Origin: Sulfitobacter indolifex
Lineage (GTDB): Bacteria; Pseudomonadota; Alphaproteobacteria; Rhodobacterales; Rhodobacteraceae
Length of the DNA stretch: 64,000 nt
Direction of reading: 5' to 3'
Assembly (NCBI RefSeq): GCF_022788655.1
Contig: NZ_CP084954.1
Coordinates: forward strand, 1 to 64,000
Each line of letters begins with the position of its first letter. Position 1 is the stretch's first letter. Both the position numbers and the translations under genes were made by a program. This document shows positions 1-64,000 of this stretch, piece by piece. A model generated the notes under the pieces. It was not told where the DNA came from. It worked only from the letters and a program-made list of their open reading frames with translations, and made no database searches.

Positions 1-1176
1 GTGACTAACACTGTACACATCAATACACGGATCCGCCTTAATGCGGAAACGCTTTCCGAAGCGTTGGAAAGTCATATGCTAAAGGTGTTTGCACCTGACG
101 CGCGCAAGGAACTTCGCCGCTTTTCTGCAGGAGAAGCTGCTGAATTGCTTGGCATTTCCACAAGTTTCCTCCGCAAGCTACATTTTGACGATAAGATCGT
201 TGAGGTCCAAACCAGCCCCGGTGGGCGGCGCCATTATAGCGCCGAGGATCTGCTGAACATCCGTCGGACGTTGGAGGGGACGGCGAAATCACGCGGCGCC
301 TATCAACGCGGCCGCCGTGATGGGGATAAGCTGCAAGTATTGTCCTTTTTGAACTTCAAAGGTGGCAGCGGTAAAACAACAAGTGCAATCCATGCCGCCC
401 AGCGTTTGGCCCTAAAAGGCTACCGTGTCCTCTGCGTTGATATCGATCCTCAAGCGTCTCTAACAACGCTATTTGGCTATCGTCCTGAGTACGATTTCTT
501 GAACTCGGGCACTATCTATGACGCGATTCAGTATGATGATCCCGTTCCCTTGGCCGATGTCATCCAGAAAACCTATTTCACTGGTATCGATCTTGCCCCC
601 GGCGGTTTGATGCTTCAGGAATTTGAGCACGAGACCCCTCAAGCCTTGTTAAACAACACGCAGCCGGCGTTTTTCGCACGGCTGGCCACATCTCTGCAGG
701 ACGTAGAGCAGGACTATGATGCGGTTATCTTCGATTGTCCGCCGCAACTGGGGTATCTGACCATGTCAGCGCTCTGCGCCTCGACTGGTGTGCTGATCAC
801 GGTCGTGCCGAATATGCTCGATGTCGCCTCAATGTCGCAGTTCTTGCAGATGAGCGCTGACTTGTTGGATGTAGTCTCTAATGCAGGGGCGAGCATGGAA
901 TTTGACTTCCTGCGTTTCCTGATCAACCGCTACGAGCCCAATGATGGACCTCAGCAACAGGTTCTATCCTTCCTGCGTCAGCTGTTCGACGAAGAAGTTA
1001 TGGTGGCACCAATGCTGAAATCCACCGCAATTTCTGATGCCGGCCTCACCCATCAAACTATTTATGAGGTCGACAGGTCGCAGTTCCATCGAACGACGTA
1101 TGACCGGGCGGTAGACTCGCTCAATCTTGTAAATGATGAGATCGAAACCATGATCCAGAAAGCATGGGGGCGTTGA
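1..1176 (+). CDS. repA: Plasmid partitioning ATPase RepA (ParA family)
   Basis: RepA is the ParA-like ATPase that, with RepB, segregates repABC plasmids and represses the operon. The 391-residue protein has an N-terminal helix-turn-helix region at about 41-60, a deviant Walker A (KGGSGKTT, about 120-127) with the ParA signature lysine, the DIDPQAS motif at about 148-154 and a Walker B-like IFDCPP near 244. Length is normal for RepA. The start is GTG at base 1, so any upstream promoter or partition site lies outside the window. The stop overlaps the repB start (TGATG), indicating translational coupling. Identification rests on motifs plus the repA-repB-repC order. Confidence 0.96.
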   Translation: MTNTVHINTRIRLNAETLSEALESHMLKVFAPDARKELRRFSAGEAAELLGISTSFLRKLHFDDKIVEVQTSPGGRRHYSAEDLLNIRRTLEGTAKSRGAYQRGRRDGDKLQVLSFLNFKGGSGKTTSAIHAAQRLALKGYRVLCVDIDPQASLTTLFGYRPEYDFLNSGTIYDAIQYDDPVPLADVIQKTYFTGIDLAPGGLMLQEFEHETPQALLNNTQPAFFARLATSLQDVEQDYDAVIFDCPPQLGYLTMSALCASTGVLITVVPNMLDVASMSQFLQMSADLLDVVSNAGASMEFDFLRFLINRYEPNDGPQQQVLSFLRQLFDEEVMVAPMLKSTAISDAGLTHQTIYEVDRSQFHRTTYDRAVDSLNLVNDEIETMIQKAWGR

Positions 1177-2174
1177 TGGCACGCAAAGGAATTTTATCTT
1201 CGGACCATGATACTTCGCACAAGGTAGAGAGCAGCTCTAAAGCCTCAGCATTAGAGCCTGTTAAGCCCAAACCCAAGGCGAGCCTAATGCCTCGTGGGGC
1301 CGTTGGCGCACTACAGTCATCGCTAAATCGGATGCAAGAGAATGCCGTTCAGGAGTTGGACGGTGCATTGATTGACATGGCCGGGGTCGAAGACCGTTTA
1401 GGGACTGATACACAGGCCCAAAAGCAACTTCAGGACAGCTTGAAGACCTATGGTCAACAGGTGCCGGTACTCGTCCGGCCCCATCCTAAATCCCCGGGTC
1501 GTTTTGAGATTGTTTACGGGCGTCGGCGGCTCCAAGCGTTGAAGTCGCTCGGGATGCCTGTAAAGGCGATGGTCCGGCAACTTGACGATCACGCGTTGGT
1601 TATGGCGCAAGGTCAAGAGAATACCGCGCGCCAGGACCTGTCGTTCATCGAAAAAGCCAGCTTTGCTGCACAACTTGATACGGGCGGGCATGATCGGCAG
1701 ACAATTGCTGACGCACTTTCGATTGATCTGCCAATGGTCAGTCGAATGCTCAAGGTTGGCCATGCCTTTGACCTGCCCTTTTTGCGGCAAGTAGGCTCCG
1801 CGCCCTCAATCGGCCGTGATCGTTGGATGGCACTGGTTAAACTCTTTGAGATGCCTGGCGCCAAAGCGCGTGCCGAGGGCCGGATGGCGCACAGCGATTG
1901 GGATGGGCTGACTTCGGACGAGCGGTTCGAGGCTATCTATAAGCAATCCTCTGCGCAGCCCGCAAAGGCAGCAGCATCCCCTGCCCCCTCGGCCAAGCCG
2001 CGGACGTTGCGGAGCCGCGAAGGAAAAGCAGTGGCCGACATTCGCAGTGGCAAACGGGGCGTCACTGTCACCGTGCCCGCACGCGCGGCTGAAGGGTTCG
2101 ATACTTGGCTCGATGCACATGCAGAAGAGCTTTTGCAAGAGATTCACGACCGCTGGCAAAAGACCCGCGCGTGA
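1176..2174 (+). CDS. repB: Plasmid partitioning protein RepB (ParB family)
   Basis: RepB is the ParB-like centromere-binding partner of RepA. I start it at the ATG in the TGATG overlap with the repA stop (MARKGILSS); an in-frame ATG 12 bases upstream lies inside repA and is less likely. The 332-residue product has a ParB/sulfiredoxin-type domain with the GRRRL box and the GQENTARQDLS stretch, then a helix-turn-helix (about 170-195), and a basic C-terminal part after an Ala/Pro-rich linker. Its job is to bind parS and load RepA for segregation. It is separated from repC by about 176 bases that hold the antisense RNA. Confidence 0.95.
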   Translation: MARKGILSSDHDTSHKVESSSKASALEPVKPKPKASLMPRGAVGALQSSLNRMQENAVQELDGALIDMAGVEDRLGTDTQAQKQLQDSLKTYGQQVPVLVRPHPKSPGRFEIVYGRRRLQALKSLGMPVKAMVRQLDDHALVMAQGQENTARQDLSFIEKASFAAQLDTGGHDRQTIADALSIDLPMVSRMLKVGHAFDLPFLRQVGSAPSIGRDRWMALVKLFEMPGAKARAEGRMAHSDWDGLTSDERFEAIYKQSSAQPAKAAASPAPSAKPRTLRSREGKAVADIRSGKRGVTVTVPARAAEGFDTWLDAHAEELLQEIHDRWQKTRA

Positions 2175-2212
2175 GATTTGAGGAAGCAGCAACAGGAGGC
2201 ACATCAGGACCA

Positions 2213-2266
2213 CAAAAGAAAAGCCCCCCAGGATAAATCCCGGAAGGCCCTTCTCAAACTTTGCAC
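2213..2266 (-). ncRNA. Candidate repABC antisense counter-transcribed RNA (ctRNA)
   Basis: In repABC plasmids a short antisense RNA between repB and repC limits RepC translation and sets incompatibility. On the minus strand this gap has TTGACA (2300-2295), a 17-base spacer, the -10-like CTATCT (2277-2272), and about 50 bases on a GC-rich stem-loop (2249-2223, about 13 pairs including G-U) followed by a U-rich run (TTTTCTTTT, 2222-2214). That is a complete small transcription unit of the expected size, place and strand. RNA ends are estimated from the promoter and terminator spacing. Confidence 0.75.
2214..2249 (-). terminator. Intrinsic terminator of the ctRNA
   Basis: On the minus strand, about 13 pairs form between GGCCTTCCGGGAT and ATCCTGGGGGGCT, followed by TTTTCTTTT. 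The same stem would be part of the structure that controls repC in the sense direction. Confidence 0.7.
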
Positions 2267-2271
2267 CTTCG

Positions 2272-2300
2272 AGATAGCCCCAAAGATTTATCGATGTCAA
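2272..2300 (-). promoter_or_regulatory. Promoter of the ctRNA
   Basis: A perfect -35 hexamer TTGACA, 17 bases, then CTATCT, read on the minus strand in the repB-repC gap. The -10 is a weak match to the consensus. Confidence 0.6.
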
Positions 2301-2350
2301 CTCTACCCGGTGGGATAGGGCAGGTATTTTGTTGTCTTTCGTGAATTTAC

Positions 2351-3505
2351 ATGGAAAACACGTTCCGAACTGCGTTCGGGCGGCCGAAATCGGCTACCCA
2401 GGTGTCATGCGAGGGGCCGGATAAATGGGCCTTGCTCGACCGGCTGACAACGGCAGCAGATAGCTTTGAGCTGTCGCACCGCACCCTCACCGTATTAAAG
2501 GCCCTGCTTAGCTTTGTGCCAAGCCGCCACATCCCTGATGGCGCGGCGGGTATCGTCTTTGCGTCCAATGCACGGCTCTCAGAGAGACTGCACGGGATGC
2601 CCGAGAGCACGTTAAGACGGCATCTTGCTGAGTTGGTGAGACTTGGCCTGATCGGACGCCACGACAGTCCAAACCGCAAACGTTTTGCGCGTAACCGAGG
2701 GGGAGCGATTGCGCTGGCCTTTGGCTTCGACCTCGCCCCGCTGGTCGTCCAAGCCGAAATGATCGAGACTGCGGCACAGCAAGCGGAAGCGCAGCATGAA
2801 CGCATTCAAGCTCTGCGCGATAGAATTCTGGTTTTAAGGCATGCGCTGATCGGTCAGGGCGGCGCAGATGCTTTGGCGGATGACGTGGGCCGGCTGCTGC
2901 GGCGCAAACCTGATGAAGCCGCTCTTAAGTCAATGGAACGTATCTTGCATGAAGCGCTCGATCAGGCAGCAGAGGATGAGATCGAAACCCCGTGTGTATC
3001 GACCCTCCCTGCCCTTGATACAGACCAACTGAGCGCCAGTGACAGGCAAAATGAGCGGCACAAACAGGATTCAAATAAATACTATTTTGACTCTGAAAAG
3101 AGCGATCAAGCGATGGCAGTACAATCAGAGACGGCTGGCAATAATAGTGCGCAAAGCCCAGAACAAAAAAAGGGGGTCACACTGGCAGAAATTGTGACAG
3201 CCTGCACAGAAGTTCGCAGTTTCTTCCCTCAGGCTTTGAGAAGCTGGGATGACCTTGTACGTGTCGGAGACCAGATCGCGCCCATGCTGGGGATTGACCT
3301 GCCCGTCTTGAATGAGGCAAAACGAGATATGGGTGCAGAGAGCGCTGCTATCACGGTACTTTGTCTGCTAGAGAAAGCTGCGACAATTCGAAGCCCGGGC
3401 GCTTACCTCCGCCGGCTGACACAAATGGCCCGAGATGGCGCATTTTCACTTAATCCTATGCTTTCAGCATTGACCAACCGTCGTAATTGTCAGCTGACAA
3501 TCTGA
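2351..3505 (+). CDS. repC: Replication initiator RepC
   Basis: RepC is the rate-limiting initiator of repABC replicons, and oriV normally lies inside its own gene. The 384-residue product has the RepC N-terminal domain with a winged-helix region (about 77-110, including SERLHGMPESTLRRHLAELVRLGLIGR in which the recognition helix can be seen), a coiled-coil/linker rich in Ala and Glu, and a polar less-conserved middle (about 225-265) before the C-terminal domain. Length is close to the family norm of about 400. No strong ribosome-binding site precedes the ATG, which fits control by RNA structure and the ctRNA. A perfect palindrome sits over its last codons. Confidence 0.95.
   Translation: MENTFRTAFGRPKSATQVSCEGPDKWALLDRLTTAADSFELSHRTLTVLKALLSFVPSRHIPDGAAGIVFASNARLSERLHGMPESTLRRHLAELVRLGLIGRHDSPNRKRFARNRGGAIALAFGFDLAPLVVQAEMIETAAQQAEAQHERIQALRDRILVLRHALIGQGGADALADDVGRLLRRKPDEAALKSMERILHEALDQAAEDEIETPCVSTLPALDTDQLSASDRQNERHKQDSNKYYFDSEKSDQAMAVQSETAGNNSAQSPEQKKGVTLAEIVTACTEVRSFFPQALRSWDDLVRVGDQIAPMLGIDLPVLNEAKRDMGAESAAITVLCLLEKAATIRSPGAYLRRLTQMARDGAFSLNPMLSALTNRRNCQLTI
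3487..3500. promoter_or_regulatory. Perfect 14-base palindrome, candidate parS
   Basis: TTGTCAGCTGACAA is fully self-complementary and covers the end of repC, just before its stop. RepB-bound parS sites of repABC plasmids are palindromes of this kind near the rep genes. I find no second exact copy in the window. Assignment as parS is inference. Confidence 0.5.
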
Positions 3506-3658
3506 AAAATAGTTGTTTTACAGTGGTTTAGGGTTATTTGTGGCTGGCAACATGGGTTTTTGAGCTTCTAATTCGCTATCATTGCCGGCGGAGCCGCTCC
3601 CACCCTTCACTCGTGGGCGACCAGCGGGTAGATTGGCAGAAGTTTTTCGGGATAGCCC

Positions 3659-5626
3659 ATGACCTCCGTTCGCCTGCGCCTACTGATCCTCGCTTTGACA
3701 CCCCTCATCGTGTTGATGCCGTTATTGCTGATCTTGGGCATGTCGCGCTGGACGGCGGATTACGACAAAGTGCTCATCGCGAATGTCGAAAGCGAATTGA
3801 AAATCGCGAACCAATATCTTTCTCGGTTACTGGCACAAACGGGCGATGAGCTGGACGCCGTCGCGGGTTCTGTCGAATTCAGTCATTGGCTGGGACGGCC
3901 CGGCACCGAGCTGGCTACGTTCTTTGACAGCACGCGAAAGCAGTTGGACTTGGACTTCTTAACATTCCTCCCGATTGAGGCGGCTATAGAGGCCGGTGAG
4001 GACTGGCCCGTGATAGCGCGCGCCTCGCGGGGCAGCAGCAGCGTAGAGATTGACGTTTTCAGCAATGCACGGCTGGCAACTTTCAATGACGCTTTGCCTG
4101 TGCGCACCCAGGTGCCTCTCGTAGATACACCTGCAGCTGTCCCTACAGACCGCAAGATCGAGGACCGGGGAATGGTGGTGCATGCGGCAAGTCCGGTGAA
4201 CCTTAATGGCACGCGAGGTGTGCTGGTCGGGGGGATGCTGCTGAACCGGAACCTTGATTTCATCGATACCATCAACGATCTCGTTTACCTCAATGCCGCG
4301 ACCGGAGGGGATCGACAGGGCACCGCGACACTCTTTCTGGATGACCTGCGAATTTCGACGAATGTGCGCTTGTTTGAAGATATTCGCGCCCTTGGCACCC
4401 GCGTTTCGGCTGAGGTCAGAAAGGCCGTATTGATTGACGGTCGCACCTGGCTCGACCGGGCCTTTGTGGTGAACGATTGGTATATCTCGGCCTACCAACC
4501 GATCACTGATAGTTTTGGAGAGCGGGTAGGGATGCTGTATGTAGGCTTCCTCGAAGCACCTTTCGCAGAGGCCAAACGCGCGGCATTCTGGTGGATGCTC
4601 GCGGCCTTCTTTGCAGTATTGGCGTTGTCTGCCCCGGTGTTCCTTTGGCTGGCACGTGGTATCTTTTCGCCGCTTGAACGGATGACAAAAGTGATGCACC
4701 GCGTCGGCAAGGGTGAACTGTCAGCGCGGATTGGGCGGGTGCCCGCACGGGATGAGATTGGTGCCGTGGCACAGCATCTGGACTGGCTGTTGGAGCAGGT
4801 GCAGGAACGCGATCGGCAGTTGCGCAGTTGGAACGACGCATTGAACCAGCGTGTCGACCAACGCACTGCCGAGCTTCGTGAGGCTAATGAAAAACTGGAG
4901 CAGACTTTCCGTCAATTGGTTATGAGTGAAAAGCTCGCCTCAATCGGCGAAATTACCGCCGGGGTCGCGCATGAGATTAACAACCCGGTCGCGGTCATCA
5001 TGGGCAACGTTGATGTCATCCGGCAAACCTTGGGCGAGAATGCCGAGCCCGTGGCGACTGAACTGGCCCTAATCGACAGGCAGGTGTCCCGGATCGAAGT
5101 GATCGTCGGCAAATTACTCAAGTTCGCAGCGCCATCGGAATTCTCCGACTGTGAACATAATATCGCGCTGCGCCCCTTGGTGCAGGACTGTCTTGTCCTC
5201 GTCGATCACCTCATCAGCCGAGGCGGGGTCGAGGTGCATTGCACGTTTGAGGAGGTGCCGCCGGTTCGTGCGGACTCAGGCGAAGTGCAACAGGTTGTGG
5301 TCAACCTCGTGGTCAATGCCGTGCAGGCAATGCAGGGGGCAGGGCGGTTGGACCTGCATCTGGCAGAGGCCGAGCGGGACGGAGTGGCGGGGGTGGCGCT
5401 TTCAGTTAGTGACAGCGGGCCGGGCGTTCCAGACGATTTGCTTGGCTCCCTTTTCGATCCCTTCTTTACCACCAAACCGGGGGAGGGGACGGGACTTGGC
5501 CTGTCGATCTCGCAGACGCTCATTCAACGCGCCGGGGGCATCATCACCGTGCGCAATCGGGCAGAGGGGGGCGCGGCCTTTACCGTTTGGCTGCCGCAGA
5601 CACCAGAGGACGGGGATGACCCCTAA
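3659..5626 (+). CDS. Membrane sensor histidine kinase, orphaned from its regulator
   Basis: A 655-residue two-component sensor kinase. It has a transmembrane helix at about 8-28, a periplasmic cache-like sensor region (about 30-305), a second membrane helix at about 309-331, a HAMP segment (about 330-385), a coiled coil, and a HisKA domain with the phospho-acceptor His438 in AGVAHEINNP. The ATPase domain shows the N box (VVVNLVVNAVQ, Asn549/Asn553), G1 (DSGPGV, about 585-590), F box (FDPFFTT) and G2 (GEGTGLGLS). Kinases with this layout often pair with sigma-54-dependent regulators. Here the next gene is missing apart from an overlapping start (see 5616). The ligand cannot be told. Confidence 0.88.
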   Translation: MTSVRLRLLILALTPLIVLMPLLLILGMSRWTADYDKVLIANVESELKIANQYLSRLLAQTGDELDAVAGSVEFSHWLGRPGTELATFFDSTRKQLDLDFLTFLPIEAAIEAGEDWPVIARASRGSSSVEIDVFSNARLATFNDALPVRTQVPLVDTPAAVPTDRKIEDRGMVVHAASPVNLNGTRGVLVGGMLLNRNLDFIDTINDLVYLNAATGGDRQGTATLFLDDLRISTNVRLFEDIRALGTRVSAEVRKAVLIDGRTWLDRAFVVNDWYISAYQPITDSFGERVGMLYVGFLEAPFAEAKRAAFWWMLAAFFAVLALSAPVFLWLARGIFSPLERMTKVMHRVGKGELSARIGRVPARDEIGAVAQHLDWLLEQVQERDRQLRSWNDALNQRVDQRTAELREANEKLEQTFRQLVMSEKLASIGEITAGVAHEINNPVAVIMGNVDVIRQTLGENAEPVATELALIDRQVSRIEVIVGKLLKFAAPSEFSDCEHNIALRPLVQDCLVLVDHLISRGGVEVHCTFEEVPPVRADSGEVQQVVVNLVVNAVQAMQGAGRLDLHLAEAERDGVAGVALSVSDSGPGVPDDLLGSLFDPFFTTKPGEGTGLGLSISQTLIQRAGGIITVRNRAEGGAAFTVWLPQTPEDGDDP

Positions 5627-5642
5627 GCGCCACGTTGCGCTC
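5616..5642 (+). pseudogene. Probable 5' remnant of a lost response-regulator gene
   Basis: An ATG overlaps the kinase stop in another frame and follows a good ribosome-binding site (AGAGGA, 5605-5610, five bases upstream). It reads M-T-P-K-R-H-V-A-L, which resembles the first strand of a receiver domain, normally followed by acidic residues. After nine codons the sequence runs into a G-tract and then the 3' end of the oppositely oriented peptidase gene. The simplest reading is that a coupled response regulator was deleted at about 5640. The evidence is short and the identity is inferred. Confidence 0.45.
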
Positions 5643-5654
5643 AGGGGGGGGGCT

Positions 5655-6707
5655 TTAGGCGGCCTTGCCATCGAAGCCTTCGAGATAGGCAACGAGGATG
5701 TCCAACGCCGCCTGTAGATCGCTTTTCGACACCATCTCGGTCACCGTATGGATGTAGCGTGTACCGACCACGATCCCCACAGCCCGTGCGCCTGCGGCAG
5801 CTTGCTGGGCTGCAGCGCCATCCTGTCCCCCGGCGGCGAGCATGGTGCGCTGGAAGGGGATGTTGCGCGCTTCTGCGAGTTTCTCAATCTCACTAACAAG
5901 ACCCACATCGGCGATAAAGCTGCTGTCGCGCACATGCAGGCCAAACCCCTTACCAAGACGCGTGGTCGCCATGTGATCGGGCACGCCGGGTGTGTCGCAG
6001 GCCAGCGTGGTGTCGATGCCCAGTCCGATATCAGGCTGCACCTTATAGGCCGCGGTGCGCGCGCCACGCAGGCCGACTTCCTCCTGACAGGTGAATGCCA
6101 CGTGAATCTCTGCCCCGCGCCCCCTGTCGGCCAGCTTGCGGATCGCTTCGATGCCCAGCCAGCAGGCCACCCGGTTGTCGAGCGCTTTGGAAACGAACTG
6201 ATCGCCCATCTCAAGGAAGGGCTCATCCATCACCACGAAGTCACCGATTTTCACGATGTCTTTCGCTGCTTCCCCGAGCCCCAGATCGACGAAAAACTCC
6301 GACACCTCGGGGATCTTCTTGCGGTCTTCGGGGGAGGAGATGTGAATGGGCTTGCCGCCCGGGTTCATCACGCCCTTCAGATCGCCCTGCTCAGTACAGA
6401 CCAACACACGGCGCGAGAACAGGTTGCGCGGATCAAAGCCGCCTACAGGCTGAAGGTAAAGAAACCCGTCTTTCGACACATGGCTGACCAGAAAGCCGAT
6501 CTCATCCATATGGCAAAGCAGCATGATCTTAGGCGCTTTGCCGTCGCCTGCCTTTGCATCACGACGACAAAGGAGGGAGCCCATTGCGTCGGTCTCCACA
6601 TGGTCAAACAGCCCTTCGATCTCGCGGGTGATCAGATCGCGCACGCGGTGTTCGCGCCCCGGCACGCCGGGGGTTTCGCAAAGGTCTTTCAATAGGTCGA
6701 TGTTCAT
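5655..6707 (-). CDS. M42 family metallopeptidase (glutamyl aminopeptidase/endoglucanase-like)
   Basis: A 350-residue cytoplasmic di-metal aminopeptidase of family M42 (FrvX/PepA type). Metal and catalytic residues can be placed: His66 and Asp68 in LLCHMDEIGF, Asp177 in KALDNR, the Glu209-Glu210 pair in CQEEVG, Asp232 in GIDTT, and His320 in YIHT. M42 enzymes trim N-terminal residues from short peptides. It lies downstream of, and in the same direction as, the TRAP genes with an 84-base gap that holds a strong hairpin, so it may be the last gene of that unit. The 3' end abuts the deletion-like junction after the kinase. Confidence 0.9.
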   Translation of the reverse strand: MNIDLLKDLCETPGVPGREHRVRDLITREIEGLFDHVETDAMGSLLCRRDAKAGDGKAPKIMLLCHMDEIGFLVSHVSKDGFLYLQPVGGFDPRNLFSRRVLVCTEQGDLKGVMNPGGKPIHISSPEDRKKIPEVSEFFVDLGLGEAAKDIVKIGDFVVMDEPFLEMGDQFVSKALDNRVACWLGIEAIRKLADRGRGAEIHVAFTCQEEVGLRGARTAAYKVQPDIGLGIDTTLACDTPGVPDHMATTRLGKGFGLHVRDSSFIADVGLVSEIEKLAEARNIPFQRTMLAAGGQDGAAAQQAAAGARAVGIVVGTRYIHTVTEMVSKSDLQAALDILVAYLEGFDGKAA

Positions 6708-6737
6708 GCTGGCCTCATCCTTAATGATTTGGCCGCA

Positions 6738-6781
6738 CTATCGCGCCGCGCCTGCCGAAGTGCAAACAGGCGCGGCGATAG
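6738..6781. repeat. Long inverted repeat between dctM and the M42 gene
   Basis: CTATCGCGCCGCGCCTG and CAGGCGCGGCGATAG pair over about 15 bases with a two-base bulge and a 12-base loop. No T-run follows on either strand, so it is more likely an mRNA stabiliser, processing site or weak attenuator than a full terminator. Confidence 0.6.
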
Positions 6782-6791
6782 GGCAGGGGGC

Positions 6792-8105
6792 TTACATCTG
6801 GCCGGGCAAGAACAGCACCAGCGCCGGGAAGATCAGCAGCAGGATCAGCCGCAGGATGTCGACCAGCCAGAACGGTGTAACCCCGCGAAAGATTGTACCC
6901 GTAGAGACATCGCCCACCACGCCCTTGAGGACAAAGACGTTCAGACCCACGGGCGGTGTGATCAAGCTGATCTCTGTTACCACCACCACGATGATACCGA
7001 ACCACACCGGGTCGAAGCCGAGGCTGGTGACCAACGGAAAGAAGATTGGCACGGTCAGCAAGAGCATCGACATGCTCTCGAAAATACAGCCGAGCGCGAT
7101 GTAGATCACGAGGATCAGCCCCATCACTACCCAAGGGCCAAGATCGAGCGCGGTGACAGTTGCCAGCAGCCCTTCGGGCAGGCCCGCAAGGTTGACGAAG
7201 TTCGAGAATATCCACGCGCCGATCAGCACCGAGAATAGCGAGGCTGTGGTTAGCGTGGTTTCCTCTAACACCTCGCGCAGCCCGGCCCAGCTGAGCCCGC
7301 CCCGCGCCAAAGCAATGAGGAAAGCACCTGCCGCCCCCATCCCCGCCGCTTCGGTCGGCGAGAAGGCCAAATGGATCGGCCAGAAATCAAGCACGCCATA
7401 AAGCCCGCCAATCACCAGCGCAAAGAGCGCGAGCACCGACCAAACGTGATTGAGCGCCCGCAACCGCTCGCCCCATGTGGAGCGGGGACCAGCGGGGCCG
7501 GCTTCGGGGTTCATGGCGACGGAAAAGCGGACCGCGCAGAGGTAGAGCAGGATGCCAAGTGCGCCGGGCACGATTCCCGCGATGAACAATGCGCCGATCG
7601 AGGTCTCAGTCAGCAGCCCATAGATCACAAGGATCACCGACGGCGGGATCAGGATCCCAAGCGTGCCGCCCGCCGCAATGGAGGCGGTCGAAAGACTGTC
7701 GGCATAGCCGTATTTGCGCATCTCTGGCATGGCGACCTTGGACATGGTCGCCGCCGTGGCCAGGGACGAGCCACAGATCGCCGCAAAGCCGCCGCAAGCG
7801 ACGATGGTTGCCATGGCCAAACCGCCCCGGAAATGACCCAGAAAGGCGTTGGACACTTGGTAAAGCTCACGGCTGATGCCGCCTTTGTTGACGAAAAGCC
7901 CCATGAGGATGAAGAGCGGGATCACCGAGAGGCCATAGTCTTGGCTGGTGTCGATAATCAGCCGCGACACCATGGAGATTGAGGCGCGGTAGCTGGTTTC
8001 ATAGACCAGCCCGATCATCCCAACGATGCCCATGGCAAATGCGATCGGCAGGCGCAGTAAGACAAGGACGAAAACGGCGGCAAAGCCGATGGCAGATGCG
8101 ATCAT
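6792..8105 (-). CDS. TRAP transporter large permease (DctM family)
   Basis: The 437-residue integral membrane subunit that carries out Na+-coupled uptake in tripartite ATP-independent periplasmic transporters. It is strongly hydrophobic with about 12 membrane segments and family stretches such as GILIPPSVILVIYG and LITPPVGLNVFVLKG. Its start overlaps the stop of the small permease by four bases. Upstream lie DctQ-like and DctP-like genes, giving a complete system. A copy of the MarR-type inverted repeat lies ahead of the operon, so its cargo may be the substrate of the neighbouring oxygenase operon, possibly an aromatic acid. Cargo is inference. Confidence 0.93.
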   Translation of the reverse strand: MIASAIGFAAVFVLVLLRLPIAFAMGIVGMIGLVYETSYRASISMVSRLIIDTSQDYGLSVIPLFILMGLFVNKGGISRELYQVSNAFLGHFRGGLAMATIVACGGFAAICGSSLATAATMSKVAMPEMRKYGYADSLSTASIAAGGTLGILIPPSVILVIYGLLTETSIGALFIAGIVPGALGILLYLCAVRFSVAMNPEAGPAGPRSTWGERLRALNHVWSVLALFALVIGGLYGVLDFWPIHLAFSPTEAAGMGAAGAFLIALARGGLSWAGLREVLEETTLTTASLFSVLIGAWIFSNFVNLAGLPEGLLATVTALDLGPWVVMGLILVIYIALGCIFESMSMLLLTVPIFFPLVTSLGFDPVWFGIIVVVVTEISLITPPVGLNVFVLKGVVGDVSTGTIFRGVTPFWLVDILRLILLLIFPALVLFLPGQM

Positions 8106-8605
8106 GTGGCAGGGTCCAAAAGTTGCGGCGCGAAGAGGCGCAAAAGCCCGCGCAGGATCAGCACGACAGCGGTGAGATAGGTCATCACTGCGATGAACAT
8201 ACCGATATAGAATGTCGGAATTTGAAGGTATTCGGTGACGTCGCCATAGCTGAGCGCGCGGTAGGCGAGGTCAACGACCCGCCCCGCCGGAAACCACAGC
8301 ATCGCGCCGCAGGCGAGTGTGATCAACCCGTCGCGCCAGCGTTGTAGACCCCACTTTTCAAAGGGGTGATCCAACAAGTCAGCGGCGATATGACCTTCGC
8401 GGGCAGAAAGCACAGGCAGGGCCGAGAAGACGATCAACGCGATGCCGATCCGGATCAGCTCCGTCGCAGCCTCAATCGGCGCGTTGAAAACCGAGCGCAT
8501 GATAACGTCGGAAAAAGTCAGCACCATCAGCGCAAAAAGCGCGAGAGAGGCCATCGTCATCGGCAGGGCCGAGAGGGCGGCAGTTAGTCGGATGAAAGTG
8601 CGCAT
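8102..8605 (-). CDS. TRAP transporter small permease (DctQ family)
   Basis: The small membrane subunit (167 residues, four predicted helices) that joins DctM in the permease. I start it at the ATG at 8605, preceded by AGGGAA, rather than 29 codons upstream where the residues are polar and unlike the family. The motif REGHIAADLL is typical of DctQ. It couples to dctM by a four-base overlap and is separated from the binding-protein gene by 58 bases containing a small stem-loop. Confidence 0.9.
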   Translation of the reverse strand: MRTFIRLTAALSALPMTMASLALFALMVLTFSDVIMRSVFNAPIEAATELIRIGIALIVFSALPVLSAREGHIAADLLDHPFEKWGLQRWRDGLITLACGAMLWFPAGRVVDLAYRALSYGDVTEYLQIPTFYIGMFIAVMTYLTAVVLILRGLLRLFAPQLLDPAT

Positions 8606-8621
8606 AGCGGTTCCCTGGCTG

Positions 8622-8649
8622 GGGGCCGATTGCTGCTGCATCCGGCCCC
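8622..8649 (-). promoter_or_regulatory. Stem-loop between dctP and dctQ, possible attenuator
   Basis: GGGGCCG and CGGCCCC form seven pairs with a 14-base loop just after the binding-protein stop. No T-run, so at most partial termination or 3'-end protection of the binding-protein message. Confidence 0.35.
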
Positions 8650-8663
8650 TTTGACGGTGGGGG

Positions 8664-9683
8664 TTACTGGCTCGCGTTGGCCATTTCCTCACGCATCATC
8701 TTATAGGCGGCCTGACCATCTACACCTGCCGCGTCGAGTTCGGCGATCACCTTGTCGCGTACCTTGGCGGCCATCTCAGCAAAGCGGGCCTGATCCTCTT
8801 CGGAGGCGGTGACGATTTTGTTGTCACCTGCAGCCTCGGTGGCCTCACGCGCGTCTACGTCGCTTTGATCCCAGACGGCACCCATCATGCGGCTCGCGGT
8901 TTCGCCAAAGACTTCGCTGTCGAGCTTTTGTTGCACGTCTTCGGGCAGGCCATCAAAGGTCTCTTGGCTCATGATGACCGAGAAGGAACCCCGGTAGAAA
9001 CCACCGGGCATTTCATAGACGTTCTTGGCCACTTCGTTCAGCTTGAAGCTGATCCGCTCGCCCATGTTCATCGCCACGGCGTCGGCGGCGCCGGAATCGA
9101 GCGTCTCGTAAACCTTGGGCGCGGGCACCTGAATGCCAACAAGGCCAAGCTCAGCCCCCACATCCGCCGAAACACCACCGCCAAGGCGCGTCTTCAGGCC
9201 TTGCAGGTCATCCAGCGAAGCAACTTCTTTGTTGGAGTGGATTTGGCCCGGACCATGGGTGGTCAGCGCAATCACCTTAACGCCGCGGTGTTCGTCGAGA
9301 TCTGCAAGCATCGCCTCATGCACGCGCCAATGCGCGACCGAAGCCGCCTCGGCATTGCCCTCATAACCGGGGATTTCCACCAGTTTGGTGCCGACAAAAC
9401 GACCGGGCGTGTAGCCGTGGAACAGGATCGCGATATCAGCGGCGCCATCCAGCAGCAGGTCCATCTGCGCGGGGGGCGGGGCAAGGCCGTTCTTCAACTC
9501 GGTCTCGATTAGCCCATCGCTGGCTTCCGACATCATCTCTGTCAGCTGGGTGAACATGCTGGTGTTGACCGGGTGGCTCGGCGGCAGCCAAGTGGAAATG
9601 GTCAGCGTCTCGGCCGCAAAAGCGCCGGTCGCGGTGCAGAGCGCAAGCGCACTGGTCGTGAGAAACTTGGTGAATTTGGTCAT
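8664..9683 (-). CDS. TRAP transporter solute-binding protein (DctP family)
   Basis: A periplasmic binding protein of 339 residues with a Sec signal peptide (TSALALCTATGAFA, cleavage near 23) and the DctP fold signature: STWLPPSHPVNTS at the start of the mature part, a region near GLKTRLGGGVSADVGAELG and the binding stretch around PAPKVYETLDSGAADAVAMN. GGGGAGGAG precedes the ATG. The gene heads a dctP-dctQ-dctM operon. Two palindromes lie in its leader, at 9698-9713 and 9749-9766, the latter matching the repeat in the marR/oxygenase promoter. Cargo unknown; an indolic or other aromatic acid is my guess from the regulon. Confidence 0.92.
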   Translation of the reverse strand: MTKFTKFLTTSALALCTATGAFAAETLTISTWLPPSHPVNTSMFTQLTEMMSEASDGLIETELKNGLAPPPAQMDLLLDGAADIAILFHGYTPGRFVGTKLVEIPGYEGNAEAASVAHWRVHEAMLADLDEHRGVKVIALTTHGPGQIHSNKEVASLDDLQGLKTRLGGGVSADVGAELGLVGIQVPAPKVYETLDSGAADAVAMNMGERISFKLNEVAKNVYEMPGGFYRGSFSVIMSQETFDGLPEDVQQKLDSEVFGETASRMMGAVWDQSDVDAREATEAAGDNKIVTASEEDQARFAEMAAKVRDKVIAELDAAGVDGQAAYKMMREEMANASQ

Positions 9684-9697
9684 TTTGGGCTCCTCCC

Positions 9698-9713
9698 CAT
9701 ATCGTTCGATATG
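9698..9713. promoter_or_regulatory. 16-base palindrome in the TRAP leader
   Basis: CATATCG-TT-CGATATG is a perfect 7+7 inverted repeat between the putative promoter and the ribosome-binding site of dctP. It differs from the TATATG-N6-CATATA element, so a second regulator or an RNA structure is possible. Confidence 0.45.
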
Positions 9714-9748
9714 CCTCGGCGGGGTTCTCCCAAACCCGTGTCGCCAAG

Positions 9749-9766
9749 TATATGCTTTTTCATATA
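9749..9766. promoter_or_regulatory. Candidate MarR operator upstream of the TRAP operon
   Basis: TATATG-CTTTTT-CATATA is a perfect 6+6 inverted repeat. On the minus strand it reads TATATGAAAAAGCATATA and overlaps a possible -10 (TATACT). The core TATATGAAAAA-N-CATAT is the same as at 10414-10430 in the marR/oxygenase divergent promoter. Confidence 0.7.
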
Positions 9767-9822
9767 TTCACATTTAGATCACGATTGGAACTGTTTTTTA
9801 TGGTGGGAGCAAGGGGGTGAAA

Positions 9823-10317
9823 TCAGCCCTGCGGGTCCGCTGAGCCATCCAACGCCGCAAGCAGGGATTTCAGCGCCGGTTTCAATTGCGCCCCCTCATT
9901 GCCCTTGAGCATTTCCATCAAAGCAGCCTCATGACGCCGCGCTTGGGGCACCAGTTCAGCGGCCAGCGCGCGGCCTGCATCGGTCAGATAGACCCGCACG
10001 CGCCGGCCATCGGCAGGGTCACTGCGGCGGATCAACAGGCCGCGCTCCTCCATCTGAGCGATGATTCGTGTAAGGCGTGATTGCTCGGCCAATGCCTGTC
10101 GGGCCAATTGGGTAATCATCGCGCCATCGGTGTCTGAAAGGCAGGCCAACACCCGCCATTCTGGCACGCGCAGCCCGGCTTTGCGTACCTGCGCGTGGAA
10201 CTGCGCGCTCGCAACATCACTGGCCGCCGCCAAGAGATAGAGCAGGTAGTCAGAAACGAATCCCCCATCCTGCGCTGTTTCTTCGTTGGTGCCTGCGTCG
10301 GTTATCTGTTGCGTCAC
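9823..10317 (-). CDS. MarR family transcriptional regulator of the oxygenase/TRAP genes
   Basis: A winged-helix repressor of about 164 residues. I choose the GTG at 10317 (reading MTQQITDAG) because the open frame further upstream runs through the promoter and operator; AAAGG lies eight bases before it. The wing and recognition helix region (ITQLARQALAEQSRLTRIIAQMEERGLLI, shown by its helix pattern) and the DGRRVRVYLTDAGR wing are typical of MarR proteins, which usually bind aromatic ligands. It is divergent from the oxygenase operon and upstream of the TRAP operon, with the same inverted repeat in both control regions. MarR repressors are known for auxin-degradation (iad) loci, which fits. 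Confidence 0.88.
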   Translation of the reverse strand: MTQQITDAGTNEETAQDGGFVSDYLLYLLAAASDVASAQFHAQVRKAGLRVPEWRVLACLSDTDGAMITQLARQALAEQSRLTRIIAQMEERGLLIRRSDPADGRRVRVYLTDAGRALAAELVPQARRHEAALMEMLKGNEGAQLKPALKSLLAALDGSADPQG

Positions 10318-10402
10318 ACCTGTTAACCCTTTGATGGAAAGCGGCCCTTTACGCCTCGGCTTATTTAAATGGCGGGCAAACTCGCGCTTTGCAAGAAAAC
10401 CC

Positions 10403-10431
10403 TTGACCGAAACTATATGAAAAATCATATT
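10403..10431 (+). promoter_or_regulatory. Probable promoter of the oxygenase operon
   Basis: TTGACC (10403-10408), 17 bases, CATATT (10426-10431). The -10 and most of the spacer are covered by the inverted repeat, as expected for repression. The first ATG lies 22 bases downstream with GGGAGG in between. Confidence 0.6.
10415..10430. promoter_or_regulatory. Candidate MarR operator in the marR/oxygenase divergent promoter
   Basis: ATATGA-AAAA-TCATAT is a perfect 6+6 inverted repeat with a four-base centre, sharing the core TATATGAAAAA-N-CATAT with the element upstream of the TRAP operon. Confidence 0.75.
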
Positions 10432-10453
10432 GTTTGTCACGGGAGGACGTCAC

Positions 10454-11404
10454 ATGTCGAAATTCAACGCCATTGTGCGCGAGGTCACAGCGCTGACCGA
10501 TCGCATCAGCGAGTTCCAGATTGGGGCAGCAGACGGCAGCGCGCTGCCGGCGTGGGAGGCGGGTGCGCATGTGCTCTTCGACCTGCCCGACGGCGACACC
10601 CGCGCCTATTCCCTAATCGCTTTCGACCCGATCCCCGAAGCCCCAGAATGCTATCGCATCGCCGTCCAGCGTGAGCCTGAGGGCAAGGGCGGCTCGATCC
10701 ATATGCATGGGCTAAAATCCGGCGCAGAAATCTCCTGCGCCGCCCCAAAGAATGACTTTGCCCTGACGCCGGGCGCGCCTGCGGTGCTGCTGGCGGGGGG
10801 GATTGGCATCACGCCAATGATCTCAATGGCGACGACACTCAAGGCCGCCGGTCAGGCGTTCGCCTTTCACTACTCTGGCCGCAGCGCGCCGCTCATGGCC
10901 TATCGCGATACTCTGCGCGATACCTTCGGCGATGCCTTGCATCTGCATTGCGACGACGACGACAGCGCGCTGAACCTTGACGCGGTGATTGCCTCTGCGG
11001 GCGCCGACGCGCATCTCTATGTCTGTGGCCCCAAGGGGTTGATCGAAGCGGTAAAGGCCAAGGCCGAAGCGGCGGGTATCGCGGCGGACCGCATCCATTT
11101 TGAACTCTTCGACGCACCGCAAGAGCAAGCAGGCGACAGCGCCTTTGAGGTCGAGTTGGCCTCAAGCGGGGAGGTCTTCACCATCCCGCCCGGCCAATCC
11201 ATCATCGACGTGCTGGAAGCGGGCGGCGTCGATGTCATGTACGACTGCCAGCGCGGCGACTGCGGCATCTGCCAATGCGACGTCATCAGCGGCACCCCCG
11301 ATCACCGCGACGTGGTGCTGTCTGAGGCCGAACGCGCCGCAGGCAACGTCATGCAAATCTGTGTCAGCCGCGCCAATTCACCGCGCCTTGTACTCGACAT
11401 CTGA
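10454..11404 (+). CDS. Oxygenase reductase: flavin/NAD(P)H and 2Fe-2S ferredoxin domains (PDR/VanB type)
   Basis: Electron-transfer partner of the Rieske oxygenase encoded next. The 316-residue protein has an N-terminal flavin-binding barrel (with RAYSLI near 50), an NAD-binding part (VLLAGGIGITPMISM, about 110-125) and a C-terminal plant-type 2Fe-2S domain with Cys265, Cys270, Cys273 and Cys303. This order, with the ferredoxin at the C-terminus, is that of phthalate dioxygenase reductase and VanB. The start is the ATG after GGGAGG; the TTG frame-open extension upstream enters the promoter. First gene of an eight-gene operon; 11 bases separate it from the oxygenase alpha gene. Confidence 0.92.
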   Translation: MSKFNAIVREVTALTDRISEFQIGAADGSALPAWEAGAHVLFDLPDGDTRAYSLIAFDPIPEAPECYRIAVQREPEGKGGSIHMHGLKSGAEISCAAPKNDFALTPGAPAVLLAGGIGITPMISMATTLKAAGQAFAFHYSGRSAPLMAYRDTLRDTFGDALHLHCDDDDSALNLDAVIASAGADAHLYVCGPKGLIEAVKAKAEAAGIAADRIHFELFDAPQEQAGDSAFEVELASSGEVFTIPPGQSIIDVLEAGGVDVMYDCQRGDCGICQCDVISGTPDHRDVVLSEAERAAGNVMQICVSRANSPRLVLDI

Positions 11405-11415
11405 GGGAGGAAATC

Positions 11416-12750
11416 ATGGGACGTTACGACAGCCCGGCGGCACTGGCCGCCCTCGTGCAGCCACATCAGGTGCACCGCGATATCTACACCGATCAAGAGG
11501 TGTTCCAGCAGGAGATGAAGCATCTCTTCGCCAATGCTTGGGTCTTTGTCGGCCATGAAAGCCAGACGCCGAACAAGGGGGACTACTTCAGCACCCATAT
11601 CGGCACCCAGCCGGTCATTCAGGTGCGCCATTCGACGGGCGACATCCATGTGCTGCTGAACCGCTGTCCGCATAAGGGCACCAAGATCGTGATTGACCGG
11701 CAGGGCAACACCGGCAAGTTCTTCCGCTGCCCCTATCACGCATGGAGCTTCAAGACCGACGGCTGCCTTTTGGCGATCCCGCTCAAGAAGGGCTACCAAG
11801 ATACCGGGCTAGAAGACACCGACAGCGGCAAGGGCATGCGCAGCGTCGGGGATGTGAAGAACTACCGTGGCTTTATCTTCGCCCGGCTTGCCGAAGAGGG
11901 CATCAGCTTCGAAGAGTTCTTCGGCGAGAGCCTGTCGTCACTCGACAATATGGTGGACCGCTCCCCCGCAGGACGGCTCGAAGTCGTCGGCCCGCCGCTG
12001 CGCTATATGCATCACTGCAACTGGAAGATGTTGGTCGAAAACCAGACCGATACCTGCCACCCGATGGTGGCCCACGAAAGCTCTGCCGGGACGGCGGTGA
12101 AGCTTTACGAAGAGCTCGACTTGCCCGAAGGCGCGCCCAAACCTGCGGCGATGGAGATCATCGCCCCCTTTATGTCCCCTTACGAGTTTTTCGAAGGCAT
12201 GGGCATCCGAACATGGCCCAACGGCCACGGGCACACGGGCGTAAACCATTCAATCCACTCCGATTATTCCGCCATCCCCGGCTATTTCGAAGCGCTCTGC
12301 GAAAGCTATGGAGAGGAAAAAGCCAAGGCGATCTTGGACGAAAACCGCCACAACACGGTCTATTTCCCTAACATCATGATCAAAGGGCCGATCCAGCAAC
12401 TGCGGGTCTTCATCCCCATCGCGGCGGACCGCACGGTGGTGGAAAGCTATATCTACCGCCTTGTGGACGCGCCGGATGAGCTGACCGCCCGCACCGCGAT
12501 GTACAACCGCATGATCAACGCGCCCACCTCCATCGTCGGGCACGATGATCTGGAGATGTACGAGCGTGCCCAAGAAGGGTTGATGGTCAACGGGTTGGAA
12601 TGGGTCAACATCCAGCGGCTGATCGAAGACGACGAAGACTTCGAGACGGAAGCGGTCGAAAACGGCACAACCGAGCGCCAGATGCGCAACCAATTCCATG
12701 CGTGGGTCAAATTTATGACCATGGGCCAAACAGCGGAGGCTGCGGAATGA
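11416..12750 (+). CDS. Rieske ring-hydroxylating oxygenase, alpha subunit (IAA dioxygenase-like)
   Basis: Catalytic subunit of a three-component aromatic-ring oxygenase, 444 residues. The Rieske 2Fe-2S ligands are Cys84, His86, Cys105 and His108 (CPH ... CPYH). The mononuclear iron site is Asp212-x2-His215-x4-His220 in the stretch TDTCHPMVAH; a Gln and Asn precede it as in the family. Preceded by GAGGGAGG. Together with the following beta subunit and preceding reductase it forms a full system. From the downstream CoA ligase, aldolase-like pair and isatin-hydrolase-like cyclase I infer indole-3-acetate as substrate, giving dioxindole-3-acetate. Other carboxylated aromatics such as phthalates or benzoates remain possible. 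Confidence 0.9.
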   Translation: MGRYDSPAALAALVQPHQVHRDIYTDQEVFQQEMKHLFANAWVFVGHESQTPNKGDYFSTHIGTQPVIQVRHSTGDIHVLLNRCPHKGTKIVIDRQGNTGKFFRCPYHAWSFKTDGCLLAIPLKKGYQDTGLEDTDSGKGMRSVGDVKNYRGFIFARLAEEGISFEEFFGESLSSLDNMVDRSPAGRLEVVGPPLRYMHHCNWKMLVENQTDTCHPMVAHESSAGTAVKLYEELDLPEGAPKPAAMEIIAPFMSPYEFFEGMGIRTWPNGHGHTGVNHSIHSDYSAIPGYFEALCESYGEEKAKAILDENRHNTVYFPNIMIKGPIQQLRVFIPIAADRTVVESYIYRLVDAPDELTARTAMYNRMINAPTSIVGHDDLEMYERAQEGLMVNGLEWVNIQRLIEDDEDFETEAVENGTTERQMRNQFHAWVKFMTMGQTAEAAE

Positions 12751-13226
12751 GCGTGACGCGCGAAACCCTGATCGACTTCATCTATGACGAAGTGCGCATG
12801 TTGGACGAGGGGCACTATACCGAATGGCTAAACCTCTGGCTGCCGGATGGGCACTACTGGATGCCGCTGGACTATCAACAGACCGATCCGATCAATCAAA
12901 CCTCGCTGATGTATGAGGATATGTTCATGCTGAAACTACGCGTCGAACGGCTCAACGGCGCGCGGACTTTCAGCCAAAAACCCAAAAGCCGCTGTCATCA
13001 TGTGATCCAGCGTCCTTTCGTCGATGAAATGGACTTGGAGGCGGGGCGTTTCGTCACGACAACCTTCATGCACTACGTCGAAACGCGACTGGATGAGCAG
13101 CAACTGCTCGCTGTCACTGCGCGGCATGAGCTGTCCTTGGTCGACGGCGCACTGCGGATCGCCAACAAACGGGTCGATATCGTCAACTGCGACGCGGCCT
13201 TTCGCAACATTCAGTTGCTGCCATGA
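12747..13226 (+). CDS. Ring-hydroxylating oxygenase, beta subunit
   Basis: The small structural subunit (159 residues) of the Rieske oxygenase, a member of the SnoaL/NTF2-like fold. The true start is the ATG overlapping the alpha-subunit stop (ATGA), giving MSVTRETLIDFIYDE; the longer open frame is an artefact of reading inside the alpha gene. Typical beta-subunit features are the acidic N-terminal helix (DEVRMLDEGHYTEWL), the loop with YWMPLDY and the C-terminal strand ANKRVDIVNCDA. It is coupled to the next gene by another ATGA overlap. Confidence 0.9.
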   Translation: MSVTRETLIDFIYDEVRMLDEGHYTEWLNLWLPDGHYWMPLDYQQTDPINQTSLMYEDMFMLKLRVERLNGARTFSQKPKSRCHHVIQRPFVDEMDLEAGRFVTTTFMHYVETRLDEQQLLAVTARHELSLVDGALRIANKRVDIVNCDAAFRNIQLLP

Positions 13227-14848
13227 TCGCGCCAGAGATCGAAACGGTTTGCGCAGCCTTTGAAAACACCGCAAAGCGGTATCCCGAACGGGGCTTTTTG
13301 AATGTCCTGCCCGAAACGGCAGCGCTCTACGGGATCGCGGCGGGGGAGGTGACCTACGCCGAAGCCGCGCGCGAGGTCGCGGCTCTGCGGGAGAAAATCG
13401 CGGCGGCGGGCTACCTACCCGGCCAGCGGGTCATGCTGCTGATGGAGAACCGCCCGGCATTTTTCCTCTGGTGGCTGGCGTTGAACGGCTTGGGCCTGTC
13501 GGTGGTGCCGGTGAACCCCGATCTACGCGCGGCGGAGCTCAGCTATATGATCGACCACGCCGAGCCGGTCTTGGCCGTGGCGATCCCGGCACGTGGCGAT
13601 GATCTGCGCGCGGCAGCGCGGCAAGCGGGGCGCGAAATGCCAGTGATTGCACCGGGCGATCCTCTCCCTGCGCCGGTCTCAAGCACGGCCATCGCGGCTA
13701 GGGAGGGCGGCGCGGAGGATGCGGAAGCGGCACTCCTCTACACCTCCGGCACCACGGGTCAGCCCAAAGGCTGCATCCTGACCAACACCTATTTCCTCGA
13801 CGCCGGACGCTGGTACGCAGACACAGGCGGGCTCTGCGCCCTGTCGCAGGACGGCGAGCGCATGATCACGCCGTTGCCGATCTTCCACATGAACGCGATG
13901 GCCTATTCCTTTATGGCGATGATCGCCGTGGGCGGTTGTCTGACCGCACTTGACCGGTTCCATCCGCGCAGCTGGTGGGCGTCGGTCCGGGCGTCGGGGG
14001 CGACCTGCCTGCACTACCTCGGCGTGATGCCATCTATGTTGATGGGGGCCGAAGAAAGCGACGAGGACCGCGATCACGCCGTGCGCTTCGGCTTCGGCGC
14101 GGGGGTGGACCCGAAACTCCACGCCGGTTTTGAGGCGCGTTTCGGCTTCCCGTTGGTGGAGGCTTGGGCCATGACCGAGACGGGCGCAGGCGCCGTGATT
14201 TGCGCCAACCGCGCACCACGCCGGGTGGGCGAAAGCTGTCTCGGTGCGGTTGAGCAAGGGCTGGACGTACGGCTGGTCGATGACGCCGGACAAGAGGCGG
14301 AACAGGGCGAACTGCTGGTGCGCCGTGCGGGCACCGACCCCCGGCGGGGATTTTTCGCGGGCTATTTCAAGAATGCCCAAGCCACGGATGAGGCATGGCA
14401 GGGCGGCTGGTTCCACACCGGTGACATCGTGCGCCGCGCGCCTGACGGCGCTATGTTCTTTGTCGACCGTAAGAAAAACGTGATCCGTCGCTCGGGCGAA
14501 AACATCGCGGCGGTGGAGGTGGAATCGACCCTGATGCGCCACCCCGCTGTGGCCAGCGCCGCCGTCGCCGCCGTGCCGGACGCGGTGCGCGGGGATGAGG
14601 TCTTTGCCTGTATCGTCGCGAAAGACGCGGGCGCTGATCCTGCCGACTTGGCGCAGGAAATCACCCGATGGTGCCTCACTCAACTTGCCTACTACAAAGC
14701 CCCCGGCTTCATCGCTTTCGTCGACACACTGCCACTGACCGCGACGCAGAAACTTCAACGCGGAGTGCTGAAAACGCTGGCGGCTGACCTGCGCGACGAT
14801 CCCACAACCCATGATATGCGCGGGCTGAAGAAACGGACGGCTGCATGA
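13223..14848 (+). CDS. AMP-dependent acyl-CoA synthetase (aryl/indolyl-acetate CoA ligase candidate)
   Basis: An adenylate-forming CoA ligase of 541 residues. It has the P-loop YTSGTTGQPKG (173-183), the A5 region WAMTETGAG, the A7/A8 stretch HTGDIVRRAPDGAMFFVDRKKNVIRRSGENI and the A10 lysine in TATQKLQRG. It would activate a carboxylic acid as its CoA thioester in the cytoplasm. In the proposed pathway it makes dioxindole-3-acetyl-CoA from the oxygenase product, which sets up the following carbon-carbon cleavage. The start and stop both overlap neighbours by four bases. Substrate is inferred from context; the family call is secure. Confidence 0.9.
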   Translation: MIAPEIETVCAAFENTAKRYPERGFLNVLPETAALYGIAAGEVTYAEAAREVAALREKIAAAGYLPGQRVMLLMENRPAFFLWWLALNGLGLSVVPVNPDLRAAELSYMIDHAEPVLAVAIPARGDDLRAAARQAGREMPVIAPGDPLPAPVSSTAIAAREGGAEDAEAALLYTSGTTGQPKGCILTNTYFLDAGRWYADTGGLCALSQDGERMITPLPIFHMNAMAYSFMAMIAVGGCLTALDRFHPRSWWASVRASGATCLHYLGVMPSMLMGAEESDEDRDHAVRFGFGAGVDPKLHAGFEARFGFPLVEAWAMTETGAGAVICANRAPRRVGESCLGAVEQGLDVRLVDDAGQEAEQGELLVRRAGTDPRRGFFAGYFKNAQATDEAWQGGWFHTGDIVRRAPDGAMFFVDRKKNVIRRSGENIAAVEVESTLMRHPAVASAAVAAVPDAVRGDEVFACIVAKDAGADPADLAQEITRWCLTQLAYYKAPGFIAFVDTLPLTATQKLQRGVLKTLAADLRDDPTTHDMRGLKKRTAA

Positions 14849-16014
14849 AACGGCAGAGTTATGAAGGCGTGGTCATCGCCGCGCCAACCTCGGTGCCCTA
14901 TCAGCGCTATAGCAATGCGACCGCGCATTGGTGGATCGCCCGCGCCCTGCGCGACATGCTGGGCCAAGCGGGGATCGCCCCGGCGGCGTTGGACGGTTTT
15001 TCGGTTTCCAGCTTTTCGCTCGCGCCCGACACGCCAGTGGGGCTGACCCAGCATCTAGGCCTCAGCCCGCGCTGGCTCGATACCGTGCCCACAGGCGGGG
15101 CCAGCGGGGTGATCGCCCTGCGCCGCGCCGCGCGGGCGGTGCAAGCGGGGGACGTGGATGTGGTCGCCTGTGTGGCGGGCGACGCGAACCGGATCGACAG
15201 TTTCCGCACACTCCTCAGCGGCTTTTCGCGCTTTTCGATGGATGCGACCTTCCCCTACGGCTTCGGCGGCCCCAACGCGAGTTTCGCCCTGCTGATGGAC
15301 CGCTATATGCAGGAATACGGCGCCACCCGAGAGGATTTTGGCCAGATCGCCGTGGCCCAACGTGGCAACGCGCTGCGCTATCCCAAGGCGCTGATGAAGA
15401 CCCCACTCACCCTCGATCAATACCTCAATGCGCGGATGATCTCGGACCCCATTGCTCTTTTCGATTGTGTCATGCCCTGCGCCGGGGCCGAGGCGTTTTT
15501 GGTCATGCGCGAAGACGAGGCCGCGCGCCGCAATTTGCCCTTCGCCCGGATCAGCGGCACAATCGAGCGGCACAACGCCTACCCCGAAGACCCAATGCAA
15601 CTGCGCGGCGGCTGGGGCGTGGATATTGATGAGCTTTATGACATGGCGGGCCATGGGCCTGAGGGCGTCGACCTGTTGCAAACCTACGACGACTATCCGG
15701 TGATCTCGATGATGCAGTTCGAAGACCTCGGCTTATGCGCCAAGGGGGAGGGGGCCGCGTTCGTCCGTCAGCGTGATCTGACAATCTCGGGCGACTTCCC
15801 GCATAACACTTCTGGCGGGCAATTATCGGTCGGCCAAGCCGGGGCCGCGGGTGGTTATTTGGGGCTAGTCGAGGCGATACGGCAGGTAACCGGACAGGCC
15901 GATGGCACGCAGGTGGCAAACGCACAGCGGGCGCTGGTCTCGGGCTTTGGCATGATCAACTATGACCGGGGCGTTTGTTCGGCAGCGGCGATCATCGAAG
16001 GGGGCGGGGTATGA
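14845..16014 (+). CDS. Thiolase-superfamily protein lacking catalytic Cys/His, Ltp2-like aldolase candidate
   Basis: A 389-residue member of the SCP2-type thiolase (lipid-transfer) family. The nucleophilic Cys of true thiolases falls in TGGASG (about 84-88), where a Gly stands in its place, and the usual GHPxGATG histidine motif is changed to SVGQAGAAGG. Such proteins are not thiolases; the characterised Ltp2 works with a DUF35 protein as a retro-aldolase that cleaves a tertiary beta-hydroxyacyl-CoA. The next gene here encodes a DUF35 domain, giving the same pair. In the proposed route it would split dioxindole-3-acetyl-CoA into isatin and acetyl-CoA. Family secure, activity inferred. Confidence 0.82.
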   Translation: MKRQSYEGVVIAAPTSVPYQRYSNATAHWWIARALRDMLGQAGIAPAALDGFSVSSFSLAPDTPVGLTQHLGLSPRWLDTVPTGGASGVIALRRAARAVQAGDVDVVACVAGDANRIDSFRTLLSGFSRFSMDATFPYGFGGPNASFALLMDRYMQEYGATREDFGQIAVAQRGNALRYPKALMKTPLTLDQYLNARMISDPIALFDCVMPCAGAEAFLVMREDEAARRNLPFARISGTIERHNAYPEDPMQLRGGWGVDIDELYDMAGHGPEGVDLLQTYDDYPVISMMQFEDLGLCAKGEGAAFVRQRDLTISGDFPHNTSGGQLSVGQAGAAGGYLGLVEAIRQVTGQADGTQVANAQRALVSGFGMINYDRGVCSAAAIIEGGGV

Positions 16015-17258
16015 CCGACCCATTGACGCCGCCGCAAAAGAAGAACCCGCAAAAGCGCAGCACAGTGCCAACCCTACCGCCTGCACAACGCTCACGCGCG
16101 GCACTCGGGCTGGCGATTGCCGCGGGGCGGGGGCAGTTTGCGCTGCAACATTGTGCTGACTGCGGCGCGGTTCAATATCCACCGCGTGATGCCTGCTGCA
16201 AATGCCTGTCTGTGGCGCTTGATTGGCGCGAGACTAATCCGACTGGCGAGGTGTTGGCCGAAACGACGATCCGGGTCTCACCCGACCCCTACTTCCGCGA
16301 GCGTCTGCCGTGGCGGATCGGCACGGTGCAACTCGCCGTCGGGCCGGTGGCGGTATGCAATCTACACGGCGAAGTCGGGCGTGGCGATAACGTCCGTCTG
16401 GCGCTTAAGTTGGACCGGGCCGGGCAGGGGGTCATGGTAGCCCTGCCGCGAGAGGGAAGCGAATTTATGCAAGACGACTCAATACTGCGCGCGATGTCGA
16501 GCGACCCGAAACACCGTCGGGTGCTGATCACCGATGCCCGCTCCCCCATGGCCCTGCCGCTGGCCCAAGCGCTTCTGAAAGCAGGTGCGGCGCAGGTCTT
16601 TCTTGGTGAGCCAGAGCACTGGCGGCGGTGGGAAGGACGTGCGGCCCTTGAGGGGATCAAGAACGTCAGCCTCATGCCGCTTGACGTGACCGACACCGCT
16701 TCCGTCTCCCGCCTCGCGGCTGAGATCGCGGGGAAGGTTGATATCCTGATAAACACCGCGCAGTTCATCCGCCCCGGCGGGGTGCTGGGTGGCGATACGA
16801 TCTTTGCCCGCGACGGGATGGAGACCAATGTGCTGGGTCTCATGCGGCTGGCGCAGAGCTTTGGCCCGGCGATGGCGTCGCGCACGGCGGATGGGGTAAA
16901 TTCAGCGGTGGCGTGGGTAAATCTGCTCTCGGTCGGGGCGCTGGCCCCGGCGGCGGGGTTCGGCGGGTTTGATGCCTCGCAAGCGGCGGCGCGGTCGCTC
17001 AGCCAGACTCTTCGCGCGGAGTTTTCCAGTTCCGGATTGCGGGTGATGAATGTCTATACCGGGCCTGTGGATGATGAATGGCACCAGCCTTTGCCGCCGC
17101 CCAAAGTCCCCCCCCCCGCGCTGGCGCGGACAGTGGTGAGTGGCCTGGTCGACGGGCTGGAAGAGGTTGCCTGCGGTGATGTGGCTAAGGATGCATTGGC
17201 CCGTTGGCTGGACGATCCGGCGCTGATGGAACGCGAGATGCGGGGGAACGGAGCATGA
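16011..17258 (+). CDS. DUF35 OB-fold/Zn-ribbon protein fused to a degenerate SDR domain
   Basis: A 415-residue two-domain protein. Residues about 40-155 form a DUF35 unit with a zinc ribbon (Cys48, Cys51, Cys62, Cys65) and an OB fold ending in RGDNV. DUF35 proteins pair with Cys-lacking thiolases as activity partners. Residues about 168-400 are a short-chain dehydrogenase fold, but the glycine motif has become TDARSPMA (about 174-181) and the YxxxK pair is Phe320 and Gln324 (FDASQ), leaving only a Ser near 307. It is likely a scaffold or CoA/nucleotide-binding pseudo-enzyme. The start overlaps the thiolase stop (ATGA), supporting a stoichiometric complex. Confidence 0.82.
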   Translation: MTDPLTPPQKKNPQKRSTVPTLPPAQRSRAALGLAIAAGRGQFALQHCADCGAVQYPPRDACCKCLSVALDWRETNPTGEVLAETTIRVSPDPYFRERLPWRIGTVQLAVGPVAVCNLHGEVGRGDNVRLALKLDRAGQGVMVALPREGSEFMQDDSILRAMSSDPKHRRVLITDARSPMALPLAQALLKAGAAQVFLGEPEHWRRWEGRAALEGIKNVSLMPLDVTDTASVSRLAAEIAGKVDILINTAQFIRPGGVLGGDTIFARDGMETNVLGLMRLAQSFGPAMASRTADGVNSAVAWVNLLSVGALAPAAGFGGFDASQAAARSLSQTLRAEFSSSGLRVMNVYTGPVDDEWHQPLPPPKVPPPALARTVVSGLVDGLEEVACGDVAKDALARWLDDPALMEREMRGNGA

Positions 17259-18037
17259 GCGATGCAATCACAGCACTGGCCGATGCGCTGGCAAGCGGCG
17301 CGGCACAGGTCGTCGATCTGACGCACCGGCTTGATCCCGATTTCCCAGTCATTGTCTTACCGCCAGAGTTCGGCCAATGCGCGCGGTTCCGGATGGAGGA
17401 AGTCTCGGCCTATGATCATCGCGGCCCGGCGTGGAAGTGGCATAACCTCACGCTGAACGAACACACCGGCACCCATTTCGACGCGCCGATCCACTGGGTC
17501 TCCGGCAAAGACGTGGCGAATGGGGCGGTCGATGAAATCCCGCCCGAGGCCTTCATCGGCCCGGTGGTTGTGATCGACTGCTCCGAGGGGGCAGGGCAGG
17601 ACGATGACTTTGAACTGACGCCCGAAATCATCCACGATTGGGAAGCCAAACACGGCACGATCCCGGCAGACGTCTGGGTGCTGATGCGCACCGACTGGTC
17701 GAAACGCAGCGGCGCGGACTACCTCAACATGCGCGAGGACGGGGCCCATTCGCCCGGTCCCACACCCGCCGCAATCTCCCTTCTGTTGGAGCGCGGCATT
17801 CGCGGCTTTGGCACCGAAACCGTCGGCACCGATGCGGGGCAGGGGATGCACTACGATCCACCGTTTCCTGCGCATTACTTGCTGCATGGGGCAGGGAAAT
17901 ATGGCCTGCAATGTCTGTGCAACCTCGACCAACTGCCGCCCACGGGCGCCATGTTAATTGCACCGCCGCTCAAGATCAAAGGCGGAACCGGCAGCCCATT
18001 ACGGGTGCTGGCGCTGATACCGGGAGAGAGACCATGA
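17255..18037 (+). CDS. Cyclase-family metal hydrolase, isatin hydrolase-like
   Basis: A 260-residue member of the cyclase/kynurenine formamidase family. The metal-binding motif HTGTHFDAPIH supplies His70, His74, Asp76 and His80. The family includes isatin hydrolase, which opens the lactam of isatin to isatinate using Mn; the layout here (VLPPEFGQ, PAWKWHN, HSPGPTP, NTDAGQ-like GTDAGQ, NLDQLPP, PLKIKGGTGSPLRVLAL) looks like that subgroup as I remember it. Kynurenine formamidase is the main alternative. It overlaps its neighbours by four bases on both sides. A second, diverged cyclase of the same type lies at 40836. Confidence 0.82.
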   Translation: MSDAITALADALASGAAQVVDLTHRLDPDFPVIVLPPEFGQCARFRMEEVSAYDHRGPAWKWHNLTLNEHTGTHFDAPIHWVSGKDVANGAVDEIPPEAFIGPVVVIDCSEGAGQDDDFELTPEIIHDWEAKHGTIPADVWVLMRTDWSKRSGADYLNMREDGAHSPGPTPAAISLLLERGIRGFGTETVGTDAGQGMHYDPPFPAHYLLHGAGKYGLQCLCNLDQLPPTGAMLIAPPLKIKGGTGSPLRVLALIPGERP

Positions 18038-18759
18038 GCGAGTACACCGCCGTCATCACCGGGGGCAGCAAGGGGATCGGTGCCGATTTGGCGCAGCGTC
18101 TGCTGGAGCGCGGCTACCGCGTCGTCTCTATCGCCCGAGGCAAGCCGGAATGGGACGCGGAAGCCGTTGAGCATATCGAAGCCGATCTGCTCGATCCCGC
18201 CTCCGTCTCTGCCGTGGCAGCCGATATCGCGGCGCGCTATGACGTGACCCATCTGGTGCATAACGCCGGTTTGATCTGGCCCAATTTGATCGAAGAGGCC
18301 AAGCCCGAAGACATCACAGGTCTGGCGCAACTGCACCTCGGCGCGGCCCTGACGCTTCTGCAAGCGTTCCTTCCGGCAATGAAAAACCGAGGCTTCGGTC
18401 GGGTGATGTTCAACGCCTCCCGCGCCGCCTTGGGCGCGTCGACGCGCACGGCCTATTCGGCGTCCAAAGCGGGGATGATTGGCATGGCGCGCACATGGGC
18501 GCTGGAGCTTGCACCGCATGGGATCACCGTCAACGTCGTGGCCCCCGGTCCGGTGCAGACCGACAATTTTTGGGGCATCATCCCCAAAGAAAGCGAACGC
18601 GAGGCGGAATTGGCCAAACGGATCCCGGTGGGGCGCTTGGGGCAGGTCGAGGACGTAACCAACGCCTTTCTGTTCTTCTGCGATCCAGCCAACAGTTTCG
18701 TCACCGGCCAGACGCTCTTTGTTTGCGGCGGGTCGAGCATCGGGACGCTGACGCTCTGA
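18034..18759 (+). CDS. Short-chain dehydrogenase/reductase (classical SDR)
   Basis: An intact SDR of 241 residues: cofactor motif TGGSKGIG (9-16), NAG at 77-79, and the catalytic Ser129, Tyr141 and Lys145 (YSASK). FabG-like length. It is the last gene of the oxygenase operon, starting at the ATGA overlap with the cyclase after GGGAGAG. In the proposed scheme it could oxidise dioxindole to isatin or act on a side product. It stands in contrast to the catalytically dead SDR domain two genes upstream. The operon ends convergent with the next gene, with only nine bases between stops. Confidence 0.88.
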   Translation: MSEYTAVITGGSKGIGADLAQRLLERGYRVVSIARGKPEWDAEAVEHIEADLLDPASVSAVAADIAARYDVTHLVHNAGLIWPNLIEEAKPEDITGLAQLHLGAALTLLQAFLPAMKNRGFGRVMFNASRAALGASTRTAYSASKAGMIGMARTWALELAPHGITVNVVAPGPVQTDNFWGIIPKESEREAELAKRIPVGRLGQVEDVTNAFLFFCDPANSFVTGQTLFVCGGSSIGTLTL

Positions 18760-18768
18760 CGCCGACCC

Positions 18769-19641
18769 TCAACCCTTGCGGAAATGCTGAACCAGTTCAG
18801 GTACATAGGCTTCGCCCGCGCCCTTTTCGACGACCTTAGACAAGGCGCTGTAAACCCCGTCGGCAATCTCAACCTGCGCACCTGCTTGGGCAGACATCTG
18901 GCGGTAGTAGTCAAAGTCTTTCAGCGCATTGCTGATCGCAAAGGGCAGCGCCTCGCGGTTGCCGTTTACGATGAAGGGCGACAGCCGATCAAGCGCGACA
19001 CTGGCACCGCCGCCATTGGCCAAAACATCCACGAAACTTTGCGGATCAATGCCTGCATCTGCTGATTGCGCGGCGGCTTCGGCGAGCAGGGACATGAAGC
19101 CTACAGAGACATAGTTGTGCAGAAGTTTCAGGCGGTGGCCTGCGCTGACCTCTCCCACATGTTTGACCTCTTCGGTGAAGGAGGCGAGCACCGGAGAGAC
19201 TTTCTCAACCACCGCCGCGTCCCCCCCGACCAGTAGGTTCAGCTTCCCCTCATGGGCGAATTGCGCGGTGCGGGTCATCGGTGCGTCGACGAAATCGCCC
19301 CCCGCCGCTTTGACCGCTTCGGCCATCTTCAGCGTCGAGGCGGGCAGGGAGGTGGAGCAATCGACCACAACCGCGCCGGGCTTTAGCCCCGCGATCACAC
19401 CGCCCTCGCCAGTCAGGATCGCTTCGACCTGCGGGGAGCCGGTGACACAGAGAATGATCACGTCGGAAGCAGTGGCGAGATCGCTCAGACTGTCGAAGGC
19501 TGTGGCCCCCAGACCGTCCAACTCATCAGTCGACTGGTTGCCGGGATGGTCGAAATAGCCAAGCGCAAAACCACCACGCCGCATCACGTTGCGGGCAATG
19601 CCATGGCCCATCAGGCCGACACCGATCATACCGATTTTCAT
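18769..19641 (-). CDS. NAD(P)-dependent beta-hydroxyacid dehydrogenase (3-hydroxyisobutyrate dehydrogenase family)
   Basis: A 290-residue enzyme of the HIBADH/GarR family. The N-terminal Rossmann motif is GMIGVGLMGHGIARN (4-18); the substrate-binding stretch is DAPMTRTAQFAHEGKL and the catalytic Lys is in GHRLKLLHN. I use the ATG at 19641; the open frame extends 76 codons upstream through the divergent promoter. It likely oxidises a short beta-hydroxy acid such as 3-hydroxyisobutyrate or tartronate semialdehyde's reduced form. It is divergent from an aldehyde dehydrogenase, with which it may form a hydroxyacid/semialdehyde pathway. Its role in indole breakdown is unclear. Confidence 0.87.
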   Translation of the reverse strand: MKIGMIGVGLMGHGIARNVMRRGGFALGYFDHPGNQSTDELDGLGATAFDSLSDLATASDVIILCVTGSPQVEAILTGEGGVIAGLKPGAVVVDCSTSLPASTLKMAEAVKAAGGDFVDAPMTRTAQFAHEGKLNLLVGGDAAVVEKVSPVLASFTEEVKHVGEVSAGHRLKLLHNYVSVGFMSLLAEAAAQSADAGIDPQSFVDVLANGGGASVALDRLSPFIVNGNREALPFAISNALKDFDYYRQMSAQAGAQVEIADGVYSALSKVVEKGAGEAYVPELVQHFRKG

Positions 19642-19821
19642 GGATTTTCCTTCGCCTGCCACCGCCACCTCTGTGCGCGGTTCCCATGGGGAAAGGTCTA
19701 CCGCGCGGCCTGCCACGGTGCAACGCAGATGAGGCGGATTTTCTCGGCCAAACAGGGCTTTGTATATTTGAAACCGACACAACGGTTGATAGGAATGACC
19801 CATTGATTGAATGAGGCTGAT

Positions 19822-21318
19822 ATGACCCTGACCTTCGACCCCCACCAGATCGCCGAGACCCTCTACCACGGGCAGTTCTGTCCGATGTTCATCGACGGCA
19901 AGGATGTGCCCGCGCTGTCGGGGGAGGTGCTGAATGTGATCGATCCCGCCTCGGGCCGGGCGCTGGCGACGGTACCGCGTGGTGGGGCCGAGGATGTCGA
20001 TGCAGCCGTCGCCGCCGCGCGCCGGGCGTTTGAGGGGGAGTGGTCAACCTTCACGCCCTACGACCGGCAAGAGGTGCTCTTGCGCATCGCCGATGTGATG
20101 GAGCGGGATTGGGAGAAGCTCTGCGTCTCTGACACCGCCGACATGGGCCTGCCGTTGGCGCGGACCTTGGGCAACAAACGCCGAGTGATCGGGATGCTGC
20201 GGTTCTACGCGGGCCAGGCTGTGGCGCTGCACGGCGATGTGATTGAAAATTCGGTCTCGCAGTCGATGTTCTCTTTCACCACGCGTGAGCCGGTGGGCGT
20301 GGTGGGGGCGATCATCCCTTGGAACGCGCCCACGGCGGCCTCGATCTGGAAGATCGCCCCAGCATTGGCGACGGGCTGTACCGTCGTTCTAAAACCTTCC
20401 GAAGACGCGCCGCTGACCCCGTTGCTGATCGCGCGATTGATGCAAGAGGCAGGTGTGCCCGATGGGGTGGTCAACGTGGTCACTGGCACGGGGCGCGAAG
20501 CGGGCGCGCGTCTGGCCGAGCATCCGGACGTCAACAAGGTGGTCTTCACCGGCTCGACCGCCACGGGCAAGACAATCGCCCGCGCCGGGGTCGAAAACCT
20601 TAAGCGGATCACGCTGGAACTGGGGGGGAAATCTCCGCTGATCATCTGCAAGGATGCCGATATCGATAAGGCCGTGCCGGTGGCGGCAATGGCGGTCTAT
20701 GCGCATTCGGGGCAAATTTGCATCGCGGGCTCGCGGCTGTTCGTGGCGCGAGAGATTCAGGATGAGTTCATCGAGAAGCTGGCCGCCTTTGCACGTGGGC
20801 TGAAGATCGGACACGGCTTGGACGACGGCACGGACCTCGGCCCGCTGATCAATGCCGTGCAGGCTGAGAAGGTCGAGGGCTATATCGCTGCGGGCAAAGC
20901 CGAAGGCGCGCGGCTGGTCACCGGCGGCGCGCGGCCCGAGGGGGAGAGCTATGCCGGGGGTAACTTCCTTGAACCGGTGATTTTTGCCGACGTGACCGAC
21001 GACATGACCATCGCGCGCGAAGAGATTTTTGGCCCCGTCATCTCGGTCCTGCCTTTCGACACGATGGAAGAGGTGATCGCGCGGGCCAATGCGACGCCCT
21101 ATGGTTTGGCGGCGGGCATCTTTACGCGCGACCTCAGCACAGCGCACCGGACGGTGAAGCGCCTCAAGGCAGGCTCGGTCTGGGTGAACATGTACCACGC
21201 GATTGATCCCGCGGTGCCGTTTGGTGGGCTGAAGATGTCTGGCTATGGCAAGGAAGGCGGGATCGAGCACCTTCATGCGTATTTAGATACAAAGGCGGTA
21301 TGGATCCAAACGGAATGA
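19822..21318 (+). CDS. NAD(P)-dependent aldehyde dehydrogenase
   Basis: A 498-residue ALDH. Key residues are visible: Asn168 in PWNAP, the cofactor loop FTGSTATGK (242-250), Glu266 in LELGGKSP and nucleophilic Cys300 in HSGQICIAG. I take the ATG at 19822, with GAGG upstream, over the in-frame TTG five codons earlier. The enzyme oxidises an aldehyde to a carboxylic acid. The sequence resembles the betaine/indole-acetaldehyde type group, so indole-3-acetaldehyde is a possible substrate given the context, but substrate cannot be read from motifs. Divergent from the hydroxyacid dehydrogenase across 180 bases. Confidence 0.9.
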   Translation: MTLTFDPHQIAETLYHGQFCPMFIDGKDVPALSGEVLNVIDPASGRALATVPRGGAEDVDAAVAAARRAFEGEWSTFTPYDRQEVLLRIADVMERDWEKLCVSDTADMGLPLARTLGNKRRVIGMLRFYAGQAVALHGDVIENSVSQSMFSFTTREPVGVVGAIIPWNAPTAASIWKIAPALATGCTVVLKPSEDAPLTPLLIARLMQEAGVPDGVVNVVTGTGREAGARLAEHPDVNKVVFTGSTATGKTIARAGVENLKRITLELGGKSPLIICKDADIDKAVPVAAMAVYAHSGQICIAGSRLFVAREIQDEFIEKLAAFARGLKIGHGLDDGTDLGPLINAVQAEKVEGYIAAGKAEGARLVTGGARPEGESYAGGNFLEPVIFADVTDDMTIAREEIFGPVISVLPFDTMEEVIARANATPYGLAAGIFTRDLSTAHRTVKRLKAGSVWVNMYHAIDPAVPFGGLKMSGYGKEGGIEHLHAYLDTKAVWIQTE

Positions 21319-21326
21319 TTTGAACG

Positions 21327-21358
21327 CCGCCCGGCCTCACCGCCGGGCGGGCCATTTT
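21327..21358 (+). terminator. Probable terminator after the aldehyde dehydrogenase
   Basis: CCGCCCGGC and GCCGGGCGG make nine pairs with a six-base loop, followed by GCCATTTT. It lies between convergent genes. The T-run is short and offset, so efficiency is uncertain. Confidence 0.5.
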
Positions 21359-22640
21359 AGAAGCCACTGATTTTCGGCAGCCAAGTGCTAATCGCTGGCA
21401 CAAAGGTCAGCAGCATCAGCACCAAAAAGTTCGCCAAAAAGAACGGCGGCATTTCACGGATCAGCGCAGCGGGGCGCAGGTTCACCGCCGAAGATACCAC
21501 GAAAATCAAGCTCCCCACCGGCGGCGTTGTCAGCCCAAGCGTCAGGTTCACGATCACCACAATCGCAAAATGATCCGGCGCAATGCCGAGCGCGTGGCTG
21601 ATCGGCGCCAAGATCGGCACCAAGATCATCACCCCCGGCAGCGGGTCCATGAATAGCCCAAAGAGCAGCAGCAACACGTTAACCGCCAAGAGGAACAAGA
21701 TCGGCGACAACTCCCATGAAATGATCGTCTCGGCCAGAAACTGCGGCACGCCTTCGATCACCAGAACCCATGCAAAGGCCCGCGCGGCGCCAAGGATTAA
21801 AAGCACTGCCGAAGAGATTAGCGCGGCGCGCAGGATCAGGCCGGGCAGATCGCGCAGATGCAGCGCGCGGTAGACAAAGAACCCGCAGAAAAGCGCATAG
21901 AACACCGCGATGACCGACGCCTCAGTCGGGGTGAAGATGCCGCCGCGAATGCCACCGACGATCAGCACGATCAGCCCAAGCGCAGGCAGCGCCATGAAGG
22001 TATTGCGCCACATCTGCGCTCGGTCGGGCCGCGCCTCATCGCTGCGGTAGTCGCGTTTCCAACTGACCCACCCATTGGCGGCAAGGCTGCCAACGGCGAG
22101 CAAAAGCCCCGGAATGACACCCGCCATGAACAGCGATCCGACGGACACTTCCTGATCCTGCAATGCGTAGATAATCATCACGATCGACGGTGGTATAATC
22201 GGCCCAACCACGGCCGACGAAATCGTCAGCGCCCCGGCATAGGGCCGGTCATAGCCGCCTTTTTCCATCATACGGATCATCATCGCCCCCGGTCCGGCGG
22301 CATCCGCCAAAGCAGAGCCAGAGATCCCCGCGAACATCGTCGAGGAAATCACATTGGCATAGCCCAACCCGCCGCGCAGATGGCCGACAAACTGGGCGGC
22401 AAAGCGCAGCAGAGTGTGGGTGATCGCGCCGCCGGTCATAATCTCAGCGGCAAGGATGAAAAAGGGAACCGCCAGCAGGGGGAAGCTGTCGAGACCCGAG
22501 AACATCTCTTTCACCACGACGATCTGCGGATAGGAGCTTCCCAGGCCAATCGCCGCGAAGACCGAGATCGCCATGGCGAAGGCCACCGGCAGCCCCAGCA
22601 CCATCAGGACAAAAAGCGACAGGAACAGAATTTCAGCCAT
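21357..22640 (-). CDS. TRAP transporter large permease (DctM family), second system
   Basis: A 427-residue membrane protein with about 12 hydrophobic segments and DctM signatures (FFILAAEIMTGGAIT, IIPPSIVMIIYAL, LTTPPVGSLIFV). It forms the transport subunit of a second TRAP system. Its start overlaps the stop of the small permease by eight bases. The operon runs convergent to the aldehyde dehydrogenase. Differences from the first system's DctM are large, so it is not a recent duplicate. Cargo is unknown, probably an organic acid. Confidence 0.93.
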   Translation of the reverse strand: MAEILFLSLFVLMVLGLPVAFAMAISVFAAIGLGSSYPQIVVVKEMFSGLDSFPLLAVPFFILAAEIMTGGAITHTLLRFAAQFVGHLRGGLGYANVISSTMFAGISGSALADAAGPGAMMIRMMEKGGYDRPYAGALTISSAVVGPIIPPSIVMIIYALQDQEVSVGSLFMAGVIPGLLLAVGSLAANGWVSWKRDYRSDEARPDRAQMWRNTFMALPALGLIVLIVGGIRGGIFTPTEASVIAVFYALFCGFFVYRALHLRDLPGLILRAALISSAVLLILGAARAFAWVLVIEGVPQFLAETIISWELSPILFLLAVNVLLLLFGLFMDPLPGVMILVPILAPISHALGIAPDHFAIVVIVNLTLGLTTPPVGSLIFVVSSAVNLRPAALIREMPPFFLANFLVLMLLTFVPAISTWLPKISGF

Positions 22641-23151
22641 TGGCGGCCCCCGGCATGCTCTCGGTCTCGCAGTTGGCGTGGTGGTAGTGACCCGCCATAA
22701 TGAATGACTTGGCGATGATCAGCAGATGGACGATCAGCAGAATGAAACCCACCGGCATGGCAGCATAGACATAGCGAAATGACAGCCGCAGCGCGGGGGA
22801 CATTTGATATTGCGCGCGCTGCATGTAGTCCCAGCCGACCTGCACCATATAAGCAAAGAAAAACAACAAAATCGCGACGATCGCTGCGCGCAATATCCGC
22901 TGGGTCCGGGTGCTCATCACATCATGTAAATTGGTAATCGCGACGTGGCCGCCCTGCCGCAGGGCGAGACCTGCGCCGAGGAATGTCATCCAAATCATTA
23001 GATAGCGGGCAACCTCATCAGACCATGACAGCGAATGATTGGTGCTGAACCGTAGGGCGACATTGGCCCCAACGACCAAGACCATCCCCGTCAAGCAAGC
23101 GATCACCACGGCGGCATTCAACCTGACGAATAGCTGTTCCAATCTGCGCAT
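22633..23151 (-). CDS. TRAP transporter small permease (DctQ family), second system
   Basis: A 172-residue membrane protein with four predicted helices and the DctQ-like stretch FLGAGLALRQGGHVAITNL. GGGAAGGA precedes its ATG. It is separated from its binding-protein gene by 66 bases that hold a strong symmetric hairpin, and is translationally coupled to dctM. Confidence 0.9.
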   Translation of the reverse strand: MRRLEQLFVRLNAAVVIACLTGMVLVVGANVALRFSTNHSLSWSDEVARYLMIWMTFLGAGLALRQGGHVAITNLHDVMSTRTQRILRAAIVAILLFFFAYMVQVGWDYMQRAQYQMSPALRLSFRYVYAAMPVGFILLIVHLLIIAKSFIMAGHYHHANCETESMPGAANG

Positions 23152-23168
23152 GGTTTTCCTTCCCGTGC

Positions 23169-23202
23169 AAAACGGCCGGAAGCGCTGCTCCCGGCCGTTT
23201 TT
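23169..23202. terminator. Bidirectional-looking hairpin between dctP2 and dctQ2, attenuator candidate
   Basis: AAAACGGCCGG and CCGGCCGTTTT are perfect 11-base arms with an 11-base loop, flanked by A and T runs on each side. On the minus strand it would act as a partial terminator just after the binding-protein gene, favouring more binding protein than permease. Confidence 0.65.
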
Positions 23203-23217
23203 CGAATGTTGTCGCGC

Positions 23218-24201
23218 TTACTCAGTCGCGGCGATCTGGTCGATCAGCTCTTTACCGTAGGTCTCATAGTAGCCTTCATAGGCGCTCTCGATCGAGGCGC
23301 GGAAGGTCGCCTTTTGCTCTTCGGTCAGCTCGTTGACTTCCATGCCGCGCTCTTTCAGCGTCGCGACGCCGCTTTGCTCGACATCATCGACGAAGCCGCG
23401 CATGGCAGCCACAGCCTCGGTCGCGCCCTTCTCAAAAGCGGCCTTGTCTTCGTCCGAAAGACCTTCCCAGAAGGGTTTGCTGACCAGCAACATCGCGGGC
23501 GAATACACATGGCCCGACAGCGTCAGATACTTCTGCACTTCGTCCAGCTTGACTGACACGATCACCGACAGCGGGTTTTCCTGCCCATCGATGGTGCCTT
23601 GCTGTAGCGAGCTGATGACCTCGGGCCATGCCATTGGCGTTGGCGCAGCACCGGCGGCGTTGAAGGCATCAAGGTGCACCGGGTTTTCCATGGTGCGCAG
23701 CTTCATGCCTGCGATATCTTCAGGGTTCTCAATCGCGTTGCGGTTGTTGGTGATGTGGCGGAAACCCTGCTCACCCCACGCCAGCGCTACCATGCCCGCG
23801 CCGTCAAACTCGGCAAGGATATCTTGGCCGATTGGGCCGTCGAGCACGCGGCGCGCGTGGTCAAGGCTGCGGAACAGGAAGGGAATGTCGGTCACGCCGG
23901 TGGCGGGGACAAAGTTGCTGAGCGTGCCGGTGGAGACGATGGTCGCCTCAACAGTGCCAAGCTGCAAACCTTCGACCACTTCGCGCTCACCGCCCAGGCC
24001 GGAGGATGGGAAATGGCGGAAGCTGAACTTCCCGTCGGTCTCAGCTTCGACGACTTCCTGCCACTTCTGCGCCGCGACGCCGTAGTGGCTGTCGGGGGCA
24101 AGGGCATAGCCGATTTTCACTTCGGTTTGCGCGCTCAGTGCTCCTCCGGTGAGTGCGGCCAAAGTGGCGATAATTGCCGTGGGCTTCGTGATTTTGAACA
24201 T
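23218..24201 (-). CDS. TRAP transporter solute-binding protein (DctP family), second system
   Basis: A 327-residue periplasmic binding protein with a signal peptide (about 1-24, IATLAALTGGALSAQ) and DctP features: KIGYALAPDSHYG, the binding-site Arg region KLRTMENPVHLDAF and the stretch APTPMAWPEVISSLQQGTIDGQENPL, which is a strong family signature for carboxylate binders. CTGGAGG lies upstream of the ATG. It heads a dctP-dctQ-dctM operon with an attenuator-like hairpin after it. A LacI-type palindrome occurs in its promoter region. Confidence 0.93.
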   Translation of the reverse strand: MFKITKPTAIIATLAALTGGALSAQTEVKIGYALAPDSHYGVAAQKWQEVVEAETDGKFSFRHFPSSGLGGEREVVEGLQLGTVEATIVSTGTLSNFVPATGVTDIPFLFRSLDHARRVLDGPIGQDILAEFDGAGMVALAWGEQGFRHITNNRNAIENPEDIAGMKLRTMENPVHLDAFNAAGAAPTPMAWPEVISSLQQGTIDGQENPLSVIVSVKLDEVQKYLTLSGHVYSPAMLLVSKPFWEGLSDEDKAAFEKGATEAVAAMRGFVDDVEQSGVATLKERGMEVNELTEEQKATFRASIESAYEGYYETYGKELIDQIAATE

Positions 24202-24274
24202 TTTGTATCCTCCAGCGAACTTATTAACAAGGTCATGAAAACTGCTAGCGGCGGATCGTTAAAATGGCAATGGG

Positions 24275-24289
24275 GTGGAAGCGCTTTGT
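24275..24289. promoter_or_regulatory. LacI-type operator-like palindrome upstream of dctP2
   Basis: GTGGAAGCGCTTTGT contains AAGCGCTT with the central CG typical of LacI/GalR operators. No LacI-family gene is present in the window, so a regulator would act from elsewhere. Single site, moderate symmetry. Confidence 0.35.
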
Positions 24290-24316
24290 AGACAATGTTT
24301 CCCCAGTCTGGGGCGC

Positions 24317-25222
24317 CTAAATCTCCCTAACGATATGATCGGGCGTGATACCAGAGCCCCTGATTGCCGCGCCAACGTCCAAGCCTAAAAGAGAGCCGTG
24401 ACCGGTGACCAGCGCCGTGGCAAAGCCTGCCTGCGCACCGCCAAGAATGTCGGTGTGAAGCGTGTCGCCGACCATCAGCACGCGGGCAGGGTCGATGGTG
24501 CTGCGTCGCGCGAGGGCGAGTTCGAAAATATCCGGAAAGGGCTTGCCGCAGAAATGCACCGGGACACCGGTCGCGTCGATCAACCGATGCGCGAACCAGC
24601 CGGGTTCAAGCGACAGACCATCTTCGCGCGGCGCAACAAGATCGGGGTTGCCGACGAAGACGGGCCGGGGGTGGCGGGCGAGGCTGGTCTCGAGCAGCAG
24701 TTGTCTCGCGTCGGTCCAGCCGTCTGCACCGACCAGAAGGAAACCTTCAACCTGCTCATAGACCTTAGGATTATCTGCCAAAACGGTCGCGCCAAGTGCC
24801 GCGAACTCTGCCATGTCCTTGACGGGGTTAAGCATCACACCCCAGTGCCGCCTAGGCTCTTCCGCCACGCGGTCAAGCAGTGCGTCGCGACTTGTAAACA
24901 CCTCATCATGCGTAAAATCGAACCCGAGCCGCGCGTAACGCTCCATCATATGCGCCTTGGGGTAGGCGGCGGAGTTCGACACGACCGAGACTGCCTTGCC
25001 CATGGCGCGCAGGGCCGCGATGGTCTCGGCGGCACAGTCGATCGCTGTCTCGCCAACATTCAACACGCCGTAAGCATCGAACAAGATCAGGTCATAGGGG
25101 GCGATAATGTCGAGAAAACGTGCTGCCTCCTCACCCGCTCCATGCTTGTCACAAGTAGGCAGGCGGGGGCGCAGGCGCTGGTATTCGGCCAGCGCCTGCG
25201 CGGGATCGATCCCGACACTCAC
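24317..25222 (-). CDS. HAD superfamily class IIA phosphatase (TIGR01459-like)
   Basis: A 301-residue HAD hydrolase of the NagD-like class IIA. Motif I is LFDAYGVLN (the usual second Asp is Tyr, as in the TIGR01459 group that has Trp or Tyr there), motif II is SVVSNSAA, and motif III/IV is MVGDTLHTDILGG with the preceding FGNPD-type stretch FVGNPDLVAP. It likely dephosphorylates a small phospho-metabolite. It is the last gene of the PhnCDEE operon, overlapping the permease stop by four bases, which suggests that the imported compound or a derivative is a phosphate ester or phosphonate product. Confidence 0.85.
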   Translation of the reverse strand: MSVGIDPAQALAEYQRLRPRLPTCDKHGAGEEAARFLDIIAPYDLILFDAYGVLNVGETAIDCAAETIAALRAMGKAVSVVSNSAAYPKAHMMERYARLGFDFTHDEVFTSRDALLDRVAEEPRRHWGVMLNPVKDMAEFAALGATVLADNPKVYEQVEGFLLVGADGWTDARQLLLETSLARHPRPVFVGNPDLVAPREDGLSLEPGWFAHRLIDATGVPVHFCGKPFPDIFELALARRSTIDPARVLMVGDTLHTDILGGAQAGFATALVTGHGSLLGLDVGAAIRGSGITPDHIVREI

Positions 25223-26028
25223 AAGATGCGGCGGCGCAGATAAGCCGAGATGACCTCGCCGATAATCACCAGCACGATGATCGCGATGAGGATCGTGGCG
25301 ACCTCGGGCCAGTTAAAGGTGTCGATAGCCCCTTGCAGGATGATCCCGATGCCGCCCGCGCCGACGAGGCCCAGAACGGTGGATTCGCGCAGGTTGATGT
25401 CCCACCGCAGGATCGCCACAGCCCAGAAGGTCGGCATGACTTGGGGCACGATGGCATAGGCGATGACCTTGAAACGCGACGCGCCTGTGGCCTCCAACGC
25501 CTCGACAGGGCGTTTGTCGATCTCTTCGATCGCCTCGCCCAGCAATTTGCCGACAAAGCCGATGGAGCGGAACATGATCGCAAGGATGCCGGCGACCACG
25601 CCGGGGCCAAAGATCGCCACGAAGAGCAGCGCCCAGATGATCGTATTCACCGAACGCGAGGTCACGAGGATCAGCCGCCCGAGCCAAAGCGTGGCGCGAT
25701 TAGGCGTGGTGTTCTGCGCGGCGATATAGGCCACCGGCAGTGACAGGATCACGGCGAAGCTCGTGGCGAAAGTGGCGATGTTCACCGTGTCCCAAAGCAC
25801 TTTGAGAATGGTCTCAAGGTTGCTGGGGTCGGGCGGATACATGCGGCCAAAGAGGTCACCAATTTGCTCCGGCGCGCCCCAGACCCAAGGCCAGATGACC
25901 TCGATTGAGGTCAGCGCCCATGCGATGGCCAGCGCACAGCCAAAGATCACGGCATAACGCGTCATACGTTGGCGCAGGGTGAAGCGGGTCCAGTCGTCGC
26001 GACCGAATTTCTCTGCCAGGGTCGTCAT
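25219..26028 (-). CDS. phnE: Phosphonate-type ABC transporter permease (PhnE), second copy
   Basis: A 269-residue membrane permease with about six helices and the EAA-like loop ALEATGASRFKVIAYAIVPQ typical of PhnE. It is translationally coupled by four-base overlaps to the other permease upstream and the HAD phosphatase downstream. Paired PhnE genes form a heterodimeric channel. Uptake is of phosphonates, phosphite or phosphate esters; the precise cargo cannot be read from the sequence. Confidence 0.9.
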   Translation of the reverse strand: MTTLAEKFGRDDWTRFTLRQRMTRYAVIFGCALAIAWALTSIEVIWPWVWGAPEQIGDLFGRMYPPDPSNLETILKVLWDTVNIATFATSFAVILSLPVAYIAAQNTTPNRATLWLGRLILVTSRSVNTIIWALLFVAIFGPGVVAGILAIMFRSIGFVGKLLGEAIEEIDKRPVEALEATGASRFKVIAYAIVPQVMPTFWAVAILRWDINLRESTVLGLVGAGGIGIILQGAIDTFNWPEVATILIAIIVLVIIGEVISAYLRRRIL

Positions 26029-26819
26029 TGGATGCGCTTTCTGATCACGCCACTGACGGCTTCGGAGACGAGGATCACCCCGACGATGACCATGGTGATG
26101 GCAAGGGCGAAGTCGTAGTCATAACGCCCGAAAGCGTTGGCGAGCGTCGCCCCAATGCCGCCGGCGCCAACGATGCCCACCACCGCCGAGGCGCGCAGAT
26201 TGCTGTCGAGTTGGTAGATTGTGAGGCCGATCTGGCGCGGCATGATCTGCGGGAAGATTGCGTAGCTCAGGGTAGAGAAATAGGGCGCACCCGCGGCGCG
26301 CATTGCTTCGACTTGGCCGAAGTCGATCTCTTCGATGCGCTCAGCCAGCATCTTGGCGACGAAGCCGATGGAGTATACGATCAGCGTCAGAACGCCTGCG
26401 AAGGGGCCGAAGCCCACGGCTTTAACGAAAAGGATCGCCACGATTACCGGGTGGAAACTGCGCGCCACGATGATGATCGCGCGGCCCAGATAGAAGATCG
26501 GCTTTGGGGCCACATTGCGCGCCGACATAAAGGCGATGGGGATCGACAGTAGCACCCCGCCCGCCGTGGCGAGAATGGCAATCTTCAGGCTTTCGAGAAA
26601 GCCGTCGATCAGCAGGCCGGAGCGTTCAAAGCTGGGCGGAAAGGCCCCGCCAAAAATGCGCCCGGCGCGGCCCAGCCCTTCGGCCACGCGGTTCCAATCG
26701 ATCGGCATGGTCAGACCGACCCAACCGAAATAGGCGATGGCGCCCAAGATCACCGCCCACCGCAGGACCGGGTTGGCGATGAAGGGCGGCCTTTTCCATG
26801 TATCGCGGGGGGCGCTCAT
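26025..26819 (-). CDS. phnE: Phosphonate-type ABC transporter permease (PhnE), first copy
   Basis: A 264-residue permease with about six hydrophobic segments and the PhnE loop AMRAAGAPYFSTLSYAIFPQIMP. The N-terminus (MSAPRDTWKRPPF) is cytoplasmic before the first helix. Overlaps phnC and the second phnE by four bases each, so the whole set is one transcript. Similar in design to its neighbour but clearly diverged, so they are old paralogues. Confidence 0.9.
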   Translation of the reverse strand: MSAPRDTWKRPPFIANPVLRWAVILGAIAYFGWVGLTMPIDWNRVAEGLGRAGRIFGGAFPPSFERSGLLIDGFLESLKIAILATAGGVLLSIPIAFMSARNVAPKPIFYLGRAIIIVARSFHPVIVAILFVKAVGFGPFAGVLTLIVYSIGFVAKMLAERIEEIDFGQVEAMRAAGAPYFSTLSYAIFPQIMPRQIGLTIYQLDSNLRASAVVGIVGAGGIGATLANAFGRYDYDFALAITMVIVGVILVSEAVSGVIRKRIQ

Positions 26820-27589
26820 GCGGCGGCCCCATCTTTGGCGCGGTCCGCATGGGGGCTGCCTGCATAGATTTGATCCATCGCCGCTTGGTCCAACTGCGCG
26901 GGCACGTCGTCGAAGATGATCCGGCCATAGCGCATGCCGACGATGCGGTCGGTGTATTCCTTGGCCTCGGTCACGTTGTGAATGTTGATTAGGACAGGCA
27001 ATTTCAACTCGCCCGCCAGATCGCGCAAGAGGCCCATGATCTGCTCGGAGGTCTTTGGGTCAAGCGATGCGGTCGGTTCATCGGCCAGTAGAATGTCGGG
27101 GTCTTGCATCAGGGCGCGAACCACGCCGACACGCTGGCGCTCACCGCCCGATAGTTGGTCGGCGCGGGTGTTGGCGTATTGAGCGATGCCAACACGTTCC
27201 ATCAGTTCGAAAGCGCGGCGAATGTCTTCTTTGGGATAGCGGCGGGTCACGGCTGACCATGTTGAGATATAGCCCAAACGGCCCGACTGCACGTTCTCCA
27301 TCACGGTCAGACGGTCGACAAGGTTGAACCCCTGAAACACCATGCCGATCTTGCGCCGCGCCGCGCGCAGGTTTTTGCCGCGCAGGTTGGTGAGTTCGGT
27401 GCCGTTCAGCACAATCGACCCCGAAGTCGGCTCCACCAATCGGTTGATGCAGCGCAGCAGCGTGGATTTGCCCGCGCCCGATGAGCCGATGATCGACACG
27501 ACGCTTTCGCCCTCAATCGTCAGGTCGAGGTTCTTCAGCACCGGATCACCGCTGCCATAGCGCTTCACGAGGTCGGTAATTTTCAACAT
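26816..27589 (-). CDS. phnC: Phosphonate-type ABC transporter ATP-binding protein (PhnC)
   Basis: A 257-residue ATPase with Walker A GSSGAGKST (about 36-44), the Q loop GMVFQGFNLVDRL, signature LSGGERQRV, Walker B ILLADEPTASLD and the H-loop HNVTEA. Sequence around QSGRLGYISTWSA is typical of PhnC. It powers the two PhnE permeases. A 54-base gap separates it from phnD upstream. Confidence 0.93.
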   Translation of the reverse strand: MLKITDLVKRYGSGDPVLKNLDLTIEGESVVSIIGSSGAGKSTLLRCINRLVEPTSGSIVLNGTELTNLRGKNLRAARRKIGMVFQGFNLVDRLTVMENVQSGRLGYISTWSAVTRRYPKEDIRRAFELMERVGIAQYANTRADQLSGGERQRVGVVRALMQDPDILLADEPTASLDPKTSEQIMGLLRDLAGELKLPVLINIHNVTEAKEYTDRIVGMRYGRIIFDDVPAQLDQAAMDQIYAGSPHADRAKDGAAA

Positions 27590-27643
27590 GTAGGATACCT
27601 TGTGTGCAGGGCCGACCCATTGGCCGGCCCCGACGTTAAACGA

Positions 27644-28624
27644 TTATTCGGCGGCGAGACCTTGGGGCGTGTACTCGACACCGTTCGCCTTTTGGATCTG
27701 ACGGATGACCGCCCATTGATCTTTGTAGGTGATCGGGACGAACTTGCTCACGCCCGCGAATTCCTCACCCAGTGCGGTGCCTTCGAAGTCGAAGGAGAAG
27801 AACGCTTCCTTGATCTTGTCCTTCAGCTCGGGCGCGAGGTCATGTGCCACGCCGTAAGAGGTTGTCGGGAAGGGGTCGCTTTCCCAGATGATGCGCACCT
27901 CCTCGGGGTCGTAGAGACCACGCTCGGCCATGCGGTCCACCACTTCGGAGGCCACCGGGGCCGCGTCATAGTCGCCTGCGACAACACCCAGCATAGACTG
28001 ATCGTGGCTGCCCGAATAGGTCACTTCGTAGTCCTGATCCGGCACAACACCCAGATCGGGGAAGAGCGCGCGCGGCGCTTGGTTGCCGGAGTTCGACGTG
28101 GGCGAAGTATGCGCGATGCGCTTACCCGCGAGATCTTTCATCTCTTTGATGTCGCTGTCGGCTTGGGTGTAGACCTGAAGCTTATAGCCGAACTGACCGT
28201 CATCCGCGCCCATGATGGCGAAAGGCTCGACGCCCGCGAGGTTCACAGCAAATGGGGTCGGCCCGGTGGAGAAACCAGCGATATGCAAACGACCCGAGCG
28301 CATGGCTTCAACCTCGGCGGAGTTCGACTGCACGGCGAAGAACTGCACGTCCTTGCCGGTGACCTCTTCGAGATGGTCGATGAAGGGGGTCCAAATGTCT
28401 TCGTAGATGGCCGGGTCTTCGACGGGGGTATAGGCGAAAACCAGTGTTGAAGGGTCTTTCAACATTTCGGGATCGGTGGGCGCATCGGCGACCAGATCAC
28501 CATCGGCATCGCAGAACATCTTGTCCAAGGTGCCGCGCTCGCAGTCTTCTTGCGCGAAGGCGAGCCCGCCGGTGAATGTGAAGGCCGCGGTGAGACCTGC
28601 GGCGAATAGGTATTTGTGAGACAT
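27644..28624 (-). CDS. phnD: Phosphonate-type ABC transporter substrate-binding protein (PhnD)
   Basis: A 326-residue periplasmic binding protein. I start it at MSHKYLFAAG (28624), preceded by GGGAGGAGAAC, rather than 28 codons upstream; the signal peptide then ends near TGGLAFAQ. Family features are the TPVEDP stretch after the first strand, the region HTSPTSNSGNQAPRALF (a PhnD ligand loop) and the WESDPFPTTSYGVAHDL stretch. It leads the phnD-phnC-phnE-phnE-HAD operon. A Pho-box-like direct repeat lies upstream, in the opposite orientation. Ligand may be a phosphonate, phosphite or phosphate ester. Confidence 0.88.
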   Translation of the reverse strand: MSHKYLFAAGLTAAFTFTGGLAFAQEDCERGTLDKMFCDADGDLVADAPTDPEMLKDPSTLVFAYTPVEDPAIYEDIWTPFIDHLEEVTGKDVQFFAVQSNSAEVEAMRSGRLHIAGFSTGPTPFAVNLAGVEPFAIMGADDGQFGYKLQVYTQADSDIKEMKDLAGKRIAHTSPTSNSGNQAPRALFPDLGVVPDQDYEVTYSGSHDQSMLGVVAGDYDAAPVASEVVDRMAERGLYDPEEVRIIWESDPFPTTSYGVAHDLAPELKDKIKEAFFSFDFEGTALGEEFAGVSKFVPITYKDQWAVIRQIQKANGVEYTPQGLAAE

Positions 28625-28735
28625 TGCGTTCTCCTCCCTGAGAATCCACGCATCTGGCGCGGAATACAATAATGCGCAGATACGAACATCGAACAGTTTC
28701 GTTTGCAAGCTATACTGGTGCGTGGTCGGACTATT

Positions 28736-28753
28736 TTGTCACAAAGCCGTCAC
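28736..28753 (+). promoter_or_regulatory. Pho-box-like direct repeat upstream of phnD
   Basis: TTGTCACAAAGCCGTCAC matches the PhoB consensus CTGTCATAWAWCTGTCAY at about 14 of 18 positions. The repeat points away from phnD, which weakens the case for activation of phnD through it. Confidence 0.4.
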
Positions 28754-28812
28754 GCCCACCGGGAGAATGAGGGGCGCGCCCGAGCGTGATTTAACCTGTC
28801 GAAACGGGGGCT

Positions 28813-29526
28813 TCAGAGATCAATTTCGATCTTGCGCACCCGGTCGCGCAGCAGGGTTTTGGAAACCGTGAGCAAATGCTGTTCCATCGCCGAGGCTGCG
28901 CCGAGAGAGTCGCGCCGCGCAATGGCGTCGTTCAGCGTCATATGCTGCTCACCAAGGATCTGGAGTGTTTCGGGCGCGTGATAGGTGCGGCGGCGTGAGG
29001 TCCAAGCCACTTCGCGGCGGACTGCGCGGATGGATTCGTAGACGGTAAGAAACAGCGGATTTCGGGCCATCTCGGCGATCTTATAGTGGAACATGTCATC
29101 CGCGGCTTCATAGGCGTCCGGGTCGCTGAGGTTCAGCGTGGCGCGCATCAACTGATCCAAGCGCTCGATCTCTTGCGGGCGGGCGCGGTCGGCGGCGAGG
29201 GCAGCAAGGGCGGGTTCGACCTCAAGGCGCACTTCCATCACGTCGCTTGGCGTCACCTGCCGTGCGAGGTGGCGCAGGCTGTCGGCATTGGTGGCAGGGG
29301 GCGGCGTGGCGAAAGTGCCTTGACCATGACGGCGGTAGATCGTGCCATCCTCTTGCAGCAGGCCAAGCGCCAACCGCAGCCGCGCGCGGCTCACCCCGAA
29401 ATGTTCCGCCAGTGCCCGCTCGGGCGGCATGCGCCCGTCGTTCAAGATATCCCCCTGTCGGATCGCCCCGCGCAGCCGTTCGGCCAATTCGTCTTCTCTT
29501 GGGGCGGTCTGGGGGTTTTGGTTCAT
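28813..29526 (-). CDS. GntR family regulator, FCD (FadR-like) type
   Basis: A 237-residue transcription factor with an N-terminal winged helix (PERALAEHFGVSRARLRLALGLL, helix-turn-helix visible, wing at RHGQGTF) and a C-terminal all-helical FCD ligand domain with the metal-binding pattern (EVEPALAALAA, DDMFHYKIAE, EQHMTLNDAI and later His). It is the last gene of the nine-gene peptide transporter operon, overlapping the TauE gene by four bases, so it probably regulates that operon in response to a transported acid or peptide. A different GntR gene lies divergent at the other end of the operon. Confidence 0.88.
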   Translation of the reverse strand: MNQNPQTAPREDELAERLRGAIRQGDILNDGRMPPERALAEHFGVSRARLRLALGLLQEDGTIYRRHGQGTFATPPPATNADSLRHLARQVTPSDVMEVRLEVEPALAALAADRARPQEIERLDQLMRATLNLSDPDAYEAADDMFHYKIAEMARNPLFLTVYESIRAVRREVAWTSRRRTYHAPETLQILGEQHMTLNDAIARRDSLGAASAMEQHLLTVSKTLLRDRVRKIEIDL

Positions 29527-30365
29527 GACTTGGAAAACGCTTCGAATAGATCAAACAACATACGCAGTGATGTTATCATCAGGAAAATTCCGAAGGCAAA
29601 CCGAAGCGCGCGGCGCGGGATGCTATGTGCCAATTTCACACCGACATGGGCAAAGCTGCTGGTCAGCGGGATGATGATCGCCGCAGCGGCAAGGTTCACA
29701 TAGCCAAGTGAGAAAGGCGGCAGCCCCTCGGCCCCGAGCCCGGTCAGCGCATAGACCACCGCACCGGGCAGCCCGATGATAAAGCCAATCGCGGCAGAGG
29801 TGCCAACGGCGCGGCGGATGTCATAGCCCAGAAAGTTCAGCAACGGCACGCCGATGGTGCCCCCTCCAATGCCCATCATCGCCGAAAGCCCGCCCGTGAT
29901 CACGCCGAGAACGGCCCAGATCGGTTTGGCAAAGCCGCGCGGCGTGGGGTCGTCCTTCGTTTTACGAAAGATCATGTCGATGGCGACGAGGGCTGCGACG
30001 GTGGCAAAGACAGCAACCAGGATCAGCCCCGAGACATAGCCCCCCAAAAGCGCGCCGATGACAACGCCAACCAAAAGCGAGGGCGCCCAGAGTTTCAGCA
30101 AGTCCATATCAATCGCGCCGCGTTTGAAGTGGCCATAGCCCGAAGACAGCGAGGTAAAGACAATGGTCGCAAGCGAGGTGCCAACGGCTACCTGCATTGT
30201 AATCGCCGGGTCCATCCCCGCCGTCGACAGGGCAAGATAGAGCGCAGGGACAATCACGATGCCACCGCCCACGCCAAGCAGACCCGCAAGGATACCGCCA
30301 AAAATACCGGCGGTCACCGCAATAGCGAGGAGGGGCAGAAGCTGGCCAAAATCGAGCGCGTTCAT
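29523..30365 (-). CDS. TauE/SafE family sulfite/sulfonate exporter-like membrane protein
   Basis: A 280-residue membrane protein with eight predicted helices and two inverted halves, each with the family motif (GILAGLLGVGGGIVIVPAL and GGLSAMMGIGGGTIGVPLL). TauE/SafE proteins export sulfite, sulfoacetate or related anions, or act in sulfonate transport. In this operon it sits between a DUF1028 gene and a GntR gene, after a gamma-glutamyltransferase, so breakdown of a sulfur-containing gamma-glutamyl compound with export of an anionic by-product is possible. Substrate is not shown by sequence. Confidence 0.88.
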   Translation of the reverse strand: MNALDFGQLLPLLAIAVTAGIFGGILAGLLGVGGGIVIVPALYLALSTAGMDPAITMQVAVGTSLATIVFTSLSSGYGHFKRGAIDMDLLKLWAPSLLVGVVIGALLGGYVSGLILVAVFATVAALVAIDMIFRKTKDDPTPRGFAKPIWAVLGVITGGLSAMMGIGGGTIGVPLLNFLGYDIRRAVGTSAAIGFIIGLPGAVVYALTGLGAEGLPPFSLGYVNLAAAAIIIPLTSSFAHVGVKLAHSIPRRALRFAFGIFLMITSLRMLFDLFEAFSKS

Positions 30366-30369
30366 CGGG

Positions 30370-31131
30370 TTAATCTTTCTTTATCTCTAAATCTGTCGCC
30401 AGTGACCGGCTGGGTTTCCCCGCTGCCTTGCGTGCCTCTTCGGCCTGCGTGATGGCTGCATCAATGGGGCCGCGGTCCGAGGTGCCTGAGAAATTCTCAA
30501 GGCTCGGCATCGCCTCGGCCACATGCAGATAGCGCTCACCTGCGACCTCAAGCAGCCGGTCTAGTTCGCTGAGTGGATCGCCGTGATCGTCGACGCGCAG
30601 GTCGAGATAGGCGTGGTCCTGCCCGCGGTGGATCACCAGCCCCGCCGCTTGACGCCCGCGCTTGTCGCCGCCCGCCTCTTCGCCCGCACGCATGGCAGCG
30701 AGCAGACGCTCGGCCATCGGCAGATCACTGCGGGCGGCATAGGTTTCAAACGTGGCCTCCACCACCTCCGGCCCGGTCAGCATATTGCCTGCGACGGAAT
30801 GCATGTCGCCGACGCGGTGCCCGGCCCAATCGACGCAGCCCACGCCGGTGTGGGCCGCGAAATTCCCATCCGCGTCGAGCATGTGGCACTGGCGGATATC
30901 GCGTCCCGCGTCGCGTGCGGCGAATTCCTTCAGCAGCGCTTCGGCAGGGTCGCCGCCTTCCAACATGCGCCGGCCTTCGGTCCCCCAAAGCGGGTTCACG
31001 AAAGCCTGCGTCGCCACTGCAACACGGCGTCCGATATAGGGCACGGCAGCCCCGCAGGCGAAAAAGCGGCTGGCGACGGCGATGCCGATCTCTTTGGTGT
31101 CGGGGTCACGGGCGATGATGGAATAGGTCAT
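30370..31131 (-). CDS. DUF1028 family protein (Ntn-hydrolase-like)
   Basis: A 253-residue DUF1028 protein. It begins MTYSIIARDPDTKEIGIAVASRFFACGAAVPY in pattern, and has the stretches GVGCVDWAGHRVG and SVAGNMLTGPEVV that mark the family, with the conserved tail LDLRVDDHGDPLSELDRLL. The fold resembles N-terminal nucleophile hydrolases, but biochemical function is little known. DUF1028 genes occur beside peptide transporters and amidase or gamma-glutamyltransferase genes, as here, which suggests a peptidase/amidase role on an imported gamma-glutamyl or peptide-like compound. No signal peptide, so cytoplasmic. Confidence 0.85.
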   Translation of the reverse strand: MTYSIIARDPDTKEIGIAVASRFFACGAAVPYIGRRVAVATQAFVNPLWGTEGRRMLEGGDPAEALLKEFAARDAGRDIRQCHMLDADGNFAAHTGVGCVDWAGHRVGDMHSVAGNMLTGPEVVEATFETYAARSDLPMAERLLAAMRAGEEAGGDKRGRQAAGLVIHRGQDHAYLDLRVDDHGDPLSELDRLLEVAGERYLHVAEAMPSLENFSGTSDRGPIDAAITQAEEARKAAGKPSRSLATDLEIKKD

Positions 31132-31134
31132 GGG

Positions 31135-32928
31135 TCAACGTCCTACGGCATAGGCCTGCATGAGGCGGGGGGTCGCGGCGGCCTGAAGGCTGCCATCGGG
31201 GTGGCGCAGCGCGGCGGTCATGCGCCCCACTGACCACGGCTCGGCCACGGTGACGATATGGCCCCGCGCGCGCAGCCCGTCGATGACCGCAGGCCCGACA
31301 TTGGGTTCGATCATCATCTCGCCGGGCAGGGCCTGGCGGGGGAAGAAGCTACTTTGGAAATGCATGGTATGGAACAACGGCGCGTCCATGCCTTCTTGCA
31401 GGTCGAGCCCGTGATGCACAAAGCGCAGGAACCAGATCAGTTGCCATTGGTCCTGTTGGTCGCCACCCGGTGTGCCAAAGACCAACTGCCGCCCGTCCGA
31501 ATGTTCGGCAAAGGAGGGGGTCAACGTGGTGCGCGGACGCCGACCGGGGGCGAGGGAGGTGGGCAAACCGCGTTCAAGCCAAAACATCTGCGCGCGCGAG
31601 TTCAGCGGAAAGCCAAGCCCCGGCACGACCGGATTGCTTTGCAGCCACCCGCCCGAAGGCGTGGCCGAAACCATATTGCCCCAACGATCGATCACATCAA
31701 GATGCACAGTATCGCCGCGCTTCTCGGTCAGATGCGCCATGGTGGGCTCTTGGGGGGCGGCATTCTTGATGCCGAAATCACGGGCAGCGCGTTCGATATA
31801 ACGCTCGGCCAGATGCTCCAGCCCCGCAATCACGCCGGGGCGTTGCTCAAGCGAAGCATTCCCATTGACCAGCTTCGCGCGTTCCGCGTTATAGGCGTCA
31901 GAGAGCAGCTCTTCCATTGGGATGATGCTCTGTTCTGGGTCGCCGTAATAGGCCTCGCGGTCGGCATAAGCGAGTTTCATCGCCTCGATCACCGTATGGG
32001 TAAAGGAGGCGCCCATCGGGTCCATTGCGGCAAGATCGAAATGTTTGAGGATGGCGAGGGTCTGCAAAAACACAGGCCCCTGCGACCATGCGTGGGTCTT
32101 ATGCACCGTCCAGCCGTGGTACTCATAGCTGAGCGTGTCTTCATAGCTGGCCTGCCATTTGGCCATGTCCTCGCGCGCCAGCAGGGCGCTGTTCTTTTGC
32201 TCTGACACGTCATGCACGCAGGCGTCGTCGAGGTAGTCAAAGATCGCATCCGCCACGAAACCTTCGGACCAGATCCTCCGCGCGGCCTCGATCTGCGTTG
32301 CGCGGTCCTCGCCTGCGGCTTCGGCGTCGATTACCAACCGTTCATAGGTGGCGGCCAGATCGGGATTTTTGAAGTTGGCGTTTGGCTCAGGGGCCTTGCC
32401 ACCCGGCGTCCACACGGCGGCGGAGGTGGGCCATTCGGCGGCGAAATACTCGGCCAGCCCCTTGATGGTGTTCGACACGCGCGGCAGCACCGGGTGGCCG
32501 TCGCGGGCATAGTCGATCGCCGGTTGCAGCACATCGCGCAGGCCCATCGTGCCATGGTCGCGCAGCATCAGCATCCAGCCGTCAAAGGCACCGGGCACCA
32601 CTGTCGACAAAAGGCCCGAGCCGGGGATCAGTTTGAGCCCCAGCTCCTCGAAATGCTCTAGCTTGGCCGCGGCGGGGCTGACGCCTTGGGCGCAGACGAC
32701 CTTGGTTTCTTTCTTCTCCGCGTCGTGAAAGATGATCGGCAAATCGCCAGCTGGGCCGTTCAAATGCGGCTCGACCACCTGCAAAACGAAACCCGCAGCC
32801 ACGGCGGCGTCAAAGGCATTGCCGCCTTTTTCCAAAATGCCGAAACCGACGGTCGAGGCAATCCAATGGGTCGAGGTGGTGACACCGAAGGAGCCTCGGA
32901 TCTCGGGGCGGGTGGTAAAGGTGGTCAT
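31135..32928 (-). CDS. Gamma-glutamyltransferase family protein, cytoplasmic form
   Basis: A 597-residue Ntn hydrolase of the GGT family. The predicted nucleophile is Thr407 in GDTVHLDVID, aligned with Thr391 of the E. coli enzyme, where self-cleavage would give the small subunit (from about 407). Family stretches are GGNAFDAAVAAGFVLQVVEPH, MLRDHGTMGLRDVLQPAIDYA and NMVSATPSGG. Unlike E. coli GGT it has no signal peptide, so it would act in the cytoplasm after uptake by the linked ABC transporter. Role: cleavage or hydrolysis of gamma-glutamyl amide bonds, for example of glutathione or gamma-glutamylated amines. Confidence 0.9.
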   Translation of the reverse strand: MTTFTTRPEIRGSFGVTTSTHWIASTVGFGILEKGGNAFDAAVAAGFVLQVVEPHLNGPAGDLPIIFHDAEKKETKVVCAQGVSPAAAKLEHFEELGLKLIPGSGLLSTVVPGAFDGWMLMLRDHGTMGLRDVLQPAIDYARDGHPVLPRVSNTIKGLAEYFAAEWPTSAAVWTPGGKAPEPNANFKNPDLAATYERLVIDAEAAGEDRATQIEAARRIWSEGFVADAIFDYLDDACVHDVSEQKNSALLAREDMAKWQASYEDTLSYEYHGWTVHKTHAWSQGPVFLQTLAILKHFDLAAMDPMGASFTHTVIEAMKLAYADREAYYGDPEQSIIPMEELLSDAYNAERAKLVNGNASLEQRPGVIAGLEHLAERYIERAARDFGIKNAAPQEPTMAHLTEKRGDTVHLDVIDRWGNMVSATPSGGWLQSNPVVPGLGFPLNSRAQMFWLERGLPTSLAPGRRPRTTLTPSFAEHSDGRQLVFGTPGGDQQDQWQLIWFLRFVHHGLDLQEGMDAPLFHTMHFQSSFFPRQALPGEMMIEPNVGPAVIDGLRARGHIVTVAEPWSVGRMTAALRHPDGSLQAAATPRLMQAYAVGR

Positions 32929-32939
32929 GTCGTCTCCGG

Positions 32940-33839
32940 TCAGTGTTCGCGCGGGTCCAGCGCATCGCGCAGCCCATCGCCAAGAAGGTTAAAGCCAAGC
33001 ACAACCATAAAGATCGCGATGCCGGGCCAGAGCGCCATCCAAGGCGCTTGATTGAGGAAGTTTTTCGCCGTGTTCAGCATTGATCCCCAAGAGGGGGACG
33101 GCGGCTGTTGGCCGAGGCCAAGAAACGACAGCGACGCTTCGGCGATGATCGCGGTCGCTACGGTCAGCGTGGCCTGCACCAGCACGGGTGGCAGGACGTT
33201 AGGAAAGATATAGCGGCGCAAGATGCGCGGCGTGCTGAGACCAATGGCGCGCGCGCTTTCGACGTAATCTTCGGCAGCGACACTTAGCACCTGACCGCGC
33301 GTCAGACGGATAAAGACCGGCGTGGCCGAGATGCCGATAGCGATCATGGCGTTGGTCAGGCTTGGCCCCAAAAAGGCCGCCAGGGCGATGGCAAGGATCA
33401 AGAAGGGTGCAGCCAGCAGAGCTTCGGTGCAGCGTGAAATCACCGCATCGGTCCAACCGCCAAAATAGCCCGCGATGATGCCCAATGGCACGCCAAGGCC
33501 AAGCGCGATGGCGACCGAAACGACACCCGCCAGCAAAGAGGCCTGCGCCCCCCAGATCAGACGCGACAGCACATCGCGGCCCAATTCATCGGTGCCTAGC
33601 CAATGCGCCGCCGAGGGCGCTTTGCGCACCGCGCCCCAATCGGTCGCAGAGGGGTCGGGGATCGGAAGAATGGGCGCCAGCAATGCAATAGCGCAGAAGA
33701 ATACCACCAGCACCCCGCCCAGCATGGCACTGCGATGGTTGCGAAACTTTTTCCAGACGCGGTTTTCAGGGCGTGCCGAGAGGACGGGATCAGCGGCGCT
33801 TTCGGCGTCAATGGTGATGGGTGTGGCAGGTTGAGCCAT
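32940..33839 (-). CDS. Dipeptide/oligopeptide ABC transporter permease (DppC type)
   Basis: A 299-residue permease with an N-terminal extension, about six helices, and DppC signatures: GTDELGRDVLSRLIWGA and the EAA loop ARAIGLSTPRILRRYIFPNVLP. It overlaps the DppB stop by one base (TAATG). It is followed by the gamma-glutamyltransferase gene after 11 bases, so import and cleavage are co-expressed. Confidence 0.93.
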   Translation of the reverse strand: MAQPATPITIDAESAADPVLSARPENRVWKKFRNHRSAMLGGVLVVFFCAIALLAPILPIPDPSATDWGAVRKAPSAAHWLGTDELGRDVLSRLIWGAQASLLAGVVSVAIALGLGVPLGIIAGYFGGWTDAVISRCTEALLAAPFLILAIALAAFLGPSLTNAMIAIGISATPVFIRLTRGQVLSVAAEDYVESARAIGLSTPRILRRYIFPNVLPPVLVQATLTVATAIIAEASLSFLGLGQQPPSPSWGSMLNTAKNFLNQAPWMALWPGIAIFMVVLGFNLLGDGLRDALDPREH

Positions 33840-34783
33840 TATTGCTTCCTCAGGCGGGGGTTCAGCAGCACATAGGCGACATCGGCCAGCAGGTTCATAA
33901 AGATAAAGCCGACAGCGGTGACCAGCACGATCCCCTGCACCACGGCGTAATCGCGGTTGAATACAGCATCGACCACAAGCTTGCCAAAGCCGGGAATGGT
34001 GAAGATTTGCTCAGTTAGCACGGCCCCGGCGATCAGCTCACCAAAGAGCAGGGCGGTCAGGGTAACGATCGGTGTCAGCGCGTTGCGAAAGGCGTGTTTC
34101 AGGATCACTTTGCGCTCAACCAGACCCTTGGCGCGGGCGGTGCGGACGTAATCACTGCTCATCACACTCAGCATGGCGGAACGGGTGTGACGCATCAGCG
34201 TCGCGGCAAGCGCCGTGCCCAGCACGAAGGCGGGCATCAGCATGACGGTGATTGAGCGAATGGGGTCTTCGCTCAGCGGCACATAGCCAGAGGCGGGCAA
34301 CAGTTTCCATTTCACCGACACCAGCAGGATCAGCATGATGCCAAGCCAAAAGTTAGGGATCGACAGGCCCGACAGGGCCACGACATTGGCGATATAGTCG
34401 GTGACAGTTCCCTTCTTGACGGCAGAGAAGATGCCCGCAGGGATGCCAATCACCATGGCAAAGATCATCGCCATCGTCGCCAGCTGGATCGTCACGGGAA
34501 GTTTCTGTCCGATTAGCTCCAGCACCGGCTGGTTGGTGCGCAGCGAGATGCCCAGATCCCCGGTCAGCGCGTTGCCGATCCAAGTGAAGTATTGCACTGG
34601 AATGGGATCGTTTAGGCGGTATTTCTCGCGCAGAAATTCCAGCACCTGCGGGTCGCGTTCTTCGCCGGCCATGGCCAGCACCGGATCGCCCGGCAGCAGC
34701 TTTTGCAAGGTAAAGACAAAGACCGAGATCAGGATGATCGTCGGGATCGCGATCACCAGTCGGCGCAGGATGAAGGACAGCAT
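33839..34783 (-). CDS. Dipeptide/oligopeptide ABC transporter permease (DppB type)
   Basis: A 314-residue permease, starting MLSFILRRLVIAIPTIILIS in pattern, with the DppB-type motifs PGDPVLAMAG and the EAA loop ARAKGLVERKVILKHAFRNALTP. About six helices. It pairs with DppC. A perfect 10-base-pair hairpin lies in the 67-base gap between the upstream binding-protein gene and this gene. Confidence 0.93.
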   Translation of the reverse strand: MLSFILRRLVIAIPTIILISVFVFTLQKLLPGDPVLAMAGEERDPQVLEFLREKYRLNDPIPVQYFTWIGNALTGDLGISLRTNQPVLELIGQKLPVTIQLATMAMIFAMVIGIPAGIFSAVKKGTVTDYIANVVALSGLSIPNFWLGIMLILLVSVKWKLLPASGYVPLSEDPIRSITVMLMPAFVLGTALAATLMRHTRSAMLSVMSSDYVRTARAKGLVERKVILKHAFRNALTPIVTLTALLFGELIAGAVLTEQIFTIPGFGKLVVDAVFNRDYAVVQGIVLVTAVGFIFMNLLADVAYVLLNPRLRKQ

Positions 34784-34811
34784 TTTAAAACGTCTCGCTC
34801 AGAGGGAGGGA

Positions 34812-34836
34812 CACCGCCGGGACCAGCCCGGCGGTG
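34812..34836. promoter_or_regulatory. Attenuator-like hairpin after the peptide-binding-protein gene
   Basis: CACCGCCGGG-ACCAG-CCCGGCGGTG, ten perfect pairs with a five-base loop, 14 bases after the stop of the binding-protein gene. No T-run follows on the minus strand, so 3'-end stabilisation or processing is more likely than full termination. Confidence 0.5.
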
Positions 34837-34850
34837 CGGATGAAGAAGGT

Positions 34851-36365
34851 TTAGCTTTCTTCTTTTTTCATACCTTCAAGGCGGATCATGCCATCAGGAT
34901 AGGGGGTGAAACCGGAGATGCCGGAGTCCAGCGCCCAGATCCACGTCTCGTGGTAAAGGTACACGATCGGCATCTCGTCGTTCAGGATGGCCCGTGCGGC
35001 GGTGTAGCTTTCGCGGCGCGTGTCCTGATCGTTGGACTTGCGCGCCTTGTCGAGCAGCTCATCCACTTCCGGGTTAGAGTATTTAGAATCGTTGATGCCG
35101 CCTTCGGTGGTCATGAACTGGTGGATGTTGCCATCCGGGTCCACGCGACCAGACCAACCGATTTGGCTCGCCTGATAATCGCCCGCAGATTGGTCGGCCA
35201 GCAGGGTGGCGAATTCCTTGGAGGTGATTGAGATGTTGATCCCCGCCTCAGCCGCCATGGATTGCACGACCTGCATCAGTTGCAGCGGGATCGTGGTGTT
35301 GGGCACCTGCACCTCAAGGTTGATGCCATCGGCAAAGCCCGCTTCGGCCAGCAGCGCTTTGGCCTTCTCTACGTCACGCTCGGGCACGGCGAAATCGGTG
35401 CTGTACCAAGGGGAGTTTGGCGGGAAGGGCTGGTTGCCCGCGGCGAATGCGCCGTTAAAGACGACCTGATTGATCGCCTCACGGTCCACCGCATAGCTTA
35501 GCGCTTGGCGCAGACGCTTGTCGTTGCCCCAAGGGTTGTCGCCCTTGTCGCCGTTGGCCACGTTGATCGTGATGCCCTGATAGCCCAGCGACACGGCGCT
35601 TTCGACTTGGATGCCATCATCGGCTTCGGCCTGCGCCAGATCGGTCGCGGCCAGACGCTCAATCATGTCGACGTCACCCGATTGCAGGTTTGCCAGACGC
35701 ACGGTGGTGTCGGGGATCGGCAGGTAGGTCACGGTATCGAAGTGGTATTCGTCGGCGTTGTAATAGTCGGCGAATTTTTCCAGCACGATGCGGTCTTGAG
35801 CTACGCGCTCTTTGAACTGGTAAGGGCCCGAGCAGACCGGCGCGAGGCCAAAGTCATCGCCAGCCGCTTCGGCGGCGGTGGGGGAGACCATCATGCCCGC
35901 GCGGTCAGCCAGTTGGGCCATCAGCGTAGCGTCGGCATCGGCGAGATCAAAGCGGATTTCGTGGCTGCCCAGCACTTCAACACCGGTGATCGAGCTCAGC
36001 TCGGACTTGCGGCGCGAGGTCTCTAAGTTCTGGCTGCGGTCGATGTTGGCGGCCACGGCTTCGGCATTGAAAGGCGTGCCATCGTGGAAGACCGCATCGT
36101 CGCGCAGCTTCATGGTCAGTTGCTTGCCGTCCTCGGAAAAGGACCACTCGGTGGCCAACTGCGGGATGATCTCAAGGCCGGGCGTGATGTCCACCAGCTT
36201 GTCGCACAGCGACGTATAGACGATCCGCCCCACAAAGGTGCGCGACTGGTCGGGGTCCAGCACATCGGCATCCGATTGCAGCGCGATGCGCAGGTCAGCC
36301 GCTTGAGCGCCGAGGGTCGTGGCCCCCAAAAGCGCGGCGGCAAGGGTCATTTTGGTCAGTGTCAT
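34851..36365 (-). CDS. Peptide/glutathione-type ABC transporter substrate-binding protein (family 5)
   Basis: A 504-residue periplasmic binding protein with a signal peptide (MTLTKMTLAAALLGATTLGA, cleavage after QAA) and family-5 features: the opening RIALQSDADVLDPDQSRTFVGR, TMKLRDDAVFHDGTPFNAEAV and LRQALSYAVDREAINQVVF. The closest functional types are dipeptide, nickel and glutathione (GsiB) binders. With the downstream cytoplasmic gamma-glutamyltransferase, a gamma-glutamyl peptide is a sensible ligand. Third gene of the operon. Confidence 0.92.
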   Translation of the reverse strand: MTLTKMTLAAALLGATTLGAQAADLRIALQSDADVLDPDQSRTFVGRIVYTSLCDKLVDITPGLEIIPQLATEWSFSEDGKQLTMKLRDDAVFHDGTPFNAEAVAANIDRSQNLETSRRKSELSSITGVEVLGSHEIRFDLADADATLMAQLADRAGMMVSPTAAEAAGDDFGLAPVCSGPYQFKERVAQDRIVLEKFADYYNADEYHFDTVTYLPIPDTTVRLANLQSGDVDMIERLAATDLAQAEADDGIQVESAVSLGYQGITINVANGDKGDNPWGNDKRLRQALSYAVDREAINQVVFNGAFAAGNQPFPPNSPWYSTDFAVPERDVEKAKALLAEAGFADGINLEVQVPNTTIPLQLMQVVQSMAAEAGINISITSKEFATLLADQSAGDYQASQIGWSGRVDPDGNIHQFMTTEGGINDSKYSNPEVDELLDKARKSNDQDTRRESYTAARAILNDEMPIVYLYHETWIWALDSGISGFTPYPDGMIRLEGMKKEES

Positions 36366-36406
36366 ATCGAACTCTCCTGTCGTTTCATTTGGTCTGGTTC
36401 AGCCTG

Positions 36407-37516
36407 TTATTGTTGGTCTTGGCGGGGGCGGAGTGTTGTCCGGTCCCGCATGGCATCTTCGTAAAGCGCAAAGCGCGCGGCGGCACCGGGGGCACGTTCG
36501 GGCACATCGGCAAGGCCAATATCCGGCGTGGCGGCGGCGATCTCTTCGAAATAGTGGCAGGCGGCGATATGGCCGTTGCCGGCATCGGCTTCGCGCAGGG
36601 CAGGCGGCTCGCTCGCGCAGCGCTCTTTGGCATAGGGGCAGCGGGTGTGAAAGCGGCAACCCGAGGGCGGGTTTGCGGGGCTGGGCATCTCGCCCTCAAG
36701 CGCCGTCTGGGGCGTGCGCGCACCATGGGCGGCCACCGGAATGGCCGACAGAAGGGCGCGGGTATAGGGGTGACGCGGGTGGTTGTAGACCGTGTCAACA
36801 TCGCCCTGTTCGACGATCTGCCCCAGATACATCACCGCCACGCGGTCGCTCATGTGGCGGATCACGGCCAGATCATGCGCGATGATGACCAGCGTGAGAC
36901 CCAACTCATCGCGCAGATCGCTTAAAAGGTTGATCACCTGCGCTTGCACCGACACGTCAAGCGCCGAGACGGGTTCATCCCCGATCACCAGCTTGGGAGC
37001 CGAGGCCAGCGCGCGGGCGATCCCTATCCGCTGGCGCTGACCGCCGGAAAACTCATGCGGATAACGTTCGGCGTGTTCGGGGCGCAGCCCAACTTTGGCC
37101 AGCAGTTCTGCCACTTTGCCGCGCCGATCAGCGGCGGACATTTTCGGGAAATGCGTCTCCAGTGGTTCGCCGACCAGCTTGCCGACACTCATGCGCGGAT
37201 TCAGCGAGGAAAAAGGATCTTGAAAGATGAACTGCATGTCGCGGCGGAGCGCCGTCAGATCACGCCCAGCGAGGCTGCGCACGTCAGCACCGTCAAACTG
37301 CACATCGCCCTCGGTCGGCGTCAGCAGTCGCATCAAGAGCCGCGCGAGGGTGGATTTGCCGCAGCCGGACTCGCCGACGATGGCAAATGTCTCTCCACGC
37401 CGCACGTCGAAGGACACGCCGTCGACGGCCTTCACGGTGCCGCTTGCAGCCAGCATGCCGCCGCCAGTCTTGAAGTGTTTTTTCAGCGCGCGCGCCTTGA
37501 GGATATGGTCGCTCAT
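36407..37516 (-). CDS. Peptide ABC transporter ATP-binding protein (DppF/OppF type)
   Basis: A 369-residue ATPase with Walker [10 protein letters not shown], signature FSGGQRQR, Walker B VIGDEPVSALD, and the C-terminal oligopeptide-transporter extension with a Cys-rich stretch (CRFHTRCPYAKERC) of the kind that binds a 4Fe-4S cluster in Dpp-type ATPases. Overlaps the partner ATPase by four bases. The last 40 residues are rather long and proline/arginine-rich compared with DppF. Confidence 0.92.
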   Translation of the reverse strand: MSDHILKARALKKHFKTGGGMLAASGTVKAVDGVSFDVRRGETFAIVGESGCGKSTLARLLMRLLTPTEGDVQFDGADVRSLAGRDLTALRRDMQFIFQDPFSSLNPRMSVGKLVGEPLETHFPKMSAADRRGKVAELLAKVGLRPEHAERYPHEFSGGQRQRIGIARALASAPKLVIGDEPVSALDVSVQAQVINLLSDLRDELGLTLVIIAHDLAVIRHMSDRVAVMYLGQIVEQGDVDTVYNHPRHPYTRALLSAIPVAAHGARTPQTALEGEMPSPANPPSGCRFHTRCPYAKERCASEPPALREADAGNGHIAACHYFEEIAAATPDIGLADVPERAPGAAARFALYEDAMRDRTTLRPRQDQQ

Positions 37517-38520
37517 GCGCTCTGCTCCAGATGGGTTTCCAGCGGGGCGAAGTGACAGGCCACGGCGTGCCCGCCCTCAAGCGGGGCAAGCGGCGGCTCC
37601 TTGGCGCAGACCGGCTGTGCAAAGGGACAGCGCGTGGCAAATCGGCAGCCTTCGGGCATATTCTGCGTCGTCGGCACCATGCCCGGCACGGTGGCCAAAC
37701 GCCCACGCGGACCGCTCAGCTGCGGGATCGAAGACATAAGGCCGATTGTGTAGGGGTGCTGCGGATCGTTAAAAATACGCTCCGCCGGACCGGTTTCGAC
37801 AATGGTGCCGGCATACATGACGGCCACGGTATCAGCGATTTCGGCGACGACGCCGAGGTCATGGGTGATCATGATCGTGCCCATGTCGGTCTCGGCCTGA
37901 AGGTCGCGGATCAATTCCAAAATCTGCGCCTGAATGGTCACATCAAGCGCGGTGGTCGGCTCATCTGCGATCAGTAGTGCGGGGTCGTTCACCAGCGCCA
38001 TGGCGATCATCACCCGCTGGCGCATTCCGCCCGACAGCTGGTGCGGATAATCCCGCATCCGCTTTTCCGGCGCGGGAATGCCGACCCGCTTGAGGATCGC
38101 CAGTGCCTTATCCTCGGCCTCGGATTTGCTGGCATCGCTATGGGCCAGCACGGCTTCGGCAATCTGGTCGCCAATGCGGAACGCAGGGTTGAGCGAGGTC
38201 ATCGGCTCTTGAAAGATCATCGTCATCCGGCTGCCGCGCAGCTTGCGCATTGCCCTGTGATCCGCAAGGTCGAGCTTTTGCCCCTCAAAGATCATTTCCC
38301 CCGACCGGATCGTCGCAGCACCTGCAGGCAAGAGCCCCATCATCGCCAATGAAGTCACGCTTTTGCCGCAGCCGCTTTCTCCGACAACGCAGAGCGTCTT
38401 GCCGGGGCTGACCGAGAAATTGACGTGATTGATCTGGTCGCTCGGCAGGCCACGAAAGCGCAAGCTGAAGTCGCGCACTTCGAGTAAAACCTTGTCGGAA
38501 CCGGTGTCAGGGTTGGGCAA
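37513..38520 (-). CDS. Peptide ABC transporter ATP-binding protein (DppD/OppD type)
   Basis: A 335-residue ATPase with Walker A GESGCGKS (about 48-55), signature LSGGMRQRV, Walker [12 protein letters not shown] and the Cys-rich extension [14 protein letters not shown] near the end. It is the first gene of the nine-gene operon on the minus strand: two ATPases, binding protein, two permeases, gamma-glutamyltransferase, DUF1028, TauE and GntR. A short inverted repeat lies immediately upstream of its start. Confidence 0.92.
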
Positions 38521-38867
38521 TGGACCGCTTTCTTAAACCAATATGAGATTGGTCGAGTATGCGGTTGCATGTTTCTCGCTGTCAATCCGGGGATTTCAGT
38601 TTTTAAAAGAGTCCTTTCCGCTCAATCTGTTGCGTCGGTTTGAGCCTGTTGTTTCCGCGGTTCAGCTTAATTTTTAAGCGATTTTTCAAGGCTATCTGCG
38701 CGTTCAACTGGAAAGGACGGCACCCGGTTGAGAGCGCGGACGGTATTTGTGAAAGGATGAATTGAGGGGGGTGGGAGCGCTTTCTCCGCGACAGCGCTAT
38801 TGAAGGGCGGTCGATTTATTGCTTTATCAAAAGGGAGCCAAGATTTTCGAAAGGGCGGCATAACCCC
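38521..38867. other. Intergenic control region between the peptide operon and divergent gntR
   Basis: 347 bases without a supportable gene, more AT-rich than its surroundings (runs of T around 38599 and 38669). It should hold the promoters of the minus-strand peptide operon and of gntR. It contains an inverted repeat at 38537-38553 and a GGGAGCGCTTTCTCC stretch near 38774 with a LacI-like core. An 83-codon minus-strand frame (38667-38918) overlaps the start of gntR and has no recognisable features; I do not call it. Confidence 0.6.
38537..38553. promoter_or_regulatory. Inverted repeat immediately upstream of the peptide operon
   Basis: ACCAAT-ATGAG-ATTGGT is a perfect 6+6 inverted repeat, 17 bases before the first gene. 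Candidate operator for one of the two GntR/FCD regulators that flank the operon. Confidence 0.45.
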
Positions 38868-39566
38868 ATGACCAGCAAACCTAAATCGGCAGAGCGCAAA
38901 CGCGGGTCCGGGGCGCAATTTGTCTATTCGATCTTACGCGATGAAATCCTTGACCTAACCCTGCTCCCCGGGAGCCCCATCGACGAGATTCGCCTCTCCG
39001 AGCGGTTGTCGATGTCGCGCACCCCGATCCGTGAGGCATTGGTGCGACTGGCGAGCGAGGGGCTGGTGACCACGCTGCCCAACCGCTCAACCGTGGTGTC
39101 GAACATCGACTTCATGAATCTGCACACCTTTTTCGATGCGATGACATTGATGTACCGCGTCACGACGCGGCTTGCGGCACAGTTTCATACGCCCGCAGAT
39201 ATGGCCGCTATCCGCGCTCGACAGGCTGAGTTCGCAAAGGCGGTAGAGGCACAAGATGCATTGTCGATGATTGCCACAAATCGAGAGTTCCACGCCGAGA
39301 TCGCCCGCGCGGGGCGTAACCCCTATTACGAATCGCTCTGCCTTCGGCTTTTGGATGAGGGGCGGCGGCTTCTGCGGATGTACTACCAGTCTTTCGACGA
39401 CCAGCTCCCGAATGAGTATGCGCAAGAGCATGAAGACCTGATTGCGACCATTGAAGCCCGCGATATCTCTCGTGCGGATTCTCTGGCGAAAACCCATGCC
39501 GACCAAATCGTGCGGCAGATTCAGGCGCTGATTTCACGCGACCGGCGGCAACATATCGACATCTAA
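38868..39566 (+). CDS. GntR family regulator, FCD type, divergent from the peptide operon
   Basis: A 232-residue regulator with a winged helix (LSERLSMSRTPIREALVRLASEGLV is the recognition region, starting near 43) and an FCD domain with the metal-type residues (Arg/His pattern in NREFHAEIARAGRNPYYESL and the final HADQIVRQ). Poor ribosome-binding site (AAAGGG 13 bases upstream of the ATG). It lies between the divergent peptide operon and a co-directional DapA-like aldolase gene whose leader holds a TTTGTCGACAAA palindrome, so it likely controls the aldolase and perhaps the transporter. Confidence 0.88.
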   Translation: MTSKPKSAERKRGSGAQFVYSILRDEILDLTLLPGSPIDEIRLSERLSMSRTPIREALVRLASEGLVTTLPNRSTVVSNIDFMNLHTFFDAMTLMYRVTTRLAAQFHTPADMAAIRARQAEFAKAVEAQDALSMIATNREFHAEIARAGRNPYYESLCLRLLDEGRRLLRMYYQSFDDQLPNEYAQEHEDLIATIEARDISRADSLAKTHADQIVRQIQALISRDRRQHIDI

Positions 39567-39616
39567 GCTACTGTAGTGATGTCGTAATTTAGAAAGCATG
39601 CCTCGTGGAAAGATTT

Positions 39617-39628
39617 TTTGTCGACAAA
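39617..39628. promoter_or_regulatory. Candidate GntR/FCD operator upstream of the DapA-like gene
   Basis: TTTGTCGACAAA is a perfect 12-base palindrome in an AT-rich leader and has the TTGT-N2-ACAA form seen in FadR-subfamily operators. It is 70 bases upstream of the aldolase ATG. Confidence 0.55.
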
Positions 39629-39697
39629 TAAAATACAATCATTAAAATGCAGGCAAGCCCGGCAACAACGCAGCCGGTTTCTATGATGGAGAGATAA

Positions 39698-40660
39698 ATG
39701 AACCCTTCGATTTTTTCCGGCTGCATCCCGGCCCTGATGACCCCCTGCACTGAAGACCGCAAACCCGACTTCGATGCACTGGTGCGCATGGGCAAAAAGC
39801 TGATCGCCGATGGTATGAGCGCGGTCGTATACTGCGGCTCAATGGGTGATTGGCCGCTGCTGACCGATGCTGAGCGGATGGAAGGCGTTGAACGCTTGGT
39901 CAACGCGGGCGTTCCGGTCGTTGTTGGTACGGGTGCTGTGAACACCAAGCTGGCCGCCGAGCACGCAGCCCATGCACAGAAAGTTGGTGCAAAAGGTTTG
40001 ATGTTGATCCCGCGCATCCTGTCGCGTGGTACTTCGGTCGCTGCCCAAAAGGATCATTTCAAAGCTGTCCTTTCCGCCGCGCCGGATCTTCCGGCCGTGA
40101 TCTACAACAGCCCCTATTATGGTTTCGCCACCCGCGCTGATCTCTTCTTTGCGCTGCGGGCCGAGCATTCGAACCTCGTCGGTTTCAAGGAGTTCGGCGG
40201 CGCAGACGACCTGCGCTATGCGGCTGAAAACATCACCAGCCGCGATGATGACGTGACGCTGATGATTGGCGTCGACACCACTGTTTTCCATGGTTTCGTC
40301 AACTGCGGTGCCACGGGCGCCATCACTGGCATCGGCAACGTGTTGCCGCGCGAAGTGTTGCATCTGGTGGCCCTTAGCCAAGCCGCAGCGGCGGGCGATG
40401 CCGAAGCGCGCCAGCGGGCGCAGGAACTGGATGCGGCGCTTGGTGTTCTGTCCTCCTTTGATGAGGGTCCCGATCTCGTGCTTTATTATAAGCATCTGAT
40501 GGTGCTCGAAGGCCATGCAGAATATGCGCTGCATTTTAACGAGACCGACGCGCTGAGCGACAGCCAACGCGGCTATGCCGAGGCGCAGTATAAGCTGTTC
40601 CGCACTTGGTATGCCGATTGGAGCAAGCAAGGCGGCGCGGTCGCCAAATACGCGGCCTAA
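39698..40660 (+). CDS. Dihydrodipicolinate synthase (DapA) family aldolase/dehydratase
   Basis: A 320-residue class I aldolase of the DapA/N-acetylneuraminate lyase family. Schiff-base Lys164 is in GFKEFGG, the catalytic Tyr region is YNSPYYG (136-142), and the family loop GSMGDW (47-52) replaces the usual GTTGE. Not the housekeeping DapA: it has an extended C-terminus and sits under a catabolic GntR regulator. Candidate reactions are pyruvate-forming cleavage or keto-acid dehydration, as in hydroxyproline or sugar-acid catabolism. GGAGAG precedes the ATG. A clear terminator follows. Confidence 0.88.
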   Translation: MNPSIFSGCIPALMTPCTEDRKPDFDALVRMGKKLIADGMSAVVYCGSMGDWPLLTDAERMEGVERLVNAGVPVVVGTGAVNTKLAAEHAAHAQKVGAKGLMLIPRILSRGTSVAAQKDHFKAVLSAAPDLPAVIYNSPYYGFATRADLFFALRAEHSNLVGFKEFGGADDLRYAAENITSRDDDVTLMIGVDTTVFHGFVNCGATGAITGIGNVLPREVLHLVALSQAAAAGDAEARQRAQELDAALGVLSSFDEGPDLVLYYKHLMVLEGHAEYALHFNETDALSDSQRGYAEAQYKLFRTWYADWSKQGGAVAKYAA

Positions 40661-40689
40661 GTTCCCGGCCACCTCTCCCCGGCTGGGCA

Positions 40690-40717
40690 GGCCCGTCGCA
40701 TCTGCGGCGGGCCTTTT
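40690..40717 (+). terminator. Intrinsic terminator after the DapA-like gene
   Basis: GGCCCGTCGC and GCGGCGGGCC form ten pairs (one G-T) with a four-base loop, followed by TTTT. Confidence 0.8.
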
Positions 40718-40747
40718 GCGTTGCCGGACAGTCATTTCAAAGAAGAT

Positions 40748-40765
40748 AATTGCAAACGCATATAA
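40748..40765. promoter_or_regulatory. Degenerate copy of the MarR-type operator upstream of cluster 2
   Basis: TAATTGCAAACGCATATA matches TATATGAAAAAGCATATA (the minus-strand reading at 9749-9766) at 14 of 18 positions; the CATATA half is intact and the left half is TAATTG. It overlaps a possible -35 (TTGCAA, 40751-40756) that is 17 bases from TAGCAT (40774-40779). Confidence 0.5.
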
Positions 40766-40835
40766 ATTTGACTAGCATCCTCTCAGGGATCAACGCACCG
40801 GGAGCGGGTGCGCCAATTTGGGGAGAAAAATTGAG

Positions 40836-41627
40836 ATGAGTGCAACAGATTTAATGCGAGATTTCGGGGCGATGCTCGCCTCTGGCGGGGTCGAAGTGGT
40901 GGACTGTTCTGGTGTTTTGGGGCCGGATACGCCGATCCTGCAACTGCCAGCCGATTTTGCCAAGCCGACGCCGAAAGTCGAGATCCACAAGATCAGCGAA
41001 TATGATGAAGACGGCCCGTTCTTTGCGTGGAACTGGATGGTCTTGGGCGAGCATTCCGGCACGCATTTCGACGCGCCGCACCATTGGATCACCGGCAAAG
41101 ATTACGAAGACGGGTTCACCGATACGCTTGACGTGCAACGCCTCGTCGCGCCGGTGAATGTGATCGACTGTTCGCAACAGTCCCAAGAAGACCCTGACTT
41201 TTTGCTCGACGCCAAGGGCATCAAGGAATGGGAGGCCGAGTATGGCGAGATTGGCGAGGGCGAATGGGTCGTCATGCGCACCGATTGGGACAGCCATGTG
41301 AACGACGAAGCGCGGTTCCTCAACGCGGATGAGACCGGCCCCCACAGCCCCGGACCGACCCCGGATGCGATTGAATATCTGATGAGCAAAAAGATTGTTG
41401 GTTGGGGCACCCAATGCATCGGCACCGACGCGGGCCAAGCGGGCGGGATGGAGCCGCCGTACCCGGCGCATAACCTGCTGCACAAGAACAACTGTTTTGG
41501 TCTGGCAAGCCTTGCCAACCTCGACAAACTGCCGCCCAAAGGCGCGATCCTGATTGCGGCACCGTTGAAGATCAAAAACGGCACCGGCAGCCCCATTCGG
41601 GCGCTGGCGCTGGTGCCGAAGGGCTGA
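40836..41627 (+). CDS. Cyclase-family metal hydrolase, isatin hydrolase-like, second copy
   Basis: A 263-residue homologue of the cyclase at 17255, with the metal motif HSGTHFDAPHH (His73, His77, Asp79, His83) and the same order of blocks (VEVVDCSGVLGPDTPILQLP, HSPGPTPDAIEYL, GTDAGQ, NLDKLPPKGAILIAAPLKIKNGTGSP). The two copies are clearly diverged. Isatin hydrolases open isatin to isatinate; kynurenine formamidase is the alternative. It is the first gene of a four-gene cluster with MarR and an IorAB-type oxidoreductase that could consume isatinate. GGGGAG lies upstream; I use the ATG at 40836. Confidence 0.82.
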   Translation: MSATDLMRDFGAMLASGGVEVVDCSGVLGPDTPILQLPADFAKPTPKVEIHKISEYDEDGPFFAWNWMVLGEHSGTHFDAPHHWITGKDYEDGFTDTLDVQRLVAPVNVIDCSQQSQEDPDFLLDAKGIKEWEAEYGEIGEGEWVVMRTDWDSHVNDEARFLNADETGPHSPGPTPDAIEYLMSKKIVGWGTQCIGTDAGQAGGMEPPYPAHNLLHKNNCFGLASLANLDKLPPKGAILIAAPLKIKNGTGSPIRALALVPKG

Positions 41628-41630
41628 TCG

Positions 41631-42110
41631 GTGACGGATACGCCACTCACCAAGGCGGAGAATGCGCCGCTCGATCAGATGGGGCTCGATAACTTCGCGC
41701 CCTATCTGATGAACCGGATCATGGGGCGGTATAATGCCGCCCTGTCAGCCGAGATGGCGGCGCTTGGCTTGACCACGCCGCAGATGCGCTCCTTGGCGGT
41801 GCTTTCGGTCACGGATGGGATCTTGATCCGTGAATTGGCCGTCTATGCGGTGGTTCAGCAATCTACGCTGAGCCGCGCGCTGGACGCGCTGGTGCGCGAC
41901 GGTTTGGTGCGGCGTGAGACTGACGCGGCCGACAGCCGCGCAACCCGCGTCTACCTGACTGAAAAGGGCGGCGATGCCTATGCCCGGCTCTGGCCGCATA
42001 TGGCCGAAGCCTATGGCGCGATGTTCAAGGGCATCGACGCCGCCGAGAAAGAGGCCTTTGTGGCCACGCTGCGCACCATGCTGCGTAATATCCGAAAACA
42101 CGATTTTTAA
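41631..42110 (+). CDS. MarR family transcriptional regulator, second copy
   Basis: A 159-residue winged-helix regulator starting at GTG, three bases after the cyclase stop. The DNA-binding part is ILIRELAVYAVVQQSTLSRALDALVRDGLV in pattern, the wing is DSRATRVYLTEKG. It is only distantly like the MarR at 9823. Being inside the cyclase-ior cluster it probably represses that cluster; whether it or the first MarR reads the repeat at 40748 cannot be settled here. Ligands of MarR proteins in auxin loci include indole-3-acetate and its breakdown products. Confidence 0.88.
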   Translation: MTDTPLTKAENAPLDQMGLDNFAPYLMNRIMGRYNAALSAEMAALGLTTPQMRSLAVLSVTDGILIRELAVYAVVQQSTLSRALDALVRDGLVRRETDAADSRATRVYLTEKGGDAYARLWPHMAEAYGAMFKGIDAAEKEAFVATLRTMLRNIRKHDF

Positions 42111-42119
42111 GAGGGTCCT

Positions 42120-44270
42120 ATGGCCGAGCGTTCGTTCAAGGCAGAGGTGGAACACCTGCGCAAAGGAGACGGTGACGTCTTCACAGGTGAGGGTATCCTC
42201 GCGATCACCAAAGCTCTTCTGGAAAACGGGGTCGGCTATGTAGGCGGCTATCAAGGTGCGCCGATTTCGCATCTGATGGATGTGCTGGCGGATGCCGAAG
42301 AGCTCATGGGGGAGTTGGGCGTGCGGTTCGAGGCGAACGCTTCTGAGGCTGCCGCCGCGGCAATGCTGGCCGCTTCGGTGCACTACCCCATTCGCGGTGC
42401 GGTGACCTTCAAAGGCCCGGTGGGGGTTAACGTGGCTTCAGATGCGCTGGCGAACCTTAGCTCCTCAGGCGTGACCGGCGGCGCGCTGGTGATCGTGGGC
42501 GAAGACTACGGCGAAGGCTCGTCGATCATGCAAGAACGCTCTCACGGCTTCGCAATGAAATCGCAGTTTTGGATGCTTGACCCGCGCCCGAACCTGCCTT
42601 GCATCACGAAGGCGGTGAAGGACGGGTTTGAGCTCAGCGAGGCCAGCAACACACCTGTCATGCTCATGGTCCGTATCCGGTCGTGCCATGTCACGGGCAG
42701 TTTTGAGACCTGCGACAACCAGCGCCCGCCGTTGACCGTCGCCGAGGCCGCCGCCAATCCGCGCTCGGATTTTAACCGCGTGGTGCTGCCGCCGATGTCC
42801 TATCTGCATGAGAAGGACAAGATCGAGAACCGCTGGCCTGCGGCTGAGAAGTTCATTCGTGAGAACAAGTTGAATGAGGTCTTTGGCCCCAAAGAAGCCC
42901 CCTTGGGTATTGTGGTGCAGGGTGGGATGTACAACTCGGTGATCCGCGCGCTGCAACGTCTCGGCCTAGCCGATATCCACGGTGAAACCGAGGTGCCGCT
43001 TTATGTGCTGAACGTCACCTATCCACTCCTGCGCGATGAGTTTGACGAATTCTGCGCAGGCAAGGATCATGTTCTGGTGGTCGAAGAGGGCCAGCCCGAT
43101 CACATCGAACAGCAGCTCGGCTCCTACCTCTACAAGCTCGAACGCAAGGTGAAGCTGCACGGCAAAGACGTGCTGCCGATGGCTGGCGAATACACCGGGC
43201 AGGTATTGCTCGATGGGGTCACGGATTTCCTCAAGGTCGCTGCACCAGACATGTTGCCCGGCAAGGTGCGCGCCCCCAATGCCGAAGCGCCCGCGATCCC
43301 CGATCTGTCCGACACGGTGCCAATCCGCCCGCCCGGTTTCTGCACCGGCTGCCCTGAGCGCCCGATCTTTGCCGCGATGAAACTGACCGAGCAGGAGTTG
43401 GGCAAACACCAGATTACCGGAGATATTGGCTGCCACCTGTTCGGCGTTCTGCCCCCCTTTGAGATCGGCGGCTCGACCATGGGCTACGGGCTTGGACCGG
43501 CCTCTAACGCCGCCTTTGACGGCGGCGGCGACAAACGGGTGATCTCGATCATGGGCGACGGCGGGTTCTGGCACAACGGGTTATCGACCTCGATCGGGAA
43601 CATGGTTTTTAACAAATCCGACAGTGTGGCGGTGATCGTTGACAACTACTATTCTGCCGCCACCGGGGGGCAGGATGTGATGTCGTCCCGCGCGCATAAT
43701 GACACAAAATCGACGAATAACCCGATCTCTAAGGCGCTCAAGGGCGTGGGTGTGGAATGGGTGCGCCAGATCGACCGGACCTATGATGTCGGCAAGCTGC
43801 GTGAGGTGCTGCGCGAGGCGCTGACCACCGATTACAAAGGGCCGAAGGTGATCGTCGCCTCCTCGGAATGTATGCTGAACAAGCAGCGCCGCGAGAAGCC
43901 GCTGCGCAACAAAGCGATCAAGGAAGGCCGCCGCATGGAGGTGCCGCGCTTTGGCGTCGATGCGGATGTTTGCACCGGGGATCACGCCTGTATCCGGCTC
44001 TCGGGCTGCCCGTCACTGTCGCTGAAACGGCTCGACGATCCGCTGCGCGATGATCCGGTGGCGCATATTGATCAAACCTGTGTCGGCTGCGGCAACTGCG
44101 GCGAAGTGGCCGATACGGCGGTGCTCTGCCCGTCCTTCTATCAAGCCGATGTGGTGCATAACCCGACCCGTTTTGAGCGGTGGCGTGCCGATAAGACCAG
44201 TCAGATCATCAACTGGCTGCAAAGGCGGCGCGACGCGAAGCGGCTGCGCAGCGAAGGAGTGACGACGTGA
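42120..44270 (+). CDS. iorA: Indolepyruvate ferredoxin oxidoreductase-type alpha subunit (TPP and 4Fe-4S)
   Basis: A 716-residue 2-oxoacid:acceptor oxidoreductase subunit. The N-terminal pyrimidine-binding domain has GYQGAPISHL and FEANASEAAAAAM; the TPP domain has GDIGCHLFG and the metal motif GDGGFWHNGL with VDNYYSAATGGQ; the C-terminus carries a ferredoxin-like domain with two Cys clusters (CTGDHACIRLSGC and CVGCGNCGEVADTAVLC). This enzyme type oxidatively decarboxylates aryl 2-oxoacids to acyl-CoA. Here the linked isatin hydrolase would supply isatinate, an aryl 2-oxoacid, so anthraniloyl-CoA is a possible product. Indolepyruvate is the other candidate substrate. Confidence 0.9.
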   Translation: MAERSFKAEVEHLRKGDGDVFTGEGILAITKALLENGVGYVGGYQGAPISHLMDVLADAEELMGELGVRFEANASEAAAAAMLAASVHYPIRGAVTFKGPVGVNVASDALANLSSSGVTGGALVIVGEDYGEGSSIMQERSHGFAMKSQFWMLDPRPNLPCITKAVKDGFELSEASNTPVMLMVRIRSCHVTGSFETCDNQRPPLTVAEAAANPRSDFNRVVLPPMSYLHEKDKIENRWPAAEKFIRENKLNEVFGPKEAPLGIVVQGGMYNSVIRALQRLGLADIHGETEVPLYVLNVTYPLLRDEFDEFCAGKDHVLVVEEGQPDHIEQQLGSYLYKLERKVKLHGKDVLPMAGEYTGQVLLDGVTDFLKVAAPDMLPGKVRAPNAEAPAIPDLSDTVPIRPPGFCTGCPERPIFAAMKLTEQELGKHQITGDIGCHLFGVLPPFEIGGSTMGYGLGPASNAAFDGGGDKRVISIMGDGGFWHNGLSTSIGNMVFNKSDSVAVIVDNYYSAATGGQDVMSSRAHNDTKSTNNPISKALKGVGVEWVRQIDRTYDVGKLREVLREALTTDYKGPKVIVASSECMLNKQRREKPLRNKAIKEGRRMEVPRFGVDADVCTGDHACIRLSGCPSLSLKRLDDPLRDDPVAHIDQTCVGCGNCGEVADTAVLCPSFYQADVVHNPTRFERWRADKTSQIINWLQRRRDAKRLRSEGVTT

Positions 44271-45811
44271 ATATGATCCTGCCGCAAAAGACACCCGATG
44301 CACGTGTCGGTGAAATCATCAAGCTCGCGGTCATGGCCGTGGGCGGGCAGGGCGGTGGCGTCTTGACGGGCTGGATCGAATCCATGGCGCGGGCCGAGGG
44401 CTATGTCTGTCAGGCGACCTCGGTCGCCGGTGTGGCGCAGCGGACGGGGGCTACGATCTATTACGTCGAAATGGCCCGCAAAAGCGCGTTAGAGCCGGTT
44501 TTTGCCCTCGCCCCTGCGGCGGGCGATGTCGACGTGTTGATCGCGGCTGAGATGATGGAAGTCGGTCGCGCGGTGATGCGCGGTTTCGTGACGCCAGACC
44601 GCACCACGCTGATCGGCTCGACCCACCGCGCCCTTGCGGTGAGCGAGAAGATGGCCCCCGGAGACGGCATTGCCGACGCGGATGAAGTCCGCGCCGCTGC
44701 AGAAATTGCTGCGCAAAAACTGGTGTTGGAGGATATGGAAGGGCTGGCCGTCGGCGCGGGCTCTGTCATTTCCGCCTCGCTTTTCGGCGCATTGGCTGGC
44801 TCTGGCGCGCTGCCGTTCCGTCGCGAAGCTTATGAAGATGCGATCCGCGCGGGCGGCAAAGGGGTGGAGCCTTCGCTGCGTGCCTTTGCTGTGGGATATG
44901 ATGCGGCGCAGGGCCATCTGCCTACCGCCTCCCCCGTCACAACGGACGAGTTCGAAACCCCCTTCCGCCTTACCGGCCCCCAAGCGTTGCAAAGCCACTG
45001 GGACGGGCTTGTCACCCGCGCCGATGCGCTGCCGGAAGCGGTGCATGATCTGGCGTTTGCGGGCCTGTCTAAGGTGGTAAATTTCCAAGACTGCGCCTAT
45101 GGCACGCTCTACCTCAACCGGCTCGATACCGTGCTGGCCCGTGACAGTGCCGCCTGCGATTGGCGGCTGTCGGCGGAGGCTGCGAAATACATCGCCAATG
45201 CCATGGCCTATGATGACATCATTCGTGTCGCCGACCTGAAAACCCGCGCGCCGCGCTTTACCCATATCCGGCAGGAAATGCGGGCGGGCGACGCAAACCT
45301 GATGCAGTTGACCGAATACTTTCACCCCCGCGCCGAGGAAATCGCAGGGCTAATGCCCGCGCGTCTTGGGGCCAAGGTGGAGGCAAGCGACACATGGATG
45401 GCCCGGCTGAACCGGTGGTTTGATAAGGGCCGCCGCCTGCGCACGGACCGGCTGCCCGCATTCTTGATGCTGCATGTGCTGGGGGGGCTCAAGGGCTACC
45501 GCTTGAAAACCCACCGCCACGCGATTGAGATGGCGCATCTAGATGATTGGCTTGCGCGCAGTTTGGCTGAAGTAGATGCCGACTATGATGTCGCGGTGGA
45601 GCTGGTGAAATGTCGTCGGCTTATCAAAGGCTATTCCGACACCCACGCGCGGGGATTGGGTAAGTTCGACAAGGTGATGGATGCCGCTGATCTGCTGCGG
45701 GGGCGCGATGATGCGGCGCAATGGATTGCGCGCCTGCGGGAGGCGGCCTTGCAAGATGCCGAAGGCAAAGCGCTTGATGGGGCCATCGCGACAGTGCGTT
45801 CTTTCGTTTAG
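44267..45811 (+). CDS. iorB: Indolepyruvate oxidoreductase-type beta (gamma-domain) subunit
   Basis: A 514-residue partner of IorA. The first about 190 residues are the catalytic gamma-type domain (LAVMAVGGQGGGVLTGWIES, then VAQRTGATIYYVEM), followed by a long C-terminal region of unknown role found in the aerobic proteobacterial long form. It starts at GTG overlapping the iorA stop (GTGA) after GAAGGAGT. The long form is a flavin or quinone-linked variant in some proteobacteria, so ferredoxin as acceptor is not assured. Together the two genes make one enzyme. Confidence 0.87.
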   Translation: MNMILPQKTPDARVGEIIKLAVMAVGGQGGGVLTGWIESMARAEGYVCQATSVAGVAQRTGATIYYVEMARKSALEPVFALAPAAGDVDVLIAAEMMEVGRAVMRGFVTPDRTTLIGSTHRALAVSEKMAPGDGIADADEVRAAAEIAAQKLVLEDMEGLAVGAGSVISASLFGALAGSGALPFRREAYEDAIRAGGKGVEPSLRAFAVGYDAAQGHLPTASPVTTDEFETPFRLTGPQALQSHWDGLVTRADALPEAVHDLAFAGLSKVVNFQDCAYGTLYLNRLDTVLARDSAACDWRLSAEAAKYIANAMAYDDIIRVADLKTRAPRFTHIRQEMRAGDANLMQLTEYFHPRAEEIAGLMPARLGAKVEASDTWMARLNRWFDKGRRLRTDRLPAFLMLHVLGGLKGYRLKTHRHAIEMAHLDDWLARSLAEVDADYDVAVELVKCRRLIKGYSDTHARGLGKFDKVMDAADLLRGRDDAAQWIARLREAALQDAEGKALDGAIATVRSFV

Positions 45812-45936
45812 AGGCGGTGCCTATTTTCTGTGCAAATCCTGCGTGACTTTTGAAAGGACGCGCAGGTTGCTCGCATACCAATTGACCGGATGAGAAAGCC
45901 GCGCATAGCTGATGCTGAACAACCGGGGTCACCACC

Positions 45937-46539
45937 ATGGAAATTTCGCATCTCATCGCCTTCAACATCGCGCTCATCGCGTCGATCCTCAGCCCCGGCC
46001 CGGCCTTTCTGATCGCGCTGAAAACCACGCTGAGTTCTGGGCGGCAGGCGGGCGTCGCCGTGGGGCTTGGCCTTGGCCTTGTCGCCTCCTTCTGGACCCT
46101 TGCCGCGCTCTTGGGGTTGGAGGCGGTATTCCTAGCTTTCCCATGGGCTTATGCCCTCGTCAAAGGGGTTGGCGCGGTCTATCTACTCTATGTCGCCTAT
46201 GGCATGTGGCGCGGCGCGCGTGAACCTGTGACAACCACCGTGAAACCTGCTCGTCATGCCTTCCGGCAGGGGATGATGATCAACATCCTAAACCCCAAAT
46301 CGGTGCTTTTCGCTGCAGCGGTACTGGTGGTCATCTTCCCGGAAAAGATGCGCTTGAGCGAGAACCTGTTGATCGTCGCCAACCACTTGATCATTGAAGT
46401 GATCTTCTACACCACGCTCGCCTTCGGCATGAGCCGCCCAGCGGTGAGCCAGCGTTATCTGCGCGCAAAGGTTTACCTCGACCGGGTCGCCTCGGTCGTG
46501 CTGGGGCTCTTGGGGTTGCGACTGCTGTTCTCGCGTTAA
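45937..46539 (+). CDS. LysE family exporter
   Basis: A 200-residue membrane protein with five to six helices and the LysE/RhtB signature (LSPGPAFLIALKTTLSSGRQAG, about 18-40; FRQGMMINILNPKSVLF). Such proteins export amino acids or their analogues, sometimes to relieve build-up of toxic intermediates. A role in exporting anthranilate or a related amine acid is conceivable from its place after the ior genes but is speculation. It lies 125 bases after iorB and its 3' end overlaps the convergent GH15 gene by four bases. Confidence 0.88.
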   Translation: MEISHLIAFNIALIASILSPGPAFLIALKTTLSSGRQAGVAVGLGLGLVASFWTLAALLGLEAVFLAFPWAYALVKGVGAVYLLYVAYGMWRGAREPVTTTVKPARHAFRQGMMINILNPKSVLFAAAVLVVIFPEKMRLSENLLIVANHLIIEVIFYTTLAFGMSRPAVSQRYLRAKVYLDRVASVVLGLLGLRLLFSR

Positions 46540-48311
46540 AGCTCAGCCTCCCAACGCCGCGACAGACGCATCGCGCCGTTGATGATCCCGACCATCGAAT
46601 AAGTCTGCGGGAAGTTACCCCAACCTTCGCCCGTGGCGAATGCCGTGTCTTCTGACATGAGGCCAAGGTGGTTGCGGGCTTCCAGCAATTCTTCGAACAG
46701 CTTGCGGGCCTCTTCCTCACGCCCAATGCGAGCAAGCGCATCAATTCGCCAGAAGGCACAGACGTTGAAGCCCACCTCCGGGACGCCAAAATCATCCGCT
46801 TCCTCATATCGTAGCATGAAGGGGCCGCGGCCCAGCACTTCGGACAACCGCTCCACCGTCGCGATGAAACGCGGGTCTTTCGGCGGCAGGAAACCGACCT
46901 CCCCCATAAGCAGGACACTTGCATCCAAGGTGCTGCCGCCAAAGCTTTCGACAAAGGCGCCGCGGTCCTCTGACCATGCATTGTCGAGGATTTTATCGCG
47001 GATCACCTCCGCCCGGTCTGACCAAAGGGTGGCGCGATCTTCCAGTTCCAGATGCCGCGCAATCTTGCCCAGCCGGTCACAGGCGGCCCAGCACATCAGC
47101 GACGAAGACGTGTGAATTCGCGCGCGGCTGCGCAGCTCCCAAATTCCCGCATCGGGCTGATCGTGCAATTCCCAAGCCTGCTCGCCCAAAGGTTCTAACT
47201 GTTCAAATGCCGTGCGCCCGGTGTTGAGGGGCAGGCGGTGATCAAAGAAAGCGGGCGCCGCCCCGAGGATGATATTGCCGTAGGTGTCATGCTGGAAATG
47301 CTCATGTGCCTGATTGCCGATCCGCACCGGCCCCATGCCGCGAAACCCCTGCAAGCTGGGCGAGATGCGTTCGGTCAATGCCGTTTCAAGCCCCAGCCCC
47401 AGCACCGGCTGGATATGCCCGCCTTCGGCATCGGCGACGGCATTCATCAGCCATTGGAAATAATGCTCCAACGTACGGGTCGCAGCGAGGCTGTTGAGCG
47501 CGCGGACCGTGAAAAACGCATCACGGACCCAGCAATAGCGGTAATCCCAATTGCGCCCTGAATCCGGGGCTTCGGGCAGCGAGGTGGTAATCGCGGCGAT
47601 AACCCCACCCGTGGCCTCATAGCTGCACAGTTTCAGCGTGATCGCAGCGCGGATGACGGCCTCTTGCCACTCAAAGGGGATCGCCAGCCGCTGCGTCCAG
47701 CGCTGCCAATAGCGCGTGGTTTTGGTGCGAAAGGTGGTGCCGATCTGCTCGGCACTGTCTGACAGCGTCTCGTCCGGGCCGAGAATGAAGGTCATTTCGC
47801 CTTCAAGATTGATCAGCCGCGCGTCAAGCACATGGTCAATCGGCGCGTCGGTGGTCAAGCGCATGTTCTGCTCTGGCCCGACGAAACGCACATGGTTGGA
47901 ACCGCGGGTAAGCGTCGGGGCGACCTCCCCCCATTGGAAGCGCGGGCGCAGACGCATCCGCACACGGGGCGAACCTTCGATACGCCGCACCTGGCGCACC
48001 AACATTTGCGGGCGAAAGCTGCGGCCATAGGCCGAAAAACGGGGGCAAAAGTCGATAATCTCAACCGCGCCCTTGGGACTGCGCAATACCGTGCGCAGGA
48101 TCGCGGTGTTGGGCAGATAGCTCTGTTCGCTTTCGGTCATGCCTTCAAGTTCGACGGCAAATTCACCATCACCCTCTTCGCCAGCACCATGCCCCATGAG
48201 ACTGTGAAAGACCGGATCACCGTCAAATCGTGGCAAGCAGAACCAATTGATTGCCCCTTCGCGACTGACCAATGCTGCAACAGCGCAGTTCCCGATAACA
48301 CCCAGATCCAT
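46536..48311 (-). CDS. Glycoside hydrolase family 15 protein (trehalase/glucoamylase-like)
   Basis: A 591-residue GH15 enzyme with the N-terminal beta domain (FCLPRFDGDPVFHSLMG) and the catalytic (alpha/alpha)6 barrel; family blocks are SLPEAPDSGRNWDYRYCWVRDAFFT and the acid region near VQPVLGLGLE. No signal peptide, so intracellular. In many Proteobacteria these proteins lie beside otsA and otsB and act on trehalose or glucans; otsB is directly upstream in the same direction (45-base gap) and otsA about 3 kb away. Activity is therefore likely trehalose turnover, but glucoamylase is possible. Confidence 0.9.
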   Translation of the reverse strand: MDLGVIGNCAVAALVSREGAINWFCLPRFDGDPVFHSLMGHGAGEEGDGEFAVELEGMTESEQSYLPNTAILRTVLRSPKGAVEIIDFCPRFSAYGRSFRPQMLVRQVRRIEGSPRVRMRLRPRFQWGEVAPTLTRGSNHVRFVGPEQNMRLTTDAPIDHVLDARLINLEGEMTFILGPDETLSDSAEQIGTTFRTKTTRYWQRWTQRLAIPFEWQEAVIRAAITLKLCSYEATGGVIAAITTSLPEAPDSGRNWDYRYCWVRDAFFTVRALNSLAATRTLEHYFQWLMNAVADAEGGHIQPVLGLGLETALTERISPSLQGFRGMGPVRIGNQAHEHFQHDTYGNIILGAAPAFFDHRLPLNTGRTAFEQLEPLGEQAWELHDQPDAGIWELRSRARIHTSSSLMCWAACDRLGKIARHLELEDRATLWSDRAEVIRDKILDNAWSEDRGAFVESFGGSTLDASVLLMGEVGFLPPKDPRFIATVERLSEVLGRGPFMLRYEEADDFGVPEVGFNVCAFWRIDALARIGREEEARKLFEELLEARNHLGLMSEDTAFATGEGWGNFPQTYSMVGIINGAMRLSRRWEAEL

Positions 48312-48356
48312 AAGTTCCTCTTTTCCATTCTCAACGCGTCTGCCGGGCGAACCAAG

Positions 48357-49103
48357 TCAGCGCAAAATCTCTTCTAGCCAATCGGCAAAGCCTGCCACAT
48401 CGTCGATCCGGTGCTGCGCCTGCGTGGACCCCTGACCGATCTTGATACCAAAGCCACCCAATGCCTGAGCTGCGCGAAACCCGTCTTCGTCGGTTACATC
48501 ATCGCCAACCATCACAGGCAGACGATCGGCAAAGACGGGAGAGGCCATGAAACGCTCAACCGCGCCACCCTTGTCGACACCTTTAAGCGCGACCTCGCTG
48601 ACCATTTTGCCGTGTAGGCCACGCAGGCTGGCGTTTTCACTGGTAAGCCTATCGACAAAGGCACGGCAGGCGTCGCCTTGATCGGGTGCTTTGCGGTAAT
48701 GCACGGCGATCGCGCCGGGCTTACGCTCTGACGTGACACCCTGCAGCAGGGCAAATTTCTCAACCCGGTCAATGACCTCGGTGGGGATGCCTGCGTCTTG
48801 TGTCGTCACATGATCATCGGCCCCCAATCGAAGCTCAAGACCGTGAGAGCCCGAAACCGGTAGGCGCAATGCGCCCAGAATGCCATCCACATCCGCGAGC
48901 GCACGACCCGAGATCACCGCCACCGCGCCATCGGTCGCCGCAACGAGACGGGTCAGCAATTGGCGCGTACGATCGGGCAGGCAGGCATCTTCTGGATTGT
49001 CGACGATGGGGGCCAAAGTGCCGTCCAGATCCAGAAAAAACGCGTGGCGCTGGACTGGGATCAGCGGCGGCAGATCGTTGTGCGGCAAGGTGGTGCTGTC
49101 CAT
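48357..49103 (-). CDS. otsB: Trehalose-6-phosphate phosphatase (OtsB)
   Basis: A 248-residue HAD phosphatase that completes trehalose synthesis. Motif I is FFLDLDGTLAPI (about 22-33), motif II near VISGRALADVDGIL, Lys/motif III near KGGAVERFM, and motif IV VMVGDDVTDEDGF. I start it at MDSTTLPHND rather than 45 codons upstream where the residues look random. It works with OtsA, which lies about 2 kb away beyond TopoIB and ExoD genes, and leads a transcript with the GH15 gene. Confidence 0.92.
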   Translation of the reverse strand: MDSTTLPHNDLPPLIPVQRHAFFLDLDGTLAPIVDNPEDACLPDRTRQLLTRLVAATDGAVAVISGRALADVDGILGALRLPVSGSHGLELRLGADDHVTTQDAGIPTEVIDRVEKFALLQGVTSERKPGAIAVHYRKAPDQGDACRAFVDRLTSENASLRGLHGKMVSEVALKGVDKGGAVERFMASPVFADRLPVMVGDDVTDEDGFRAAQALGGFGIKIGQGSTQAQHRIDDVAGFADWLEEILR

Positions 49104-49300
49104 AGGCTCGGGTCTATCCGTCTCATGACGCGGGTATTTCACCGAGAAACCTATGCGTCGCCGCAGCGAAATCAAAGTCTTTATGCTGCAACTGCGCAAA
49201 GACCTGCAGAGCGCACAGCGGGAACCCATGCACTGCAAGAACGTTAAGCAGAACGTCGCCCTCTATTGCCTGCCTCGCATGCTTGCCCCCGGAAACCCCG

Positions 49301-50269
49301 ATGAACGCACCGTCCTCGCTTAGATACTACCCCGACAGTAAGCCTGGCATTGCCCGCCGACGCTGCGGGCGAGGGTTTTCTTACTTCGCGCCGGATGGCG
49401 CGTGCATCAAAGACAAGGTTGAACGCGAGCGGCTGGTAAAGTTGGCGGTGCCCCCGGCCTATGAACAGGTCTGGATCTGCCCTCATGTGAATGGCCACCT
49501 ACAGGCCACAGGTTTCGATGCGCGGGGGCGCAAGCAATATCGCTATCATCCGCTCTGGTCCGAGGCGCAAGCGCAGGAAAAATACGCGAGTTTGGTCGAT
49601 TTCGCCGAAACCCTGCCCCGGCTCCGCCGTCGGGTCCGCCGTGATCTGAAAGGCGAACTGGGCGACCGCGCCTTTGCACTAGCGGCCGCGGTCGCGATGA
49701 TTGACCGTTTGTCTCTGCGGGTGGGCAATCAGGTCTATGCCAAAACCAACCGCACCTATGGCACGCTGACGCTGAAACGGCGGCACCTGACGTTGCGCGA
49801 TGGAAAGTTGCAGGCGTCCTTCATGGCGAAAGGGGGCAAACGGGTGCGTCGACAAATTGCCAATCGAACCCTTATGCGCGCACTTGAAAAGATTCGCGAC
49901 CTGCCGGGCGCCGACCTGCTAACCTGGGTTGATGACGATGGGACGTCGCGCACGTTAACCTCTTCGGCGTTGAACGATTACATTTCCGACGCTGCAGCCG
50001 TAGAAGGGTTCTCGGCCAAGACGTTTCGCACTTGGGCAGGCTCGGTCGCGGCGTTCAATGTGGCGCTGATCCACGATAGACCGACCATTAAGGCGATGGC
50101 TGAGGCCGCCGCTGAGCGGTTGCACAATACACCCACCATTGCACGCAACAGCTATATCCATCCGCAGGTGATCGACCTTTGTCAGCATCCGCTGGACCTG
50201 CCGGAACCCCCTGATATAGACGATATGACCCAAGCCGAACGTGGGCTTTTGGCGTTTTTGCGCGCGTAG
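49301..50269 (+). CDS. DNA topoisomerase IB (poxvirus/bacterial type)
   Basis: A 322-residue type IB topoisomerase. Blocks are RRRCGRGFSYFAPDG (near 18-32), the DNA-binding core IDRLSLRVGNQVYA with Arg, KRRHLTL, AKGGKRVRR (the Arg/Lys/Arg catalytic region), and the nucleophile Tyr in ARNSYIHPQVI. I prefer the ATG at 49301; upstream open frame begins at a TTG. These enzymes relax supercoils via a 3'-phosphotyrosyl link. Carriage next to trehalose genes on a plasmid is a recurring trait of stress islands. Confidence 0.92.
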   Translation: MNAPSSLRYYPDSKPGIARRRCGRGFSYFAPDGACIKDKVERERLVKLAVPPAYEQVWICPHVNGHLQATGFDARGRKQYRYHPLWSEAQAQEKYASLVDFAETLPRLRRRVRRDLKGELGDRAFALAAAVAMIDRLSLRVGNQVYAKTNRTYGTLTLKRRHLTLRDGKLQASFMAKGGKRVRRQIANRTLMRALEKIRDLPGADLLTWVDDDGTSRTLTSSALNDYISDAAAVEGFSAKTFRTWAGSVAAFNVALIHDRPTIKAMAEAAAERLHNTPTIARNSYIHPQVIDLCQHPLDLPEPPDIDDMTQAERGLLAFLRA

Positions 50270-50366
50270 GCATAAGTTTCTTTTGTTGTTCAGCCGAACT
50301 TTAACCGCGCTCAAGCATTGTTAACATGAATAGCGTTTAGCCTATTTTTAGAAGGATGCGAATTTC

Positions 50367-50963
50367 ATGAGCGATAAAGATGGGTCAACTCTCAGCGGTG
50401 TTCTTGATCAAATGGAGCATCTTTCCGGAGGGGCGGATAGGCAGATCACCGTCGAAGAAATCATTGACTGTCTGGGCAAACATTCCTTTGCATCAACCAT
50501 TTTCGCGTTCAGCCTGATATCCACGTCGCCTGCCAGCGGCATTCCCGGGGTCACGGCCTTTGTGGGCCTTGTGGTCATGTTTTTGGTGGTTCAGATGATT
50601 TTTGGCCGCAAGAAGCTATGGCTCCCCGGCTTCATCATGCGCCGGGATATTGCTGCCAAAAAGCTTCGTGCAGGCGTCAAGTGGTTGCGCCGTCCGGTGT
50701 CATTTGTGGATCGGTTTTTACATGAGCGCACGACGTTCTTGCTCCATCGCCCATGGATATATCTACCGCTGATTATGGTGCTTTCAGTTACCATTTTTAT
50801 GCCGTTCATGGAGATCGTACCAACTTCCGGCTCCATTGCCTCTGCAATGATCGCTATATTCGCGGCGGGCTACCTCATGCGGGACGGTAGGGTGGTGATC
50901 CTTTCGATGATATTGATGTCGCTGCTGCCTGTTGGCGTTACATGGTTCTTTCTTGGGCGCTAA
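50367..50963 (+). CDS. ExoD family membrane protein
   Basis: A 198-residue membrane protein of the ExoD family, named from exopolysaccharide defects in rhizobia. It has an N-terminal soluble part (ITVEEIIDCLGKHSFAST) and four to five helices, including ISTSPASGIPGVTAFVGLVVMFLVVQM and the final pair. Function at molecular level is unclear. AGAAGGAT precedes the ATG. It sits between TopoIB and OtsA as part of a stress and surface gene set. Confidence 0.85.
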   Translation: MSDKDGSTLSGVLDQMEHLSGGADRQITVEEIIDCLGKHSFASTIFAFSLISTSPASGIPGVTAFVGLVVMFLVVQMIFGRKKLWLPGFIMRRDIAAKKLRAGVKWLRRPVSFVDRFLHERTTFLLHRPWIYLPLIMVLSVTIFMPFMEIVPTSGSIASAMIAIFAAGYLMRDGRVVILSMILMSLLPVGVTWFFLGR

Positions 50964-51126
50964 AAAAATAATCTGGCCGTATCACCTTGCTCCGGCTGCA
51001 AAAGGTTTGACCGGCGGCGTCCCAGATGGGAACCTTTGGTGAATTGAACCATTAAACCGTTAGTGGTGGTCGGCGTTCCGTCAATTCAGGCTCGGCGGCC
51101 GAAAATGATTGTTCCCGAGGCAAAAA

Positions 51127-52530
51127 ATGGCTGGCAGATTAATTGTAATCTCAAATCGTATCCCGTCAGAGGCCGCCCCTTCTGGTGGATTGGTGTTTGC
51201 ACTGCATGAGACGCTACGCAAAATCGGCGGCGTCTGGATCGGCTCGCATCCTGAAACCACAGATGACCCTGCTGAAAGTCTAAGCGAATACGGCGATCAG
51301 GGTGAATATGCACGGCTGAGCTTCAGCCTTAGCCCAGAAGACTACAAAAACTTCTATCTCGGCTTTTCCAATTCGGTGCTCTGGCCCGTCTGTCACCGTC
51401 GTGGCGATCTGGTAAAGCTCGACCGTGGGTTTGAGCGGGGCTATAGCGCTGTGAACGCGCGCCTTGCCCGTCAGGTAATGAAGGTCGCCGCGCCGGACGA
51501 TATGATCTGGGTGCATGACTATCATTTCTTTCCCCTTGCGACAGAACTGCGCAAACTTGGCTTTACGGGCAAAATTGGGTTTTTCTTGCATGTTCCCTTC
51601 CCCGCTTTGGGTGACATGGGCGCCCTCCCGCGGGAGGCCAATCTGGCGCATTGGCTGGCGGATTATGACCTTGTTGGCTTGCAGACCCGCGCCGACGTAG
51701 CGCGCTGCCTTGAGATGTTCCGCGCCGAGACTGATGCCGAGTTTCTAATGAACGGCACGATCAAATGCGGTGCACGCGCTGTGGCGATCCGGTCCTTCCC
51801 CATTGGCATCGACGTGGAAACTTTTGTGCAGGCCGCACAGGGAGGAAGCGAGCAAGATCGGCTTGCCGATGATATGGCAGGCGACATTGTCATTGGCGTG
51901 GACCGGCTGGATTATTCCAAGGGCCTGCCCAATCGTTTCCGTGCTTTTGGCCGCTACCTTGAAACCCGTGATGAACGTGAGCGGCGTGTGAGTATGGTTC
52001 AGATCGCCCCGCCAAGCCGCGAGGAAGTCGCCGCCTACCGCGAGTTGCGCTACGAGTTGGAAGAATTGGTTGGCCGCGTGAATGGCGAGCATGGAGAGAT
52101 CGACTGGACCCCGTTGCGTTATATTCACCGCAATCTTGACCGCAATTTATTGGCAAGGCTCTACCGCCGTGCGCGGGTGGGGATCGTCACGCCATTTGCG
52201 GATGGGATGAACCTTGTCGCTAAGGAATACGTCGCAGCACAAGACCCCGAAGACCCGGGCGTATTGATCCTGTCGCATATGGCGGGTGCCGCCGAAGACC
52301 TGACCGATGCAATTTTGGTCAATCCCTATGACATCGAAGAGATGAGCGAAGCGTTGAAAACGGCATTGGCCCTACCTTTGGAGGAGCGCAAACGCCGTCA
52401 TGCCAAATGCATGGCGCAGGTGCGCGCGACCGACGTAAGCCGGTGGAGCCAGACTTACGTACAGGCGCTCAAGACCTGCGCGGCAACGCTGGTGGTCAAA
52501 CCGCCGGCACGGGAATGGTCAGAGGCTTAG
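51127..52530 (+). CDS. otsA: Trehalose-6-phosphate synthase (OtsA, GT20)
   Basis: A 467-residue retaining glycosyltransferase that makes trehalose-6-phosphate from UDP-glucose and glucose-6-phosphate. GT20 blocks are visible: LIVISNRIPS, SGGLVFAL (glycine loop), IWVHDYHFFPLA, FFLHVPFPA, VDRLDYSKGLPNRF and TPFADGMNLVAKEYVAAQ. GAGG precedes the ATG at 51127; the open frame upstream from TTG is not needed. 163 bases upstream of it have no gene. It ends eight bases before the convergent glpR-type gene. Confidence 0.94.
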   Translation: MAGRLIVISNRIPSEAAPSGGLVFALHETLRKIGGVWIGSHPETTDDPAESLSEYGDQGEYARLSFSLSPEDYKNFYLGFSNSVLWPVCHRRGDLVKLDRGFERGYSAVNARLARQVMKVAAPDDMIWVHDYHFFPLATELRKLGFTGKIGFFLHVPFPALGDMGALPREANLAHWLADYDLVGLQTRADVARCLEMFRAETDAEFLMNGTIKCGARAVAIRSFPIGIDVETFVQAAQGGSEQDRLADDMAGDIVIGVDRLDYSKGLPNRFRAFGRYLETRDERERRVSMVQIAPPSREEVAAYRELRYELEELVGRVNGEHGEIDWTPLRYIHRNLDRNLLARLYRRARVGIVTPFADGMNLVAKEYVAAQDPEDPGVLILSHMAGAAEDLTDAILVNPYDIEEMSEALKTALALPLEERKRRHAKCMAQVRATDVSRWSQTYVQALKTCAATLVVKPPAREWSEA

Positions 52531-52538
52531 GATCAGCA

Positions 52539-53336
52539 TCACTCCTCCGGGGCGAAGTGCACTTCGGTTCCCCAGCCGTCGCATTTTTCAGCCAAGCCAG
52601 CGGGCAGGGGCAGATCGGTAAAGAACATATCAACTTCTCGGGCCGAGGCGATGCGCGCCGGGGCAGAGCGTTTGAATTTGGAATGATCCGTCACCAGAAA
52701 GGTCTTGCGCGACTGTGCGATGATACATTGGCTGACACCCACCTCTTCGATGTCGAAGTCCAAGAGATCGCCATCCGCATCCATGGCCGAGCAGCCGATC
52801 ACCGCAATGTCAAATTTGAACTGACGGATCGTCTCAATCGTCAGATTGCCGACCAAGCCACCGTCCATGCGGCGCAGCGCACCCCCCGTTAGCACGATGC
52901 GGCATTCGGGATTGACGACCAAAATATTGGCCACGTTCATGTTGTTTGTGACCACCATCAGATCGCGGTGATGGAGCAACGCGCGGGCCACTGCCTCGGT
53001 GCTGGTGCCGATGTTGAGAAAGACCGAGCAGCCGTCAGGGATGTGTTCGGCACAGGCGCGGGCGATGCGCGTCTTAGCCTCCTCATGCAGGTTGCGCCGC
53101 TCGGCATAGCCGATGTTACTGGCGCCCGAGGGCAGCACCGCGCCGCCGTGCACCCGCTCCAACTTGCCGCTATCTGCCAGTTCGGTGAGGTCACGGCGGA
53201 TGGTCTGATGGGTGACGCCGAAATGTTCGGCCAGCCCATCGACGGTGACTTTGCCTTCGCGTCGGGCGATTTCAAGAATGTCGGGATGGCGGAATGTCTG
53301 TGAAATGGGCGTCGCTCCTGCCTGCTGTTGGCGCAT
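52539..53336 (-). CDS. glpR: DeoR/GlpR family repressor of the glycerol operon
   Basis: A 265-residue regulator with the DeoR winged helix (TVDGLAEHFGVTHQTIRRDLTELADSGKLERVHGGAVL in pattern) and a C-terminal sugar-phosphate-binding domain (NIGTSTEAVARAL, TNNMNVANIL). I use the ATG at 53336, which has GGAG five bases upstream. It is divergent from glpD, and the 168-base gap holds ATGTTCG-N14-CGAACAT plus further TTCG half-sites, the pattern expected of GlpR operators. Glycerol-3-phosphate is the usual inducer. Confidence 0.9.
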   Translation of the reverse strand: MRQQQAGATPISQTFRHPDILEIARREGKVTVDGLAEHFGVTHQTIRRDLTELADSGKLERVHGGAVLPSGASNIGYAERRNLHEEAKTRIARACAEHIPDGCSVFLNIGTSTEAVARALLHHRDLMVVTNNMNVANILVVNPECRIVLTGGALRRMDGGLVGNLTIETIRQFKFDIAVIGCSAMDADGDLLDFDIEEVGVSQCIIAQSRKTFLVTDHSKFKRSAPARIASAREVDMFFTDLPLPAGLAEKCDGWGTEVHFAPEE

Positions 53337-53389
53337 TATCTCCATCGCTTTGGCTAACGCAAGCAATCGCGCAGCAGCTTACGCTTAAC

Positions 53390-53417
53390 ATGTTCGCTAT
53401 GCCGGTAAAACGAACAT
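53390..53417. promoter_or_regulatory. GlpR operator candidate in the glpR/glpD divergent promoter
   Basis: ATGTTCG-N14-CGAACAT inverted repeat; on the minus strand TTTCGTTTATGTTCGTTTT adds tandem TTCG half-sites (about 53408-53426), and TTTCGTAAC lies at 53450-53458. TTCG-type half-sites are the hallmark of GlpR binding. Confidence 0.65.
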
Positions 53418-53504
53418 AAACGAAAATAAAACTTGTGCAAATGAGAGTCGTTTCGTAACACTGCCCCCGAATTGGACAGTCTGAGCTTGGGGGAGGGCCG
53501 GATC

Positions 53505-55118
53505 GTGAACCAACAGCCCGAGAGCCATATGACCACGGCCCCGGTCGATCTTTTCGTCATCGGCGGCGGTATTAACGGTGCTGGTATTGCACGCGATGCC
53601 GCAGGGCGGGGTCTTAGCGTGACCTTGGCCGAGATGAATGATCTGGCCTCCGCGACCTCTTCGGCTTCGACCAAACTGTTTCATGGCGGTCTGCGCTACC
53701 TTGAGTATTTCGAGATCGGCCTCGTGCGGCACGCGCTGACCGAACGCGAAGTGTTGCTGAAAGCCATGCCGCATATCTCTTGGCCGATGCGCTTCGTGCT
53801 GCCCTATCACCGCGACATGCGCTTTGAGGGGGACACGCCGACCTCCAAATTGCTGCGGCTGTTCATGCCGTGGATGCGCGGCCGCCGTCCGGCTTGGCTG
53901 ATCCGCTTGGGCCTGTTTCTTTATGACAATCTCGGCGGGCGCGAAATTCTGCCCGCCACCCGCAGCCTTTCTTTGCGCGACACGCCAGAGGGCGCGCCGC
54001 TGGAGGATCGGTTCGAAAAAGCGTTCGAATATTCTGATTGCTGGATTGAGGACTCGCGCCTTGTGGTGCTGAACGCCCGCGACGCAGAATTGCGCGGCGC
54101 CCGCATCCTGACGCAGACCAAAGTGCTCGCGGCCTCTCGCGAGGGTGGTGTCTGGGCCGTGACGGTTGAGCACGGCAAAGACGGCCCGCAAGAAGTGATC
54201 CGCGCGAAAATGCTAGTCAACGCGGGCGGCCCATGGGTAGGCGAGATTATCCACAACACCGTGCGGCTGAACTCCTCCGAAGGGGTGCGGCTGGTGCGCG
54301 GCAGCCATATCGTGACCAAACAGCTTTACGATCACGACAAATGCTATTTCTTCCAAGGGACCGATGGGCGGATCATCTTCACGATCCCTTATGAGCAAGA
54401 TTTCACCCTCATAGGCACCACCGATGCAGATCACCCCGATCCTTCGGTCGCCCCGGAATGCACCCCCGAAGAACAAGATTACCTGATCAACTTCGTAAAC
54501 GGCTATCTCAAGCAGGACATCACCCGCAAAGACATCGTTTGGACCTACTCCGGCGTGCGCCCGCTTTATGATGACGGGGCCAGCAGCGCCACAGCGGCCA
54601 CGCGGGACTATACGCTGAAAGTGGATGAAACCGGCGGCGCGCCGATCCTCAATGTCTTTGGCGGCAAGATCACCACCTACCGCAAACTGGCCGAGGATGC
54701 GCTGGAGCTGATCGCCCCTCATTTCAACGGGCTGTCAGGGCATTGGACCGCTGGTGTGGCGCTGCCCGGCGGGGATTTCCCGGTGGACGGTGTGGCGCGG
54801 TTGATCGCGCGGCTTAGGTCGGATTACGAATTTTTGGATGAAAGCTGGGCAGCGCGGTTTGTACGGGCCTATGGTACCGATGCACGCACCATCCTGGGCG
54901 AGGCCGCGACGCTTTCGGATTTGGGCGAGCATTTCGGTGCGACGCTGACCGCGCGCGAGGTGGCTTGGCTGATGGACCGCGAATATGCGCAGACCGCGCA
55001 TGACGTGATCTGGAGACGCAGCAAGCTTGGGCTGCGATTGAATGAGACGCAGGTTGCGCGTCTGGATAAATGGATGCAGGCGCGCGCAGCGAAACAAGCT
55101 GCCTCTGCGGCAGAATGA
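53505..55118 (+). CDS. glpD: Aerobic glycerol-3-phosphate dehydrogenase (GlpD)
   Basis: A 537-residue FAD enzyme that oxidises glycerol-3-phosphate to dihydroxyacetone phosphate at the membrane, passing electrons to quinone. FAD-binding GGGINGAGIARDAAGRGL and the family block TSSASTKLFHGGLRYLE are near the N-terminus; GGKITTYRKLAEDAL near residue 390. I start at the GTG after GGGGGAGG; an ATG 24 bases further on is possible. First gene of the operon glpD-S-T-P-Q-U-V with glpK and an alcohol dehydrogenase. Confidence 0.93.
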   Translation: MNQQPESHMTTAPVDLFVIGGGINGAGIARDAAGRGLSVTLAEMNDLASATSSASTKLFHGGLRYLEYFEIGLVRHALTEREVLLKAMPHISWPMRFVLPYHRDMRFEGDTPTSKLLRLFMPWMRGRRPAWLIRLGLFLYDNLGGREILPATRSLSLRDTPEGAPLEDRFEKAFEYSDCWIEDSRLVVLNARDAELRGARILTQTKVLAASREGGVWAVTVEHGKDGPQEVIRAKMLVNAGGPWVGEIIHNTVRLNSSEGVRLVRGSHIVTKQLYDHDKCYFFQGTDGRIIFTIPYEQDFTLIGTTDADHPDPSVAPECTPEEQDYLINFVNGYLKQDITRKDIVWTYSGVRPLYDDGASSATAATRDYTLKVDETGGAPILNVFGGKITTYRKLAEDALELIAPHFNGLSGHWTAGVALPGGDFPVDGVARLIARLRSDYEFLDESWAARFVRAYGTDARTILGEAATLSDLGEHFGATLTAREVAWLMDREYAQTAHDVIWRRSKLGLRLNETQVARLDKWMQARAAKQAASAAE

Positions 55119-55131
55119 GGGGAGGACGAAC

Positions 55132-56217
55132 GTGAGTTTGATCCTGAAAAACGTGTCGAAGAAAGTGGGCGGTCAAACGCATATCCACCCGACCGACCTG
55201 ACCTTGGAAAAGGGCACGATGAACGTGCTCTTGGGGCCGACATCTGCGGGCAAGACGTCGCTGATGCGGCTGATGGCCGGGCTGGATGTGCCCAACACTG
55301 GACAAGTGATCTGGAACGGCGAGGATGTCACCGGCATGCGGGTGCAGGACCGCAAGGTGGCGATGGTCTATCAGCAGTTCATTAATTACCCGTCGATGAC
55401 GGTCTATGACAACATCGCCTCGCCGATGAAGTTGGTCGGTAAATCCAAAGACGAGATCGACCGCGCAGTGCGCGAGACGGCAGAGTTGATGCAGCTGACC
55501 CCGATGCTTGACCGCAAGCCGCTGGAGCTTTCGGGCGGCCAGCAACAGCGCTGTGCTTTGGCGCGGGCGCTGGTGAAAAACGCAGGTCTCGTCCTGTTGG
55601 ATGAGCCGCTGGCAAACCTCGACTACAAATTGCGCGAAGAGCTTCGCGCCGAGATCCCCCGCATTTTCGAACGCGCCGGGTCGATCTTTGTCTATGCCAC
55701 GACAGAGCCGGAAGAGGCGCTGCTTTTGGGCGGCAACACCGCGACGCTTTGGGAGGGCCGCGTGACGCAATTCGGCCTGACGCCAAGCGTCTACCGCCGG
55801 CCCGAGAATGCCACGACGGCGCGGGTCTTCTCCGACCCGCCGATGAACTTCCTGAGCATGACCAAATCGGGAGGCACCCTGCGCTTCGATGGCGGCGAAA
55901 TGCCCGCACCCGCCAGTATGGCGAGCCTCAGAGACGGCGAATATACCGCTGGCTTCCGCCCCAACCACCTGACACTCGCGGCGCAAACACCGGGCGCGAT
56001 CGCGTTTGACGCAAAGCTGAACGTGACCGAGATCACCGGATCGGAAACCTTTGTTCACCTCGACTATCACGGCGCAAAATGGGTCGGGCTGGTGCATGGC
56101 ATCCAGCACCTGAAGCCGGGTCAGCCGCTGTCGGTCTATCTGGATCCAGCGCATATCTATCTCTTTGACGCGCACGGGGCTCTCGTCTCTGCCGCGCCCT
56201 ATGCGGAGGCGGCATAA
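55132..56217 (+). CDS. glpS: Glycerol ABC transporter ATP-binding protein (GlpS-like)
   Basis: A 361-residue ATPase starting at GTG after GGGGAGG. Walker A GPTSAGKTS (35-43), signature LSGGQQQR, Walker B LLDEPLANLD, and a C-terminal regulatory TOBE-type region. It is the first of two ATPases for the ABC importer encoded downstream. The set matches the glycerol transporter GlpSTPQV known from Rhizobium leguminosarum. The stop overlaps the next start (TAATG). Confidence 0.9.
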   Translation: MSLILKNVSKKVGGQTHIHPTDLTLEKGTMNVLLGPTSAGKTSLMRLMAGLDVPNTGQVIWNGEDVTGMRVQDRKVAMVYQQFINYPSMTVYDNIASPMKLVGKSKDEIDRAVRETAELMQLTPMLDRKPLELSGGQQQRCALARALVKNAGLVLLDEPLANLDYKLREELRAEIPRIFERAGSIFVYATTEPEEALLLGGNTATLWEGRVTQFGLTPSVYRRPENATTARVFSDPPMNFLSMTKSGGTLRFDGGEMPAPASMASLRDGEYTAGFRPNHLTLAAQTPGAIAFDAKLNVTEITGSETFVHLDYHGAKWVGLVHGIQHLKPGQPLSVYLDPAHIYLFDAHGALVSAAPYAEAA

Positions 56218-57298
56218 TGGCCAAGATCACGCTTGATAACCTTGCGCATTCCTATCTGCCGAACCCCGGCCATGAGGATGACTTTGCCCTCAAGGAATTG
56301 AACCACGACTGGATCGACGGCGAAGCCTATGCGCTTTTGGGCGCTTCCGGTTGCGGCAAGTCTACGTTGCTCAACATCATTTCGGGGCTGTTGCAGCCTT
56401 CGCAGGGTCGCATCCTGTTTAACGATGTGGACGTGACCCACGCCCCCACCGCCGAGCGCAACATCGCGCAGGTGTTCCAGTTCCCGGTGGTCTACGACAC
56501 GATGACCGTGCGCGACAATCTCGCCTTCCCGCTGCGCAACCGGGGTGCGGATGCCTCTTATATCGCGAGCCGCGTTCAGCAGATCGCGCAGATGATCGGC
56601 ATGGAAGACGAATTGAACCGCAAGGCGCGGGGCCTCACGGCGGATGCCAAACAAAAGATCAGTCTCGGCCGGGGCATGGTGCGCGAAGATGTCAACGCGC
56701 TGTTGTTCGATGAGCCGCTGACGGTGATCGACCCGCATATGAAGTGGGAATTGCGCACGCAGTTGAAATCGCTGCACCACGAGTTCGGCCATACGATGAT
56801 CTATGTGACCCATGACCAGACCGAGGCGCTGACCTTCGCGGATAAGGTCGTGGTGATGTACGATGGTCGCGTCGTGCAGATTGGCACACCGCAGGAATTG
56901 TTCGAACGGCCCGCGCATACTTTCGTGGGCTATTTCATCGGCTCACCGGGGATGAACCTGTTTGACGCGCAAATCTCGGGGAATGCCGCGCAGGTCGCGG
57001 GCACAAGCATTGACCTGACCAAAAGCTACGCCCCCAAAGGTGGCAAAACGCAACTGGGCGTCCGGCCCGAGTTTATCCGCCTCAACGGCGAAGGCTTGGG
57101 GCTGCCTGCCAAGGTAACCCGCGTCGAAGACGTGGGCCGCCATAAGATCATCCGGCTTGATGTGGCAGGCCAGCCGGTCAGCGCCATTGCCGAAGAAGGC
57201 GCAACCGTGCCCAGCGAAAACACCGCGATCAGCTTCGATCCGGCGGGCATCAATGTCTATGCCGATGATTGGCGCATCAGCGCAGAGGGAGAGGCCGC

Positions 57299-57302
<4 letters not shown>
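56217..57302 (+). CDS. glpT: Glycerol ABC transporter ATP-binding protein (GlpT-like) with altered signature motif
   Basis: A 361-residue ATPase with intact Walker A (GASGCGKST, 42-50) and Walker B (LLFDEPLTVIDPH), but the ABC signature LSGGQ is replaced by a stretch reading KQKISLGRG. Since its partner GlpS has a normal signature, the pair would form one canonical and one degenerate ATP site. The change may be a trait of GlpT proteins. It has a C-terminal TOBE-like domain. Its name should not be confused with the unrelated GlpT antiporter of E. coli. Confidence 0.88.
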
Positions 57303-59061
<1,759 letters not shown>

Positions 59062-59076
59062 AAGGGGAGACCGCTC

Positions 59077-59349
59077 ATGTCTTGGATGGCTTGGACCATG
59101 CCCACCGCGATCTTCTTCGGTGTCATCGCGCTGTTACTCGTCACTTTTACGATCCTCGCGATCAAATTCCCCGAGACGCCGCGCACCGGCATCCTTAGGA
59201 TTGAAACAACCCGTGGTGACCGTCTGTTCATCACGCTTCTCGGCTCGGCCTTTATCAATTTGATCTGGCTGGGTTTTGAGGCGGGTCCGCAGCCCTATGC
59301 GCTGCTGGTCTGCCTTGCCTATGCCGCAGCAGTATTTCGCTGGGTCTAG
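59077..59349 (+). CDS. Small DUF2160 membrane protein (GlpU-like)
   Basis: A 90-residue protein with three predicted helices (about 8-30, 48-67, 72-88) and a conserved middle RTGILRIETTRGDRLFITLLGSAFINLIWLG, matching the DUF2160 small membrane proteins found between the permease and binding-protein genes of GlpSTPQV loci. GGGGAGA precedes the ATG. Probably an accessory of the transporter; its function is not established. Confidence 0.82.
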   Translation: MSWMAWTMPTAIFFGVIALLLVTFTILAIKFPETPRTGILRIETTRGDRLFITLLGSAFINLIWLGFEAGPQPYALLVCLAYAAAVFRWV

Positions 59350-59421
59350 GCGCTTTCCAACGGCTGATCCCGCATAAACGGGGCGGCCAAACGATACGAC
59401 CAGATGTCTAGGGAGGACACA

Positions 59422-61134
59422 ATGAAACGTTCAATGATGAAATCAAGCACCGCGCTTGCGGTCACGCTTGGCCTGCTGGCCGGGCCTGCTTTTGCGGATA
59501 TGGAAGCCGCGAAAAAATTTCTCGAAGAGAACATCGAGCGCTCGGCGCTGAGCCGCGAAGAGCAAGAAGCGGAGATGCAGTTCTTCATCGACGCTGCTGA
59601 GCCGTTCAAGGGCATGGACATCAAAGTCGTGTCCGAGACGATCACAACCCATGAATACGAGGCCAACGTGCTGGCCCCGGCCTTCACCGCGATCACGGGC
59701 ATCAACATCACCCACGATCTGATCGGCGAAGGTGACGTTGTCGAGAAGCTGCAAACACAGATGCAGTCGGGCGAGAACATCTATGACGCCTATATTAACG
59801 ACTCTGACCTGATCGGCACGCACTGGCGCTACAAGCAAGCGCGCAGCCTGACCGACTGGATGGCGAACGAAGGCAAAGACGTGACCAACCCCGGTCTCGA
59901 TCTGGACGATTACATTGGTCTTGATTTCACCACGTCCCCCGACGGTGAGCTGTACCAGCTGCCCGACCAGCAGTTCGCGAACCTCTATTGGTTCCGCCAA
60001 GACTGGTTCACCGATCCTGAGTTGATGGCTGAGTTCAAAGAGAAATACGGCTATGAGCTGGGCGTGCCGGTCAACTGGTCTGCCTATGAGGACATCGCTG
60101 AGTTCTTCACTGGCCGCACCATCGACGGCGTCGAAGTCTTTGGCAACATGGACTACGGCAAAAAAGACCCGTCGCTTGGCTGGCGCTACACCGATGCGTG
60201 GATGTCCATGGCTGGCATGGGCGATGTCGGTGAACCCAACGGCCTGCCGGTCGACGAATGGGGCATCCGGGTCAACGAAAACTCGCAGCCCGTCGGTTCC
60301 TGTGTGACCCGCGGTGGTGCGACCAACGATGCGGCGGCGGTCTATGCGATCACCAAATCCATCGAATGGCTTGAGAAATACACGCCGCCCGCAGCCGCTG
60401 GCATGACCTTCGGCGAAGCCGGCCCGGTTCCTGCACAGGGTGCCATCGCCCAGCAGATGTTCTGGTACACCGCCTTCACCGCGGACATGGTGAACGATGC
60501 CGCCAAAGCCGTGCTGAACGAAGACGGCACACCCAAGTGGCGCATGGCTCCCAGCCCGCACGGCGCCTATTGGAAAGACGGCCAGAAGGTCGGCTATCAG
60601 GACGTGGGCAGCTGGACGCTGATGGAAAGCACGCCCGTGGACCGCGCCAAGGCCGCTTGGCTCTATGCGCAGTTCGTCACTTCCAAGACTGTGGACGTAG
60701 AAAAGGCCCATGCCGGTCTGACCTTCATCCGCGAGTCGACCATCCAGCACGACAGCTTCACCGAACGCGCGCCGAAACTTGGCGGTTTGGTGGAATTCTA
60801 CCGCTCGCCCGCGCGGGTGGCATGGTCCCCCACCGGGACAAACGTGCCGGATTACCCCAAGCTGGCGCAGCTGTGGTGGCAGAACATCGGCGACGCAATG
60901 TCCGGTGCGAAAACCCCACAAGAAGCGCTCGACAGCCTCTGTGCCGAGCAGGAAAAAGTGCTGGAACGGCTTGAGCGCGCAGGCGTCCAAGGCGATCTGG
61001 GTCCGAAGATGAACGAAGAGCAGGAAGCCTCCTACTGGCTCGAGCAGGAAGGTTCGCCTGTTGCCAAGCTCGACAACGAAGACCCTGAGCCCGAGACCAT
61101 CAGCTACGAAGAGTTGATCAAGTCCTGGCAGTAA
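59422..61134 (+). CDS. glpV: Glycerol ABC transporter substrate-binding protein (GlpV-like)
   Basis: A 570-residue periplasmic binding protein with a signal peptide (TALAVTLGLLAGPAFA, cleavage near 27) preceded by AGGGAGG. It is long for a family-1 binder, with the typical blocks PAFTAITGINITHDLIGEGDVVEKLQTQMQSGENIYDAYINDSDLIG and a C-terminal extension. The long form is characteristic of GlpV. A strong terminator follows, which should favour binding-protein mRNA over the downstream glpK. The full-length frame on the opposite strand (59443-61161) is a shadow of codon bias. Confidence 0.9.
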   Translation: MKRSMMKSSTALAVTLGLLAGPAFADMEAAKKFLEENIERSALSREEQEAEMQFFIDAAEPFKGMDIKVVSETITTHEYEANVLAPAFTAITGINITHDLIGEGDVVEKLQTQMQSGENIYDAYINDSDLIGTHWRYKQARSLTDWMANEGKDVTNPGLDLDDYIGLDFTTSPDGELYQLPDQQFANLYWFRQDWFTDPELMAEFKEKYGYELGVPVNWSAYEDIAEFFTGRTIDGVEVFGNMDYGKKDPSLGWRYTDAWMSMAGMGDVGEPNGLPVDEWGIRVNENSQPVGSCVTRGGATNDAAAVYAITKSIEWLEKYTPPAAAGMTFGEAGPVPAQGAIAQQMFWYTAFTADMVNDAAKAVLNEDGTPKWRMAPSPHGAYWKDGQKVGYQDVGSWTLMESTPVDRAKAAWLYAQFVTSKTVDVEKAHAGLTFIRESTIQHDSFTERAPKLGGLVEFYRSPARVAWSPTGTNVPDYPKLAQLWWQNIGDAMSGAKTPQEALDSLCAEQEKVLERLERAGVQGDLGPKMNEEQEASYWLEQEGSPVAKLDNEDPEPETISYEELIKSWQ

Positions 61135-61146
61135 GCCAAACTTTTG

Positions 61147-61181
61147 GGGGCCGGGGCGCAACAGCGTCCCGGCCCCTTTTT
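61147..61181 (+). terminator. Strong intrinsic terminator between glpV and glpK
   Basis: GGGGCCGGGGCGC and GCGTCCCGGCCCC form 13 pairs (one G-T) with a four-base loop, then TTTTT. It lies 13 bases after the glpV stop and 30 before the glpK start, so glpK is reached by read-through or its own promoter. Confidence 0.85.
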
Positions 61182-61212
61182 CATGTCCAAACCATTATTC
61201 GGGGGCTGCGCC

Positions 61213-62709
61213 ATGACCCATATCCTCGCCATTGATCAAGGTACCACGTCCTCGCGGGCGATCCTCTTTGACGGCAATATGGCCGTAACGGCCACTGCCC
61301 AAGAAGAATTCCCGCAGCATTTCCCCCGCTCCGGCTGGGTCGAACATGATCCGGGCGATCTGTGGTCTACCACCGCAGGCACCTGCCGCGCGGTGATCGA
61401 AAAGGCCGGCCTGCGCCCGGATGACATCACCGCCATCGGCATCACCAACCAACGCGAGACAACGCTGGTCTGGGACGCCAAGACCGGCCAGCCGGCGCAT
61501 AACGCCATCGTCTGGCAAGACCGCCGCACTGCTGACTTCTGCCGCGAGTTGCGCGAGCGCGGTGACGACAAGATCATCACCGAACGCACCGGCCTGCTGG
61601 CTGATCCTTATTTCTCTGGCACCAAGCTGAAGTGGATACTCGACAACGTCGAAGGTGCCCGTGACCGCGCGCGGGCGGGCGAGCTGCTCTTCGGCACGGT
61701 CGACAGCTTCCTGATCTGGAAGCTCACCGGCGGCGCGCGCCATGTGACCGACGCCACCAACGCCGCGCGCACCATGCTCTATGACATCCACAAAGGCCGC
61801 TGGAGCACGACGATCTGCAAGATGTTCGACATTCCCGTCGAGATGCTGCCCGAGGTCAAAGACTGCGCCGCCGATTTCGGCACCACGCGCCCCGATCTTT
61901 TTGGCCGCGAGATTCCCATCCTCGGCGTCGCGGGCGATCAGCAGGCGGCGACCATTGGCCAAGCCTGCTTTCAGCCCGGCATGATGAAGTCGACCTACGG
62001 CACGGGTTGTTTTGCGCTGCTGAACACGGGTGAGACTGCGGTCACCTCTACCAACCGGTTGCTCACGACCATCGCCTATCAACTCGACGGCAAGCCGACC
62101 TACGCGCTCGAAGGGTCGATCTTTGTCGCCGGGGCCGTGGTGCAATGGCTGCGCGACGGGTTGAAAATGATCCGCGAGGCAAGCGAGACCCAAGGGCTGG
62201 CCGAACAGGCCGACCCGCATCAGAACGTCGTGCTGGTGCCTGCTTTCGTTGGCCTAGGTGCGCCTTACTGGAATGCGGAATGCCGTGGTGCGATCTATGG
62301 GCTGACGCGTAATTCCGGTCCCGCCGAATTGGCCCGTGCGGCGCTGGAAAGCGTCGGCTACCAAACCCGCGATTTGCTGGAGGCGATGCAAGCCGATTGG
62401 ACAGCGCAAGGTCAATCAGGCGAAATCGCCACCCTGCGCGTTGATGGCGGGATGAGCGCCAGTGACTGGGCGATGCAGTTTCTCTCAGACGTTATCGGCG
62501 CTTCGGTCGACCGTCCTGATGTGCTGGAGACCACAGCACTTGGCGCGGCATGGCTGGCGGGGCAGCGGGCGGGGATTTACCCTGACATGGAAGGATTCGC
62601 CCGCGAATGGGCGCTCGACCGGCGCTTTAAACCCCAGATGGATGAAGCCACGCGGGATGAGAAATACGGCGCATGGAAGCGCGCCGTGAACGCCACGTTG
62701 CAGTTCTGA
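61213..62709 (+). CDS. glpK: Glycerol kinase (GlpK)
   Basis: A 498-residue FGGY kinase that phosphorylates glycerol to glycerol-3-phosphate. N-terminal [15 protein letters not shown], catalytic region [40 protein letters not shown] and the C-terminal [20 protein letters not shown] and [18 protein letters not shown] start it at [10 protein letters not shown]; the upstream frame runs into the terminator. It produces the substrate of GlpD. The stop overlaps the next gene (TGATG). Confidence 0.95.
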
Positions 62710-63845
62710 TGGAGGTGATCGCGCCTTTTGGCTTCGCCACCGCCGGGCGCATTCGCTTTGGCCGGGGTGTGGCAGGGGACGCTGTTGATGCCGCGCGCGC
62801 CTATGGCAGCCGGGTGCTGATTGTGCGCGGTGGCTCTGTCGCTTGGGTGGATGAGTTGAGCCGCGAGCTAACGGCAGCAGGATGCGACGTGACCGAGGTC
62901 CGCAGCAGCGGCGAGCCCTCTGTCGACGATGTCCGCTCTGCCGTGGCGGCGGGACGGGGGGCGCAGGTGGTGATAGGCGTCGGTGGCGGCGCGGTGATTG
63001 ACCTTGCCAAAGCCGCAGCCGCGCTGATCCCTTCGGAATGCGACGTGATGGAACATCTCGAAGTCGTGGGCGGCGGCAGGCCGTTACAGGCCGCCCCGCT
63101 GCCGATGATCGCGATCCCGACCACTGCAGGCACCGGCGCCGAGGTCACGAAAAACGCCGTCATCGCCGTGCCGGAGGCCGCACGAAAAGTGAGCCTGCGC
63201 GACGTGCGGATGCTGCCGCGCCTGGCCTTGGTCGATCCCGTCCTGACCGACGGCGCACCGCGCGGGGTGACATTGGGGTCTGGCCTCGACGCGCTGGTGC
63301 AGGTGATTGAGCCTTACCTATCTAACAAAGCCAACCCGCTGAGTGATGCGCTTTGCCGTGCGGCAATCCCACAAGGGATCGCGGCCCTCAAACGTTTGGC
63401 AGAGGCCGAAGACAAAGCCGCGCGGGATGCGCTGGCCTATGTCAGTCTCTCGGGGGGGCTGGCGCTGGCCAATGCGGGGCTTGGCGCGGTGCATGGGCTG
63501 GCCGGCGTGATCGGTGGACGTTTCAACGTTCCGCACGGTCTGATCTGCGGGCGTCTGTTGGGGCCGGTGTTGGCGGCCAATAGCCGTGCGCTCGGCGCAT
63601 CCGTGCGGTTTTCTGAGGTGCAAAGATGGCTGTCAGAGGGCTTTGATCTGCCCGAGACCGATACTTTTGACGCCCTTGCGGCGCTGCTCGACGGCTGGCG
63701 GCTCGACCGTTTGAACCGCTGGATTCCCGAAGGGACGGACCTTGGCGAGACTGCGCATGAAGCGGCTATGTCTTCTTCTATGCGGGCGAACCCTTGCGTG
63801 CTCAGTCAAGACGCGCTCGAAAGCTGCATCCGCGCGGCACTGTAA
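62709..63845 (+). CDS. Iron-containing alcohol dehydrogenase family protein
   Basis: A 378-residue Fe-ADH/maleylacetate reductase-type oxidoreductase with the cofactor-binding GGGAVIDLAK (92-101) and TTAGTGAEVT. Metal-site positions are Asp194, Gln198, His262 and His276: the second ligand, usually His, is Gln (DALVQ), as in some subfamilies. Coupled to glpK by a TGATG overlap, so it may act on glycerol-derived aldehydes or 1,3-propanediol-like alcohols. The coupling suggests a role in glycerol metabolism; substrate unknown. A terminator follows. Confidence 0.85.
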   Translation: MEVIAPFGFATAGRIRFGRGVAGDAVDAARAYGSRVLIVRGGSVAWVDELSRELTAAGCDVTEVRSSGEPSVDDVRSAVAAGRGAQVVIGVGGGAVIDLAKAAAALIPSECDVMEHLEVVGGGRPLQAAPLPMIAIPTTAGTGAEVTKNAVIAVPEAARKVSLRDVRMLPRLALVDPVLTDGAPRGVTLGSGLDALVQVIEPYLSNKANPLSDALCRAAIPQGIAALKRLAEAEDKAARDALAYVSLSGGLALANAGLGAVHGLAGVIGGRFNVPHGLICGRLLGPVLAANSRALGASVRFSEVQRWLSEGFDLPETDTFDALAALLDGWRLDRLNRWIPEGTDLGETAHEAAMSSSMRANPCVLSQDALESCIRAAL

Positions 63846-63847
63846 GG

Positions 63848-63882
63848 CGCGCAAGGGCTACAGGCCCCTGCGCGTGTTTTTT
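63848..63882 (+). terminator. Intrinsic terminator at the end of the glycerol operon
   Basis: CGCGCAAGGGC and GCCCCTGCGCG pair over ten of 11 positions with a five-base loop, followed by TGTTTTTT. It lies between the Fe-ADH gene and the convergent partial gene. Confidence 0.75.
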
Positions 63883-64000
63883 ATCCGGCGCGCGGCGGTG
63901 TATCGCCTTCGCCCAAGTCCCAGAAGACCCCGGCCATCACCCGCAGCGCGTCCCGGCAGACGGGTTTCAGCACATGCTCATCCGGCGCGTGTTGCGAGCA
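63881..64000 (-). CDS. 3' end of a gene, possibly an M20-type peptidase (partial)
   Basis: The last 39 codons and stop of a minus-strand gene that runs off the window. The visible end (starting CSQHAPDEHVLKP and finishing in a Pro/Arg-rich tail) has an HAPDEH motif like that near the C-terminus of M20/ArgE/DapE peptidases, and normal codon use. Too short to be sure of the family. Confidence 0.4.
   Translation of the reverse strand, partial: CSQHAPDEHVLKPVCRDALRVMAGVFWDLGEGDTPPRAG

Follow-up and report, generated by a model that had tools for sequence, protein, structure and literature searches.

By which reactions is the side chain of indole-3-acetate (IAA) removed, and where does the carbon of isatin go? 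Both questions are raised by an iad auxin-degradation system that has been found on a RepABC plasmid of a marine Sulfitobacter-like bacterium, in the 64,000-nucleotide stretch analysed here (the window). The pathway and the iad locus are already known, with isatin and anthranilate reported as intermediates in known strains (PMC9613470; PMC12633357, a preprint), and the middle and last steps have been assigned from annotation in recent work (PMC12633357). As far as the literature has been searched, the enzyme assignments given below are new: in the titles, abstract starts and passages of the open-licence literature, no paper has been recognised as proposing a retro-aldol step in IAA breakdown or a conversion of isatinate to anthraniloyl-CoA. 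On balance, we consider it probable that the plasmid encodes a three-module iad system leading from IAA over dioxindole-3-acetate, isatin and isatinate to anthraniloyl-CoA, with TRAP import controlled by IadR.

Gene layout, first oxidation and isatin hydrolysis

All genes named for the two clusters (Table 1) are open frames in the window. Cluster 1 (10454-18759) follows the order C-D-E-F-G-H-I-J with the MarR protein IadR alongside, and from iadD to iadJ every start overlaps the preceding stop. Cluster 2 (40836-45811) holds isatin hydrolase B, a MarR and IadA/IadB, the latter being iad markers on the same plasmid as iadC-J at a distance of more than 20 kb. The first-pass annotation had listed a Rieske oxygenase with its reductase, a CoA ligase, a thiolase-like protein, a DUF35 protein, a cyclase and an SDR for the first cluster, and a second cyclase, a MarR and an IorAB-type oxidoreductase for the second; the open frames bear this out. 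The SDR fusion of the DUF35 protein, the MarR gene at about 9823-10317 and a pair of palindromes are features absent from it. Since 60 of the 80 loci kept from an IadD search (stretches up to 21 kb each) carry all of iadC to J, 55 of these together with iadR, the arrangement of cluster 1 is not a matter of chance; in 14 of the 80, no iadG lies within the stretch. An M42 peptidase gene (5655-6707) near the iad locus has been found in 3 of 84 iad loci.

Table 1. Positions of the iad genes and associated features in the window
Feature	Position	Strand	Basis or remark
TRAP transporter	6792..9683	-	large permease 6792-8105, small permease ~8102-8605, substrate-binding protein 8664-9683
putative IadR operator before TRAP operon	9749..9766		2 mismatches to TATATGAANNWTCATATT on minus strand
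iadR, MarR repressor	9823..10317 (about)	-	closest in PDB: 3cdh
putative IadR operator between iadR and iadC	10414..10431		0 mismatches to TATATGAANNWTCATATT
iadC, Rieske oxygenase reductase	10454..11404	+	Fer2 and NAD_binding_1 domains
iadD, Rieske oxygenase alpha subunit	11416..12750	+	closest in PDB: 9o71 (V. paradoxus IadD), E 2e-168
iadE, Rieske oxygenase beta subunit	12747..13226	+	Ring_hydroxyl_B
iadF, AMP-forming CoA ligase	13223..14848	+	AMP-binding domains; predicted dioxindole-3-acetate to CoA ester
iadG, thiolase-fold protein, probable retro-aldolase, YDDY active site	14845..16014	+	profile, fold, residues
iadH, zinc ribbon and OB fold (DUF35/ChsH2) fused to degenerate SDR domain	16011..17258	+	Pfam, residue counts, model
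iadI, isatin hydrolase A type	17255..18037	+	closest in PDB: 5nnb, E 2e-145; motif HTGTHFDAPIH
iadJ, SDR dehydrogenase, active site intact	18034..18759	+	TGxxxGIG and YxxxK kept
isatin hydrolase B type	40836..41627	+	closest in PDB: 4j0n, E 8e-156
second MarR, IadR2-like by place	41631..42110	+	closest in PDB: 3cjn
iadA, TPP-dependent 2-oxoacid:ferredoxin oxidoreductase alpha (IorA-type)	42120..44270	+	TIGR03336; GDG...N, CxxC motifs
iadB, oxidoreductase beta subunit (IorB-type)	44267..45811	+	NF006179; POR and DUF6537

The same gene content, the C-to-J order and an IAA-sensing IadR of the same type have been described for the iad loci of Variovorax paradoxus CL14, Achromobacter and Bradyrhizobium (PMC9613470; PMC12633357), and R. 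pomeroyi, which carries the same gene run as found here, has been reported to degrade IAA (PMC9613470). The present system differs from the known loci in its location on a RepABC plasmid, in the remote position of iadAB, which are accompanied by an isatin hydrolase B and another MarR, and in a predicted regulon whose importer is of the TRAP rather than the ABC type (PMC9613470; PMC12633357).

The first oxidation of IAA has been reported to need two enzymes, a Rieske monooxygenation being followed by the SDR IadJ (PMC12633357); dioxindole-3-acetate, proposed earlier as the product of this step, stands, with the correction that two enzymes are involved. Among solved structures, the Rieske alpha subunit is nearest to V. 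paradoxus IadD and not to a phthalate or kynurenine enzyme, and the TGxxxGIG glycine motif and YxxxK of IadJ are kept in all 72 relatives (counted at 50% identity or more). There is little doubt that IadCDE and IadJ would convert IAA to dioxindole-3-acetate, as has been established by others in Variovorax, and IadF may then form the CoA ester.

Similarly clear is the fate of isatin. The HxG[T/A]HxDxPxH motif and a GLQC or GLAS motif are present in both cyclases, whose nearest solved relatives are isatin hydrolases A and B of Labrenzia (Roseibium) aggregata, with the metal-binding motif kept; for the A enzyme a Km of 16 uM for isatin has been reported, and the passages available do not assign the two enzymes to an iad or anthraniloyl-CoA pathway (PMC6117287). 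Neither cyclase is closest to phthalate or kynurenine enzymes; the check named in the first-pass annotation has come out in its favour, and such substrates have been rejected on the best PDB matches, IadD and isatin hydrolases A and B. In the iad locus of Roseibium aggregatum IAM 12614, two stretches of IadI are exactly as in the crystallised isatin hydrolase A, which places this assayed enzyme within an iad operon. That IadI would hydrolyse isatin to isatinate, like the orthologue assayed by others, is practically certain.

IadAB and the proposed route to 2-aminobenzoyl-CoA

Indolepyruvate and phenylglyoxylate oxidoreductases are TPP and Fe-S enzymes which turn aryl 2-oxoacids into acyl-CoA. 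IadAB differs from them in its predicted substrate, isatinate, and in the DUF6537 domain of IadB. The best model for IadA is TIGR03336 (287 bits, under the cut-off of 651 of that model), and IadB reaches 653 bits with NF006179, above the cut-off of 348. In the proposed third module, made up of the second isatin hydrolase, the second MarR and IadAB, isatinate would be oxidatively decarboxylated to 2-aminobenzoyl-CoA (anthraniloyl-CoA) with reduction of ferredoxin, and a chromosomal monooxygenase/reductase operon would consume the product.

Genomic context argues for this step, which the first-pass annotation had suggested and which we regard as likely. Among 199 genomes of the family, IadA is present in all 19 with IadG and in 19 of the 180 without it (p 2e-16), and a putative 2-aminobenzoyl-CoA monooxygenase/reductase accompanies it in 33 of 38 genomes compared with 35 of 161 lacking IadA (p 9e-14), or in 17 of 19 compared with the same 35 of 161 when IadG-less genomes are considered (p 8e-9); orthologues were separated from paralogues at more than 1000 bits for IadA and at least 66% identity for the monooxygenase/reductase, levels chosen after the gaps had been seen, and at the strict level the latter is missing in 3 of the 19 IadG genomes. 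Twenty neighbourhoods have been examined from the 38 IadA genomes, 16 of the 19 without IadG and 4 of the other 19, these 4 picked for visible linkage; isatin hydrolase B accompanies the IadA-IadB pair in 15 of these 16 IadG-less neighbourhoods. In two loci (L115, L116) iadC-J continues into the monooxygenase/reductase operon, and in L041 iadC-J, iadA, iadB and this operon share one 21-kb stretch. The host chromosome carries the monooxygenase/reductase operon too, and the later steps, placed outside the window before, are probably encoded there. As the operon includes a CoA ligase, free anthranilate could also feed it. Against the IadAB step stands a Variovorax strain that, given iadC-K2 without iadAB, still forms anthranilate (preprint PMC12633357); IadAB is therefore dispensable for that product.

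IadAB might instead act on another 2-oxoacid such as indolepyruvate, or merely decarboxylate isatinate to 2-aminobenzaldehyde, and would then stand outside the anthraniloyl-CoA route. The best TIGRFAM is indeed indolepyruvate:ferredoxin oxidoreductase, albeit under its cut-off, and C7H7NO, which in our own reading fits 2-aminobenzaldehyde, has been reported from Variovorax strains, though these lack iadAB (PMC12633357). We consider this unlikely, given that an isatin hydrolase adjoins IadAB, that IadA is linked across genomes with both IadG and the monooxygenase/reductase, that 1 of 6 genomes with only a 53-55% identical IadA paralogue has the latter, and that IadA keeps its CxxC motifs and the TPP motif GDG...N at 479. 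Still less probable is that cluster 2 serves external isatin independently of auxin. IadA does occur in IadG-less genomes, the cluster 2 module has a shared upstream element of its own that is distinct from the IadR palindrome, and of the 80 named iad stretches only 8 show IadA or IadB and one shows isatin hydrolase B, so that the clusters usually lie apart; against this stand the presence of IadA in every IadG genome and the contiguity of iadA-B with the iad genes in L128, where R is followed by a single run A-B-C-D-E-F-G-H-I-J, and in L028 and L033, with the order A-B-F-G-H-I-C-D-E-J.

IadG, IadH and the side chain

In IadG, the positions aligned with Cys, HDAF and GHP of the thiolases 7yvy and 7pxp are occupied by Gly, YDDY and GQA, so that neither the thiolase Cys nor either catalytic His is present, as had been noticed before; a role as thiolase has been rejected on these residues. 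YDDY is invariant in 83 of 83 relatives (76/76 and 7/7 further), and Gly occupies position 85 in 75 of 76; the one exception, L015, whose gene is split between frames, stays within the 76 counted; in 4 of the 76 rows a Cys stands two residues beyond the aligned thiolase-Cys position (GGACG). By sequence profile 9myr (CtSal) ranks first and 6ok1 (TcLtp2) third, and by fold these two lead the matches; they are the Sal and Ltp2 retro-aldolases, whose structures include DUF35 partners. In the IadG model, which like that of IadH is a single chain, loops 116-142 and 324-332 have pLDDT below 50.

IadH, encoded next to IadG, carries zf-ChsH2 and OB_ChsH2_C (Pfam) and is matched in sequence by ChsH2 (6ok1_B, 4e-6); the four Cys of the zinc ribbon are kept in 75 of 76 relatives. 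The DUF35 partner proposed earlier is found in the Pfam domains, but its fusion to a degenerate SDR domain had been missed. The model (pLDDT 82.1) has SDR structures as all of its 50 fold matches listed, and for this reason the DUF35 part is based on Pfam and sequence. A dehydrogenase function has been rejected in spite of the SDR fold, as the Tyr-Lys dyad is intact in none of 83 relatives (0/76 and 0/7); in the non-alphaproteobacterial genome G379, Lys is kept and Phe replaces Tyr. IadG and IadH of V. paradoxus have not been found and are not among these relatives; the Variovorax plasmid matches cover the SDR part alone (28-33% identity).

Sal-Shy and Ltp2-ChsH2, steroid side-chain aldolases that cleave beta-hydroxyacyl-CoA, likewise combine a thiolase fold devoid of thiolase residues and a YDxx Tyr with a DUF35 partner, and the same cleavage is predicted here (PMC12329534). 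They differ in having YDCY or YDHF rather than YDDY, a hydratase domain rather than a degenerate SDR fused to DUF35, and a steroid rather than the predicted oxindole substrate (PMC12329534). The residue that serves as the second catalytic one varies within that family, being Cys304 of Sal but Tyr344 of Ltp2. Neither is found in IadG, where Asp283 occupies the Cys place and Gln331 lies near the Tyr place; with this variant active site, IadG may be said to work like Sal and Ltp2 rather than to be a full member. Based on residues, fold and DUF35 partner, which lend support to the earlier suggestion, it is very probable that IadG, together with the DUF35 domain of IadH, would split the beta-hydroxyacyl-CoA into isatin and acetyl-CoA by retro-aldol cleavage. 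Tyr281 would serve as the base in this reaction and Asp283 is the candidate acid, while the SDR domain of IadH would be non-catalytic.

In the published reading, IadG is a ketothiolase, IadH an alcohol dehydrogenase and IadI a broad amidase, and the first two, acting with IadF, would leave dioxindole after a reductive loss of the side chain; the annotations and the accumulation of C8H7NO2, the formula of dioxindole, in a Variovorax iadI mutant speak for it (PMC12633357), but it is quite improbable in view of the residues missing from IadG and IadH in the 83 relatives (V. paradoxus not among them), of the IadI orthologue being an assayed isatin hydrolase and of a chemistry that requires no net reduction. 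In the retro-aldol model, dioxindole must arise in that mutant by reduction of isatin.

IadR, probable auxin import and meaning for marine bacteria

The closest structure to IadR (start adopted from the RefSeq annotation of L010) is a MarR of R. pomeroyi reported to bind IAA with a KD of 0.24 uM (PMC9613470). An 18-bp palindrome gives 4 matches, i.e. 2 places on both strands, with 0.13 expected in shuffles, and a related palindrome (up to 5 substitutions) is present in 32 of 51 iadR-iadC regions examined. An orthologue of the TRAP binding protein (at least 63% identity) occurs in 35 of 84 iad loci, in 31 of which a palindrome is found both upstream of its gene and at iadR/iadC; the control for this comparison, shuffling of two-base blocks, is a rough one. 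No copy of the palindrome has turned up in R. pomeroyi (L009), nor in L128-L132. IadR may be pictured as sensing IAA and controlling cluster 1 and the TRAP importer, and the transporter is likely, with auxin as its predicted substrate, to be the importer of this regulon. Among the matches listed from the open-licence literature there is no report of a Sulfitobacter iad system or of TRAP auxin uptake; the available passages of a Sulfitobacter mediterraneus paper mention only the Variovorax ABC protein IadK2 (PMC12114110).

Taken jointly, we favour, with moderate confidence, the reading of IadG-IadH as the first branch of the thiolase-fold/DUF35 retro-aldolases outside the steroids, which would use a Tyr-Asp active site and an inactive SDR domain as scaffold, together with a portable isatin hydrolase B-MarR-IadA-IadB module that would lead from isatin to anthraniloyl-CoA by a new 2-oxoacid oxidoreductase activity, and IadR-controlled TRAP auxin import in marine alphaproteobacteria. 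Each middle and last iad step is thereby given a specific, testable reaction, the thiolase and dehydrogenase labels are argued against, and a route is proposed by which isatin carbon could enter the 2-aminobenzoyl-CoA pathway. Many marine bacteria live with algae, and for marine bacteria an auxin importer and its operator are now predicted.

Identity and setting of the iad locus

Cluster 1 is an iad locus, and its pathway is already known. The first-pass annotation had read the two clusters as a route from indole-3-acetate (IAA) through isatin to anthraniloyl-CoA, and the comparison with characterised IAA loci has borne out the IAA end of it: the best PDB match of IadD, from the Rieske system, is IadD of V. 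paradoxus (9o71), with naphthalene, biphenyl and phenylpropionate enzymes far behind. The same eight-gene run is found on the Ruegeria pomeroyi DSS-3 megaplasmid, and the MarR IadR has 3cdh as its best PDB match. Degradation of IAA has been reported for tested strains with iad loci, including R. pomeroyi, the MarR of which (3CDH) binds IAA at 0.24 uM (Conway et al., 2022, PMC9613470), and among 304 marine MAGs a 2024 survey has recorded 2 with iad-like operons (PMC11630574). New, as far as literature searches reach, are the assignments of a retro-aldolase, an isatinate oxidoreductase and a TRAP importer, roles which are well suggested but predicted, not proven.

Features of the window, with gene content as read from the sequence
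Positions	Feature	Content or reading
5655-6707	metallopeptidase gene beside TRAP genes	M42-like by eye; M20/M25/M40 in L010
9749-9766	palindrome TATATGAANNWTCATATT	putative IadR operator
10414-10431	palindrome TATATGAANNWTCATATT	putative IadR operator
10454-18759	cluster 1	iadC-D-E-F-G-H-I-J; iadR divergent
24317-28708	block missing in L010	HAD-type phosphatase, ABC transporter (phosphonate type by eye)
31135-40660	region between clusters	gamma-glutamyltransferase, dipeptide-type ABC transporter, GntR regulator, DHDPS-family gene
40836-45811	cluster 2	isatin hydrolase B, MarR, iadA, iadB

The window starts with repA-repB-repC (named after the annotated relative L010), and its IadH shares 90-92% identity with that of 11 Sulfitobacter plasmids, whose sizes range from about 190 to 420 kb. 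One of these, L010, keeps the window's gene order from repA past iad up to the second cyclase, apart from the one block that it lacks, so that an insertion or a deletion separates these close relatives. The host is thus probably a Sulfitobacter or closely related to that genus. Start and stop codons overlap from iadD through iadJ. The DHDPS and GntR genes recur in 1 of 84 iad loci and the metallopeptidase gene in three of the 84, every one Sulfitobacter; one may speculate that the peptidase releases auxin from conjugates. Search matches to contigs C2 and C3 of the host assembly are paired with identical scores, which suggests that contigs are duplicated or redundant there.

The TATATGAANNWTCATATT palindrome has been detected in 69 of 84 iad loci vs 2.4 in a shuffle (a rough control), and has not been seen in R. 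pomeroyi nor in five regions from other families. A TRAP binding-protein orthologue is present in 35 of these 84 loci, in 31 of which the palindrome also lies upstream of that gene, even when some 9 kb separate the gene from iadR. For cluster 2 the shared element is another one, TATTTGCA, found in 9/16 upstream regions.

Probable steps from IAA to isatinate

A 2025 preprint demonstrates with mutants and isotopes that IadCDE carries out one oxidation of IAA and that the SDR IadJ completes dioxindole-3-acetate; it also finds that C10H9NO4 builds up when iadF, G, H or I is deleted, and takes from annotation the labels ketothiolase for IadG and alcohol dehydrogenase for IadH (PMC12633357). The SDR motifs of IadJ are kept in 72 of 72 relatives, which is what its reported dehydrogenase role requires.

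When a profile of seven IadG proteins is aligned with solved structures, Gly85 takes the place of the thiolase Cys of 7yvy, and Tyr281 and Gln331 those of the HDAF and GHP His of 7yvy and 7pxp. Position 85 is Gly in 75/76 relatives, with a Cys two residues past it in 4/76, and YDDY is present in all 76 and in 7/7 further ones. By profile, CtSal (9myr) is the nearest solved structure, with a putative thiolase (4u4e) second and TcLtp2 (6ok1) third, and a fold search with the AlphaFold model (pLDDT 76.7, pTM 0.84, two loops <50) puts 9myr and 6ok1 first, both of which contain a DUF35 partner. Tyr302 and Cys304 of the CtSal YDCY motif are essential and have been proposed as base and acid (PMC12329534); IadG has Asp at the place of this Cys. 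IadH combines a zinc ribbon and OB fold of ChsH2 type with a following SDR domain; its four zinc Cys are kept in 75/76 relatives, an intact SDR Tyr-Lys dyad occurs in 0/76 and 0/7, and in 75/76 an Asp directly follows the first Thr of the glycine motif. Because of these residues, the fold and the DUF35 partner, IadG-IadH resembles the Ltp2-ChsH2 retro-aldolase, and we infer that it may cleave dioxindole-3-acetyl-CoA, a tertiary beta-hydroxyacyl-CoA, which would yield isatin and acetyl-CoA.

The two window cyclases are nearest to isatin hydrolases A (5nnb) and B (4j0n), respectively. In the R. aggregatum IAM 12614 iad locus, iadI holds two exact stretches of the crystallised isatin hydrolase A, for which isatin hydrolysis with a Km of 16 uM has been reported (PMC6117287).

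IadAB and the proposed route to anthraniloyl-CoA

In a set of 199 host-family genomes, almost every one from a different genus, IadG has been found in 19 and an IadA orthologue in 38, the level of >1000 bits having been chosen once the gap separating orthologues from paralogues (about 800 bits) had become visible. IadA occurs in 19/19 genomes with IadG vs 19/180 without it (p 2e-16). Proteins of model NF006101 (NCBI: salicylyl-CoA 5-hydroxylase/oxidoreductase), which we take to be the 2-aminobenzoyl-CoA monooxygenase/reductase, are present at an identity of at least 66% in 68 of the 199: 16/19 with IadG, 17/19 with IadA only and 35/161 with neither. On the host chromosome this gene is accompanied by those for a benzoate-type CoA ligase, acyl-CoA dehydrogenase, enoyl-CoA hydratase, tryptophan 2,3-dioxygenase and kynureninase (ligase and dioxygenase scoring just under their model cut-offs), a set that fits an anthraniloyl-CoA pathway.

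Isatin hydrolase B stands with IadA and IadB in 15 of 20 fetched neighbourhoods, with a MarR recognised in 12 of those 15; two compared stretches (L113, L117) hold IadA-IadB and no isatin hydrolase B within the stretch. Of 33 genomes that have both IadA and the monooxygenase/reductase, 7 have the two <=30 kb apart; for IadG and the monooxygenase/reductase the figure is 3 of 16. The monooxygenase/reductase gene adjoins IadA in L112, and its operon directly follows iadC-J in L115 and L116; a single 21-kb stretch (L041) unites this operon with iadR, iadC-J, iadB and iadA, and the order in L128 is R, then A to J. Against linkage, IadA or IadB occurs in only 8 of 80 named iad stretches. Moreover, Variovorax with iadC-K2 but without iadAB has been reported still to make anthranilate (PMC12633357), which speaks against IadAB being needed for anthranilate. 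The position that suits IadAB best is the step from isatinate to anthraniloyl-CoA.

Modularity of iad loci

Four compared stretches (L049, L051, L054, L076) hold C-D-E and J with no F-G-H-I within the stretch, and six plasmid stretches (L014-L019, from Neorhizobium, Azospirillum, Novosphingobium, Agrobacterium pusense, Paroceanicella and Sagittula) hold G-H with F- or I-like genes and no Rieske oxygenase within the stretch. An aspartate/glutamate racemase-like gene has been noted in L017 and L019. The split loci match the proposed pathway cut at dioxindole-3-acetate, although the missing genes may be elsewhere in those genomes, and the six plasmids may serve the use of dioxindole-3-acetate from plants or other microbes.
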